This document shows positions 1 to 64,000 of a stretch of 64,000 nucleotides of DNA, one piece after another. A program made the position numbers and the translations under genes. Source of the DNA: Tribonema minus (taxonomy: Eukaryota; Sar; Xanthophyceae; Tribonematales; Tribonemataceae). Numbering within the stretch: the stretch's first letter is position 1; each line of letters begins with the position of its first letter. The notes under the pieces were generated by a model. It saw nothing but the letters and a program-made list of their open reading frames with translations. It did no database searches and was not told the origin of the DNA. The DNA is taken from NCBI GenBank assembly GCA_017506865.1, contig JAFCMP010000246.1, positions 186,001 through 250,000 on the forward strand, read 5' to 3'.

Positions 1-429
1 AATGGCGAGCCACTTGAAGTTTGACAGTAGGTTGAGGTTAGCTAGATGATGACGTGTGAGCGAGATATCTGACAGCACCTATGGCATCATAATGCGGAAA
101 TGGCCACAGGACAGAAGGCTGGCCCGTTGTGTTGCAATGCTGGGCGATATGACCTCTGATGGCGGTTTCAAAGCGCATTTGAAGCCACAGTGACTGCGTG
201 GCATCGGCTAGCTGACACTGCACGAGAGGTCAGTTGACGGTGGCTATGGCATTGAAAGATACAGGAGTGGTGACGCTCTGATCATGCAAGTCTCGCAATG
301 GACTCCAGATGAGGATCTTACCCAGCCCTTTACCTTATAAGCTTAGCCTCTACACCTTATCCTGACCCTTAGCCCTCTTTTGAATCCTTGGCCTAACCCC
401 CTATGTAACGTCAACGCGCACCCACTCAC
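1..429. other. Left-edge sequence, no coding exon recognised
   Basis: The FG-GAP gene to the right has a GTGAGT donor at its inner boundary, so this stretch starts as an intron of that gene on the minus strand. The rest of the gene should lie in it or beyond the window. A short TAACCC-like CT-rich tract near positions 340-400 is the only structure I see. No exon with convincing splice sites was found. Confidence 0.4.
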
Positions 430-2143
430 CCCGTTCGCCGAGAACACCATGTCCGGCAGGCCGTCGCCATCGAGATCCACGATTTCCAGATACCCAATGG
501 CCACCGGCGCGCCGGCGAACTCGCCGCCGTACTCAAGTGCCGCGGCGAGCGCGTACGACGCCGTTGCGGCATCGCTCAGCCACGTGTACACCATGTGCGA
601 CGCGAATGCGTAGCCGGGCAGCGTCACGTTGACCACGGCGACGACGTCTAGAGTTCCATCCGCGTTGAGGTCGCCCGTGCGTATGGCGTCCACGGATTCG
701 CCGTCCCCGACGGCAAGGACGTCAGCAGCAATGCTCAGCAGGTTGAAGCTGGGGGCTGCGGCGGCGTCGAGGCCGCCGCGGAGGACGGCGACGCCGCTCG
801 GCAGGGCGGCGCTCGCGTGTTGTGCGGAGAACAGAAGATCCGTTCTGAGGGAGTGATTGGCAGGGTGGGGGGGGGGGGTATGTTGAGTGTTAGCTTTGAA
901 GTTGTTGTACGGCAGCCGGACAGGCGCACTCTGCCCCCAACAATTGGGCAGAGTGCACCGTGCAGATGGGTATGTGTAGTTGCATGGGTGCATTCTGGGT
1001 ACAACCACATGTACTTTTACTATATTCCACTCGTGGCTGTGGAAATGCCATGTTGTAGGTGTGTCGCCTTGTTTACACTCTTGGATGTAGCATGCAAAGC
1101 TTGCACGCCACACCCCGCCCCCCACATCACCCCCAACAAAGCACCCGCAAGCGACTGTCCCCCACATACTAGCAGGGATACCAAACAAAGCTACAAGACC
1201 CTCCCCCCACAGACAGACCCGTCTTAGGGCCACCCAGCTCCACGCAGACTCCATCTCAAAGTTTTCATGCAGGCCAAGGTCACCATAATGGGCCCTGAAC
1301 TGGAGATTGTGGCTATCTACGTGAACCCCGACATCATTTATAAAGATAAGCAGAGGGAGTCACTGGGCGCCAGGCGCTGACGCTAGAAAGAAAGGCTATA
1401 TAACTTAGCAAAGCATCGCCTCCTTGATGAGCGAGACGGTGGTTCACCGGGCCCCCATATCACCCCCAACAAAGCATTCGCAAGCGACTGTCCCCCACAC
1501 ACTAGCAAGTGTACTTCAAAAGAAGTAGAAGTAAATGTTATCTGGGCCAAGCGGGTTTGTGAGCAGATGCTTTGCGGACTCAATATCCATTTCACACGAG
1601 GCGTATGAGCCGAACCCGCGTGGAGGCCTCAATGGCAGTGGAACACCACCGCAGCTCAAGCTCAAGAATGATTATGCACTTGGCAAGGTCCCCACTCATG
1701 CCAGAGCAGGGCAGGTGCTTTTGTGAATGTGACCCAAGAATAAACTGCGCAGTGCCGGCATTGGTACCCCTCCCTCACCTGCCGTCCCCGTCGAGATCCA
1801 CGATCTACGACGCGCAGCAGCAGCACCGTCAGCGCCACCAGCAGCACACGCCGCCGCCGGCAGCACACACCATCACCGCCAACACCAGCAGTAGCAGCGC
1901 GAGAGGAACATTAGCGCGATTGAACGCTCACAATGCGGCATTGCCCTGCAGAACACCCGCATTCACCTGCATGTGGGTGTAAACGTCTCCCGGTATGCCC
2001 AGCTCAAACACGTTGCCGGTCTCAGTGGTATCATTGTACGTGGGGGAGCGGTTCTGCAGGCTCCGCCCCAGCGGCGGTCCTGCGATGGCGTTCACGGAGA
2101 ACGCACACAGGGCTAACGGGAGCATAAATCTCCATGGTAACAT
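430..2143 (-). CDS. Secreted or membrane FG-GAP/VCBS beta-propeller protein, 3' end missing
   Basis: Three exons on the minus strand keep phase: 2143-1967, a 26-nt micro-exon 1804-1779, and 844-430. The first exon starts with a hydrophobic signal peptide, MLPWRFMLPLALCAFSVNAIA, followed by possible N-glycosylation sites (NRS, NDT). Splicing in the micro-exon completes the motif IVDLDGDGRTDLLFS. Two more Ca-binding loops follow in exon 3, DLNADGTLDVV and DLDGDGLPDMVF. Such DxDxDGxxD loops are typical of FG-GAP/VCBS repeats found in integrin-alpha-like propellers and ITFG-type proteins, which act at the cell surface or in the secretory pathway. The last exon ends in a GTGAGT donor, so the protein continues to the left. 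Exact family and ligand cannot be told. The phase agreement (0 in, 2 out) makes the 26-nt exon convincing, although it resembles the later loop and could be read as a partial copy of it. Confidence 0.72.
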
Positions 2144-3213
2144 CGGCCTCCGGAGGCTATTCGCTATGCAATGTGATAGCTGCCCATATGATGCTGCTGG
2201 TAGACGGTCGGTAGTATTTTCTCCAACAAATTGCGTCAGGAGGACCGACACCCTGTCCACGGCGTTCATCGGTTTCGTTCAAAGTTCAAGTTTTTGCGGT
2301 GGGCCTGTACACTGTCATACGTTTGCGACAGCATTGTCATTATCATATGCTCGACCATTTTAGCATGGCTGGACCAGTGAGCTTCGATCGGACCGCTTCG
2401 TCCGCAGTCAATTTGAAAGTTGCATTGTTGGTTTTGTTGCAAGTAGTTGCATGCAACGAGCACGCAACTTTCATCAATGTGGTGGCAGATGTTGACTGTT
2501 CCTGAGCGGCCGATCAAGCAGCACTTTCAGCATAACGACGCACCCAGCTCACATTCACAAGCAGACATTGCACATAAACCGTGTGAGTTCAACCGCGTGC
2601 ATGCTAGCGCCACAATGCACTTAGTTTGGGCCACAATATGACTGGAACAGCAGCAGTCGATGAATTATGCTTCAAAGCGCACACAGCAGCAGGAAGCCAC
2701 TACAGAACGCATACATAGGGAAAATGCAAGATGAATGCCTCAAGCATCATAGTGGCTCCTGCTTTCTGCATTCTGTCATGACGCCCAATGCCGGCACGTG
2801 GCCAACAGGCTACAGCAACTTGTCTGCATAAGCTTCAAGTGAACTATGCACACCCCGCCACCTACAACACGCCAGTCCAGAAGCAGCGGCAGAACAGAGA
2901 ATTGCGTGTCCGTGCCCTGAGGGCACACAAGTGCATCGAAGTCTATCCAGCGCAGATGCATTCCTGACAACTGGCATTTGCTGTGGCACCTGCCATTCGT
3001 TATTAATGCCGATGACACATCCACAGCTCGGGTCATCACAGAATGGCGCGCGGTTTTGCGCTGAGCAATGGATGCCGCATCAGCGACAAGGCGTGCCATT
3101 GGCTCGACCACAACTCATCCATTGATGAATAAATTGCATTGGCCGCCTATGCTGAAACTCTGCGAGACAAGTGCGTAGGCGATCACCAAGCCCAAGCGCG
3201 CGCTCGAGCACAG
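2144..3213. other. Spacer between two minus-strand genes
   Basis: This holds the presumed promoter and 5' leader of the FG-GAP gene (right of 2143) and the 3' end region of HEMK (left of 3214). I see no exon with good splice sites and no conserved protein in any frame. Confidence 0.4.
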
Positions 3214-6200
3214 CTACTGCGAGTCTGCCAACTTCAACTTGACGTAGCGCGGGTGCCCGCCCAGGTCCCGGAACCACTCGCACTCCTCAATGAGGCCCTG
3301 CCCCTGCCATTGCTCCATGAGCGGCGGATGCGAGGAATCGACTTCCAGCCAGATGTGCCGCAGGCCCCCCTCTGACGTGGGAAGCAGCAGGGAGGGGGCC
3401 TTGGTAACCACCTGCTCACGAAGGGGGGGGGGGGGGTGGAGAGGGAGGGGTGCTGTGAGGCGACTGGCTCCCTGATTGCAGAAAGCCTGCGCATACCTGC
3501 AGGTACAGCATATGCAGCTCGGGTCTCAAAAGAGGGAGAGTCACATGAGGAGCATGCCCATGTTACTGTCAAATGCTGAGCTTGTGCGCAGCGTGGAGTG
3601 CGTTTTGAAACATCGTGAGCAGCAGCTTTCACAGTGATACTGTATGAAGGCTCGTGCTTGGCACTAATGCATGGTGCAGCGGGCGGCAGCAAAAGGTCTT
3701 TGAGCGCGCGATGGCAGCAGCGCCTTTGACACCCTCGCAGATAATCCCACCCATACGCCTGACAATGTGACATACAATGCCTTGTAGGTGGGGGCTAGCT
3801 GCCCCTAATCATTGATGCTGTCTCAGAGCAGAGTGGAATAGACATGTTGCCTGAGTCCGCCAGGGCGGCGCCTCGCGCAAAGCTCCAACGAATCATATGC
3901 GAATATGCCGTGGCCGCAGGTCCGCGCACCGAGCCCCACACCTCCACCCCTAACCCTAACCCTACACATTGCTCACTGGCCCTGCCTTGTACGCCGTGAG
4001 CGTACTGCTGTTCCCTGTGCAGTGTACGCGATCATGTTGACGCCTACTCATGAGTCTACTCATGACTCTACCTGCATAGTCTGCCCTCCCCCCCTGCATC
4101 CCCTACAGGCGCCATCCAGTCCCCGCACCCCCTGACGTCTCTGTCCAGGCGTGGCGCCGGGACCTTCCCCTCTCTCTCTCTCTATGCAGGGTTGCTCCTC
4201 CATCAGACTCGCCGCAAACTGATGATGCATCACTCTGACGCAGCCACTCTACAACCTTCACGATGTCACATTCTTGCCGATTCAAATTGCGCGTAGCGCT
4301 GCTGCCCACCTCTCGCACGACCCCCAAGCCGTCCCCCGCGCCCCCGCACAGCGCCCCCCAGTCCTCAAACCCCCTGACATCCTCGTCCAGGCCCGCCATG
4401 TCGCGCTGCGGGATGTAGGGCGGATTGGAGACAATGAAGTGGAAGGCGCCGCCGGGGGGCGGCGGCTGCAGCGACGACGCTGGGGACAGGACGCAGGCGT
4501 AGCGATCGGCGACGCCCACCTGGAAACCGTCAAGAGCAGGGGCAGCGGGCGGGGGCGGCGATTGGTGGCTGAAGTGACGCAATGCAGCGTGCTGTGGCGC
4601 GGTGATTGGTGGTTGAAGTGATGCTCAGCAGCCCTGCTTTGTGATGGAAGGGGCGTCTGATTTTCTTTACCTGTTTCATTTGTGTTGCTTTCCGGGTGTC
4701 CGCCTTCTAGAAGTTAACTATTGAAGCAGTACAATGCAGTGCTCAGCGGTGGCAGCGGTCAGCGCGCACCTTCCTCGCGTTCTCCAGGGACAGCCGCACG
4801 GCGCCGGCGCTCACGTATCCGCTTTCTATAATTAAAACTCTGCAGAAGTACTTGTAAGCGTAGTACAACACAGCAGCAGCAATCAGCGCGCACCTTGCTG
4901 GCGTTCTCCAGGGACAGCCGCACGGCGTCCGCGCTGACGTCGCACGCCACGCACATCGCGCCGGGGAGCCTGTTGAGCAGCGCCAGCCCTATCGCGCCTG
5001 CACACACTCATATATTCAAAAAGCACAGCGCTCAGATATGGTTGAATCCACAGTGCTCAGCAATACATTGTGTTGAGCAGCGCCAGCCCTATCGCGCCTG
5101 CACGCAGTCATATGCAATGAGATTGAATGCACAGCGCTCAGCAATGATTGAATGCACAAGGCTCAGCAAAGGACAGTGCGGAGCCTTCGCTGACCCTATC
5201 GTGCCTGCACACACTCATGTGTAACGAGATTGGGACCACAGCGCTCAGCAACGGACAGCGCGGAGCCTTCGCTGACATTTGAGTTTAAGAGCGCTGGCGC
5301 TGGAGCAGCGGCGGACGACGGACGCTGTCCGTGTGCTTGGGTGCCGCCGACAGCAAAAAAGTGGCGCGGCAGACGTGCAGGGGCGTCACTCTGTACATAT
5401 CAGGTGGAGCATGTTTGAAGTTGCAGCAGCAAGAGCTTGTCGAACACTGATGACCAGCGCGCGCACACCAAAGCAGGCGACGCCGTTGAGAGGATGCGGA
5501 ATACGCAGAACCACGACATGCCGTTCAGCAAATGACAGTGGACCGTCAACTGATAGTGAAGCAGCCCGAGCGAAGGCCAATCGCGCCGTGGCGAACACGT
5601 GCAGCAAGTTACTGCGCACACCCTGGCTGGCTCTGAAACCCACAAGTTTGTGACATTCCGTGCCCTTCGCTGTGGTGTATTACAAATACTAGCATGTACA
5701 CGTACGTGTGAAAAACTGTGGGGGTGTAAGCTGCAGCGGCTCCGAGCGTGCGGGCGATCACGCGTTGCACAAGCGGATCCCTCAGTGCTCAACAGCAGCA
5801 GCAACACGCATCAACCGCGGGCGCAACGCACTGCAGCATTGCTCAACACTAGGTTCACTCTGGTGCTCGCCTGTGCCGGAGCCCACGTCCAGGAACCGCA
5901 GCGCGGTCCGCTCGCGTTCCGGGCACGTTCTCCGGAGCCAGTCCAGCACGCGCTCCACCAAATCCTCCGTCTCGGGGCGCGGTATGAGCACTGGGGGGCG
6001 CACGAGGAGCGCCAGGTCGTGCCAGTCCCACTCCCCCATGATGTACTGGCAGGGGGGGGGGGGGGGGGGAGGTATGTATGATGCAGCTGTAAGGGCACGC
6101 AGGGGGCACTTGTGCGGAACTGATGCGCAGGCACAAACCCTGTAGGCATGTGTAGAGTAGGCATGTAAAGCCCGGAGGACAGATGCATGGTGGCGAGGCA

Positions 6201-7083
6201 GGTGCGGAGTTTGACAGATGGATGACGAGAAACAGCAAATCATGCACAAAGACTAGGACCGCTGACACTCAGAACTCAGCGTGGTGTGCGTCCTGCATTA
6301 GGGTTGGCGTAGGATTAGCAGGTGATGTGGCAACTGTGCCCCGTAGTAGGCATCATCAAGGGTCATGACACGAGGCATGCACAATGCCGATAATGGCGTC
6401 CACCGGCGGTGGTGTGGCGTTGCGCACCACTCATGCAGTCATGCAGTGTGCAGTGTGAGTCAGCATGCTTATGGCAAACCTCGAGCAGACCGTCTACTGC
6501 AGCCTGCGCGTATCCAAACTGGCCATTGCATGCAGCGCTCGACCCCACAAACCCCCTGACGCACTCGACTGCGCCGTGACGCACGCAGAGAGCTCTACAA
6601 GACAGTGCGCAACACCTGCCCATGCGCGCAGCTGCTCTGTCGCTGACGCTGCAACTTGTCGCACATCTTGGGTGGTACCAGGACAGCAGTTTGATTACTC
6701 TGGTCTGACGCCTCTGCGCACCACTTGAAGTACACAACAGAGATTGACACGCTCTCATTTACGTCGCCCGGTAGTGCAGCGCTCAGCAATGAATAAGCAC
6801 GCACCTGCAGCGGCATGCGCGTCGCACGCAGCCTGCAGAGGCGCTCGAATTCGTGCCGCTGCTCCGGCGACAGCGCCGCCGGCTCCGCCCTGAGCCGTGC
6901 CTGCAGCAGCTCGCGCGCGCCCCTGTAGCCGGTGGCCTTCGCCAGCAGCTCCGCCGCGGATATTTCCGGCTCGATGACGCTGCGGCGCCAGGGGCGACGC
7001 GCATGCGCATGTGTGGTACTTGTGTTGGCACGGTGGTGCATTGAAAAGCGACTGGAGGACAGCAAGGGACTGCTGGCGCTCAC
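3214..7083 (-). CDS. HEMK1: HEMK1/MTQ1-type release-factor glutamine methyltransferase
   Basis: The enzyme uses S-adenosylmethionine to methylate the glutamine of the GGQ loop in organellar class-1 release factors. Exons on the minus strand: 7083-6805, 6045-5871, 4997-4894, 4519-4310 and 3411-3214, giving about 321 aa. All junctions keep phase. Exon 1 has the N-terminal helical domain and ends in ATRMPLQ. Exon 2 opens YIMGEWDW, then VLIPRPETEDLVE. Exons 2 and 3 together give the SAM-binding loop GSGTGAIGLALL. Exon 4 has the catalytic NPPYIP motif. Exon 5 gives LEVDSSHPPLMEQW and the GGHPRYVKLKL end seen in this family, then TAG. Intron 2 appears to use a GC donor (CAG|GCGAGC). The chosen start gives a Ser/Arg-rich leader that could be a mitochondrial or plastid transit peptide, but the true first exon may lie upstream. 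Exon 3 has partial copies on both sides. Confidence 0.9.
3951..3967. repeat. Interstitial TTAGGG-type tract (CCCTAA orientation)
   Basis: CCTAACCCTAACCCTA in the last intron of HEMK. Comparable short tracts occur near 19929, 20822, 21781, 25076, 25130, 27000, 39202, 51733, 53477 and 53510. Confidence 0.9.
4759..4820 (-). repeat. Echo of HEMK exon 3 donor end
   Basis: This is a diverged copy of the last ~45 nt of exon 3 plus its GTGCGCGCT donor, placed about 120 bp downstream in the next intron. It encodes the same RLSLENA run with changed residues after it, and keeps the donor. Confidence 0.8.
5071..5220 (-). repeat. Two echoes of HEMK exon 3 acceptor start
   Basis: Copies at about 5071-5113 and 5192-5220 repeat the acceptor and first bases of exon 3 (the AIGLALLN segment). 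Both lie upstream of the true exon in transcript order. They retain the CAG acceptor and the flanking word GCTCAGCA. Spacing is about 100-115 bp. Confidence 0.75.
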
Positions 7084-9520
7084 GTACTGTTACAATGTAT
7101 ACACAGAAGCATGTGGAAGTACCTGGTTTGTGTTGAGCGAGCAAACTCAACACAGCGATATGCGTGCTGCCGGTGCACATCAGGGACAGTGGCTTGTGCC
7201 TCAAGAGTGCTGAAGAATAATTAGAACAGTTGCGCTGTCCGGCTCGTCAGGTTTAGCAGGATGATCCGACGCAGTCTATGCTTACTGCTGGCAGCAATTG
7301 TCGCAGTGCTGTTGCCAGATTCTCTTGCAGCACACACCAGCTTTCAGCATTTCGCCCTCACCTGTGGTGCTGCAGCCATCCTGCTGCTTCAGAAATCACT
7401 CCGCCAACAGTAATGTGAGCTGCCTCTATTTGCTTCGGCCATGGTGGCTCGGCTTGTCGGGAGCTGGAGTGACCAGAATCTGTTGAGGCCAGCCTTCGCA
7501 CTTGGCCAGGTTTTCTGCAGGAGACAAATGGCAGACTTTGAGTCGCGGCAGTTGTGTGTGACTGTATTTCCAGAAAGCGATATATGTAGCCTGCATACCT
7601 GCGAGGGCAAGCCCATGATCCTGCAGCAGCCCGAGCATTAGGGCCACTCCAGGCTCGTCGTGATACTGCGACTGAGCACCCACAGCTGTTTCGAAGAGCC
7701 CCAGTCCTGTTCGAAAGGCAGCACACGGCGGCTGCAGTCGCCCATAGCGCTGCTGCCGATCGCCTGGGAGGCAGGGCCATTTGTTCAGAGCAACGCGCGA
7801 ACCTTCGAGGCGCGAACTTCAAAAACTCAACTTCATTTTGCGACCCCAGCGCTTCCATCGTCGTGTCGCTTTCCTCGCTCAGCTCTCTGTTGCACAACAT
7901 CTGAGCGTTGCTGCATCATGTGGGGTTTTCTGCGAGAAGAAAAAAGTCCCCTGCGCAGCTGATGCTGCCATTAGGCAGTATGCAGCCATGTCCATGTGGT
8001 ACAGATTGTATATCACACACAAAGTGAGCTGCCCCTTCTGGATCACAGGCGAGCATCTTCACTGGTCTTGACTCTCAGCTACACCAATGTTGACACTGAC
8101 GAAGTCATCATTGTGACCCATGTTGTTGAGCCAGAATAGAGGTTTGGTGGGAGATTCCTGTGAGATGCGCTACAACGCTGGGTTGTAGTGACACTGCAAA
8201 TACTTAGCTAGTAGCACAATTGCCCACCATGCTGTTGGCAGTGAGCAGAGTGGGGCCGTACTGGCATCAATCACCACCCGTGCCCGCAATGACCAAATGC
8301 TCAGGGCTAATCCCCCCCACCATTATGTAACCAAGGCGATGTGGCGGAAGGTTGGCATAAAACTAATGTAGTGACAGAAGTAGTGACAGAACTCTACCAC
8401 TGCATGCACGTGAGCGCGCATGTGGCTAGGTAGGTATCACAACAGACAAGGGGGGTAGGTAGGCTGATTCTACCCCCAGGCAAATATGGGGGCACCACAT
8501 AATATGGCTCTACACCATCTTGCAATATGTGTCCCTTGCTTGTTTGATCCAGATCTCATGACATGTAGGCAGGACATAACATCATCACACGCCTCACATG
8601 TTGATTTACCATGCTTCAAGTGTTGGCCAGTGTGCTACAATTTGACTGCCACATATAAGAGCGTGCACATTTATGGCACAATTGGCGCAACCGTATGAAA
8701 ACCTGACGACTCGTCCCTACGAGTCACGAGTCAAGGGGGTACTGCTGTCGAGTTGTGGTGCAAGAAAAGTTGCAGTTTCGTTGCAGTGTCCACTTGACAA
8801 GCCAAAGTCTTGTGTTCTGATCATTTTTTGTTGAAGATCTTAATTGGCCCGTACATCAGCTGCGCCTCTCCCGGTCTCCTCGTGCCGTGCACCTGGGTTG
8901 CTGAGCAGTTGCACACAAGCCCCTCGTACCTGCTGCCATCAGGCCACGGAGTCACCACGTCTCCATTCACCCAATGCCATCACTACCTGATAGCGTTGGC
9001 ACGACGCTCTGTCACAGCAAGACCCCCTTGGTGACAGCCATGCTGACCCCCCACCCCCACCCCCCCCCTTGCGCCGGCGGCTGCGCGCTCGCGCCAGCAG
9101 CACGCGGGGCCTCTGCTGTGATAATCCGCACTTCAGATGTCTGCTGCCGCTCGACAGCAGCGCAGACAGCAGAAGCCATTGGTCCTATGCTTCCCACATG
9201 CCACGGAGTCACCACCTCCCCATCCACTGCACTTGCACTTCATGTCTGCTGCCGCTCGACAGCAGCGCAGACAGAAGCCGATGGTGTGCACACGCCGCAT
9301 GCGCACACGCGCGCAGCGCATGCGGCTGCCACAGGAGCATCTACGCGAGACGCGCGGGCTCGTCCGCACACATGCGAAACTGGCGCCACAAAAAATGCAT
9401 CTTCCCATATGCCTCCCCGCCCCCTGGATGCGCTATGGGACGCGCCGCAAGCGTGCAACTTTGAACTGATGGTTTGACAACAATGTGCTGCCCAACTCAC
9501 TAACGCCCTCCGGCGCCGTA
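7084..9520. other. Spacer with possible upstream exons and a local duplication
   Basis: No gene could be built here. On the minus strand a segment near 7620-7700 ends in CTCGCAG|GTATGC and reads EPGVALMLGLLQDHG, and near 7740-7790 an open frame starts MALPPRRSAAALWATAAAVC, which resembles a leader peptide. Either could be an N-terminal exon of HEMK or a separate gene; support is weak. At 8940-9290 a direct duplication is seen: two copies of a roughly 35-bp block (about 9138-9172 and 9242-9275), each with a related copy of CCACGGAGTCACCAC some distance upstream. Confidence 0.35.
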
Positions 9521-12500
9521 CTACCAGTTGCATTGAAGATTCCGACGACAGCGACGGCAGCCATGGCATGGGCGGGCGCCGCCGCTGCTGCCATTGCGGC
9601 GGAAGCAGCAACGACACGCGCCACGCCACGCCGCTGCCGGCGGCGGCAGCGGCGGCATTGCTGGGGGTGACGGCAGGGGGCGGGGTTTTCGCCGACGACC
9701 GTCTGTGACAGCTGCGCCGGCGCTGCTGGTGGCGAAGACAATGGAGGCGCTCGCTGAGGCAGCGGCAGCACCAGCAGAGACGGCAGCAATGGCGCTGGCG
9801 CCGGGGCTGGACCTTGCTGTCGGGGCGGGCTGGCAAGCAGTGGTGGTGCCAGCGGCGCACGAGGCGGCGGCTGCGCGAAGTGCAGGATAGGGGGCGGCGG
9901 AAGCGGGGGGTGGCGGGGGGGTGTACCCGGGCCCCTGCGCGAGGTGCGCCCCGGCAGGGAGCCAGTACAGCAGCTGCAGCTCGCCGGTGTCGCGGATCGC
10001 CTGCTGTGTTTTCAGGGGTAGGTCCTGGTACGGCGCAAAGGGGGGCGGGGGGGTGGGGGGAGGGAGGCAGTGCCGTTGTGAGGACAAGTACAATGTACAT
10101 TGGCTTGCCTTAATAAGCATGTGGATTTGTATTGGAGCCATCTATCGATGTGCTGCTTGCTGTTGTCCCTAGCGATTCTCAGTGGTGCAAAGGGCTGAAA
10201 TCTGGGACGGAAAGCTGCACTACATACTTCGTGTGCACCTGCCTGACAGCGTCTGTGCTTCGCATAAGCACGTGGGAGTACGCAATCATTGCCCGTGGGT
10301 CCGTATTGCACTGCTCAACATGCCCTGATCACACACGCCCATGCTATTGTCAGTTGCTTGCATACGACCGACACTCAAAAACGACTTGCTGGCTTTTCAG
10401 CTCAAGGTGACAGTCGACCTGACAGCTGCTGCTGGAGAAAGAGTTGACGATTACAGACCTTTCACGTCGTCAAAACCAGCTGCTTTTATGGCGCGTTTCT
10501 ATGGCGCGAACGGTGTGTCAATCAGTCAGCCGCGACAAGTATCTCATTCTGAATCTGGCTTCAAATCCTGAGATACGCACATGGCCAGTTTGGACCTGCG
10601 CGCGCTGGCGGCAGGGGCGGCGCGCCGTGTCAGGACCTGCTGGCGCGCGCGCGCTCCGGCAGCGGCGGCAGCATGTTGAGGTGACACACCAGAGTTCACA
10701 ATCACGCCCAGTCAGGCCTGGAATGAAGTCACAAACTTCAAGCCGTCCCGATTGCACGAGCACTGGCAAGAGTACCTGTTGAGCACTGCTGCTAGTGGCA
10801 TGCAAGAGCACTTCCAAAGCCCACTTGTCAGAACTTCAACCCTCGCCCTGAGCGCTGCCAGCCGCGCTGCGCGCGTTGAGCACTGATGCGGGCAGGCGCC
10901 GCCGCTGCCGCTGCTGCTGCCGGATCAGATGGCGCACGTGCAAACAGCATCATCAGCGCAGTGCAACGCTTCTGAATCAGGCACTCACCAGCGGCAGACT
11001 GGTTCTTGCGGGCTGCCGCCACGATCTCCGCCGCCGTCTTGGCCGCCAGCTCCTCATGCGTGAAGCCAGATGCCAAGGCGTCGCCGACCTGGACCGAGCC
11101 GTTGAAGCGCTGAAGTAGCACGCGGAGGGCCTCGGCTGCTGCTTGGCCTCCTGCTTCGCCTGTGTGGTGAGCAGCAAGAGCGGCGTTGGCGCAAAAGGCG
11201 GCGCGGCAGGGGCGGCGCGCCGTGTCAGGACCTGCTGGCGCGCGCGCGCTCCGGCAGCGGCGGCAGCATGTTGAGGTGACACACCAGAGTTCACAATCAC
11301 GCCCACTGGCAGTCAGGCCTGGAATGAAGTCACAAACTTCAAGCCGTCCGGATAGCACGAGCACTGGCAAGAGTACCTGTTGAGCACTGCTGCGGATGGC
11401 ATGCAAGAGCGCTGAGCAAGGTGCAGATCGAGATATAAGGGCACGCCAAACACCGCCACTTCAACTTCAACTGGAGCATCACATACAAGGGGCGCGCACT
11501 TTGTCGTGCAGCAGGTTTTGACGCTACAAGTAGTGCCTGCCAGATCTTTTGCTGCTCAACACACACATGCAACATCACTGTTACGACTCTGCGCGACCTC
11601 ACTCACCAGCACGGCTTGAGTGGTACGAAGTGGTGCGACACAGCAGAATGTTGATGGACGGGCGCTGCTGCGACTGTTGCGCTGCTGCTGCCGCTGCTGG
11701 TGGGCATCGCTGAGCCGTCCGTGTCTAAGGCTATAGGAGCGGCAGCACATTGAAAGCTGATATACGCGAACACGCACTAATATACGCGAACACGCACACA
11801 TTACCTCTAACTGTTAGACATCAGTGCTTGCCAATGGATTGTAAGTGCACACAGCGGCCAGGGGGCACATAGCTGATGAAGGCCGGAAGTGTCCGCAATA
11901 ACATAATAGACTTAACATGCACAATTATCAAGGTGACCCTCATCTGGTCCTCATCATCACAATGTACACTGCATTTGCCAGCGCGCACCTGCAGCACTAG
12001 CGGAGGCGTCAAGCGGCCCATTGAACTGCACCCAGCGCTTCCAGCACCGCACGCACCCCCCCTCCGCCAACGCCGGCACCGCAAAGGCGCTATCGCTGAA
12101 GACAAGCGGCGACAGGCCGCGGATGGCGCGCCATACGCAGATGCAGACCCACCACTCCGCCATGAACCGCGCAAAGGTCACAGCGGGTGTGACACCGCTC
12201 AGCGCATGCTGCTGATCTGCGAGCAAGGCCGCTGATGGGTGTATAGTGAGCACCAGCACGAACGCGTGCGCGCCCGCCGTCACGATGAAGACGCCGCTGC
12301 TGCGGCACCCCGCACGCCAGTAGCCGCCCGCGAGCAACGGCGCCAGCTGCATCCATGCGTCCGTGACGTCTAGCGCTTGGCCGCGTTGTACTAGCGGCTG
12401 CAGAAGGGGGCGCAGCTGCTTTGCGACATGCTCGCTGTGGACGACCATCAAGCGGAGGCCTGCTGCTGCCTGCGGATCAAGCACTAGGTTGAACAGCATA

Positions 12501-14310
12501 TGCACGCCGCGAGCGCAGCGATCGGCAGATGGTGCGCGGTGCCCCCCCGAATTGCCCCCCCCCTCGTCTTGGTAGGGCCACGCGTCTCCGTAGAGGACAT
12601 GGTCGTACTTGGCGGCGGCAAGCGCTTGTGCGGGCGCGCAGCTCTCCGCCATGTGAGGCGGGGCCTCCTGCGAGAGTGCCGCCGCTGTATTGGCAAATAC
12701 CGCAGCTGTGAACGTGTCCTTCTTACCGCCGATGCCGACCGCTCCTTCAAGCTCTAGAGGGCTGACGCTGCACGCGGGGGCATAGGAGCCGACGATGAAG
12801 ACGCCGTGTGCGCCGAGACGGCCCTGCGGCAGCGACATGAACTTGAGGGGCAGCCCTCCCCTCCCCCCCTCCTCCGCCTGATGCTTGCGGTAGGCGTCGG
12901 CGACCACCTTCTCGGCAACCGCCGCCACTTGAGGCGCTACGGGTAGAGTTAGCGCCGCAGCGATGCGCTGGTTCTCCGACTCCAGCGTGCCGCCAGGTGG
13001 CAGCAGCTGCAGCACCACGTCCGCGCCAGGGACGCCCCCGCCAAAACCACCCCCCGGCGCAGGCAGCAGCGGCAAGCTGACATCGCCAGTTGGCAGCCGC
13101 TCGGCCTGCGGGTGCCCATGGGTCACCAGGATGCATTGGCGCGCCGCTGCATACCCGTTGTGCAGGCAGCCACATAGAGCAATCATGGCGTCTGCACCAG
13201 TCTGCTGCACTCCGCCGGCAGTCTGGGTGCAGGAGCAGCCGCTCTCGTGCACCGCTGCTATCGCCTCCTTCACGACGAGCGCTGCAACAGAGGGGTGGCG
13301 GTCTGAGGTCACGTGCGCCAGCGTGAAGTGACTGAGGCGCTGTGGCTGCAGAGAAGTGAAGGCCGCCGCTGCTTTCGCGAGCACGGGCTCCATGCTAGTG
13401 TATGCCTCGCGGGCCTCCCTCAACAGCTCCACCGGCTCCATGTCCACGAAGTGCAGCAGCCCTGTGAACCTGATGCCGCACGCCGCTGCCAGCACGATGT
13501 AGATGGCGTTTGCCAGCATGGATGCTGTGCGCAGCACTGGCTCGGCGCTCAGATCGAGGCAGCCCCCGCTGCTGGACTGCACGCACATGAAGGCATTGGC
13601 GTTAAGCGCAAACACCTCATGGCCCAGAGCAGCGACCGCACAGGCTGTGGTCCAGCTGGCGCCGGGCTGGCGCGAACGGCTAAACATTATGCTCTCGCCG
13701 CCCTTGTTGCACAGGAAAAGGGCGAAGCGGGCACGAGCATTGCGCTGAAGGTGGATGTGTTGCGTATTGGCCCAGTTTGGAGCGGCGGCCGCCACCTGCT
13801 GCGCGCCGTCTCCGCCATCACCTGGTACCTGCTGCATTGCAACCAGCATCAATCGCCATGCTTCGGCTGCTGCACCTGCCAGCCGAATAGTGTCATTGAC
13901 TGCCAGCCTCTCCCCAAGCGCTATGATGCTGGACGCCAGGGTAGCGCCGAACAGAGGTGATTGTGCTACTGTGTGCAGCCGCCTTGCTGTCTCGCGCGTC
14001 GGGTGCCAAGGTGCATCTACGAAGCTGTCGCCGACCGGCACGGCAGCAGCTGCGGCAGGGGGAGGGCTTACTTGCACCAAGTCACTGCTGCGGCGTGGCC
14101 AGGCCGCATCCACCTCCTGCTGCCCCTGCTGGAGCTGCTGCTCCTCCTCCTCTTCCGCCACAGCTGGCAGAGCAGCTGCTGTCGCAGAGTGGCGGGCTCT
14201 CTTGGGCCATGGTGAGGGCCCGCACCAGCTGTTGCTGGTTTCTGTGGAGGTGTAGCCCCCATCTTCGTCGCCTGGGGAGTCACGGCACCCAAGCAGCGAG
14301 GCAGAGAGCC
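9521..14310 (-). CDS. Large Ala-rich protein of unknown function
   Basis: I do not recognise this protein. The main exon, 14310-11989, is open for 774 codons on the minus strand. It starts at a CAG acceptor and has no ATG in its first 50 codons, so a start exon should lie upstream; an ATG at 14573 followed by a polyQ run is a candidate. It begins with an acidic/Gln stretch (AEEEEEQQLQQGQQEV) and has Gly-rich loops in the middle. It ends at CAG|GTGCGC in phase 1, which joins in frame to exon 11159-10989 (reading EALRVLLQRFNGSVQVGDAL). A further Pro/Ala-rich frame runs from an acceptor at 10024 to a stop at 9521 (DLPLKTQQAIRDTGELQLL), but its phase does not match directly, so at least one exon is missing from this model. 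Another phase-compatible exon, 11709-11607, may be alternative. Tail assignment is uncertain. Confidence 0.5.
10609..10808. repeat. Direct repeat copy 1, about 200 bp
   Basis: Near-identical to 11203-11409, differing by only a few bases and small insertions. The pair flanks exon 11159-10989, one copy in each neighbouring intron. High identity points to a recent event, unlike the more diverged junction echoes elsewhere. Confidence 0.85.
11203..11409. repeat. Direct repeat copy 2, about 200 bp
   Basis: Partner of 10609-10808. It contains a GC-rich start, a CACACCAGAGTTCACAATC block and a GAGCACTGCTG end. It has no terminal inverted repeats or coding capacity that I can see, so I describe it only as a flanking direct repeat. 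Confidence 0.85.
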
Positions 14311-15984
14311 CTGTACTTGCTGCTCCTGGCGAGAAAGGCCTGGCTGAGCATCAACAGCGTCAAGTGCAAGCTGAAGTACCATCTTCGAGCTGCCGCGACC
14401 AACACAAGGCAGATGCAGCAACAGCTGTGCGGCAGGCTGGCCCCGCCACGCCCACCCAGCTGCGAGGGGTGCGTGTGCTGTTGCTGCTGTTGCTGCTGCT
14501 TCTCACATGCAGCTTCTTGCTGTTTCCGTCTCCCGCCTTTTTTTTTCAGCGACGAGCTTAAAAAAACGCGCATATCTTAGCCCTCCCACATACAAGTAGG
14601 TTAGCAGTGCTGATCGCGACCCCCTTAGGTTCTCATAAACCAGTCATCATGGTGCACACATGCAGGATCCACTCATCAATGTTTCGACATTTGTACCTCA
14701 GAGCTTCCATCATGAAAACCTTTTGTCGTGCGTTGTCAACATGTTCACGCATCGTGCACTGCTTGACAAGGCTGTCGAGCACCGCGGCAGGAACCCAATC
14801 GCAGTGCTGATGGTAGGCCTGAATTGGCAAAAAAACTACATACACTGATGCTCGAAAGCTACCCTTTTTGTGTCCTGGTCAAGTGGCAAGTTTTGAAGAC
14901 GTACGTACATACCTGCAACATACCTTATGTATGTAACAGGGGTGTGCTGAACACGCCAGAGTCCTCACCAGCATGTAACATCATCCATACAACACACAAC
15001 AATGTAGACACGTGACACACTGACTGATTGGCAAGGTGCAATGCCATTTTTGGTGGAGGCTGTTCGTAACCCCTTAATGTGGATCCGACCTGAAGGGCCA
15101 AGTTTGGCCCGCCATTTTCCACGTCGGTCTCACTTAACCTTCTCCACGACATGAATGCCATGAATGGCACTTTATTCCAACCCCAAGTGCGGTCACATGT
15201 CACATTCATTTACCTCGACCAATAGGCACGCTCCCGAAGGAAACTGGGTTCATCAAAACTGGGTAACTTGCGGCAGCTGCTAAAAAAAAAGTAGTGACGA
15301 AAGACGCCAACAAGGGCATCAAGGAGCTGAAGCAGCGAAGCAAGACACCAACAAGGTGAGCAAGCGTGCGTGTGTGGGGGCGCTGTGTTGCCGGTATTTT
15401 TCCTGTCCTGCTCCCGGTTGGCTAGCTGCCCATCCGTCCTCCTAGTCCCAGATGCTCTGCACTGGTGTTGTGACTGTCTCTGAGCCACCAACAGCGAGAG
15501 CCAGTGTCGTGTCTGCTGCTGCATCGGTCTTGCTGGTCGCTCTGGCTTGTTGCCATCGTCGCCATCCTCTCCGCCGCCACTCATCCAGTTCGCTCGACAT
15601 CAAACACACCAGCAGCGAAAAACAGCCCTCGACGAAGCCTCGGTGTGGCCAAGCTGCCACCGTCCACGATGCTCTTGTGGCATAGCCCATCTGCAATGAC
15701 TTTAGTTCGTCAGCCGTAGCCATATCCTTGGCCGCCGGTGGTCGTAGCCTCTGCGCCCCCACTCATCGATAGACCAACCGCCATTTTCACACCGACCTCG
15801 AAGCGCGTTGCCCGAGGCCCCGCCGCTGCCGTGCCCCAAGAGCCTCCACTACTCATTGTAGAAGGTCTTATTGCGCCAGCTGTATCAGCAAACCTTCCTC
15901 CCGCCCGTGCCGCTACTCCCCAACCACGGCCGCCGCTCACCGTTATCCCTCCGTTCGACCTCCCCCTGCCACTCGCGCCCGCAG
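14311..15984. other. Divergent spacer upstream of H2A.Z
   Basis: This separates the minus-strand unknown gene from plus-strand H2A.Z, so it should hold both promoters. A minus-strand frame at 14573-14280 starts with ATG and has a polyQ run; it may be the first exon of the unknown gene. The bases just before the H2A.Z ATG are pyrimidine-rich and end in CGCAG, so a 5' UTR intron with its acceptor directly before the ATG is possible. No TATA box could be assigned. Confidence 0.4.
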
Positions 15985-17513
15985 ATGTCCGGCAAGGGTA
16001 AAGGCGTAGGAGGCGCGGGCAAAGGCGGCAAGGGCGGCAAAGCCCCCACGGCCAAGAAGGCGCCGCAGTCCCGCTCCCAGAGGGCCGGCCTGCAGTTCCC
16101 CGTGGGCCGTATCCACAGGTTCCTCAAGTCCCGCGTGCAGACGCAGCAGCGCGTGGGTGCCACGTCCGCGGTCTACACGGCGGCCATCCTGGAGTACCTC
16201 ACCGCTGAGGTGCTGGAGCTGGCAGGCAACGCCTGCAAGGACCTGAAGGTGAGCCGCCCCTTGAGTGCAATTTATGTTGGGCCAACTGTCACTTTAGCGG
16301 CGCCCCCCTTCGTCAGTGCGTTCGTGCCGTGTATGGAGTGCTGCAGGCGTGTTCGTTGCACATGCGCGGTGCGGAGTTTTATGTTTTGGATCGTAGTAGC
16401 CGTGGCTGTACTTGTTTTTTGGTGGCATTAGTAGTAGCCGTGATTGTGGGGTTTTTTCTTGTGGCATCGCTCACGAGTCGCTTGCGTCGATAATCTGCTC
16501 ACACAAAAGGGAGGCGAGCACCTGATTGCCCTGGTGCTGCACAAGCGGTGTGCAATGACGCATGCGCCTGCTGACTTCCATGCAGAAAACGCGCTATGCT
16601 CAATTGCATGTTTCAGTAGCAGCACAGGCTCGCGCACGTTTCACGAAGCACCTTTGGGAAAGACCATGTGACGCGCAGCTGATTATTCTTGTAGTTGGCA
16701 TGGGATGCGTGTGTTTGCTTACGCGAAAAAATAACCTTTAAGCCCCTGTACTTGTGGACTTGCTGTACTGTTATTGCTGATATTTCATGGTATTGGCGGT
16801 TGCCGCTGCCTGTTCTGTGCTGCCGGCTATCACGATATCTTGCGTACAATTATCATGACCGCCACCGGCAGTGCTTTATGCGCTCCGACGACACGATCGC
16901 AGATTGCGCAGCAAAATGGCAACTTGTCCTGTCCTCCGAACGCATGCTCATCACATCAGTTGCTGCTCACCTACGTTAGCTTACATGCCCCTGCCTCTTT
17001 CCCCGCCATGCATCGTGACCCAACAGGTGAAGCGTATCACCCCGAGGCATTTGCAGCTCGCCATCCGTGGTGACGAAGAGCTCGACACCCTCATCAAGGC
17101 CACCATCGCCGGCGGCGGTGTCATCCCCCACGTGAGCATCCTGCCTTCTGATGCATGAATGTCTGCGCAGCGTTTGTTTGCACGCTCTCGGAGATGTGAT
17201 TGCCTGCACTGCTTGCTATTGGTGTATCGAGTTCTTCAGACGAATGCATGCACAGCCAGCAAGGTCTCATGTTATTTGTGTACTTGGCACAAACATGTAA
17301 AAGCTGCACGCACCGCCCTTTGCGGCAACGCTCGTTCATCCTGTAATGGTCAGTGCTCAGCCATTCGTGCGCACGTCCTTGCACACATGCTAAACTTCTC
17401 GGACCCTGCCCTGTTGTGCCCGCGCGCCGCAGATCCACAAGTCCCTCATCTCCAAGACCCAGAAGAAGCTTCCCATCATGATGAAGCCCCTCGGCACGGG
17501 CAAGCAGGCCTGA
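15985..17513 (+). CDS. H2A.Z: Histone H2A.Z
   Basis: This histone variant replaces H2A in nucleosomes at promoters. Three exons, 15985-16248, 17027-17131 and 17433-17513 (TGA), give 149 aa, with phase 0 at both junctions. The tail is Gly/Lys-rich ([19 protein letters not shown]). The histone fold follows ([35 protein letters not shown]). The H2A.Z-specific features are the GGGVIPHIHKSLI segment in the docking domain and the [12 protein letters not shown] run in place of the canonical H2A sequence. Presence of introns also fits a replacement-type histone rather than a cell-cycle one. Introns have canonical GTGAGC donors and CAG acceptors and, unlike most genes here, show no junction echoes. 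It faces eIF2B-gamma tail to tail. Confidence 0.97.
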
Positions 17514-18792
17514 GCTCGCCATCAATCCGCGGAGCGCTGCTGCGCGCAGTGTGGCAGTGCTCAACAGTTCTGCTCGCGCGCGCGCGCACACACCCACAGA
17601 AAAACCAAAACCCTGGTGTATCTATACACCACCCTTGCTCGGCGGGAAAAGCCTGTTTCGCTGCCCGCACTTACTTGCCTTGCTCTGGGGCTGGCTTTGA
17701 TTCAGCGCACGCTTGCACTTGAGTTCACGCTTCCTGTCGCTTTCATGTGAGGCGAGACGCACGCAAGCACCGGCGCAGTGCAGCGCATATTGCAGAATTC
17801 ACATCGTGCAGGGGCTTTGCTCGCACTAAATGAGAGGCAGTCTGAGGGGGGCGAGTCCTGTACAGGTTGCATAATAGCTGTCGCAGGCACGCTCGACCGC
17901 AGGCATTGTACACAGTGTAAAGTTCAATGTGACGCTCCACGTCCATTCCTCCAGCAAATCAGTCTCTCCCGTGCTGCTGTGATCGCCTGAGCAGCAGATT
18001 ATTGTTATGACACAGTCACGTTTGCCCAGTGCTTGCGATTGTTCCAATGTATTGTCGCGGTGTTTTTCTTTCATGACCATGCAGTAATGCACCTGTGTTC
18101 CTGACGCAGGTATCATTGCATTTCATATCCAGCGTGCAGACCTCAAAATCTTGTGGCCGTGACAGACACCATCTGCTAATGTAAAAGCCGCTTGGTGCCC
18201 TGAAGGAGCATGTTTTTGCCCTTAGGGCATGTGTGCTGCGCTTGTTGACTTTTATGACACTCTGCATGCATCAGTTCCAATAAATGAGCAAATCACTTCG
18301 GAGCCACCGCATCCCTAATCATGTCACAACTTCACCAGTGAAGTTGTAAGGGGGGAGCGCGCAGTGTGTTTCGCGGGGGGATTGCCGCTGCCATGACCAG
18401 CAGTGAAAGACGGGTCGGGTGCATTGTGCAAGTTTGACACTGACGCTCTCAACAAATAAAAGTACATGCGATATAGGCACACCAGCAATCACTGGGAGGG
18501 TGCCCCACTACTTCAAACTGCTTGCAAGTCATGGGCAGTCAAAAGCGACCGGCAAGCAAGCAATGTACCCATCATGGGAGGCTGCACCAGAAACCACTGC
18601 CTTCATTGCTGGCGCCCCGTCTGTGCAGCAACTTCTCACCAACGCAGGTTCGCAACCAACACGGACAGTCCGGAGGAGGCTGTGTCCTGGTCATTGACAA
18701 CGCATTATGTTACAACATCACATAGCACACGCGCCAACACCACGACAAAAGCCAACAACACATTGATTCATAAATAACAGTGTCATTGATGA
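17514..18792. other. Convergent spacer between H2A.Z and eIF2B-gamma
   Basis: Both flanking genes end here, so it should hold two 3' UTRs. TGTAA-type words, which serve as poly(A) signals in some green algae, occur near 17918 and 18182, but I cannot show they are used. A CG-alternating run sits near 17577. No coding frame looks real. Confidence 0.4.
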
Positions 18793-21700
18793 TCAAATGC
18801 TGCGCGTAAATGCCTCGCCCTTGGCCTTCGTCCCCGCGGCGACGGCGTGCAGCGTGCCGACCTGGCAGTCGTTAAGGTTGCAGCCGTCGCCGACGCCCGC
18901 GTTTGCGCAGATAACGCTGTTCTGGATGGTACACGCCTCGCCGATGCGCGCGCCCTCCATCACGACGCAGTTGTTGATCTTGCAGCGCGCGCCGATTGTG
19001 CAGCCGCGCCCTATAACACTTGATTTGCACGTCACCTTCTCGCCGACGGTGCAGCCCTCGCCGATGAGCGTCTGCAGATTGCATTGGAGAAGGATGGGGG
19101 GGGAAGGGGGGTCAATTACGCATGGATTATGCTTTGCAGTTTGCTGGCAGGGGCCCTGAGGGGGGGGGCTCGTGAATGGCAAAATTGTGCCCTATGACGG
19201 AAGACTTGCACGTCGCCTCCTCGCCGACGGTGCAGCCCTCGCCGATGAGCGGCTGCCAATTGCGTTGCAGAAGAATGGGGGGGGGGGGGGGGGAGGGGGG
19301 TCAACTCATGGGTGGTGCTCTGTGGTGTGCGAGGGCGCAGGATCTTTAGGTGGGCGAGATGACTCATGAATCGTGCTTTGTGGTTTGCCTAAATGGGGGG
19401 GGGAGATGGCGCATGGACGCGCTGTGCGTGGCTTGCTTGATGTGGGAGCAGGGGCGCGTGGGGTGGGGGGTGGGGGGGGACTCACAAATGGTGCTTTTTT
19501 TTGTTGTTGTGGGGTGGGGGCGGGCAATGATTCATGGGCGGTGCACAGCTCTTCGCGCATTCTGCCAGAGATGAATGGTGGCTGCGCAGAATGATTGTGT
19601 GGCTGCTGCTGAGTACAAAGTTGAAGATGGCAACTTCAAGGGCGAGCGCCGCTGCACGCCTGCGCGTCGCCGCGACGCACAAGCACCCCCACCATCAGTG
19701 GGCGCCGTCCGTATTTAGCGCGGCCGTGCATTGAGTGCGCAGCAGTGCTGTTGCGGGCACCGCACGCAACGCGTTCACACTACGCTTTTTAATTGGAGGT
19801 GCAGCCCTCGCTGTGCGCATCTGCGCCAGTGTGCACCGTGCGCGCGCACCTGCACCATGAGTCAGATACCGAAGGTAGGATGGCGGCATTGATAGATCCC
19901 TGCCGCAGTTGGTCGTTGGTCAAAATCTAGGGTTAGGTTTACGGCTAGGGTTAGGGCCCACACACCCTGCGACTATGCGGGCCTCCTTCGCCAGCGAAGC
20001 AAAGCGCCGCACCGTGTCTTCACACAGTTGCACAGTTAAACTCGTGTACTACCTCAAAACATTCGGCGACAAGGAGCAGGTTTTGCCCGCTGCTGGCAGT
20101 CGTCAGCCGCCTGCCCACCCACCCCCCCGCTGCGACCCCCCCTCTCACCTGATTCTTCCGGTTCAGCCCCTCGACGCGCCCCCCCCCCCTTGGCCTGCAG
20201 CTGCGCCTCCAGCAAAGCACCACACTTTGTCTTCACGCGATTGCACTTGTCCAGTGAAAATATACTTCTATACAATGAGAAACAGGTTGCGCGCCCCGGC
20301 AGTTTTCGGACGCCTGCCCCAGCCCCCTGAAACTTCACCTGATCCTTTCTGTTGAGCCCCTCGACGCGCCCCCTCCCCTTGGCCTGCAGCTGCGCCTCCA
20401 GCACGCCCTTCGTCAAACCTTCTGCAACAAGGAGCAGGTTTCGCCCGCTGCCAATCTCCGGCCCCACGACTACCGTCAAGTCTTCTGCAGTGTTCAGCTC
20501 GATGCGACCCCCCCTCTCACCTGGTCTTTTCTGTTCAGCCCCTCGACACGCCCCCCCCCCTTGGCCTGCAGCTGCGCCTCCAGCAGGTCTTTCGTCATGC
20601 CGCTGTACTGCGCGAGCGTGCGCGCCTGCCGGCAGTAGCCGCCGCCGTCCGCCGCCGTGCGCAGCACCACCGCACACACGCCGCCGCCGCCGTCGCCCGC
20701 CCCCGCTGCCGCAACACCCCCCGGTGCCCCCTTGGCAATGTTGAGCTTGTTTATCATGTCGTTGTAGTAGTCGGCGGCGACAGGAGCGGGTGCGCCGTGG
20801 CCTGCAGTGTGTTGCCGCAATGTTAGGGTTAGGGTTGGTGATGCCGCACTCTTGAAGTTGAGGGGTGCGGGGGCAGGGTGAGACGGGCGCCAGAGGGCCA
20901 CGCGATCTGATGTGTGGGGGTACACATGCACTTTAGCAGCGCTAACAAGCGGGTGCTGATGGTGGCGCAGTCTTGAAGTTGCCCGCTCCCAACTGCTGAG
21001 TGGCTGCATGGGATGCAGTCTTGAAGTTGCAGTTGAAGTAGTCAGCCGGCAGCTGCATGCATGCGCGCCTCCAAACAGGTGCGCGCATCGCGGCTGGTTG
21101 TCTACATCGTTTCCAAGCGGTCTTGCCGCACTTGCAGTTCTCCGTACGACAGCTTGCGGCAGCCGGCTGAATCCTTGCGGGACATGCCGGGAGTGTGCAG
21201 TCGGCGCAGCTGCGGATGGCATCTTGTACAGCGGTGCACTAGTGCGCTCTCTGGTGCGCGGGTAGCTGAGCGCTGCCGCCCCGTCTTCACCGAAGCCAGT
21301 CAATTACGCAGAACTCCTGACATCTCTATGCTTCAAAGTTAGGGTTGCAAGAAACATACTTCTATTTGGCCACACAAATACGGCATTTTGGGGCGTATTT
21401 GGCAACTAGGAATACGTCGTGAGCATACCTCAACATGAAAACATGCTGTGCGAAGGGCGCAATTGTGGGGCATGTGATGAATCTGCTTGATTCCGAGCAC
21501 ACAGTCCACCAGTCAAGGGGCAACTCAGAACTGAACTTCCAAAATACGCTTTTGTGCAACCCAACTCCAAAATAATATATACCCCAAGAAGTATGCCGCC
21601 GGCGCCATGATGCCGCCGCTCTCCTCTTCTCCACTGGCGACTGCGCATGACTCATGCTACTGCCAGCCGCGCTACTTAGGGTTAGCGTAAGAGGTAGCCT

Positions 21701-24700
21701 CGTTACTCGCCAACGATCGCTCTATGACTCATGATCAGGGACGTGCGCGCTTTAAGTTAGCATCAGGGTCAGGTTTACCTAATACTAACCCTAACCCACG
21801 AAGCTGACCTCACCGCGGTCATCACGCCAGGCAGGCTGCAGTCATGGGAAAAGCATTGCAGACACCGCCATGGGGCCCAGCGCTCGTGAAGGCAGCGCTC
21901 GGAAGGCAACAGGACGTACAATCATCCTGTTGAAGCCTGTGTTTCAGAAACCCAGGCGTAGGAGCCAGAGACACTGACGGGCGTCAAAGGTGAAGTACAC
22001 CACCAAGGTTGAAGTACACAGCAGCAGCCATTACTGAGGACGCACCTAAGCTCGCCGCTGGCGCGATGATGCTGATGCGGCCGCGCGCCAGCCGTCTTTG
22101 AGGACGCACCTAAGCTCGCCACCGGCGCAGTGACACCGTTGACAACGGCACCTACTGCTGCCATCAATAGCACTGTCCGCCGATCTGTAACTCGCCAATC
22201 ATCACAAATCATGATTGATGCGCACGCACCTAAGCTTGCTGCCGGTGCGATGATGCTAATGCGGCCGCGCGCCTGGTCCGTGCGCGACGGCGCGGGCGGC
22301 AGCGGCGGCGCAAACTGCCTGCGCACCAGCGCCGGCGCCAGCTCGTCTTGCAAGCTGTTGGAGACGCAAGTTCAATGTTGAAGTCGACAGCAGACATGGT
22401 GAGGTTGGCAGGTGTGACGCTCTTTCGTGAGGAGGACCGGCGCTAGCGGCGGCGGAATGCAGCGCGCCTTGAGCGTCATGTTGAAGTTCACAACAGGCAG
22501 TTTGTTGAAGGGGTGATGGGTGACGCTCCCAGCGACGCCGCAGCCAGCGCGACATTCGACGCAGCGCTTCAGACACGCTGGAGTGCACGGCAGGTCAACG
22601 CGTCCGCATTCGCTTGATTCGGGGCAGCGGGGGGGGGGGCATTCAAGTGTTTCCAATAGAACTGTGGCGTTGCAGCACATGGCAGCACTGTGGCATTGCA
22701 GCACATGGCGTAGCGGACGGCGTCATGAAGCGTCAACACCGCAGCGTCGCTGGCATCTGCTTGAGCCACCATCAGTGTGCATACCTATGTACATATACCC
22801 ACAGTACACACCTTCCGATAAACCGGTGCTCCTCCAGATGCTGCAGCACCGACTGCGAAAGTACGTACAGGCCCACGTCCATCAGGCTGTGCGGCAGCGA
22901 CATGATAAAGGAAGAGGGGACCGGGGGGGGGGGGGCGAGGGGGTAGATTAGGGGGAAGCAACAGCGCTCCGCAATGCAGCGTGCTGTATCTCGATGACGA
23001 TGGAACCGCAATGACTGGAGCGCAACAGCGAGCACAGACTGAACTACTTCAAGTACATTAAGCTTGTCATCGTGCCCGCAACTGTTCTGTACTCAGAGTG
23101 GCGGCGGAAGCAGGCGAACGGTGACGCGACGACGCTGAGCCATGATGTGAAGTTTCATGATATGATATGATGCGAAACCACCGCACTGTGTGTGTGGGGT
23201 GCGCAATGCCTTGGGCGAAGTGGCAGGGTAGAGGGGGGGGCAGGTGGAGGGGGGGTGATGTGGAATGCTCAGCAAGTCCCGAGAGGAGAGGTGGTGCTGA
23301 TCTGGGCAGCAGAAACGGTTTGAACTTCATGTGCCACTTGAACTTTCGTGTGCCTCAGCAAAGCACCATACATCAACTGCTCAAACGTCGTGTGCGTAAC
23401 GCTGTAAGGAGGCGCTCCGCGTGCAAAGCTTGTGGAATGCTGCGGGATCAGTGCTCAGCACCAATGTTTGGTGCGCGAATAGCGCAGAAAATGAGTGTAT
23501 GCTGGCGCGGTGGAGCGCGTGCGCCATGGCAACACGCACTGTTGCGCAACCATGCAGCATGAGGGGACGTGTCACATGACTGAGTGCGCGCGCGTCACGC
23601 GGTACCAGACGCGCCAGATTTACTGGCGCCCTTCAACCTGGCACTTGCGCAAGCTCGGGTGAAGCAGAATCGCGGCAAAAGCCAGGCTTGGGTTTGGCTG
23701 CAGCTACTGAGCTGCAGGTGTTACATTGTTTGCAAGCCCTAGGGTTGGGGTTAGCGCCCGCGCGACATGAGAGCTGGCTTCCATGCACGGTATACATCAG
23801 CACCGGCTCCTGATGCCCAGCGATGAAAGCGGGCCTCGAAACTGCTTGAATACATCATCAAAGCGTTCACAAAGTAGCTGCTTGGGCTCAGAGTCGCACA
23901 GCAGTTGCGCGGTGTCTGCTAGTGATGACTTGCCATTGAATGGCGTCAGCGTACCCGGACGGCCACCACCAGACGAGCGGTGCGCGCGCGGACGTAAAAC
24001 ACCAGTTTCGCTGATGTAATTCGCTACAAGGTATGTTTTGCTCATGTAATACGCAGTACGGTGTGTGGAAGTTAACTTACAAGTCGTGCTCTCGGTTTGT
24101 CTCATAGTGATGCGGTCATCTCTCACCTGGTCCCTATGGAAACAGACGTGTGCCGCCGCAACAGCGCCTTCTGCACGCGCACCGCCTCCTCGACGTCCAG
24201 CAGCGGCGCTCTCATCACCACAGTAATACTTGAACTTGAAGTGCTTATACTTCAACTAGTTGAAGTATCATACCTGGTCCCTATGGAAACAGATGTGTGC
24301 CGCCGCAACAGCGCCTTCTGTACGCGAACCGCCTCCTCCACGTCCAGCAGCGGCGCTTTCATCACCACCCTGGCCGCAGGAAATGGGGGAGACAACGTCG
24401 CACAAAACATAGTTTGTGTGATTTCAGAAAGCATACATTGTAATTTGTGGTATATGTCGGAGCATGTTTGCGCGTGTGTGGCCATGCGCGCAATGTGTAA
24501 ATATGTGCAGAGAGCAAATCAGTCATGTTCAGAATAGCGGCGCTCTCATCACCACCCTGGCCGCAGCAGAGGGGGTCGATGCCGTCAGCATCAGGCATAC
24601 TTTGAAGTGTACGTTGTTGGCGCATACGTACAAGTGGTCCTTGCGTTGTCTACATGAACACTCATGTGTGTGTGTGTGTGTGTGTGTGTTGTGGTGGTTG

Positions 24701-27700
24701 CAAGTGCGCACTTGGGTACTACAGGAGTATGCATCTATTGTGGCGCTTCCATCACCACCCTGACCGCACCAGGGGGGCAGATGCAGTCCACATGAGGCAT
24801 TACACTGCAAGTATGCATGGGGACACCACCCGCATAGATGCATAAATGTGCATTGGCATACACGGCGTATTCCACGTGTAAGTGTATGTGCGGGTACGTC
24901 AATATCTGTGTGTACAAGTTAGCATGCTTTCCAGTGTGTGGTCAAGTATGCATTCATAATAGCGCTTTCATGGCGACCCTGGCCGTAAGGGGGGGCGGCG
25001 CTGCCGTCATGCATGGGCGATGAGGGTCGCGCTCGGTGACAATGGTACACTTGAGGTTGGAATTGGAGCGACTTAGGGTTAGAGGTATGGTACAATTGCA
25101 GTTGGAGCTGGAGCGGGTGAGGGTTAGGGTTGGCGTCCAACTTCAAGCACATCACTGGCAACGCCGCATGCAGCATTTGCATGCACTATGTTCAGCAGAG
25201 TCAGAGAGTCCATGCCGTCAGTTGAAGTCGAGGACCGCAGCCGACTTGAAGATGCACGAGACGGGCGCAGTTTAGTTTAGCAGATCACACGCTGCTCTGA
25301 CATACCCCGATAATTGCAGCTGCACACTGAACAGTCCACTGAGACGTACACTTGCAGGCGTGTCACAGCTGCAGGACGTAGCTCAGAAGTTAAAAGCATA
25401 CCTGCCATTTTACCCATAGATGTTTGGAGTTCATGACTGCATGACAAATCTCGCTCCGCCTCACACTTGATCATGCCTACCGACGTGCGATCTGGCGTGA
25501 GCCCAAATGCAGTTAACATTGTCATCGCTCCACCGCAGGCCTTACATGTCACCATTCAGGCCTTCTGCCTTTCACCATATGTACCATATGTACATGCATA
25601 CCTGCCTCGCACACACCATACCTACATACCTGCCTGGCACATTACCATACCTACATGCCTGCCGCACACATGACCCTACCTACATACCTGCCTCGCACAA
25701 TACCATACCTGCTTACCTGCCTCGCACATGATAACACCTTACATACCTGCCTCGCGCATTACCATACCTACATACCTGCTCACACATGACCACACATACA
25801 TGACCTGCCTCGCACATGCCCATACCTACATACCTTCCTCGCACATCACCATACCCACGTACCTGCCATCTGGCGTGAGCCCAATGAAGTCAACGTCCTC
25901 GTCGTCCCGCCGCGGCCGCCCCAGCTTGCCCTTCTTATCCACCTCCAGGCCCTCCTCGCGCAGCACCATGGTGAGCGCTGCCCCGCGGCGCCGGTGACGC
26001 TCCATCGCCGCAAGCAGATGCCCCTAACAGTAGCGGTAGCAGCCACACAACACCACTATTCAAAAGGAGAGTTGTTGCTGGCGGACACAGCACTGCCAAC
26101 GCAAAGGCCATGCGCCAAAAGTGTGCGACATGCTGCGCCGCGCGCTCCTGCGATGCATCCAGGGCGCTGTCGTGCTGCGTCTATGTGATGTCCGTCAGAT
26201 GCCCCTGACAGAACAGCCACACAGCTCATCTTAATAGAGTTAGAGCAGAGTAAGCTTGCCACAGAGGCGCGCGCTGGGCACTGCCACTTCGTCGGAAGCA
26301 GAAAAGGCAGCTGTGGTTCCGCAATGCAGGCCCCCCGACTGCATGAGGTGACCGTTGACATATGCGTGAAGGTGGCCCTGACAGTAGCGGTAGCAGCAGT
26401 GGCCACACAACTCATCGTCAGAGCGTGCTGCCGATGATAACGCCTGAGGGCACGCACAGACAGGCCATGCCCTACGCTTGCGAGACGCGCTGTCGTGCGC
26501 GCTCGCTCCCTTGACTTGTGCCGCCGGAGCGTGATGCATGTATATATATATCTGATACGGCGCGGTGAGCCCAGGCGCACTTCAAACACTTGTACCGTTG
26601 TGTGTATGCGCTGCGAGACGCGTTGTCTCTTGCGCTCGCTCCCATGACGTCCTCAGGAGGGCACTCTTGCGTGATTGCATGTGTATGAATAATGTGGCGC
26701 GGTGAGCGCAGGCGCGCATGCGTCCATTACTTCAACATTTGCTTATGCACGTATAGTCCTGCGCCCACGCTGCGAGCCCACGTGCTGCACTGTGTAGGTA
26801 CAACCCCCCTCCCCCCCCCCCCAGCTGCAACACGCACGGCGCGCAGCGGTGCAAGACGCTTACGGCGCGCGACGCGCGGAGGTGAAGCGGCAGCGCGGCG
26901 CACCTCACTTACAACTTCAACCCGCCTTCTCGCAAAACAGGTCCCCCTGCTGATACCAACCCTAATGCGCATTTCCCCTCACATTCAGGTCCTCGCCTTA
27001 CCCTAACCCTGACGCACTCTGACAGGGTCAGGTCCCCCCTGGTCCACACCCGCTTTACCCACAGAGCACGGTCCCCGCGCTAACTTTGACCACCTTCTCG
27101 CAGATCAGTGTGCCAGTGGCTAACCCCAACCCCCAACGCACCTGTTCACACGTGAGGTCCCCCGGCCTCACACGTCCCCTGGTCAATCCAGTCCCCCTGG
27201 TCCACTCTGTCACCCACTTTTCCCGGAGCGCTCACCTGCCCCCCTCCCCCACCTATCGGGTCCCCCTGTTGAACCCCCAACCCCCAACGCACCTTCTCGC
27301 AGATGAGGTCCCCCGGCACCACCACAAAGTCGCCGGTGATCTTGTCGCGCGCCTGGCGTATCACGTCCGCCGTGTCCAGCGACCCGTCCGTCACGACGCG
27401 GTCCAGCGTCAGCGCTCCGCTGTACTCGTCCAGGAACCGGAACACCTGCGACCGCGGTGTGTGTGTGGGGGGGAGGGGGGGTTGAGGGGGTGAGGGGCCC
27501 ACAGCTGCAGAGAGTCAATGGCAAGTACAGATTGGGGCTTGCATTTGCAGCGCTCGTGTGTCCATTATCGCTACACCCATGCGTCCGTCGTGTCCAGGGA
27601 CTTGGCTTGGCCGTCACGACGCGGTCCAGCATCAGCGCTCTGCTGTACTCATCCAGGAACCGGAACACATGCGACCGCGCAGTGGGGGGGCGGTTGCCTC

Positions 27701-28936
27701 ATGAGTCAACTTGAAGTACAGATGGGGCTTGCATTTGCAGCCTCGTGCTCATTGACGCTACAGTCATGCGTCCGCCATGTCTAGAAACTCCGTCCGCCAC
27801 GACACAGTTCAGCGTCAGCGCCCCGCAGTACTCGTTCAGGGAGCGGAACACCTGCCCGCAGGGGCTGGCGGGTGGCGCCGTGGGTCAAAAGGCTCGGCGT
27901 GTTGCTCAGCAGCTTTCGGGAGTCGACGACTCGAGGTTTGTGATGGGGGGCGGCGCGCGGGGGGAGGGGGGCGGGGGCTCGTACCAGTGGAATCGCAGAT
28001 GTGGTCGCAGCCGTCGCGGCTGATACGCGGACGCATACAGTAGGTGTAGCTTGTGCAACGTGTTGGTGGCAAGTGGTCTGCCAGCCTACGGCCCAACGGC
28101 TTCCTACGCTGCATCAAAAACTGCGTGTGGTGGGGCCGGTTCGCGCGACGCACGCAGCCTTGGCTTGCAGGTGTGTCGTGCACGCAAAGCAGTGCACTTG
28201 GACGTAACTCCACAAATTAATTGCTGCAGCAGTAAGCGATGGATCATGTTGAACTATGTAGGCCGGCCCACAACCATGGTGGTTAGAATTACAGTCTACA
28301 TTTCGGCGATCTGTTGGCAAGCGACTCTAACCATTGAAAAGTGCATGCAACATCACAAGGCTTTGAGTGATTCGATGCGGGCGCACAGCACTTCCAGCGC
28401 ACGGAACACTGCTCCTACTGCACTGTCTGAGGTATGTCTGCCTGATGAAGGTCAGTACATGTGGACAGCGCACACCTGTGAGCTCGTCTCTTCCGCAGCT
28501 ATCACCAGCGCCCTGTGAAAGCCCGCCTCCTCCAACAAGTCCAATTGATACTGCAGTATGGGTCTGTTGAGCACAGGCAGCAGTGATAGCGGGCACTCCT
28601 CCGTGAGCGGGTACAAGCGAGCTCCATCCCCGCACGCCAGTATGACGGCCTGTCGAGGAAAATGAACCAGAACAGCAAGATGCGATGGTTAAGAGTACTA
28701 GCATGTCTCCAAGGGCGAGTGATTCTTCTTGCGCGCAATGTGGCGGACATGTTGGCTGCAAGCAAGCCCTTGGTCACCTCAGCAGCAGTCGGCACAGCAC
28801 GGCAGCGCATCGAGGTTTGCGATCCACATCTGCTTCTACACACTGCTGGGAAGTGCCATAGAAATGTCGCCACAAGTAACTCAAGCATGCACTATGCTGT
28901 AATTTTACCACCCACCTGCAGCTCGGGGTGGCCCAT
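18793..28936 (-). CDS. EIF2B3: Translation initiation factor eIF2B subunit gamma
   Basis: This is a subunit of the decameric guanine-nucleotide exchange factor for eIF2. Nine minus-strand exons keep phase throughout: 28936-28916, 28649-28476, 27445-27293, 26023-25863, 24369-24274, 22886-22812, 22354-22230, 20801-20521, 19071-18793. The product is about 454 aa, close to the animal protein (about 450). Exon 1 codes only MGHPELQ. Exon 2 begins the nucleotidyltransferase-like domain (AVILACGDGARLYPLTEECP, LLPVLNRPILQYQLDLLEEA). Exon 3 has DTADVIRQARDKITGDFVVV and PGDLI. Exon 4 gives DVDFIGLTPDG. Exon 6 gives LMDVGLYVLSQSVLQHL and exon 7 DELAPALVRRQF. Exon 9 is the left-handed beta-helix of hexapeptide repeats (TLIGEGCTVGEKVTCKSSVI, CTIQNSVICANAGVG) and ends in TGA. 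Exon 8 carries a Gly-rich insertion. Partial copies of exons 3, 4, 5, 7, 8 and 9 sit in the introns. Confidence 0.93.
19190..19262 (-). repeat. Echo of eIF2B-gamma exon 9 acceptor start
   Basis: A copy of the first ~60 nt of exon 9, reading LIGEGCTVGEEATCKSSVIG, lies about 180 bp upstream in transcript order. A long C-run polypyrimidine tract (19263-19297) precedes it. The true exon's CTGCAG acceptor is altered to TGGCAG here, so an AG is still present. A fainter third copy is near 19795-19825. Confidence 0.8.
20135..20415 (-). repeat. Two echoes of eIF2B-gamma exon 8 donor end
   Basis: Copies at about 20335-20415 and 20145-20215 repeat the end of exon 8, reading LEAQLQAKG then a homologue of RVEGLNRKDQ, followed by a GTGA donor. 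Both lie downstream of the true exon (ends 20521), about 190 bp apart. Some copies have an indel in the G-run and so change frame. Confidence 0.85.
22035..22130 (-). repeat. Two echoes of eIF2B-gamma exon 7 donor end
   Basis: Two copies of the exon 7 end plus its GTGCGTCC-like donor lie at about 22038-22093 and 22096-22130, downstream of the true exon end at 22230. The first repeats the GCGGCCGCAT...ATCATCGC run almost exactly. Confidence 0.8.
24121..24223 (-). repeat. Near-complete echo of eIF2B-gamma exon 5
   Basis: It matches exon 5 (24369-24274) for about 90 nt, coding LLDVEEAVRVQKALLRRHTS with mostly silent changes. It keeps a good GTGAGA donor, but the CAG acceptor of the true exon is replaced by TGTG. 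The silent pattern suggests selection before or after duplication, or recent copying. Confidence 0.85.
24247..24268. repeat. Perfect 22-bp palindrome made of ACTTCAA/TTGAAGT
   Basis: ATACTTCAACT and its exact reverse complement abut with no spacer. It lies between the two copies of exon 5, immediately beside the exon 5 donor. It is built from two inverted copies of the dispersed ACTTCAA word. Confidence 0.9.
24536..24992 (-). repeat. Three short echoes of eIF2B-gamma exon 5 acceptor start
   Basis: Blocks at about 24536-24567, 24733-24770 and 24957-24990 repeat the acceptor and first ~15-20 nt of exon 5 (GCC AGGGTGGTGATGA type). They lie upstream of the true exon, about 200 bp apart. Acceptor AG is retained in some and changed in others. 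A (TG)n tract of about 22 bp sits at 24665-24690 between them. Confidence 0.75.
25480..25506 (-). repeat. Echo of eIF2B-gamma exon 4 donor end
   Basis: It repeats the last coding bases of exon 4 (GGGCTCACGCCAGAT) and a modified junction, about 380 bp downstream of the true donor at 25862. The intervening space is filled by a donor-like minisatellite. Confidence 0.7.
25575..25862 (-). repeat. Minisatellite of donor-like units beside exon 4
   Basis: About nine degenerate units of 25-35 bp, plus-strand consensus near CATACCTACATACCTGCCT followed by CGCACAT. On the transcribed strand each unit reads GGCAGGTATGTAGG, that is, a CAG|GTATGT donor consensus. The array runs directly into the true exon 4 donor (AG|GTACGTGG). 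It looks like amplification of the 5' splice site itself. Confidence 0.85.
26196..26412 (-). repeat. Two echoes of eIF2B-gamma exon 4 acceptor
   Basis: Blocks at about 26196-26226 and 26374-26412 repeat the acceptor side of exon 4, including TAGCGGTAGCAGCCACACAA-type sequence and a CTGTCAGGGGCATC-like junction. They lie upstream of the true exon start (26023), roughly 180 bp apart. Confidence 0.75.
26925..27200 (-). repeat. Degenerate echoes of eIF2B-gamma exon 3 donor end
   Basis: Several CACCTTCTCGCAGAT-like blocks (near 26927, 27089 and 27135) resemble the last bases and donor of exon 3. They are downstream of the true end at 27293. The block at 27117-27180 also repeats the GAGGTCCCCCGGC segment. 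They are more decayed than most echoes here. Confidence 0.6.
27595..27860 (-). repeat. Two echoes of eIF2B-gamma exon 3 acceptor start
   Basis: Copies at about 27598-27676 and 27784-27858 repeat the first ~75 nt of exon 3 (VFRFLDEYSGALTLDRVV). The nearer copy lost its AG (CGCAT). The farther copy keeps CAG|GTGTTCCG but has drifted to FRSLNEYCGALTLNCVV. Spacing is about 170-180 bp. Confidence 0.88.
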
Positions 28937-29539
28937 GGTGCTAGATCTCGCGAGTGCACGATTCACGCACTTCAACTTCCAACTTCAACAATGAAGTGAA
29001 GTGTCAGTTGAAGTGTGAAAAGATCACGCTATTGAAGTTGACATTGCTTTGGTGCGCAGGCACGGTGGGCATGCAAGTCAGCACAATCACCTTCCAGGCA
29101 GAAGAGCCACAAAAACGTTCATCCTGAGAGCTTCAAGTCTCGTACGTATGGACTTGTATTTATAAAGGCCCAAGGGAGGCCGGGTCTCGTACTGTAGCAT
29201 CTGGACAGCCAATGCTGTGACCCAACACCTCAAGAAAATGCACGGGGACCTCGCCATTCGTGTTGCAAGCACGAGTAAGCACACCACAACAGTGTTGTGC
29301 AAGGAGCGTCAACTTCTGTTGATCAGAAAGGAGCCGTTGCCTGCAGAACACCTGCAATGAAGTTGGCGTTGTCGGTTGCAGGGAGGTGCAGATTCACGCA
29401 CTTCAACTGCCAAAGTCACTTGCAATTAGTAAAGTCAAGTGGTCAACAAACACGAGACGAGGGCCAAAAGATGGACGTAAACATTGCTGGACGGCACGAT
29501 AGCAGGATGCTTCCGGAGTGCCGGACGTGTTGGTAGTGC

Positions 29540-30735
29540 CGCACCCGGCCCAGCTTAGCCGCCAATGGCGGAGCTTGAGCTGGAGCTGGCACGGCCGCAG
29601 CGCTGTCAGCGTCCCATGCCTCCCCATGCTTCGCAGGCGTGCAGCTGGTGCCAACCAGCTATGCCGTCAGCTGCGCTGTGCCTCGTTGCTGAGGGTCACC
29701 ACGGCGCCGAGGCCGCGTGCCACGATGACCTTAATTGACGGCATGCGCTCCAAAGGCTGCAAGTAAGTACACGTTGCTGCCATCCCGCTGAAGGCACGTG
29801 CCGCGGTGACCTCAACTAACGGCAGCACGCGCTCCACGTGCTGCAAGTTCAAGTTGCTGCCGTCAAGCTGAAGGCTCGTGCTGCGTCCGCTCGCTGCATC
29901 CTGGCGCGCCCCATGCATCCACTGCCAAGGCGGCGTTGCACTGCAGCACCATTGCACGTCTTTCATCGTTCGGGTACATGGTGCCAGCGGCGTCCCCGTC
30001 TGTGAGGCTGCCGCAGAGCCTGAAGGCTCGCCTTCTCAGCAGGATCTGCAAGTTCTGGTCCAGAACTTGCAGCAGGATCTGCAAGTTCTGGTCCAGAACT
30101 TGCAGATCCTGCTTTCACACAGCTTCCCCATGTGGGGTTCAAAAGAAGCACGCAATGTTTGCTGCTGAACGCCTCCTCTATAGAGCTGTAATTGGCAAAG
30201 CAGGCACACACGTTGCCACCGCCAAGGTGTCTCGTCATGAGAGCTGGCCCAGCGACTCGTCTGACCGGTATCATGCTTTCACCTCGCCCACGGCCGCCAG
30301 CTTGTGTAAGCGCCCCCACTGCCTTCAGCTGCGGCTTCATGACACGGCCCCACGGCTGCGTCCCTTAAAGGCCCACGCTTGGCGCAAGCGCCGGCGTATC
30401 GAAGCCTTCCGGCCCAAATTGTCCAGCTGAGTTCGCAAAGCACCGCTTGAGTACGCCATTGGCGCCGCAACCGCCACCTTGTACACCCCTGACCTGAATC
30501 GCACTGTTCAATGAGATCAAGGAGGGCACGCCGCCCGCAAAGGCGGGTCCTGAACTCATGTGCGCCTGAATGGTGTAGTTCGCAGCGCTGATGACCTTCT
30601 TTCTGCCTGCCGCACCTCTGCAACAATTGCTGCCCGCGCTCGGTGCACTAACGCTGAGTCGCTCAGCAAATCAATAGCAACGCACGCTCCCTCCGCAGCA
30701 CACCGCCGCACACGACCAGGCCCACCTGATCCCAT
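29540..30735. repeat. Diverged segmental duplication, copy A
   Basis: This segment matches 34115-35440 in the same orientation and order, with many substitutions and indels. Best-conserved blocks include AGCTGCGCTGTGCCTCGTTG (near 29665), GTACATGGTGCCAGCGGCG (near 29975) and a long block at about 30575-30730. No intact protein is shared. The two copies bracket the 31-33 kb gene. Confidence 0.85.
30043..30113. repeat. Tandem hairpin unit, 21-bp perfect arms
   Basis: A unit of GATCTGCAAGTTCTGG, one T, then the inverse CCAGAACTTGCAG occurs twice in tandem, 33 bp apart. The second copy (30071-30113) is a perfect inverted repeat with 21-bp arms and a single-base centre. It is absent from the matching place in duplicated copy B. 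Confidence 0.9.
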
Positions 30736-31053
30736 ACAATGTTGAACCTTCAAACCGAAATGAAACGGCGCAGAGTCCTTTACCAGCGGCTCATGCTCTG
30801 TCGGCTAGGGACTCGCGCGCTGCCTTGTTTAACGGCGGCTGCGTTTGCAGCTCATTGAAACATTATCACTGCTTACCTAATCTCCGTATTCTCAATTAAC
30901 GTCTTGATAAGCTCAGGAACTCGTGTGCGAAGTAGTACCGATCTGCAAATAATTACTTCAACTTCGGCGAAGTTGACGCTGCTGGTTCGTCGAGGCATGA
31001 AGCACGCACATCAGCGCTGCTGTACCAGCAGCCGTGCGAGCAACAGGGCAACA

Positions 31054-33117
31054 ATGACAAGACCCCACCTGCTGTGGGCTGCTGTGGCAGCTCTGACGGG
31101 TCAGCACAAGATCGATGCTTTCCGATTAGTCTCAACGCTGCAGCTTCACGCCCCCGCCCTCCCTGCCGGCAGCGGCAGCAGCGGCACCATTCACATGAAG
31201 CAGGACGCCCTGCCCAAGCAGCAGGTGCAGGCACTGGCAGCCCAGCTGGGGTGGAAGCTCGTGAAGGATCTGCCGAATAAGGTGTGTGTCGAGACAGCAG
31301 ATTTACTTGCGTGTTGCTGTTGCCGGCTCCGGCTGCCATGTCGGTCCATGCGTGTTGTTTGCGTGGCAGTGATCTGCACCCAGAGGCGGCGCATAGTGTG
31401 GCTTTGCCAGGGTGTTGTGTCAGGCTTGACTGTGTCTTGCAGAATCAGTATCGCTGATTGCCTCAGCAACTGCCCCACCACGCGTTGACACATGTATGTA
31501 CAGGTGCTCACCTTCACGAAGGAGCATCCAGAGGACGAGGTGCATGTGTGCTACTCCGCGGGCACCGTGGGCACCCTGATTACCCACCCAACGAAGGGGC
31601 GCAAGCTCCTGTACAGGCAGCAGCGCGACATGGACGGACTCAAGAAGATTCTCGCTAATCCGAGGGTGCACACAGGTGCGTGATGTGTACAGCACGATGT
31701 CAAAGCGTGTGCGCGGCGATTTCCGAACTGAGGCGTTGCTCGCTGCACCGGCGAACGCTCAATCACGACCGCCCTCCGCCCTCCGTTTACGCCGCGCATT
31801 TACGCACCCGCAGGCGCCGGCTTTTATGCCCACCAGCCCAACCCACCCGAACACAAGCAGCAGGCACCGAATGAGCCGTTTCGTGCCGACATTGCGCTGC
31901 TGAATGACTGCAGCACCCTACTGGCCTACCATTTTGTCAGTGCCGCCGCCAAGCACGTCTTCGACGCCAACGTTGTTGGCAGCGGCAGCAGCCCCCGCTC
32001 CATCGCACTGTGGGACGGCGCGTGCGTGGTAAACGACGACGGCCGCGCATGGTGGACCGGCGTCTCTCCAGTTAACTTTGCAGGCGACGTGCCGAGGAGC
32101 CTGTGGTGCCAGCTGCAGCAGCAGCAGCGCGACACCACGCTGCCGCGCCCCGCCTACATCGCGCTCGGCCCGGACGAGCAGTTCTACATACGCTTTGCTG
32201 ACGGAAGCGCCCACTACAATGCCTACGGTGACCTGCTGCGCGAACTGCATGCCAGCGGCAGAGCGGCAGACGTGCGGTCACTGGCGTTTGCCCCCGGCGG
32301 CGGCTACTCTGTGCTGTAGAGCGGCGGCACCCACGTGACGCAGGGACTGCCGGCAACGCTGCGTGTCCAACTGTCATCCCAGGCGGCAGCGGCTGTGGAG
32401 CACGTGAGCATCGGCGCACACGGCGTGTGGTTCGTGCGCTACAGCGATGGCCGGTGGGCTATCGGCGACCACGCTGCGTCCCCCGGCCTCCCATACACGG
32501 CCGGGCTCTGGCGGGATAACGGTTGGCAAGTGCGAAGTGTGGCGTTCGGAGCGGACCGCTCGTGGGTGGCGGAGCTCTGCACGTCGCTCAGTCAAGAGCC
32601 GCAACAAGGGAAGGCAGAGGCGACGGCAACAGATTCGGACAAGCGGCAGACACGGCGGCGCAAAGGCAAGGGAGGCGGCGGTGGCACCGCGGTGGCTGCG
32701 GCGGAACCGCGTGTGGCAGGCACTGCTGCAGTGACGGAGAGCGAAGTCGCCCGCACCATTGCCACCACTTGGACACATCCGCAGACGAAGGCGGTGACGA
32801 CAGCGCGGCTGATGCTCAACGGTGACTGTACTTTCTCTTTCGAAGGTCTGCCACCCATTTTGCACTCGCGTCTGGAAGAGCGGCGTGTGGAAGTAGCGAG
32901 CGGAGGCTGGGATGCGTATCGCAGTCGCCTGTGGGCAGTAGACAGCGCGGCTGGCGGGCGGTGGCGACTGCTCTTTGCTAACGGCACCCGGCACATGTAC
33001 AGCTTTTGTAGCGATGGCATGCTGGCCATGAGGGCGGAGGTGATTAGCGGCGGCCACACCGTCACGCGCGTCGATACTGATGATGACAGTGGGCTGTGGG
33101 TTATGGAGTATGAGTGA
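31054..33117 (+). CDS. Unrecognised protein with WD-like beta repeats and an internal TAG
   Basis: Exons 31054-31281, 31504-31675 and 31814 onward keep phase with GTGTGT and GTGCGT donors. The N-terminal part reads ALPKQQVQALAAQLGWKLVK, then HVCYSAGTVGTLITHPTKGR, RQQRDMDGLKKILANPRVHT and GAGFYAHQPN. This arrangement resembles, from memory, a protist family of unknown function; I cannot confirm that. The third exon then carries several repeats of the type FYIRFADGSAHYNAYGDLLREL and VWFVRYSDGRWAIGD, spaced about 90 residues. At 32317-32319 an in-frame TAG interrupts one repeat (GYSVL*SGGTHV), yet the frame stays open and repeat-like for 266 more codons to TGA at 33115-33117. The product is 301 aa if TAG stops translation, about 566 aa if it is read through. 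The start may instead be the ATG at 31195. Flanked by duplicated segments A and B. Confidence 0.65.
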
Positions 33118-35585
33118 GGTATCATGAGGTCAACGGACGTACACGTTTTTAAGCAGGCGCGCCTCGCGCACAGCCGTCTTGAGTTGACAACAATGAAACA
33201 GCAAGTTCGCATGCACACACGTGTGTGGAGTCGTCGTATGCGTGCGGCGCCTGATCTGCGGTCATTTGCTAACAGTGACCTGCTCAATGTCTGACGGATG
33301 TGCATCAAACACCTGTCCGTCAACGGTTGTGCCAACAGTCTCGCTTGAAGAACAGAACAGAAGATAGTCCAGCAGTTTCAACCATACAAACGATCGATTC
33401 TGCGTACTTCCACTTCAATTTCAACATCAATTTGAAGTTGTCAACTTCCCCAGAATTGCGTAACCGTTGGAGAAGTTTCATCAAGTTGAAGTTACTTGGC
33501 AATTGGGTGACCCCCAAACAGCCCCCTAGGGATTACGGGCCTCGTGCACAACAGGCATAATACCGGGTTGCCCTCCCAAAATCCGGGTTGCCAACAAAAA
33601 AATTCTGCCCTCGATTTCATCAACAAGTGGGAGGGGAAGTGTCAACTCCAACGCGAGATCGCGCGCACGAGCTTTATCACCAAAGCGTGAGTCATCAGCA
33701 GCCAGCTCCAGCTCGTGAAGCAGAACAACGTGTGCGCGTGCCGAGTGGAGGTGTCCATGCACCTGCAGGCGTTACTGACACTTCAATGGCAATGCCATGG
33801 CTCAACGCTCGTGTTTGGCGCAAGCTGACGTCGCACGCATTTCAACTGCTGTCGAAACAGGGCCTCTCTGGGCCAGCAGAACTGCGCTGTGCAAGCAGCA
33901 GTACACCACACACCACCAGATCCATGCAAGAGTGATCCATTGTGCAAGTGCGACCAGGTGACGCTCCCGCTTGTCACTGCAAGCCCTAGGGAACGTGATG
34001 CTACCACACTATTCAAAAAGTGAAGTGAAGTGATACTAACGCAAGACGACGGAGATCAATACTGGACAGCACGAGACCGGGACGGTCCTGGAGCGCCGGA
34101 CATTGGCAGCGCCGCGCCAGGCCCAGCTTGGCCACCGATGGCGAAGCTGGAGCTGGCACAACGCTGTCGGCGGCCCATACGTCCACATGCTTTGCAAGTG
34201 TGCAGCTCACGCCAACCAGTCATGCCGTCAGCTGCGCTGTGCCTCGTTGCTGAGAATTATCACGGCGCTGAGGCCGCATGCCACGGTGACCGGCGCTTGG
34301 CATGTGCCACAGTGTGGGACTACAGTGTTAAGCCTACGGCCACGCTTCGCGGCCTGAAGACTCAGTGACTTCACTGGCCTTGCCAGGCCTCGAGCAACCG
34401 GCCATCTCTCTGGTCACTTGACAACCTTCTCACATACTATCACCTCAACACGCGCTCCATGTGCTGCAAGTCCCCCTTCGAGTGCAAGTTGATGCCATCC
34501 CGCTGTAGGCTTGAGCTACTCTCCGCTGCATTTGCGCGTGGTATTCTGGCGCGCCCGTACATCCACTGCCATGGCGCGCACTTGCACTGCAGCACCAAGT
34601 CATGTCGATTCACTGTTCGCGTACATGGTGCCAGCGGCGGCTATGCGTGCGAGGCCGCCGCCGCAATGTCCGCTGCTGCCGCAGCCGTGACCACCGGCAT
34701 GCCAGCCGTGATCTGCAGCATTGCGGCGCTCAAGTTGAGGGCGTATCACCTGCCAACTTGCACCCCGCCGTAGCCCAGCTTCTCCGTTTGGGTTCAGAAA
34801 GAAGCGGAGTGATGCTCGATGCAGCTATGCCTCATGTAAAGAGCGGTGATTGGCAGAGCAGAAGTGCACGATGCCGCAGCCAAGTTGCTCTCGTCACAAA
34901 TCTGGCCCAGCGAATCATCTCACAGGTGGCGTATTTGTTTCTTTGTTTCAAACCGCCAACCGCCGCCAGCCGCTGTATAATTCGAAGGTGTTCGCTTGTG
35001 AGTGCCCCCGTGGACTTCAGCTGTGGCTTCACAACCCGGCCCACCACATCAGCACAGGCCCATACGCTTGCCAGGCGCAAGCGCCGGCAAATTGAAGCGT
35101 TCCGCCCCCAACTGTCCACCTGCGTTCGCAAAGCACCGTTTGGGTAACGCGGATGGCGCCGCAACCGCCACCTTGTACACCCCCTGACCTGATTCGTCGC
35201 GCTGTTCAGTGGCATTAAGAAGTGCACGCCGCCCACAAAACCAGGTCCTGAACTCTCGTGCGCTAACTGGTGTAGTTCGCAGCGCTGATTATGTTCTTTC
35301 TTCGTGCCGCACCGATGGTCTGCAACAATTGCTGCCCCGCGCTCGGTGCACTAACGCTGAGTCGCTCAGCAAACCAGTAGCAACGCACGCTCCCTCCGCA
35401 GCACACCGCCGCACATGACCAGGCCCACCTGCTTGCCAATACGTGAAGGTGAGTGAAACACGAACAGACTTGCTGGAGGTAGGAACTTGAGTACATGCGA
35501 AACTTAAACTTGTAACCGAAATGAAACGGTCCGTTTCCCAAATGCAGACTTCCAACTGAATTGTTGCGTGCAACGAGGTCGAAAG
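33118..35585. other. Spacer carrying duplicated segment B
   Basis: Between two plus-strand genes. At 33400-33500 there is a cluster of TTGAAGT/ACTTCAA words in both orientations. The right half is the second copy of the segmental duplication. No exon could be supported. Confidence 0.45.
34115..35440. repeat. Diverged segmental duplication, copy B
   Basis: Direct copy of 29540-30735. The end block (about 35270-35430: CGCTCGGTGCACTAACGCTG ... CACACCGCCGCACATGACCA) is the best conserved and finishes at a CCCACCTG junction in both copies. Copy B lacks the hairpin of copy A. Confidence 0.85.
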
Positions 35586-38500
35586 ATGGGGGTCAAGAGG
35601 GCCAGGGCTCTCATCGGTGGAGCTCCAGTGCTGCTGGAGCCTTGCAGCAATGCAGCGCGCAGGCCCGATGTGAGCTTGAAGGAGCACGTCGCGGCGCTGC
35701 AAGAGACTCTGGCACAGGTTCGACGCGAGCTGGACTCGAAGGTAAGAATATGCCGACAGTGAGACTGGGTGATTCAGCAGTCAGCGCCTGCAATTTGAAT
35801 CGACTGCATTTTGTCTTAGCGCAGGCTGTCCACATGATACCACTTTCGAGAGTTGGCGTCTCCTTTTGACTTCGCCATCCAACAGCCAGCAGGCAATTTG
35901 TATTGAATTTGGCCAGCTGCCGCCAGCTGATGTCATGCAGCATTTTTGTTGGGCAACACATGACGAGGCATGCATGCTTTATAAGCTCCATACCTTCACT
36001 TACCTTCACAGTCGCACCGCAAATCCATATCCGCCTCGCTGGTCAAGAGCAGCAGCATCGCATTGCCTGCACACGAGACTCAGGCAACATAGCATTTGTT
36101 GCTTGAAACCTCATCGACCGGTCGTACAACACGAGACGCCGCAGGCCAGTGAGGCCAGCCCGCACACCCTTCCCCTGCATCATGATACATTGCGACCGCA
36201 TCCCACAACCCTCACGAGCCACTTGAATACGCTCGTGGCGCCGCAGACCAGCGAAGTCAGGCTGCTGCGCGCCGCAGTGCGCCAGCTGGAGGGCACCGTG
36301 ACCGCCAAAGAGCACCAGCTGCGCGACGCGCTGGCGTTCCTCGGCGGCAGCGCTCCGCCGCCCGCAGGGCTCGAGTGGGCGGCGCCTGGCGTCGCGCCGT
36401 CGCAGCTGCAGCAGGCGGCGGCGCGGCTGCACCAGCAGCTGCGCGCCAAGCAGGACGAGATGGACGCGCTGCGGCGGCACGAGCGCGTCACCAGCAGGTG
36501 AAGTTCGGCTTGAGTTCAAGTAGCTGTGTGCTGCGGCAGGGTATGAGCGCTGGATGTCGGCGCTGTGCGTAGAGCGCTGACGCTGATTTTCTGCGGTGGC
36601 AGCGCCTATCAGCGTCTGCGGAGCGTGTTTGTGGCGATGCTCCACCTGTGTTGTAATGAGTGAAAAATGCCATGCCATCAGAAGCGGGCACACTGCGACA
36701 GCAAACAACCACAGATGAGAGTGGGCACTGCAACAGCCTGCACGGCACAGCTGAATGATGTACTTCTATGGTATTAGCAGCAACCACCCCTGTTTGTGCA
36801 GCTCAAGCAGGAGCTGAATGGCTGCACTGGGGCGCTGCAATTTGTTGCCAGCAGAAGCGGGCGCAGCGCAGCGCTGAGCCTTCAGCAGCAGCGAGCGCTG
36901 GGCGAGAGACTGAGCACTGCCTCGTTCTCTCATGCCCGCTCAGCCTCTTCAATTTACACTTCTCTTTGCACTCCTGGTGTCTGTCCCCTTGCTCCCCTGA
37001 CGCTGCTGCGACGCGACGCCCGACCGACGCCGCGTTCGACCGCAGGCAGGAGCTGGAGATGCTGGCGGAGGAGTATTTTGCGGAGGCGCGCAGGCTCGCG
37101 TCGCAGCTCGAAATCGCGGGCTATTTGACGGGTGCAGCGCGCGCACACGCCTGCGCCGCGCAGACCGCGCCGTGGCTGCCCACTACCCCGACCACGCAGA
37201 CGAGGCGCGGCGGCAGCAGAGGCGCAGGTGGCAGCAGCGGCGGCGGCGGCGGCGGCGGCGGCGCGTTCTGCGACGGCAGGCTCAGGCCGCACAGCAGCAG
37301 CACAACCATGGAGCCAGGCGCATGCTCGACGCTGCCGGCGCAGCGGCAGGGCTCAGCTTCCTTAGCTGAGCACCACCACCACCACCATCTAGACACGCAC
37401 GCTGCGACGGCGGCGGCGGCGGCGGTGACAGCGACGCCGGTGCCGACGCCGCCGCCGGCGCCGCGGCCGCGGCCGTCCAGCGCACCGCCGCCACAGGCGC
37501 AGCAGCCGCACCGGCTGCCGCCGCCGCCGCAGCAGCAGCGGCATGCGCAGGGCGCGCCGTCGCGCAGGTCGCTGGGCGGCGCGGCCGGCGGCGGCAGCAG
37601 CGGCGGCGGCGGTGCCGGCGCGGCGCGCACCGTGCGGCTGGCGGCGCGCGCGCGGCAGCGCTCGGCGGAGGCGGCGGAGCGCGAGCAGCGGGAGCAGGCG
37701 CTGAGGCTTAGGTATGTAGGTACAGCGTTTGTTGCGACCAGTGGTTAGGGTTAGGGTTAGGGTTGGGGTGAGGGCGGCGGCAGTCTGCGTCCGGTGCTTT
37801 TGTCGGCGGCTGCGGCGGAGGGGCGCGTCGTGCCGCCACACGCCGCATGCGGCGGCGGAGCGGAGGCGCGTGTGTGGTGCGAAGCAGAAGGCGGAGGGCG
37901 AGACGCGTAAGCCGGCGCTGAGTGTGTGTTGACCTCTGTGGTTGCCGGGGGGGTGAGGTTGCCCAGGGCGTCTGGCAGCCGTGCTGCGGCAGCGCCTGAT
38001 CTTTGGTGTGAGCAAGCAACCTCCTGATGGCAGTTGCGCGGTGGCGGTTCTGCAGCGGTAGCGTTGGTCCGCAGGCGGCCGGCCCCTGAGCGCTTGGTTG
38101 CTCAAGCACGCAATGCCACCTCAGCGCGTCACTGCCGTGCGCAGCCTCAGGGTTAGGGTTAGGGTTAGGCTTACGCGGCGCCTCGAGCGCGGCGCTGCAT
38201 GTACTTGGGCAACACTGTGTCATGCACGACCCACGCTTCCCTGTGTGCTGCAACATGACGTGTTGCTCGCTGCTGCCGCTTGTCGCCGCACAGGGACGCA
38301 GCGGCGAGAGCCGAAGCGGCGCGGCAGCGGCGGGCGGCGCAGATGGAGAGAGACCGGTGAGTCGCGCTACGCAGTTCCTGACTATGGGACTGCACTACAC
38401 AGATGATGCTGAGCACTGTCTCTGTGGCTGTGGAGTGCTGTGCTCAAGTTGAGCGCGCTGCCTGCCAGATGTAAACTGGGCACTGTATCCCATGTCTCCA

Positions 38501-39841
38501 GCAATGAACGCTCATCTCTAGTTCCTGCCGGCGGAGACTTGACTGTTGCTCGTCATGTTCCTGTTGACCAAAGAGACGGGCGGTGGTGAGAGGTGTCATC
38601 TTGCGTGCGCCTGCGCTGGCGCTTTCCTTGTGCAAGCAACAGCAGCACCAGCGCATGACCCCATGCAGCAGTGCGGAGGATCTTCGGTCACGCCGCTTGA
38701 CCCGCTGACTCACGACGACGAGTTTGCCATGATGTCATTGTTGTCAGGGAGGCGGTGGCGCAGCACCGCAGGCAGAGGCTGCAGCAGCTGCAGGCGCAGT
38801 TCAACCGCTCCGGCGGCCGCGCGGGGGGGCAACAAGAGGGGACCAGCAGGACCAGGCAGCAGGTATGTATAGGTACACCTAACCCTTGCCGTACCTATGA
38901 GCATTATGGGAGGTGGAAGAGAAAGGACAGCTGAAGTCCATTGCATCATTTGCATTGCCTGAGGCGCCGATGACATTGCCCTTTGTACGTCAAGTGTACC
39001 TACCGTATCCTACATGGGCGCGTTTTGAAAGCGTGCACTTGGGGAGGGGACCAGCAGGACCAGGCAGCAGGTATGTATAGGTAGCGGACCCTGAGCACTG
39101 TGCGTTGAGAAAGGCAAAGAAGCCGACAGATCATTGCATTTGACACTTCCTTGCATTTCTGGCAGGACCAGGCAGCAGGTGTGTATGCTTGGGTAGCAGC
39201 CCCTAACCCTAACACTAACCATGGTTAATGAGGGATGTGGAAGGGGATAAGAAAGCTGAAGCCATTGCATGCTTTGCATTGCCTGAGGGGCTAATGACGC
39301 CGCCCTTTCGTACGTCAACTGTGGCTACCGCATCATAGGTACATGCGAGCGTTTCGGAAACATGCACTTGTGTGATTGAAACTGTGAGATGTCAGCAGCA
39401 CCTGCTGCTAGTGAGTGAAGACCTTGTTGGGACGGGCAGCAGTACCTTTCTGGCGGCTGTTGCTGATATCACCAGTGCCACACTCACGTATGCACTGCTG
39501 CACACTGTGCTGAGCTACATTGGCACAGCAGCACGACTGCAGCGCGAGTACCTCGGTGAGTCACCCACCGCCGCGCAGCAGCGCACCAGTAAAAGACCCT
39601 TCCAAACTGTCTACTTAGTGCATCTGACGCGCTACCCCCACTGCACTGCGACCGTGGCGGCGCAGCTTCTCATTCTGCCGAGCACTGACACACACAGCAC
39701 CGGCGCCGCGTCTTGCAGGTCGAGAGAGCGCTGCGCGATGCGCTCAGCCTCGGCGACGGCGACGACGGCGGCAGCGGCGGCAGCGGCGGCGCGTCCTCCG
39801 TCCCTGACGCCGACGTCATGGCGTTGCTCGCCGCACGCCGC

Positions 39842-39879
<38 letters not shown>

Positions 39880-41044
39880 GCAGCACGCGCCGCAGTCAAC
39901 ATTAGTGCAGAGTGAAGGTGCTGCTGCGCAAACGCATGCGCCCCGCTCCAGTGCTGCTGCCGCCGATGCAGCGGATGCTCGGTCCACGGTTCCGTACGCC
40001 GCTGCGCTGCCCGCCGCAGGCGGCGCTGCTGCTGCTGCTGCGGCGGCAGCGGCAGCAGCAGCAGCGGCAGCGACGGCCGCAGTCACCGTCAGCGACGACG
40101 GCGATTTTGAGTATGAAGATGATCTCCTCATGGAGACGCTAATGGACGACTCTCCAGCCACGACTGCAAGGCGCACTTCCCAGAATGAGCATTCTGTTAC
40201 CCGGGCAGGCCCCTCGCGCGGGGGCTCGCAGCATTCCGACGTGCGCAGCAGTGGAGGCGGGGCCGCGGACAGTGAACCACCAGCGCCCGCCGCATTGCAG
40301 CGCACCGATTCCAGCTCATCCCAACACAGCGGCAGCGGCGGCGCGCACGCAGCGGCGCCACCGCCGCAAGCAGCCGCGGCAGCGCCGCCCAGCAGCAGCA
40401 GCGCTCAGCACGCGCGCCCCCCGCAGCATGCCGCCACTGCAGAGCCCCCCATCAGTCCCCTGCCCATGCGCCACCATGCAGACAGCTACGACATCGTCGA
40501 CGATGACGATGCAAGCACGCTGTCGCCGTTCCCCGGCGGCGCCTTTGACTCGCCGCCGCCGCTGCTGCGGCAGCGCTCCGCGGCGGCGGCGGCGTTCGCG
40601 TTCGCCGTCGGCGCGCGCGTCTCCGCCGACTACGGCGGCCTCGGCGAGTTCTACGCGGCGACGGTGGCGGCGCGGCACCGCGGCGGCGGCGGCGGCGGCG
40701 GCGGCGCCAGCTACGACCTGCGCTACGATGACGGCGACGAGGAGCGCGACGTCCCCGAGGCGCGCATGTACGTATTGGAGGGCCACCCGCATGGCACCCC
40801 GGACAAGCACCCGTCACCCTACGGCGAGGGGGGGGGGGAGAGCCCCCTGTACCCCGTGCCCGAACAGTACCACGGGGGGGGATCGCCCGGGGGGGGGCTG
40901 TATGGGGGGCCCTCTGTGATGTACCCGCCCGGGGCAGGGGACGCGGAGGACGACGCGAGCGCGCTCTCGTACTCAGACTCTATGGTGTTTGCTTCGGCGG
41001 CGGCGGCGGGCGGCGGCAGCGGCGCTCAGGGCGGCGCAGCGGCA

Positions 41045-41079
<35 letters not shown>

Positions 41080-42940
41080 AGCGGAACGTGGCGGCGCGCA
41101 GTCCGCCGCCGCAGTTGTGCCGCGGCTGCGCCTCGAAGGACGAGATGACGCGTATGACGATGCAGCAGCTGAGGCGGGTGGGCACGGCGCTGTTGAGCAC
41201 CTGCCGCAGCTGCTGCAGCCGCAGAGCACTGTGGTGGACAGCTCGCCGGCAGCAGCCGCTGAGGCGACTGTGTATGGGGGCCCCGAGGGCGTCCTGGACA
41301 CCCTCGGTCACCACGCGCAGCTGGTGGGGGGGGGTAGCGCAGCAGGCGTGAGCGCGCACGGCGTCGCTGGCGCGGCACAGCTGGAGGATGTGGCAATGGT
41401 CAGCAATGATGGCGCTGCCGCTGCTGCTGGGGCTGCGGCTGCGGCTGCTGCTGAAGCTGGCAGCAGCCAGGCCGCTTCAGGAACAGCATTGGCGTGTACG
41501 TCGAGACGCGGCAGCGACGCCTCTGCAGCCTCGGCAGGCGCAGCGCAATCACGCAAGCTCAGCAGCAGCGCCGTCGCCACCAGCACCACCAGCAGCAGCA
41601 GCAGCAGCAGTAGCAGCAGCAGCCTTGCAGGCAGCAGGCGAGGTTCTGCCGGGAAAGGCACTGCCATCCCCGCCGTCGCCGAGGCAGTGCACAGCGCCGC
41701 ACACAGTGTCATGGCAGCAGCCTCGGTCCTGTCGTACTCGGCGGCAGACATCAGCGCGCCTGTGGTCGATAGCGCCGAAGCGCCGCTGCTGCCGTGGCAG
41801 CAGCAGCAGGCTGCGGAAGAAGCAGTAGCCACTGAGCCTCCGCACCAAGGCGTCCACCCTTTTGCTGCCGTATCAGCGGACAACGGCGCAGCAGTGGAAC
41901 TCACCGCTCCTCACGACGGCGCAGCACGCGATGAGGATCATGCGCTGCCGCACGGGTACTCCTGGCTCGACAACGACGACGATGATGACGAGGCTGTCTC
42001 AGGTGCCGGCGCTGGCGCTCATGCCAGTATCAATAGCGCACGTATTGACGGTGGCGGCGGCACTGGTGGTGAGTGTGGCGGCGGCGGCAGCAGCGCCCAC
42101 AGCAGCGCTCACAAGAACGACGCTGGGGGCTTTCAGGGCAGCGGTGGCAGCAGCGCTCATGTCGATGGCAACAGCGACGGCGACGGTGGCGGCGGCACTG
42201 GCGGCAGCACTCACGGCAGTGACAGCAGCACGCAGAGTCACGGCGACAGAGCGGCGAGCTCCAACAGCAGCGCTCCTGCACACCCTGACCTCGGTGATGC
42301 CAGTGCAGCGCGCAGCGACAGCGCCGCCGCGCGCGGCGCCCCACATTCGGAGGGCCACCGCGTGCAGGAGGCACCGCAGGCCGCAGCTGCCGCCGACGCA
42401 CTCGACGCGCTTGCAGGCGGTGATGATCGCCATGAGGCAGCGACTACAGGTGTACGGGAGGCGGCGGCGGGCGTGCACGTTCCCACGGCCGTGCAGGACG
42501 CCAGCAGTGCAGGTCCCTGGGGGCACGACGGGCCTTCGGAAGAAGAGGCCGGCGGGCCGGCGCCCGATGACCTGAGCGCTGCTGACAGCGAAGCCGACCC
42601 GGCGTCAGCAGCGCTCGGCGGACGCCCCAGCGTCGAGCTCGAGGTGCCGCCGCCGCTCGAGTCGCCTGCGCGCTCTGCCGGCGGCAGCTCCGCGTCGTCG
42701 CGCTCTGCGGGCGGCGGCAGCGGCGGCGCCGATGATGACGCCGAGGGCACAGCGACAGCGCGCTGCCGCGGCAGCAGCGGCGGCAGCGGCGCTGCGGAGG
42801 GCGCCGGCGGCGGCGTCGGTGACGACGCCGCGGGTGATGCTGCTGCGGGGGACGACCTGTTTGATTTAGGGGGGTATCTCAGCAGCAGCGAGAGCGACGC
42901 GGGGCGGTCTGATGACGGGGGTTCGGGGGCCACGCTGTGA
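35586..42940 (+). CDS. Coiled-coil protein with a Tudor-like domain and long low-complexity tail
   Basis: Six exons keep phase: 35586-35741, 36247-36497, 37046-37711, 38294-38356, 38748-38862, 39719-42940 (TGA), about 1490 aa. Coiled-coil runs appear in exon 1 (LKEHVAALQETLAQVRREL), exon 2 (VRLLRAAVRQLEGTVTAKEH; QQLRAKQDEMDALRRHE), exon 3 (QELEMLAEEYFAEARRLASQ) and exons 4-5 (AARQRRAAQMERDREAVAQH). In the last exon, at about 40590-40785, ARVSADYGGLGEFYAATVAA then SYDLRYDDGDEERDVPEARM matches the five-strand Tudor/Agenet-like pattern found in proteins that bind methylated residues. The rest is Ala/Ser/Gly-rich, with a polyQ run near 39841-39884, acidic patches and a His run in exon 3. I cannot name the family. 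A scaffold or chromatin- or flagellum-associated protein is possible. Exon 5's donor end is echoed twice. Confidence 0.72.
37741..37766 (+). repeat. Interstitial TTAGGG tract in an intron
   Basis: Three full GGTTAGGGTTAGGG-type units, then a GGTTGGGG variant, 30 bp inside intron 3 of the coiled-coil/Tudor gene. A second tract of similar length is at 38150-38169 in the same intron. Confidence 0.95.
39041..39185 (+). repeat. Two echoes of exon 5 donor end of the coiled-coil/Tudor gene
   Basis: The block GGACCAGCAGGACCAGGCAG plus CAG|GTATGTATAGG, which ends exon 5 at 38862, recurs at about 39046-39082 and, shortened, at 39163-39190. Each copy keeps a GT donor (GTATGT, GTGTGT). Between the copies, the following intron sequence (CATTGCA...CCTGAGG...GACG) is also repeated, so the unit covers exon end plus intron start. 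Confidence 0.85.
39841..39884 (+). repeat. CAG trinucleotide run coding polyglutamine
   Basis: About fourteen CAG/CAA codons in frame in the last exon of the coiled-coil/Tudor gene. An Ala-coding GCN run follows at about 40022-40080. Confidence 0.95.
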
Positions 42941-44317
42941 ACGCAGCAGCAAGCAGCGCACGAGGCTGCGTTCAAGCGGCGTAACTACATCGGCCATTGC
43001 ACTGGCTCTACATCGGCGGGCTGCTGCAAGGCACCGCGTGCAGCCGCATGATTGCGAGTTGCAGCAGCACTCAGCTAACTGCCCCAAAGCAACTCAGGGG
43101 GGCGCATTGCGAGACGCAGCGCTTTGTGAGTGGCGGTCTTAAGAGCGGGGAATGAGCTCTCGAAGCAGCCGGGGCAGTGCTCAGCATCGCATACTGCTAC
43201 CGACGATCGCTCAGCCTAACAGTAGTTGTCAAGTGCCTCATCAAGCAGAAAGGTCGCCAAGAGTGAGATGAGCACCCGCAGGTCTCGTGTTTGATCACGC
43301 CTGACATTTGTGTACAGCACTCCACAGCGCTTGCCGCCACAGCACAGCAGTGCTCAACAGCCCAGCCCCCAAGTGCGCGCCGACAAATGCGAGAAGCACA
43401 AGTAAGATGCGGGTAACAGGCAAAGTCGTCTGAATACGGCGGCGAGGGATACAAGGCTGGCGATAGTGTACAAATGGCAGCCACAAGTTACAGTGACAGC
43501 AGGGCAGTGCGTCACATGCTGTTCAGACCACCAAATCACCCAAATCCCATGGCGGCCGCAGCACAATCAACAAGTCTTTTCCACAACACATTAATAAGAT
43601 TCCTTGGCGCAGCCGCTCTGTACACGTGACGGGAAGCCATGTGCGCCGCTGAGTTTGAGTGGCGCTGCTGCAATGCCTGCAACATGACCTACGAGCTTGC
43701 ATGCACGCCACGACGGGTCACAACGCGCAAGCAGAGCTGCATTGCACAGACGCATTGTGCACATGTTTGTATTTCACTCATGTTAATGGGGTCGCTCATG
43801 TCATCACCATTTGTGTCGGGCAAACAGTCTGTCCTGACAGGGCACTGTCATCGAACATAAAGCAGTGCAGCAGACACATCACCGGACCGCTGCACCGTGA
43901 GCCTCTTGTTCCGATGTTGGCTTGGTGACCTGCATGCGCAGCTCAAGCGCGCTGAGCACTGACACAGTCGGTGCAGCCCACCCACGCCACGCCTTGACGG
44001 CGGATTGTGCTGCAGCAGGTGCAGGCAGGGCACTGACACCCGCTGCTGCTCACGCCGCTGTGGGCCCAAGTACGCAGCGCTGCTGCGGCACCTGTGATGG
44101 GACCCCGCGCGCTTCATCGTGCGTGTTACAATGTATTTGCACGGAACGCGCGCACTGCCGCAGATGGTACACGCCCACAAGCGCCCTGAGCACACGCATA
44201 TTTGTTTGTTGCACAGGGGACCCATTGCCGACATCAGTAGCCATGGACTCGGCACTACTGCCGCGCTTCGCTGGATTAGCGCTGTGTGTTGTGAGCTACT
44301 GTTGCTGAGCGCTGCCG
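42941..44317. other. Convergent spacer between the coiled-coil/Tudor gene and TTLL
   Basis: Both genes end here. No exon, RNA gene or repeat array was recognised. GCTCAGCA-type words occur several times (for example near 43176 and 43354). Confidence 0.4.
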
Positions 44318-47300
44318 TCAGCCCCTGTCGTCCCCCTCGGGCTGCAAGGAGCCCGACGCGAAGTCGAAGGTGTGCATCTTGAGCGCGGACGTGAAGCCCG
44401 CGCGCTGCTGCCGGCCCTCCGTCAGCCGCCGCCGCCATTCCTGCATGCACACGCGCAGAGGAACAGCGCGCGGAGCGAACCTGAGTGTGATCGCAGCCTT
44501 TAAATAGTGGAATATGCGCACCACGGAAGCGATCGGGGAGTGATGATTGAGGCGCGCTGCTGCCGGCCCTCCGTCAGCCGCCGCCGCCACTCCTGCGCAC
44601 ACGCGCGGAGGAACAGCGCGCGGAGCAAGTTTGAGTGTGATTACAGTTTCTGAGTAGGGTCTTGTGAAACATGTGCATGCATGGGATGCGGAGGAAACGA
44701 TTGGGGAGTGGAGATTGGTGCACCTACTCCTGAAGACACACAGGATGGGAGGAAGCATTGCATATGCTGATTGCAGCCAGTATTGCTGAACACGGGCACA
44801 ATGACGTGGAGGAAGGGTGCATTTTTGTTGTTGCTGCTGCTGCCGTCTCTCTGATGCTTGCACAGCTGCAAGGACAAAATAGAAATGGAATCGCGACAAG
44901 CGGTCGGTCTTCTGCAGGCGTGCGTGCTCAAGCGCTGAGCACAGACCCTCATCGCATGAGAAGCGTGATCGACACGGTACTTCAAAGTTGAAGCTGGGCA
45001 TCAGCCGGGAACAGCCCCAACTACCCCCCCCCCCCCCCCCTCCCATCAGCGGCCGCTAATGTGCCTCACTCAGTCGCGCAAACATGTGAACACACGAAAG
45101 TGCCGGTGAAGCACGTTGGTGAGAAGCAGCAGCCACGATTAATAGATATCCCTGGAAACAGGTAGACCAGAGCACCAAAGCGTCTGACGTGAAAGAGATG
45201 CAAACCATGATGGCAAAATTGATTCATCGTTTTGGAAAGTCAGTGCTCTTGCTTTGTGCGCTTTCACCAGACGCAGTGCAGCTGTGAGCGTTGTTTGGTG
45301 TTGATGCAGTTGTCAAGTACTTGGGGTGTCTGCACGCACCTGCGCCTGCGTGATGGCGACGTCCGCGCTGCTGGGGTCGAGCGCGCGCATGTCCAGCAGG
45401 CCAGTGACAGACAAAGTAGTCATCACTCGTAGACAAACGCTTCCGACCATTACGCGCGCACCTTCTTGGCTCCTTTCACCAAAGCTAGAGTTGAAGTGGA
45501 GTGTTGTGCTTCGAGAGATATTCAAGGATCAAGTGTTTGCGCGCACCTGCGCCTGTGTGATGGCGGCGTCCGCGCTGCTGGGGTTGAGCGCGCGCATGTC
45601 CAGCAGGCCGTTGCTGCCGCCCTGCCCCGTCTTGGCGACGCTGTATCCTCTGTGGTGTTGCCGCGGATCGGGGGCGCCGCGCAGTGGGAAAAGAAAGGCC
45701 AGGAGAGACAGGTTGAGACCCCCGCGTGTGTGACACGGCGGGTGAGCCATGCTCACAAAAAGCCTAGATGTATGCTGCATCGCGTCATCAAATGTGACAA
45801 CGAGAACATCACATTATGCGCATGGTGGCACAGAGAGAACTTGGGAACCCGTGCGCGAGGTGCCGCAGAGGGTGCCCATTGACGGTCTGGGGCCAACCGT
45901 GTCTTGCTTTCTATGCAGCACAGACATGCTTTGATGTTTGAAGTATACATCAAGTATAGTTCAATATACTTTGGGTACTATGTAGTTACCGCGTAGAGCG
46001 CGAAAAGCCCAGATGGTGGACGTCAAGCTCGCTACCAGAATCCACATGCGTCTTGTGACAGAACTGCAAGCGTCTCAACTTCAATTTGCTTCAGGGGAAG
46101 TACCAGTCTACAGTGGCAGTGCTCATGTATGCAGCACAGCGGACCCCACCTGCTGAGCCTGCTGGCCCTCTCCTGCTGCTTGGGCCCCGGCTTGGGCAGC
46201 GGCAGGGAGTCGCGCTTGGGCGGTGGCTTGCCCATCACCAGGCCGCCGCCGCCCGTGCCGCGCCGCCACGTGTCGGGCAAGCTGCAGGTGCACGCCGCCG
46301 ATTTATGTGCATGAGCAGCAGAAGTGTATGGGCGTTATGTGCATCATGATGCACACTTCAAGTGTGCACGTTGGAGAAGTGGTACCAACGCTTGAAGTGT
46401 GCATGTTTGAAGAAGTGGCACCAGGCCGCCGCCGCCCGTGCCGCGCCGCCACGTGTCGGGCAAGCTGCAGGTGAACAACGCCGCATCATGTAGAAGTACT
46501 TGAACATCTTCTGCTTTAGGGGCAGAAACGCTCGTTTGTGTACCACGTCGTAAAAGTATACAACACATATGCTCCTGTTGAACATCATATAGTTGAGCAT
46601 CCAGAAGGATACGGGAGTTGTGTGCACCGTGATGCACACTTCAAGTGTGCGCGTTGAGAAGTGGTGCCAACACTTCAAGTGTGCATGTTTGAAGAAGTGG
46701 CACCAGGCCGTCGCCCCCCGTGCTGCGCCACCACGTGTCGGGCAAGCTGCAGGTAAACGCCGCCGCATCGTGTACATCGCATCCACAAGTACACGGGCAT
46801 TGTTGTGCGCTGGTCGTGCGGACAAAACAGACTATCAATACAGCACCAGACTGTCCAACATCGCATCGTGCAGTGACGCTGTGAGCAGTGCTCTGTCACG
46901 CCACATGTCGCCGTGCTTCGATCCGATCCTCCTGCTTCGAAAGGTACGCAACACTCTAGGGTCACTCACATGTATGCTCCTGGGCCCGCGCCGCTGATCA
47001 TCACCATGCAAGAACGCCGTGATAAAGGCCTCGGCGGCGCCATGTGTCGCCATGCTTCGATGTGATGCTTCTGCTTTGCGATGTACTAAATACTCACGAG
47101 TCACTCACATGTATGCTCCCGGGCCGGCGCCACTGTCGTCGCGCTCGCCCCTGCCGCCGCCGCCGCCGTCGTTGGAGTAGGCGTCGACGGCGGTGCCGGC
47201 GCGCGGGTGGTGCAGCGGCGCTTGCAGGCGCTGCATGACGCGCTGGTCCTCTTCAAATGCAAACTGCAGCGGGGTAGTGGGGATGGAACGGGGGTTGCAA

Positions 47301-50300
47301 TGGGGGGTGTTGCACAGACGGTCAGCCTTGTGTCCCCGTGCAGATCTGCCCCCTCTCTGCATGTCAGCATTAGGGCTAGGGTAACAACTATTGTCGCAGG
47401 TACATGTACCTGCATCATCTCGGGCACGGTGCGGCGCCGCCGCTTGTTCGCCGGCACCGGGGCGCTGAGGTCCTCCGCCCCCTCCCCCTCCTCCTCCCCT
47501 CCTTCCTCCCCCTTGGTGGGTTCGGGGGGGGGCGGCCACAGGCGGTCCCAGCCGTCCAGCTGCTGCAGCTCCCAGGCCAGGATGGAGGGGTCGGATTCCT
47601 CCTCCCAGAGGGGGACGGGGGGTGGGGGCGGTGGCACGGGGGGGGGGGACGGTGGCCGCTGCTGCTGCTGCTGCTGCTGTGGTTGTTGGTGCTGCTGCTG
47701 CTGCGGCTGTTGCTGCTGGTGCTGCCCGTGGCAGCGCTCAGCCGAGTGGGCTCGCTCCTGCTCAAGGGCAGTGGTATTGGTGACATAAAGTGCTGAATCA
47801 GGATGCGGCAGGACGCTTGTTGTCTGCCGCGTGGTGTCTGGTGGCGTGCACGCAGGTCTGCATCTGCCGGTGCCAGTCCACGCACAAATAATAGCTCTTT
47901 GAGCATGGCACATGCGCCTCGGCCATGCGCGTACAATCACAAATAAGCGCACATGCAAGGAGAGGAGGGCCGGGGCGGCAGACCGCCCAAAGCACTTACT
48001 CAGAGGACCAGATCTGAAGTTGTGTCAGAGTCAGGGTGTGTCAGGGCTAGGGGAGCAGTAAGCTGTAGCGCTGGGTCAGGAGCACAGGGTTACTTACGCC
48101 CCTCTTGCAAACTTCAAACATGAACTTTGCGCACCTGCTCCTCGCCGCGCTCCTGCCGCGGCAGTGCTCCGAGCGACGCCGACCGCGCCATGCCGCGCCG
48201 CCCGGGCCGCGGCGCGCCGCCGCCGTCGGACGCGCCGCCGCCGCCGCCGCCGCCGCTGCTGCCGCTGCTCAGCGGGCGCAGTTTACTGGCGAGTGACGAG
48301 GCCGCGTCGCTGAGCAGCGCTGCGGCGGCGGCGGCAGCGCTCGGCGCGGGCGTGCCTGCGGCGGGGGGCGGGGCGGCGGTGGGGGGTGATGACAGGCTTG
48401 AGGCACGTGGGCGAGCGCCGTGGGGGGTGGGCGTGAGGGTATTGCGGCAGCGTACCGCAGTGACGGCGCGCAGGCAGGAGGCATGGGTGGCGGGCTGCTG
48501 CGGTCTGATAATGTTGAGGTTGCTGGCTTTCTTGTTGAGGTTCACGCACCAACTTGCCTCGCACTGAGAGCATGCCACTCATGCGCAGGCATAAGCAGCT
48601 GATGTGCCACAATTCCAAGACATGCACTCTTCGATTTTCATCACTCCGGAGGCTCCATCCAAAATCTTTGGCCACCACAGCAGCGCTAAGTGCGTCACGC
48701 CCGTACTCTTAGAGGCACTGGTGCATTCAAAAAGGTGCGGTTTCCACACTTCAACATTGCTGACGTGACATCACGAGCACCATTCAAGCTCACTGCAGTC
48801 GCAGCTGCAGCACACCCTGGACACTTCAAGTTGTAGAAGCGTAGAGTTCAACACTGCAGACGTGCCATCACGGAGACACCACTCACGCTCACTGCAGTCG
48901 CAGCTGCAGCTTACTGAGTACTTCAAGTTGTAAAAGCGTAGAGTTCAACATTGCAGACGTGCCATCGCGAGCACCACTCAACCTCACCGCAGTCGCAGCT
49001 GCAGTCGCCGGTGCTGGCGGTGCCCGCCTGCTGGCCACTTCAACTTGAAGAAGCATAGATTTCAACACTGCAGGCGTGCCATCACCAGCGCCACTGAAGC
49101 TCACCGCAAGCATACCTTTAGTGAATTACTTCAAGTTGCAGAAGCGTAGAGTTCAACACTACAGACGTGCCATCTCACGCTTACCGCAGTCGCAGCTGCA
49201 GTCGCTGGTGCTGGCGGTGCCCGCCTGCGTGCGCGGCGTGCCCAGGTCGGGGGCAGGCATGTACTTGTCGCGTGCCATGCGCACCAGCTTGTCCTCCTTG
49301 CCCTGGTACTTGCGCAGCAGGGCGCCGATCTGCCGGAAAAGGGGTATGGAGTGTTAGGGCTGGGGGCAAGTATACATGGGGGGTAGCTGCACCACGAAGC
49401 CAAATCAGGCGCGGGGATCAAAGTGGCATTGTCATGGGTGCAGGAGACAAAGCCCCTGCTTTCGCCCCACGACTAAATAAAACCCCATCTCTACCCAAAT
49501 ATTGACCGCAGTGCACATACGTACAGGCTCACACTGCCCGCTCATAGCGGTCTCATCTACTCACGCTTCAGGTCAGCTATTGCCACCTTCACATCAAGGG
49601 TTCATCAGGACATGAACTTGCAAACCGATACACAACAACGCAGACACCTCTTGAGAACCGCAGCAACCGCGCAACGGCACAGCACGATACCAACTCCATT
49701 CCTCCAAAGCTGACTTCAAAGTTCTACCCGCATCTCGACGCGCGCACCTTCCCCAGCTTGGTGGGCGCATACTGTGCATAGATGTCGGTGAGCTTTGCGT
49801 GCGCCTCGGCGACGTGCGGCTCCATCGGAGTGCTGCCGCCGCCGCCGCCGTCCGTCTCGGGCCGCGTGCACGCGTCGGCGGCGGCGCCGCCGCCGCCGCG
49901 GTACAGCCGCGCCTGTGCCTCGCGACGCTGCGTGGCCTCAAAGCTCGCCCTGCTTGGGCAATCAGCGGCAATGCACGCATGATGCATTCGATTTTACCAT
50001 TATGAATGATATCGTGGCCGTCAGCGAAGGGCAGGTCAAGTGCATGCTGGCTCACGAGGGCGGTGTCAAAGGTGTCGACGAAGGTGTCGGGTAGCGGTGA
50101 CGCCGGGTGGTACGAGCATTGCAGTTGTTGAGGTCTCGAGGCTTGCTGTGTGTGTACACAGGGCGCAATTGTGCGCGCAGAGGCAGCAATGCTCAGCAAT
50201 TTTAAAGTTGTGCTGATGCTGGACACTTGATTGTCTGCAGCAGCAGGTTTTTTTCAGTTGAACCGACGCTGCAGGGAGGGCTGTGAGCCAAGAGTAACTA

Positions 50301-53300
50301 ACGCACAGGTCTTGACCAGCCTCGAGCTGCTGCTGTCCAAGGCGAGGCCTTCTCTTCTCGCCTTTACTTATATGTGTCGAAGTTCATGCAGCCCGAACTG
50401 GCACTGGCAACGCATCTTGGCTATGCCGCCCCACAAACAGGCGCGACTCCATGCTCCTGATAGTCAGGCTTCAACGAGAGGTGACTCTCCACACTACGTC
50501 CGAGGCACGATGATGGCACGTCACAGGTGCCACTTCAAAGGACACTTCAACTAGATGTGACTCTCCACACTACTCGTGAAGCACGATTGACGGCACGTCA
50601 CAGGAACCACTCTCACCTGTCGGTCGGCTTGGCTTGCAGCACCGACAGCGATGACAGGACGACCTTTGACTGCGGGACATCGAGAGGTAGGGCCGAACGG
50701 ATGCCACAGCGTGAGCGGTTGTGCAATGCATTAGAGACATCTGAGCAAGTGAAACGGTATTCATCACGCCCGCATGACCACGCCGTCTCGAGCCGACCAA
50801 AGCTTCAGCACCTTTGCTCGCGTCAACTGCGCAAGCAGCGCCAGTGTGAGCGCCGAGGCGGGAGGGTGCGGAGCCCAATGGACTGGTGCTGTGGCTCCGT
50901 GCGTGCCTGTACAGTTGACGCCTACCCACGCCAGTCACTGCTATCGATGTGAAAGTGCGCTTCGCCGCAGCGTGACTTGCCGGATTTGAGGATTGGTGTC
51001 AGACGCACACGCAGTGACGCGCTGCCCTATGTATGCGCAAGCCCTACACCGATACCTCTGTACCCATACGAGTGAGCGCCTGGGTTTCGTCTATGCAACG
51101 CATCTTGGCACATGTACGACACTGCGGCAGCGGACAGCGGGTTGTGCGCCCAGGTGCTGTCGATGCAACGCATCTCGGCGTCTGTTCGGCGCGACGCACC
51201 TTGATGCTGGCGTCGAGCGGCGAGTCCGTCGCGAAGCTCGGCAGGTGGTTCACTTCAATCAGCCACGGCTTGAGCGCCTCGTCCACCATGAAGTCGAACC
51301 CGAGAACTTCTATACACCTCGAGCCCTCCACGGGGGGGAGGTCGCCCCCACCCTCCCCCCACGCCGGCCCCCTCTCCCCCCCCTCTCTGCAGCAGCTGCC
51401 GCTTTCGGAGCTGCCGGCGCTGCCCGTGCGCGGAGCGTCCGAACTTGAACTTGCTGCGCGGGGGGCGTCGGCGGCGGCGCTGCGCGCGTCCGCTGCCGGC
51501 GCGTCCACAACGAGCGCTGCAAAAAACGGTCATCCGTGGGGGCGTGCAGCGATAGGCGGGAGGGTGAGTACTGCACCGTGTGTGTACTGTGTCTGTACTG
51601 TACTGTGTGTGTACCGTGCTGTGGGACTACTGTGTGTGTACTGTGCTGTTGAGCACTGCAGCACGCAAGCTGTGCGCGCCAGCGGCACGATCGCCACTGC
51701 GGCTGTGCTGCGCGAGGGCAAGCGGTGGTGCTTAGGGTTAGGGTCAGACGGCAGGACGCGTTGCGGGGGCGTGTGGAGGGAGGGGCAACGTCCCAATGAC
51801 GCAGAGAGCTGCGCACGCGTACACGCCTCATTCACCCTCGGCAAATGTCATTCGCAGCGCGCCTGGACTGAGCGCTGACCTTGATAGGGGGTACGTATGT
51901 TCTCTTGCAATGTTCGCTTTCACATAAAATGGCCACGCGCCTCGGACCGCGCGCGCATGGTGAGAATGCAGCACCCCTTCCAGCTGGGCGCATGCGCGGC
52001 GCACGCGCGCGCGCGCTTGCACCGCGGCTCAAGCGCCCCCACTACGTGAATACGATACACATACACGGCGCACGCGGGTGTGCACTCACGCCGCGGCGCG
52101 TGGCTCTCGTACACGTCCGCGCCGAACGTCGCGCGGTACTCGCGGTGCAGCTGCGGCAGCACTGGCACGAGCGTCTTGACGGCGCACTGGCCCATGCGCC
52201 GCCACATGCGCCGCGCGCGCGCCTCGCCGTGCGTCTGCCCCACCCACTCGAGCAGCCACCTGCGGGAAAGGGGATGGCGGCGGGGGTTTGCGTGGCTGCG
52301 CGGGTGAGCGACGATGCATGACGAAAGTTTACCAACAAAAGGTGTACTCTTGATCGCCGCGCGCGCGCCTCGCCGTGCGTCTGCCCCACCCACTCCAGCA
52401 GCCACCTGCGCGCGCGGGGGGGGGGGGGGGGAGAGGGGGTTTGAGGCAGCGGCGCGCGGCGCGGGTGAGCGACGATGCATGACAAATATACCATAATGAA
52501 CTATGTACTCTTGATCAGTCTGCCGTGTACTCTTGATCAGAGCAGCCGACTGCGGGAGAATGGGGGGGTGGGGGCGGTGTGAGCAGCGGCGCCCGGCGCG
52601 GGTGAGCGACGCTGCATTGGGATATGGTGAAAAGGGCATGTGCTCTGAAGCAAACCGCTGTGTATTCTTGATCAGACCACGAGGTGTGAAAACGTATACC
52701 GGCTCCACTGATGGTGCGCCTGGGCGACCCACTCGCAGAGCTCTGCAGCGCAAGGGTCGTTGGTGGTCGCAGCGCAACATCGAGAGATGCTGAAGTTCAA
52801 CAGGTGACGCACCTTCACAAACAAAACGTGCTCGCTGCGCACGGTCTCCATTCACGGCGAACCACGACCCAAACCGTTATACATGGAAACGGATCAAAAG
52901 ATCGTAGAGGTCTAGGTGACGAGGTGCGGTTAGGCGTAAATGTATATATACATATAGAAGTATCACATATGCGCACGCGCAGCTGCGCCGCGCCATCGTC
53001 AACCGGTGACGCACCGCAGCGAGCGCTTGCTGCCCGTGTCGTCGCGCTCCGCGTCCGCGTTCGCAACGAAGTTGTCGCTGCGGCGGTTGATGGCGTAGTT
53101 GGTGAGGTGCATGCAGCGGTCGCCCATGTTGGCGGCGGCGGGGCGCACGTACGCGCTTGTGCAGAGGCGTGCAAGGCCGTCGCGAAATGCGTACACGCGC
53201 AGCGGCCGTATCGACGTCACCAGCACGTACACCTGTGGGCACAGGGTCAGCGTGCGTGCGTCGTCAGCAGCATTGGAAGAGTTGTGTGCTCATCGCGGTC

Positions 53301-55258
53301 AGCAGATTGTTGGGTTCAAGGTGATGGCAATGATTGGATTTCAGTTACGAGTAGAGGCGCGCGAGGCCGTCGCGGAATGCGTGCACGCGCAGCGGCTGTA
53401 TCGACGTCACCAGCACGTAGACCTGCGCAGCATCGGCCGGCAGCGGCAGTCAAAGTTGGCACAACAATACGGGTCAGGGTTAGGGTGAGGGTTGAGGTTC
53501 ACAACTAGGGTTAGAGGTGCACAGGCGCGCGAGGCCATCGCAAAACGCATACATGCAGTGGCCGTATCGACGTCACCAGCACGTAGACCTGCACAGTGGC
53601 GGTGAGCAGCGGCGGAGGCATTGCCGATCATCAGAACTTTGCACAACGCTACGGGTAGGGTTGGGGCTACGGCTAGGTGTGGGGTTCACAAGCAGGATTG
53701 AAGGTGCACAGATGCACAAAGCGGACATGCTCAGCACATAGAGACCTGTGGGCACGCAGCGGTCAGCATTCAGAGGTGGTGCTTATCAACAGGGTCCAAA
53801 CAATATCACCTTCAAGCCTCAGGACGAGTTTCACGGTCAGGATCAGGGTTCGCAGTCAGGCTACGGTGTGGGTTTGCCCTTCATTTCTTTAGCGCTACCC
53901 TTGTGCGCCAGCTCAATTTCTGTCACATAGCTGCGATTGGGCAATGATGCTGCAGCTGCTGAGCGTTGTGGCAGAGACGTTTGGGCCAGCTGCGACCGCT
54001 CCTAGCCTGAATTTGAGTTCTATGTGTAGATGGCTTCAGCTAGGGTAAGGTTCAAGATCTGTATGTGCGAAAACGGCACCGCATGGTGCGCGTGCGGACG
54101 CACCCGCAAGTCGAACTTGTAGCCGTCGATGAGCAGCGGCCGCCGCACGTACAGCTGCACCACCTGTGACGACGCGGGGTGCGCAGAGGTATGGGTATGT
54201 ATCAATCATCCTCATCTCATGTGAATGTAATGTGTACAAGGCGTATGGGCACATGTGAATGGCGTACAAGGATCATGGGTGTGCGTACACAACTCCAAGT
54301 GTTGACTTGGTACCTGTCAATCCGTGTCGACTCACGCTCATGCACGACAGCGTGCGCCTGCATCGCGTCAGCCTGCTGCAAGCGCGTGGCGCCTCGACCA
54401 GGGTACACAACTGCGGCAAGTACAGGGGGGCACAGCGTAGGCGGGCCGCGCAACCGCGCTCGCTGGCCGCACCTTGCTGGCCGCGTTAATTAGACTGAGT
54501 GACGCTCCACCACAACACATGCGGCACCGCAGTCCGCACCATGCACGCATGCCAAGGCCCGCGCTTCTGCTGCACATGTCACATACACTCCTATCAGGCA
54601 CACCAACGTGAGGGCACTGCTTCAGATAGAGCAGCAGCGCTCAGCCCCCCTCCCCCCCCCCCCCCCTTCCCCTGCCTCGCCTCGCTCAGAGTCCTCCCCT
54701 CCCCTCCCCTCCCCCCTCCCTTCGCCACACGCTCACCCCCCCCCCGCCCGTCCCTCAGCTTCTCCCCGCTCAGCCCCCGCCCCGTTCACCTGCCTCTTCC
54801 CACACAGAGCCCCCTCCCTTCCCCCCCCCCCGGCCACACGCTCAGCACCCCCCCCCCCTCCCCCGTACAGTCCTGCCCCCCCCGCCCCCCTTCCCGGGCG
54901 CTCACCTGGCTGTCCATGGACAGCAGGCGGTCGTCGAGCTCCTGCGTCAGGTAGATGCCCTTGCCCTGGCAGCCGGCGTCGGGCTTGACGATGAGCGTGC
55001 GCGCGCTGCGCCCTGCGGCGTCGAACTCACTGCGCAGCGCGCACGCCTCCGACGGCAGCACCCACGTGCGTGGGTAGAAGCGGTAGTCGAGCGGGAACGC
55101 GCGCCGCATGCGGTCCAGCGCCTGCGCCATGCGCGCCTTGCGCGCGACGCCGGCCATGCCGGGGAAGTGGTTGACGCGCTGCCACGGCGCGAGCTCGCGC
55201 AGGCGCTCGCCGATCGCCGCGACGTCGACCCAGTGCACGTTTGCGCGGGGCTGCTCGC
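44318..55258 (-). CDS. Tubulin polyglutamylase of the TTLL family (TTLL6/13-like), N-terminus not found
   Basis: The enzyme adds glutamate side chains to tubulin, mainly in axonemes. Minus-strand exons: 55258-54906, 54163-54104, 53232-53015, 52259 to about 52092, about 51317-51200, 49949-49748, 49329-49185, 48355-48135, 47760-47410, 47263-47109, 46281-46150, 45613-45547, 44440-44318 (TGA). Phases agree except that one small exon is missing between 51200 and 49949. The ATP-grasp core is clear: WQRVNHFPGMAGVARKA, FYPRTWVLPSE, LIVKPDAGCQGKGIYLTQEL, VVQLYVRRPLLIDGYKFDLR, YVLVTSIRPLRVYAFRDGLA, CMHLTNYAINRRSDNF, CIEVLGFDFMVD, and the metal-binding KPWLIEVNHLPSF. The C-terminal half is polyQ/Pro-rich with a Lys/Arg patch (NKRRRRTVPEMMQ). 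Intron 4 fits only with a GC donor (CG|GCGTGA). Six exons besides the first have echoes. The start exon should lie between 55.3 and 57.2 kb but was not recognised. Confidence 0.9.
44545..44612 (-). repeat. Echo of the last TTLL exon acceptor start
   Basis: About 60 nt repeating the acceptor (GTGTGCGCAG) and first codons of the final exon (WRRRLTEGRQQRA), roughly 150 bp upstream of the true exon. The upstream intron piece (GCTCCGCGCGCTGTTCCTC) is part of the unit. Confidence 0.88.
45345..45415 (-). repeat. Echo of TTLL penultimate exon with donor
   Basis: It codes LLDMRALDPSSADVAITQAQ, against LLDMRALNPSSADAAITQAQ in the true exon 45613-45547. The GTGCGT donor is kept, the CAG acceptor is lost. 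It lies about 200 bp downstream of the true exon. Confidence 0.88.
46420..46765 (-). repeat. Two echoes of TTLL exon 11 acceptor start
   Basis: Copies at about 46421-46475 and 46703-46757 repeat CTGCAG|C then LPDTWRRGTGGGGLV (one copy WWRSTGGDGLV). They lie upstream of the true exon 46281-46150. Between them the intron text (CACTTCAAGTGTGCAYGTT, GAAGTGGTRCCA) is also repeated several times, so the whole unit is a tandem array. Confidence 0.88.
46950..47090 (-). repeat. Echoes of TTLL exon 10 donor end
   Basis: The block at about 46963-47005 repeats the end of exon 10 (GGCCCAGGAGCATACAT|GTGAGTGACC) with its donor, downstream of the true end at 47109. The surrounding intron (CATGTCGCCATGCTTCGAT..., near 46905 and 47042) is duplicated as well. 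Confidence 0.8.
48785..49105 (-). repeat. Array of four echoes of TTLL exon 7 donor end
   Basis: Units at about 48785-48815, 48885-48912, 48975-49035 and 49090-49105 repeat the end of exon 7 (CTGCAGCTGCGACTGCGGT) and its donor context. Each is followed by GTTCAACACTGCAGACGTGC and CTTCAAGTTGTAGAAGCG. Period is about 95-110 bp. The true exon ends at 49185. ACTTCAA words are built into each unit. Confidence 0.88.
52300..52620 (-). repeat. Echo of TTLL exon 4 acceptor start plus repeated intron blocks
   Basis: At about 52353-52412 the acceptor and first ~48 nt of exon 4 (WLLEWVGQTHGEARA) recur, with the CAG acceptor kept and a C-run polypyrimidine tract (52417-52430) in front. The intron block GGGTGAGCGACGATGCATGA occurs at about 52302, 52464 and, diverged, 52599. 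The true exon starts at 52259. Confidence 0.88.
53340..53600 (-). repeat. Two echoes of TTLL exon 3 acceptor start
   Basis: Copies at about 53350-53425 and 53522-53593 repeat CAG|GT then YVLVTSIQPLRVHAFRDGLA (the farther one is frameshifted after the first 17 codons). Both keep the acceptor and lie upstream of the true exon start at 53232, about 170-180 bp apart. A short piece near 53745 may be a third. TTAGGG-like tracts lie between them. Confidence 0.88.
54640..54900 (-). promoter_or_regulatory. G-run tract following a TTLL donor
   Basis: About 260 bp that is almost only G and A on the transcribed strand, with many runs of four or more G, starting right after the donor of exon 55258-54906. 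G-runs next to donors can act as splicing enhancers or fold as G-quadruplexes. That role here is inference from position and composition. Confidence 0.4.
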
Positions 55259-55344
55259 CTGCGCCTGCAGCTGTGCGCACGCACGGGAGAGGGTCACAAT
55301 GGTAGCCTGTCGGTTGTTGAAGTGAAGTTGAGGTTGGGCAGCAA

Positions 55345-55835
55345 GCGTTGCGTAATGTGAGCGCTGCCACGGCGCGAGCTCGCGCAGGCGCTCGCCGATC
55401 GCCGCGACGTCGACCCAGTGCACGTTCGTGCGCGGCTGCTGGTCGCCTGCGCCTGCAGCTGTGCGCACGCACGGGAGAGGGTCATAATGTCAGTCTGTCG
55501 AGTGTTGAATTGAAGTTGAGGCTGGTCAGCAAGCGTTGCGTAATGTGAGCGCTGCCACGGCGCGAGCTCGCGCAGGCGCTCGCCGATCTCTGCGACGTCG
55601 ACCCAGTGCACGTTCGCGCGGGGCTGGTCGCCTGCGCCTGCAGTTGTGTGCGCGCACGCGATAAGGTTCATAAAATATTTGCATGCCGGCCGTTGGAGTG
55701 ACGTTGAGGTTGGGCAGCAGGCGTTCCGTAATGTGAGGCAGCTGACGCGCCGCGCCGTTCGCCGCGACGTCGACCGCGTTCACGTTTGCGCAAAGCGCCT
55801 CTCCCAATGCGCCTGCGTGCCTGCAGAGGTGGGTC
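55345..55835 (-). repeat. Three echoes of the first recognised TTLL exon
   Basis: Units at about 55360-55460, 55547-55645 and a decayed one at 55745-55830 repeat the intron polypyrimidine region, the GCAGGCGCAG acceptor and the first ~80 nt of the exon (NVHWVDVAAIGERLRELAPW). Spacing is about 187, 187 and 173 bp. Each copy breaks off after WQR and runs into CTCACATTACG...CTTCAACTTCA. The frames of the first two echoes stay open. Confidence 0.92.
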
Positions 55836-57212
55836 GCACTACGGACACGGCGGCGCTGTCAGAGTGAGGCTGCATCCGGCAAGAGAGGCTTTGATATGAC
55901 GCAGTTGAAATGATGACGCAGCGCGAGGCCGCGTGCAGCGTGTCGCTGGTCACTGCGGCACTGGGTGCTACGCGCAAATGGTCAAGTTGAAGCTGCCCAG
56001 CAGCTGCCGCAGGGCATTGAGTGCTGTGCCCTTTAGCCCGTTGATGGCGCTGCTCAGAGTGACGTCAGATCAAGGCCGTCAAAGGCTTGAAAGCGATGAA
56101 GTTGATGTGCTCTGCAATGATTGTGATTAAGGTCCTTGGTGACAGCAAAGCCATCGAAACCATTCGCGTCGCATTTAAGGAGAGACGTGCACCAACATCT
56201 GTAGCTTGAGGCCATCATGTCGCCATAGCTGTTGTGTACAGCACCTGCAAAGAGCGAAATGGACCATGGCATGAACTTTGTGGCACGCATAGGCGCAACA
56301 CAAAATACTGATTTTCTATCCGCCATGCTTTATCTGTATGCCAACTTAGCTTGTGCTTTAGTAAGTGCTGCCTATAACGCATGTGTACAGGAAGGGAATC
56401 TGGACTCGGTGCTGCTGGCATTGCCGCAGCTGTAGCTGCTACCAATAGCTGCTTGCGATATGATGCAGGTATTGCATGTGCCGGTCTCAGTGGCAGTGAC
56501 GAATGGCGTATTACTGCCAACAACACGCCAGCACTTTGCCTGCTGCGTGCCAAGCCCTGTTAATCGGAGATGTTGGAATGAAATGTTGCTCACGGGCATT
56601 CTGCGTAACTTGAACTCGTTGTGGTGCATGCACTTCAAACTGAAATTCTTGGCCCAACACACGTTCGCCAGCGTGCTGACTGTTACAAAGCATATCAGCA
56701 TCAATTCATAAATTGTTTATACTTGCTTGCGCTGGCGCACTTACCGTTGCTCGCTGCACCACTGCATGAGTCCACTAGCCTCCATCCCCTCTTCCCAGCC
56801 GCCCTCCTGACGCACTCATATTTGCACTCCGACACGCAGAAGGTGACCTGAGACTGCTGCTTGCCGGAAATCGACAATCGTCGCCTCGCTCGCCTGGATG
56901 CCTGCGCTTTTGTGCGAGCTGCACCTGCGCTGCTACTGCCGCTGCTATTGAGGCGGCGTGCGCCAGCGTCACCTGCTTGCACAGGCGGCATGCCGCGTGT
57001 ACTGCGTAAACCTCTAGTCCGATCTGATGTTCATGATCGGCTGTATGATCTGGCTGGCCGGAGCGGTGTTCGCCTGCTTCGGCACTGCTCTACTCTTACA
57101 ATCCAATTGCGACAACAACCTCGAGCAGCGGGCAAACGGATTTGACGGTTACACCTGGAAGTTCAGAAGGTTCAGTGGATCTGCCTGAGGGCACCGAGAG
57201 CAAGAGCCAGCC
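55836..57212. other. Divergent spacer between TTLL and ALG3
   Basis: This should hold the missing TTLL 5' exon or exons on the minus strand and the ALG3 promoter on the plus strand. I could not identify the conserved N-terminal TTLL sequence in any frame. Nothing else was recognised. Confidence 0.4.
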
Positions 57213-59132
57213 ATGAAGGAAGGTGCAGCAGGCCTGGCCAGGGGTGTGCTGCAATTCTTGAGAGACACGCCAGCGACCAATGAGGCGAAGGGGAAGGGCC
57301 ACCTGGTGACCCTCTTCATGCTGGCGCTGCTGCTTGGGGAAGCAGTGCTGTGCGGCGTCATCATCTGGAAGGTGCCATGTAAGTGCAATCGTGCAGCTTT
57401 CAGTAACAGGTTTTAAAATTCACTGACCGCAGCTTGACGATCCTCGTAAGATAGCATACATTGTCGCTGTATCAGCACAGCACTTAGCCGATCCAGTCGA
57501 TGATCGATGGCAGCAGCAAGCGGTTGGGCACAGCACACGTGCGCCTCAGACATCGCCAAGCAGACACTCGCTTCGAGCTGAAACACCTGGTACAGGATGA
57601 GTACGGCAACAAATGCACACACTGCCACAGCAGCTCTCCACTCACTGACATCGAGGAGCACTGGCACTGTGATCTTCAAAAGCTTTCAGAAGACTTTGCC
57701 CAGCACACGTCGGTTGCCCGCAAAAGAAATGTTCATAAGATTCACTGGGCCTAGCACTGCAAAATTCGCCGCGCGCCGCCTGTCTGTTTTATACCAACGA
57801 GGACTTGGTTGCGGTGTCAGGGCAACGTCGATGAATGGGCGGCGTCGGCGTTCATAACAGCGCTTGTTGTGCCACCTGCATCGTACTACTGCTACTACTA
57901 CTACAAGAATATAAATATGACATCATGTGCGCTCTCAGCGCATGACTACAAACGATTCGCAGATTTCTACTGCGTGCAGCTGCCGTGGCCGCCAGTCAAA
58001 TGTTCACTTCAGCAATTGCGTGGCAAACTACTCCTGCAATTACATGGCCATACCCCTCCCTCCATCTGTGCAACGGACAGCATCACCAGCAGCGTCGAAT
58101 GTACACATGTCCAGGCTCGTTAGCCGCCTGCGTCAGACACCACTGCGCCTGGCGCTGGTATCGACTAGAGCTTGTGCCTGTGCAGCCGGCAGACCCGTTC
58201 CGCGGCAGACGCAGCACTCTGCGAAACAAGAAACGTCAGCAGCCGCCGCGTGGTGTCCACCAGTCGCAGTCGCTCGGCTTGCTTCTCCAGTGACAATCGC
58301 ACTGCATGCCAACTGGTTTGTCCTGATTGGGGAGTGCGATCGCAATCGGATTGCTGTCGTGAAGCTGGCAGATCTCGTCAGCAGTGTAAGCAGCACAACA
58401 ACGTCAAATACCCCCCACTCCTCCCGCACGCTCACCATTGGCACCAACACGGGCGTGTTGTCGTTCGCAGTCGCTGCTGCCTCCGCCGCGGTGCGTGCGT
58501 TACGCCCCCCAATCCCAGCCGTCATCATCGGGGTCATTGACAGCCTTCCTCCTCACACCCAACCCTTTCATCGGCACGGGGAGGGGTTTTTGACATTTGC
58601 AGGTGCAGTCTCCGCTGACCCTTCCCGCACGCCTCCCCCTCGACAGACACGGAGATCGACTGGGTCGCGTACATGGAGCAGGTGGACCTCTTCCGCGCCG
58701 GCGAGCGCGACTACACGCAGCTGCGCGGCGGCACCGGCCCCTGCGTCTACCCGGCGGCGCACCTGTACATTTTCTCCGCGCTGTCGGCGCTCACGCGCGA
58801 CGGCGCCGACATCCACGCCGCGCAGCTGTGCTTCGCCGCGCTCTACGTCGCGACGCTGGCGGCGGTGCTGGCGCTGTACCGGCGCTGCGCGCACAACGCG
58901 GCGCTGCCGACGGCGGCGCTCGCGCTCCTCTGCGCGTCGCGCCGCCTCCACTCCGTCTTTGTCCTGCGCCTCTTCAACGACGGCGCGGCGATGACGCTCT
59001 TCTACGCGGCAGCGCTGCTGCTGGCGCGCGGGCGCTGGCGCGGCGGCTGCGCGCTGTACGCGCTTGCCGTCGGCGTCAAGATGAACGTGCTGCTCGCGGC
59101 GCCGGGGCTGCTGCTGCTGCTGCTGCAGCAGC

Positions 59133-59180
<48 letters not shown>

Positions 59181-61408
59181 ACGGCATCGGCGACGGCGGC
59201 GGCGACGGTGGCGGCGGCAGCGTCAGCAGCAGCGGCAGTGGCAGCGGAGGTAGCGGAGGCGGCAGCGACAGGGCAGCAGCGCTGCGCGGCACGGCGCTCT
59301 GCCTGAGCATCTGCGCGGGCGTGCAGGCGCTGATCGGCGCGCCGTTCCTGCTGACGCACCCCGTGTCATACGTGCGCCGCGCGTTCGACTTTTCGCGCGT
59401 GTTCGAGCACCGCTACACGGTGAACTTGAAGTTCCTGAACGAGCGCGCCTTCGTGTCGCGCGCACTGTCGGCGGCGCTGCTGGCGGCGATGCTGTGCACG
59501 CTGGCGGCATTCGCGGTCAAGTGGACGCGCGCGGCAGCGGCCTCTGCGCGACGGTGAGCTCAAATCACTGATAGTAGGCGGCGGAAGTGCGCTCAGCCTG
59601 ACTCGTGTGAAACACGGCACAGCAGATGGTAGTATTGTGAGCGGTGCAGCTGACCGCGTCTCTCTATGCGCTGGTCACCCACTGCAGTACCGCGGCACAT
59701 GGGCATGGCTGAACCTGGCCCCAAGCGGCGTCTGTACGAGATAGCGCGCGTGATTCCATGAGAATGAAAAGAGAGAAGCTACCGACGCCGCCTCAACCGC
59801 CTGCCGCCAGAGCCTGCCGAAGATAGATCGCAGGGCAGCAAGGCGCCGCACGCCATAACGGCCTGGTTCACTGCAGGTGGCGCGCACGTGGCTGCAGGCG
59901 GCTGGCACGCTAACGCGGCAGAAGGCAGGATTTGTGCTGGATGCCAGCGAGCTCAGAAACCTGGGGCTTTGCGCGCTGCGAAGCCTGTCGTCAGCGCGCT
60001 GTATGCGAGTTCCGCTCCCAGCGCAACCACATACTTGTAGAAGTAGTGAGGGTGCTTGCTGCAGACGCGCGCTGCGCCGGTGCCGCTGCCGGTGTACATA
60101 GATGTGGCTGCTCAGCGTGCCATCGTGCAGCGTCTGATGTGCAGGGCAGCGGAAGTTCGAGCTGCGGTGCCCCCACCGCATTTGAGGTTGCAACAATTCC
60201 CATCAGAGAGCTGGATTCTTGCAATTACGGCATTGTTGCGTTGCACGTAGCGACCTTGTCTTGTGCGCGTGGGTGCGTCACCGCACTTTGCGAGCATTAA
60301 AATACAACTTCAAGTACATGAATGGCAACTTCAAGTGCAGGCACACAGCGCGCTCGGCGCCCGCCGCAAACATGATTGCAAACATGATCTACGTGATGCG
60401 ATACGCATGACTCATTACTCACAAGTGACTTGTCGTTACCGGCTGCAGGTGTCCGAAGCCGCGGGCGCTGTCGCCGCAGTACGTGCTGCGGACGCTGCTC
60501 GTGTCCAACTTCATCGGCGTCGTCTTCGCGCGCAGCATGCACTACCAGTTTTACGCGTGGTACTTCCACAGGTGACGCCCCGTCGCGAAGCTCCCCCGTC
60601 TTGCCTGACACGAAGCACATACTTCAAAGTAGTTTGAATGCAATTTGAGAGGCAGCGCCCAGAACGCAGCAGGCTTTAAAAACGTCTAGAAGGGAAAAGG
60701 TGTGGCCTCTCTTGAGCGTGCATGTGCCACACGGTCTGCTGTTATACACGCCAAGGCCTATATAGCAACAATGTGTGTAAATGTATGTACGTAAACTTTG
60801 AAGTATGCATACAAGGAGAGGGTGCACACTCCCTGAGGTCTGGTGTTGTATCAGTGCAAGGCTCCTCTCTCATGGACCTGCCTATACTTCTCTTTTTAAA
60901 GCATTGTTCACTTTCTTCATTGTGAAGCATCATGCTGCCGCTGCTGCTGGTGGTCCTGCTGTGCCGCCGCTGCCGCTGCTGATGCCACGGACAGCAAACA
61001 CGCAGGCGGCAACGTGTGGTGCTCGTGGCCAATGAACTCACCTTGGCACCCCATCGCATGTCGCTCACATGCCAAGATGATCAGGAGCAACCCCTCCCTT
61101 GCTTCCCCAACAGGCACCCAACCCCCCCCCCCTCCCCCCCCCGCGCCCCTGCCACTCCCCGCAGCCTGCCCCTGCTGCTGTGGACGACCCAACTGCCGAC
61201 AGCGGCGCGCCTGCTGCTGCTCGCTGCCATCGAGCTCGCCTTCAACGTCTACCCGTCGACGCCGGCGTCGAGCGCGCTGCTGCAGGCGGCGCACCTGGTG
61301 CTGCTGGCCGCGCTGTGGGCCGCGCCCGTGCCCGTCGTGTGGGTCCCCGTTGGCGACGCCGCTGGTGCTGGCGCTGCTGCTGCTGCTGCTGCTGCGAAGA
61401 GCGAGTGA
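57213..61408 (+). CDS. ALG3: ALG3 alpha-1,3-mannosyltransferase (Dol-P-Man dependent)
   Basis: This ER membrane enzyme (family GT58) adds the first Dol-P-Man-derived mannose to Man5GlcNAc2-PP-dolichol in N-glycan assembly. Exons 57213-57378, 58647-59553, 60449-60571 and 61165-61408 (TGA) keep phase and give about 479 aa. Exon 1 carries the first membrane span ([20 protein letters not shown]). The exon 1-2 junction rebuilds [16 protein letters not shown]. Further family blocks are [75 protein letters not shown] and [15 protein letters not shown] Gly/Ser insertion of about 45 residues (near 59131-59270) sits in a loop after the KMNVLL span and explains the extra length over animal ALG3. The protein ends AAAAKSE. 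The stop-containing end is repeated downstream. Confidence 0.95.
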
Positions 61409-61800
61409 CGTGCGGCTCAGCGTGGGTCCCCGGCGGTGCCGCCGCTGCTGCTGCTGGCGCCGGCGCCGCCGCTGCCGCCGCTGCCGCCGCCGCTGCTGCT
61501 GCTGCTGCTGCGAAGCGCGAGTGACGTGCGGCTCAGCGTGAGTCCCCGCTGGTGCTGACGCCGCCGACGCTGCCGCCGCTGCTGCTGTTGCTGCTGCTGC
61601 GAAGCGTGAGTGACTTGTGGCTCAGCGTGGGTTGCCGCTGGGGCTGCCACTGCTGCCGCCGCCCCTGCCGGTGCCGCTGCTGCTGCTGCTGCTGCTGCGA
61701 AGCGCGAGTGCCGCGCGGCTCAGCGTGGGTCCCCGCTGGCGCTGCCGCCGCTGCCACCGCCGCTGCTGCTGCGAAGCGCAAGGGACGTGTGGTCGAACGT
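61336..61800 (+). repeat. Tandem repeats of the ALG3 C-terminus with stop codon
   Basis: The last ~80 nt of the coding region (TGGGTCCCCGTTGGCG, GCT/GCC alanine run, GCGAAGAGCGAGTGACGTG, CGGCTCAGCG) recur as about four further units ending near 61526, 61610, 61711 and 61790. Most keep GCGAAGCGYGAGTGA, so each has its own stop. Units are 75-115 bp and differ mainly in alanine-codon number. Confidence 0.9.
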
Positions 61801-62882
61801 CTGCCTCCGGAAGGGGGCACGCGTCGCAGTTGGAGTTGGCTTCATCATTCAGCGTGAAGCACAAGGTGATGTGCCGCAAGTCGAAGGCGTTTTCATCACC
61901 GTGACGCAAACACGAGGGGGCATACGGCGACAGCAAAAGCGCCTTTGGAGAAGCCCCACCCCCCCCCTCAGCAGTGCAGACTGCAAAAGGCTTGTTGAGC
62001 ACAGCATGCTTTGAGCACCAGGCACCGCACCTGTGGCACTGCAGCTTCGTGGGCTGGTGCGGTCTCTGTGGAGGGCGCACAATGCGACAGGGCACGAGCA
62101 TCTGCACATATGTGCGCCTCTGTGCGGAGATCGGAGCGACAGCGACCGTCATCGCAGCACGCCATTCACCCAATTTCCGCGCCATTCACCCAACTTCAAG
62201 CTGTTGAGGTTGTCAACGGCTGTGGTTCTGCGCCTCGCTCCTGATCGCAAACGCGCAGTTGCGCATGGCCTGCTTGACGTCGGCAATAGCTCACACGTCA
62301 CCATTGCGATCGGCAGCGAGGCATGGTGCAGCGGTTCACACGCACACGTCCCAAGGCTGGACCAAACACCTTCAGGCCTGGTCAGAGTGGTGCGGCGGTG
62401 CCGTTGCTGTGCGGCTCTCTGTGCACTGGTCACGCATGCCACAGCGTCCAGAGGCGCTACGGACGGACCGTCCCGGCCGTGGCGGCGTAGCACAAGTGCG
62501 CCAAGCCAGGCCCCGCATAGCGTGGAAGAGGTGCTCTGGTGCGCCGCTGCGGCAGCACATTCGTGGGCGGCCGTCTAGTGGTTGATCGCGTCAACAGGAT
62601 GCACACGGCCGGCATGCAGCTGCGCCCACAATGATGTGCAAGGCCTGGCCACACTCATGTAGAGGCTCGCAGATCCCTGCAAAACATGATGAGGTTGTGT
62701 GCGATACCCTCCTCTACCCCTGCTTTCTGTTGTCGTTGCAATGCATTCTTGTGTGCAAACCGCAAGCGGCTAAGATTTGGTAGCCATATGCAAATAGCAA
62801 TCAAGAAGACGCGTGGCACTGCGACTGCATGCTGCGCTCTGCTGACGACAAATCATGTGCAAGATTGATTCACAATCTACCG
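61801..62882. other. Convergent spacer after ALG3
   Basis: It holds the presumed ALG3 3' end and the end of the next minus-strand gene. No exon or RNA gene was recognised. Confidence 0.4.
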
Positions 62883-63416
62883 TCATGACTTATGTGCGCA
62901 CAGCGCTTTGCCATTGACGCCTATGCAGATCTGGACATGAAGAAGCGCATCAGTCAGAATACCAGATACCACAGCATGAAAGCAATGTGAAAGTGTGCAT
63001 CGATTACCGCCGCCGCCGCGAATCCTTTCCAACAAGCCAATATCCGCCCCCACTGCCACGGCCTGCCAGATGTCGTCCGCCTCGCGGCGCACTTCAACTT
63101 CAACTTCAACTTCAACATCTTGCGCCAGCGCGCCTGACCCCGCTTCGTGCTGCGCTACCGCCGCCGCCGCTGCAGCGCCCTGCACCGTTGCAAATACGAA
63201 GCCGTTGGCGACGCTGTGGATGCCCGCTTCTTGCAGCGCTTGCGCGTACGCAGCAGCGACGGCGTCGCCGTCGCCGTTGCCCTGCTCGGTTATGAGCGCA
63301 GCGTACTCCTCTGCTGTCCACGGACGGCCGTAGCTGACGGTCATCTGCACGTGCGGCTGTGGGCTGGACGCACCGCCTGCGGCGCCGCCTGCGTCGCTGC
63401 TCCACCAGCGCTTCGC
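62883..63416 (-). CDS. Unrecognised terminal exon with Val-Glu repeat
   Basis: An exon starts at a CAG acceptor (63416) and stays open to TGA at 62883. It reads KRWWSSDAGGAAGG, then VSYGRPWTAEEYAALITEQG, AAYAQALQEAGIHSVANGFV, an Ala run, VEVEVEVEV, and READDIWQAVAVGADIGLLE. I do not recognise the family. The Val-Glu run is coded by four copies of GTTGAA, that is, by the TTGAAG word otherwise scattered in introns. The last ~40 codons look less protein-like, so a donor near 63000 and a further exon are possible. Upstream exons would lie beyond the right edge. Confidence 0.5.
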   Translation of the reverse strand, partial: AKRWWSSDAGGAAGGASSPQPHVQMTVSYGRPWTAEEYAALITEQGNGDGDAVAAAYAQALQEAGIHSVANGFVFATVQGAAAAAAVAQHEAGSGALAQDVEVEVEVEVRREADDIWQAVAVGADIGLLERIRGGGGNRCTLSHCFHAVVSGILTDALLHVQICIGVNGKALCAHKS

Positions 63417-64000
63417 CTGCGCGCGGCAAGTTTCAGAGAAGTGTCAAAGCTTAATGGCAATGTCGTTCAGAAGTAAACGCCAATTCGCGTCGAGGCACTT
63501 GTGAGCTGTTGCAGGATACATGTAGGATCCGGTAGCAAGCTGGACAACCACCATCTGGGCTTGTTTGCGCCCTAACTTAGTAAGCGAGATTAATAAAACA
63601 TTTCAAAGAAGCATGAATGTGCGCTGCATGCAAAACACCAAAGTCGAGGGTGCGCGTGCCAGCCGTTAACAGGCACTGCGCACCACTACGACCCTGTGCG
63701 TGCGTCTGTGTGTGGGGCGGGGGCAGCTGCTGAGCATCCGCGCGAGCGCACATCGCCTGCACACGTCAAATGACGCATCCGCGTTTCGACAGTCAGACAG
63801 GGAACAGCGGCGCCAAGACCTTTGCAGCCAGCTGCACTACAGCAGCGCGCTCGTCAACCGAGCAAAGCTCACTGAGGTCTGTACCCCCCTGCTGCTGTCA
63901 TTGAAGTGCTGCATACGCTCCTTCCGAGAGCGGCACGGTGCGCACAGACACCCCCAGGGAAAAGCACAAAGAGACTTGCAGCCATCGAGTCAAGTCTTCT
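63417..64000. other. Right-edge sequence, no exon recognised
   Basis: Probably intron of the minus-strand gene ending at 62883. No conserved coding segment or repeat array seen. Confidence 0.35.

Follow-up and report, generated by a model that had tools for sequence, protein, structure and literature searches.

The 64,000-nucleotide stretch of Tribonema minus DNA analysed here (the window) contains genes for HemK/PrmC, H2A.Z (16-17.5 kb), eIF2B-gamma and ALG3, as well as a coiled-coil gene, a TTLL region and a further gene at 31-33 kb, while the long frames at 11960-14350 and 39689-42937 have no Pfam match. Self-comparison of the window yielded 52 local direct repeat pairs at most 5 kb apart, and its list holds no local pair in H2A.Z or in the 31-33 kb gene. 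Many of the pairs described below join the edge of an exon to the neighbouring intron, and within the window alignments to the eIF2B-gamma and TTLL6 chains continue through several junctions that bear such copies. When exons were joined by hand, the HemK and TTLL reading frames had no interruption, and the 44-50 kb portion of the TTLL region closed at its own stop; hand-set exon edges left three internal stops in eIF2B-gamma and one in H2A.Z, and the displayed ALG3 frame has one.

Each junction was represented by a query of 20 bp of intron and 40 bp of exon, aligned to 600 bp of the adjacent intron. With gene models from a finder that had been trained on the window, we found copies in the adjacent intron for 15 of 76 high-confidence junctions (score of at least 42); the 15 alignments each span no less than 2 bp of intron and 10 bp of exon. 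Four junctions were added by eye, namely both eIF2B-gamma exon 5 junctions (acceptor and donor; 24268-24369), the donor at 38862 and the acceptor at 44440; these were not classed as high-confidence by the gene finder and were taken from the self-comparison of the window. The resulting total of about 19 bears out the roughly 17 junctions reported in an earlier note on this DNA. That note had placed them in at least five genes; we find them in four (HemK, eIF2B-gamma, the coiled-coil gene and the TTLL gene), or in five if the 44-50 kb TTLL part is counted separately. An array in ALG3 (61339-61800) was rejected as a splice-junction echo, as it covers the stop codon and 3' flank.

Unless noted otherwise, the following sites were identified by both self-comparison and junction query. 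In HemK/PrmC (minus strand), the donor of the exon at 4894-4997 (4876-4940) has a downstream copy at 4752-4816, and the acceptor of the same exon has upstream copies at an offset of 100 (4971-5251). The eIF2B-gamma gene, also on the minus strand, carries an upstream copy of its last-exon acceptor 19071 at 19189-19292 (offset 181; 19008-19292), two downstream copies of donor 20521 at 20335-20415 and 20128-20214 (20128-20597), and copies of donor 22230 at 22040-22089 and 22099-22128 (22035-22273). Its exon 5, with junctions set by eye, has a near-whole copy lacking the acceptor at 24125-24221 and acceptor-side copies at 24536-24598 and 24742-24800 (24125-24800). Donor 25863 is copied at 25459-25541, and a 29-bp minisatellite (25597-25867) extends to this donor (25459-25917); donor 27293 is copied at 27124-27166 (27124-27317) and acceptor 27445 at 27582-27672 and 27769-27855 (27364-27855). 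In the coiled-coil gene (plus strand), donor 38862 was identified by eye, with a copy at 39044-39083 that is identical to 38836-38875 at 40 of 40 positions, and a longer intron pair, 38846-39041/39162-39370, follows the donor copy (38836-39370).

The TTLL region lies on the minus strand. Its last-exon acceptor 44440, found by eye, is copied at 44552-44641 (44400-44641). In the 44-50 kb part, copies accompany donor 45547 (at 45326-45402; 45326-45609), acceptor 46281 (at 46419-46491 and 46701-46765; 46236-46774) and donor 47109 (at 46899-46996; 46899-47135), and a tandem array occupies the intron next to donor 49185 (48750-49228). Further on, acceptor 52259 has an upstream copy at offset 146 (52209-52617), acceptor 53232 has copies at 53353-53425 and 53519-53591 (53159-53711), and acceptor 55270 has three copies at spacings of 185, 188 and 172 bp (55176-55816). 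At the 3' end of ALG3 (plus strand), self-comparison and the stop-boundary test place a tandem array across the stop codon 61406-61408 (61339-61772).

The phenomenon also occurs outside the window, in keeping with the generality suggested earlier. Across eight stretches totalling 344 kb, in which junctions outside the window are defined by ab initio gene models alone, 42 of 301 junctions have a copy, compared with 0 of 6020 mismatched pairings (score of at least 42). Five of the eight stretches contribute, a single one of 40 kb supplying 16 of the 42 copies, and the 71 junctions in the other three gave no copy. A whole-exon tandem duplication in B3, with its mate in the neighbouring exon, accounts for two of the 42 cases (offset 375 in each). 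Every one of the 42 best alignments takes in 2 bp or more of intron and 10 bp or more of exon, so that the splice site was copied together with the intron and exon edges around it; in 60 of 79 copies the intron part reaches at least 5 bp and the exon part at least 10 bp. Light-harvesting genes were found, and TTAGGG repeats lie at contig ends; telomeres built of AACCCT repeats have been reported in Haematococcus lacustris and are described as known for Chlamydomonadales (PMC7617258).

Local pairs with offsets of 30-2000 bp are overwhelmingly direct (162 direct vs 7 inverted), and 100 of the direct pairs have offsets of 50-224 bp. Homology extends into the deeper intron at an equal offset at 30 of 44 junctions (p<0.01). 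The unit equals the offset in several pairs, with adjoining copies (e.g., B0 29631, B6 16378 and B3 2515). In 13 pairs selected by a chosen filter, a length within 10 bp of the offset, length minus offset ranges from -10 to +7 and falls between -1 and +2 in seven, implying for those pairs that overlap at the break is small. Introns with a copy (25 of 124) have a median length of 1098 bp vs 532 bp for those without. Together with the deeper homology, this difference supports the previous reading, in which tandem duplications across an intron's own junctions lengthen it and leave decoy splice sites behind, a simple route for intron growth.

Based on these results, we propose, with a probability of roughly three in four, that local tandem duplication is frequent, that copies crossing a boundary survive and decay neutrally, and that their exon half stays visible longest. 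Most units would measure 50-224 bp. A duplication across a coding/noncoding boundary would be tolerated, with the outer copy placed in the intron or 3' flank and the original exon and splice site left whole, while selection would usually remove one lying wholly within an exon. Once in the intron, the copy would drift neutrally; in its intron half both sides would diverge, whereas in the exon half purifying selection on the exon would leave only one side diverging, and exon-edge copies would stand out because the original coding half is kept. The same geometry and purifying selection would account for the direction rule of the earlier note, by which acceptor-side copies lie upstream and donor-side copies downstream of the true exon: the pattern is indeed seen, but it carries no information of its own, being geometrically forced for any copy in the adjacent intron. 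The molecular cause would most likely be staggered breaks or paired nicks that are filled in and end-joined. The spliceosome may keep to the original sites, perhaps since no other acceptor and donor lie as close together as the true pair.

A different account, which we regard as doubtful, is that exon edges attract duplication, for instance through transcription, splicing-linked R-loops or nucleosome-phased replication, making junctions true hot spots. At a score of at least 60, junction windows exceed deep intron by a ratio of 4.57 (31/301 vs 20/888, CI 2.65-9.05), and at a score of at least 42 even intron-only windows beside junctions show a 1.75-fold excess over deep intron (21/267 vs 40/888, Fisher p=0.04, bootstrap CI 1.15-2.63). 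The junction/intron ratio observed over the 344 kb is 2.2 (at least 42) to 3.4 (at least 60), while simulation under an equal per-site rate yields 0.55 to 1.09; any visibility effect must therefore exceed what the simulation model gives. Against edge targeting, the intron-only windows show no significant difference from deep intron at a score of at least 60 (7/267 vs 20/888, 1.2-fold, Fisher p=0.65). Moreover, in a calibration based on 25 events, the adjacent intron-only window recovers the known junction copy in 11 of 25 at a score of at least 42 and in 4 of 25 at a score of at least 60, and copies also occur at stop-codon boundaries (4 of 18, two of them in one array). Given the low intron recovery and the stop-codon copies, the preference for junctions looks like mostly a matter of differential visibility. 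Following this self-calibrating test we set targeting aside as the main cause; a residual excess remains. It is conceivable, at similarly long odds, that edge-directed duplication linked to transcription or chromatin acts on top of visibility, with the spliceosome tolerating full-strength decoys through the nearest acceptor-donor pair across the exon. If duplication were edge-directed, introns would lengthen chiefly from their own ends.

The copies decay neutrally, as expected under frequent tandem duplication with survival of boundary-crossing copies. The copied splice dinucleotide is intact in 48 of 60 copies; among exon dinucleotides the retained share is 80.2% for those outside CpG (1088 of 1357) and 86% for those of the same type (100 of 116). 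An apparent over-retention of decoy sites among best-scoring copies (37 of 40 alignable) was dropped once all copies were counted. Mean identity in the 42 best copies, one of which is misaligned, is 0.859 on the exon side vs 0.741 on the intron side. When copies are compared with each other, identity is 0.81 for exon parts and 0.56 for intron parts against 0.30 at random; this comparison was set aside, since many intron pairs were misplaced and fell below random. Divergence in the deep-intron halves appears to exceed twice that of the exon half, an excess that the neutral account leaves unexplained.

Could the copies instead have a function, as alternative or poison exons or as decoys maintained by selection? 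We consider this very unlikely. Intact copies have splice scores near those of true sites (acceptors 6.37 vs 6.05, donors 5.44 vs 5.99), and 30 of 48 copies with an intact dinucleotide score at least as high as the original site. For 59 copies, 48 of them with an intact dinucleotide, the outcome of joining the copied site to its true partner was predicted one junction at a time: 45 would run into a stop, 8 would shift the frame and 6 would stay open, and the frequent stops would resemble poison exons. Differences by codon position (0.090/0.081/0.161 at positions 1/2/3) show a third-position bias, with a dN/dS-like value of 0.47, which would also fit weak constraint on the copies. However, an unconstrained copy next to an exon under constraint is expected to show this pattern, dinucleotides decay at close to the neutral rate, and 15 of 79 copies have an indel in the exon-like part. 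Their neutral decay argues against strong selection for either keeping or removing decoys.

We find it more improbable still that the copies are footprints of intron creation through duplication of an AGGT-containing exon segment. Tandem duplication is a genuine source of introns, according to two sources (PMC3443670, PMC4974935). However, likeness between donor and acceptor within an intron occurs in 1 of 124 at a score of at least 24 (0.8%, vs 0.4% with other introns) and in none at a score of at least 30, and the copies hold intron and exon across a pre-existing junction. Tandem repeats are prone to misassembly, yet an assembly artefact is the least credible reading, given the graded divergence (exon-side identity from 0.72 to 1.00 in 41 of the 42 best copies, the remaining one being misaligned), the codon-position pattern and the presence of copies on five contigs.

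In the sampled regions about one junction in seven (42/301) has close by a copy of its splice site that decays independently, and this amounts to a natural experiment on spliceosome site choice. Because copied acceptors are found upstream of the true exon and copied donors downstream of it, the shortest pairing is the true exon, and the graded ages of the copies would let cDNA measure decoy strength, distance and use directly. Such exon-like debris may also mislead gene prediction in genomes of this kind.

Introner elements form a dispersed family of intronic sequences that carry splice sites. The copies described here are likewise intronic sequence with splice sites; they differ in that junction queries matched their own adjacent intron, with 0 of 6020 matches among sampled introns of other stretches. 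Like whole-exon duplication and mutually exclusive exons, they place exon sequence beside an exon, and whole-exon cases do occur (clearly in the 375-bp B3 case, and nearly whole in eIF2B-gamma exon 5). Unlike mutually exclusive exons, the other copies listed for the window cover part of an exon, and splicing of the copied site to the true partner is predicted to introduce a stop or shift the frame in 53 of 59 copies. Small tandem duplications have reportedly been linked to staggered-break repair by Vaughn and Bennetzen (2014) and by Schiml and co-workers, and intron gain via tandem duplication is said to have been described in Hellsten 2011 and Gao and Lynch 2009.

Among the literature matches listed, we found no description of frequent junction copies in green algae. 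In one study, small tandem duplications arise from staggered-break repair and a class below 100 bp is introduced (PMC8355091); our pairs are also direct and several of them adjoin, while many units exceed that class. The Rogers model, as outlined in a review, derives introns from AGGT tandem duplication (PMC3443670). It shares with our case a genic tandem duplication coupled to splice sites, and differs in that the unit here already contains a junction and homology between an intron's own donor and acceptor is absent (1/124 at a score of at least 24). A close likeness is to potato RdRp, where a tandem duplication covered the 3' end of an intron and the 5' start of an exon, splice signals included, and the copy was spliced and gave a new intron (Ma, Lan and Niu 2016, PMC4974935). 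In Tribonema the duplicated unit likewise contains the splice site with the edges of intron and exon on either side, whereas the copies, known from genomic sequence alone, lie decaying within introns of several genes.

Partial copies of exon edges within adjacent introns, as the earlier note had claimed for this window, are genuine. Each high-confidence junction, represented by 20 bp of intron and 40 bp of exon, was aligned against 600 bp of its neighbouring intron. At a score of at least 42, copies were found at 42 of the 301 junctions in the window and seven comparison stretches of the same genome (B0–B6), versus none in 6020 mismatched junction–intron pairings. Every one of the 42 best alignments takes in 2 bp or more of intron and 10 bp or more of exon, and masking other exons in the target leaves 39/301 junctions with a copy; two of the 42 cases are a single whole-exon duplication of 375 bp in B3. 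Copies occur at 15/76 junctions in the window, 4/26 in B1, 16/37 in B2, 3/43 in B3 and 4/48 in B4, and at 26/264 when B2 is left out. At this score none was found at the 19 junctions of B0 or the 52 further junctions of B5 and B6 (together 0/71, in three of the eight stretches), and the duplication load thus differs by region. We conclude that, in parts of this genome (158.18 Mb, eukaryotic, 554 contigs, the window being C246:186001-250000), junction copies are a feature both true and well behaved, built from known ingredients.

The junction copies are tandem duplications. Local pairs are overwhelmingly direct (162 versus 7 inverted), with offsets of 50–224 bp in 100 of the 162 direct pairs, and they include perfect or near-perfect tandem units of 300 bp (100% identity), 136 bp (98%) and 375 bp (98%). 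When the offset was fixed by the exon-like part, the deeper intron, from 20 bp out to no more than 120 bp, was also homologous in 30/44 junctions at p<0.01 and in 33/44 at p<0.05; the remaining junctions could be partial copies.

Do duplications prefer junctions, or are they merely more visible there? At a score of at least 60, 11.6% of junction windows (35/301) are duplicated, versus 3.4% of intron interior (n = 5910), 1.6% of sequence lying over 1 kb from any exon (n = 6168) and 2.1% of exon interior (n = 192). With exons masked, the comparison with deep intron is 31/301 versus 20/888, a ratio of 4.57 (CI 2.65–9.05), an excess that a simulation with equal per-site rates failed to produce (ratios 0.55–1.09). 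We calibrated visibility on junction copies scoring at least 60, by checking the adjoining 60 bp of pure intron for the same event, which was recovered in 11/25 cases at ≥42 and 4/25 at ≥60. Deep-intron rates corrected accordingly rise to ~10% (4.5%/0.44) and ~14% (2.3%/0.16), next to an observed junction rate of 10.3%. Intron-only windows adjoining junctions do not differ from deep intron at ≥60 (7/267 versus 20/888, p = 0.65) but do so at ≥42 (21/267 versus 40/888, p = 0.04; ratio CI 1.15–2.63). Copies also occur at 4/18 boundaries formed by a stop codon, where no splice site exists. Two of the four are the ALG3 3′ tandem array (window 61339–61772, units of ~90–116 bp, covering the stop-codon region), one of these two by way of a minus-strand exon that is probably false. 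Start boundaries have none (0/8). Visibility therefore accounts for most of the junction pattern, with a residual near-exon enrichment of up to ~1.8-fold suggested at one score threshold and absent at the other.

The rule that acceptor-side copies lie upstream of the true exon and donor-side copies downstream holds, but it implies no mechanism, since a copy sitting in the adjacent intron is forced into this geometry. Selection would contribute in that the original exon stays whole and the copy is removed with the intron by splicing. It follows from the rule that no acceptor and donor lie closer together than the true ones. Copy-bearing introns are longer (median 1098 versus 532 bp, p = 0.0002; 1123 versus 800 bp among introns of at least 300 bp, p = 0.025), a difference expected in part because a copy adds sequence and longer introns offer more room.

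The copies decay neutrally. Mean identity of the best copies is 0.859 on the exon side and 0.741 on the intron side, a divergence close to the 1:2 expected if one of the two partners is held by selection in the exon part and neither is in the intron part. Exon-versus-copy differences at codon positions 1, 2 and 3 (0.090, 0.081 and 0.161; 79 copies) match change in the copy alone at the first two positions, and in the copy plus silent exon change at the third. The splice dinucleotide is intact in 48/60 copies reaching across the junction, and comparison exon dinucleotides are kept at 80.2% (non-CpG) and 86% (same-type); an apparent over-retention of decoy splice sites among the best-scoring copies (37/40) was not upheld in this full set. 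Decoys with an intact dinucleotide score about as well as true sites (acceptors 6.37 versus 6.05, 16/28 reaching at least the true score; donors 5.44 versus 5.99, 14/20). Pairing a copied site, intact or not, with its true partner would yield a stop in 45/59 cases, a frameshift in 8/59 and an open frame in 6/59. We see no sign of selection keeping or removing the copies. The feature would serve best as a natural test of how splice sites are chosen.

Several individual loci were also recorded. The ALG3 array is the same echo at a coding boundary without splicing. A minisatellite with a 29-bp unit (window 25597–25867) extends to one of the donor sites of eIF2B-gamma, repeating donor-like sequence. 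Two direct copies of a ~1.2-kb repeat (29487–30728 and 34062–35431, pieces 71–78% identical) enclose a gene at 31.0–33.1 kb, in which a lone TAG (32317–32319) breaks a long reading frame that is open in the same frame on either side; pseudogene, short intron and read-through are candidate explanations. In HemK, a GC-AG intron seems, by eye, to be needed at 5859–5873 (donor CAG|GCGAGC), joining DVGSGTG to AIGLAL. Light-harvesting-protein exons give 92 Pfam PF00504 matches in the genome, and those at C1:1236836-1237498 and C79:1260591-1261277 each have a second, echo-like overlapping match nearby on the same strand, with stop codons. Among the matches listed, TTAGGG repeats terminate at least contigs C2 and C3, and short telomere-like TTAGGG pieces are dispersed through the window and B0–B6, some intronic by eye. 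From the light-harvesting exons and the contig-end repeats the genome is inferred to be that of a green alga, probably of the Chlamydomonadales. In the window and B0–B6 the 8-mer AGGGTTAG is ~44 times, and AACTTCAA/TTGAAGTT ~17 times, as frequent as expected.

The literature searches turned up no description of a green alga in which junction copies are frequent. Intron creation of the AGGT type (PMC3443670) has a signature of its own that differs from the copies found here and is essentially absent from these introns (1/124). Small tandem duplications that arise when ends are filled in at breaks form a known class of mutation (PMC8355091). The little overlap at the break in 13 near-complete tandem pairs is compatible with such an origin, these pairs having been preselected with a 10-bp limit. 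For potato RdRp a tandem duplication is described (PMC4974935) that likewise crossed an intron–exon boundary and gave rise to a new intron.
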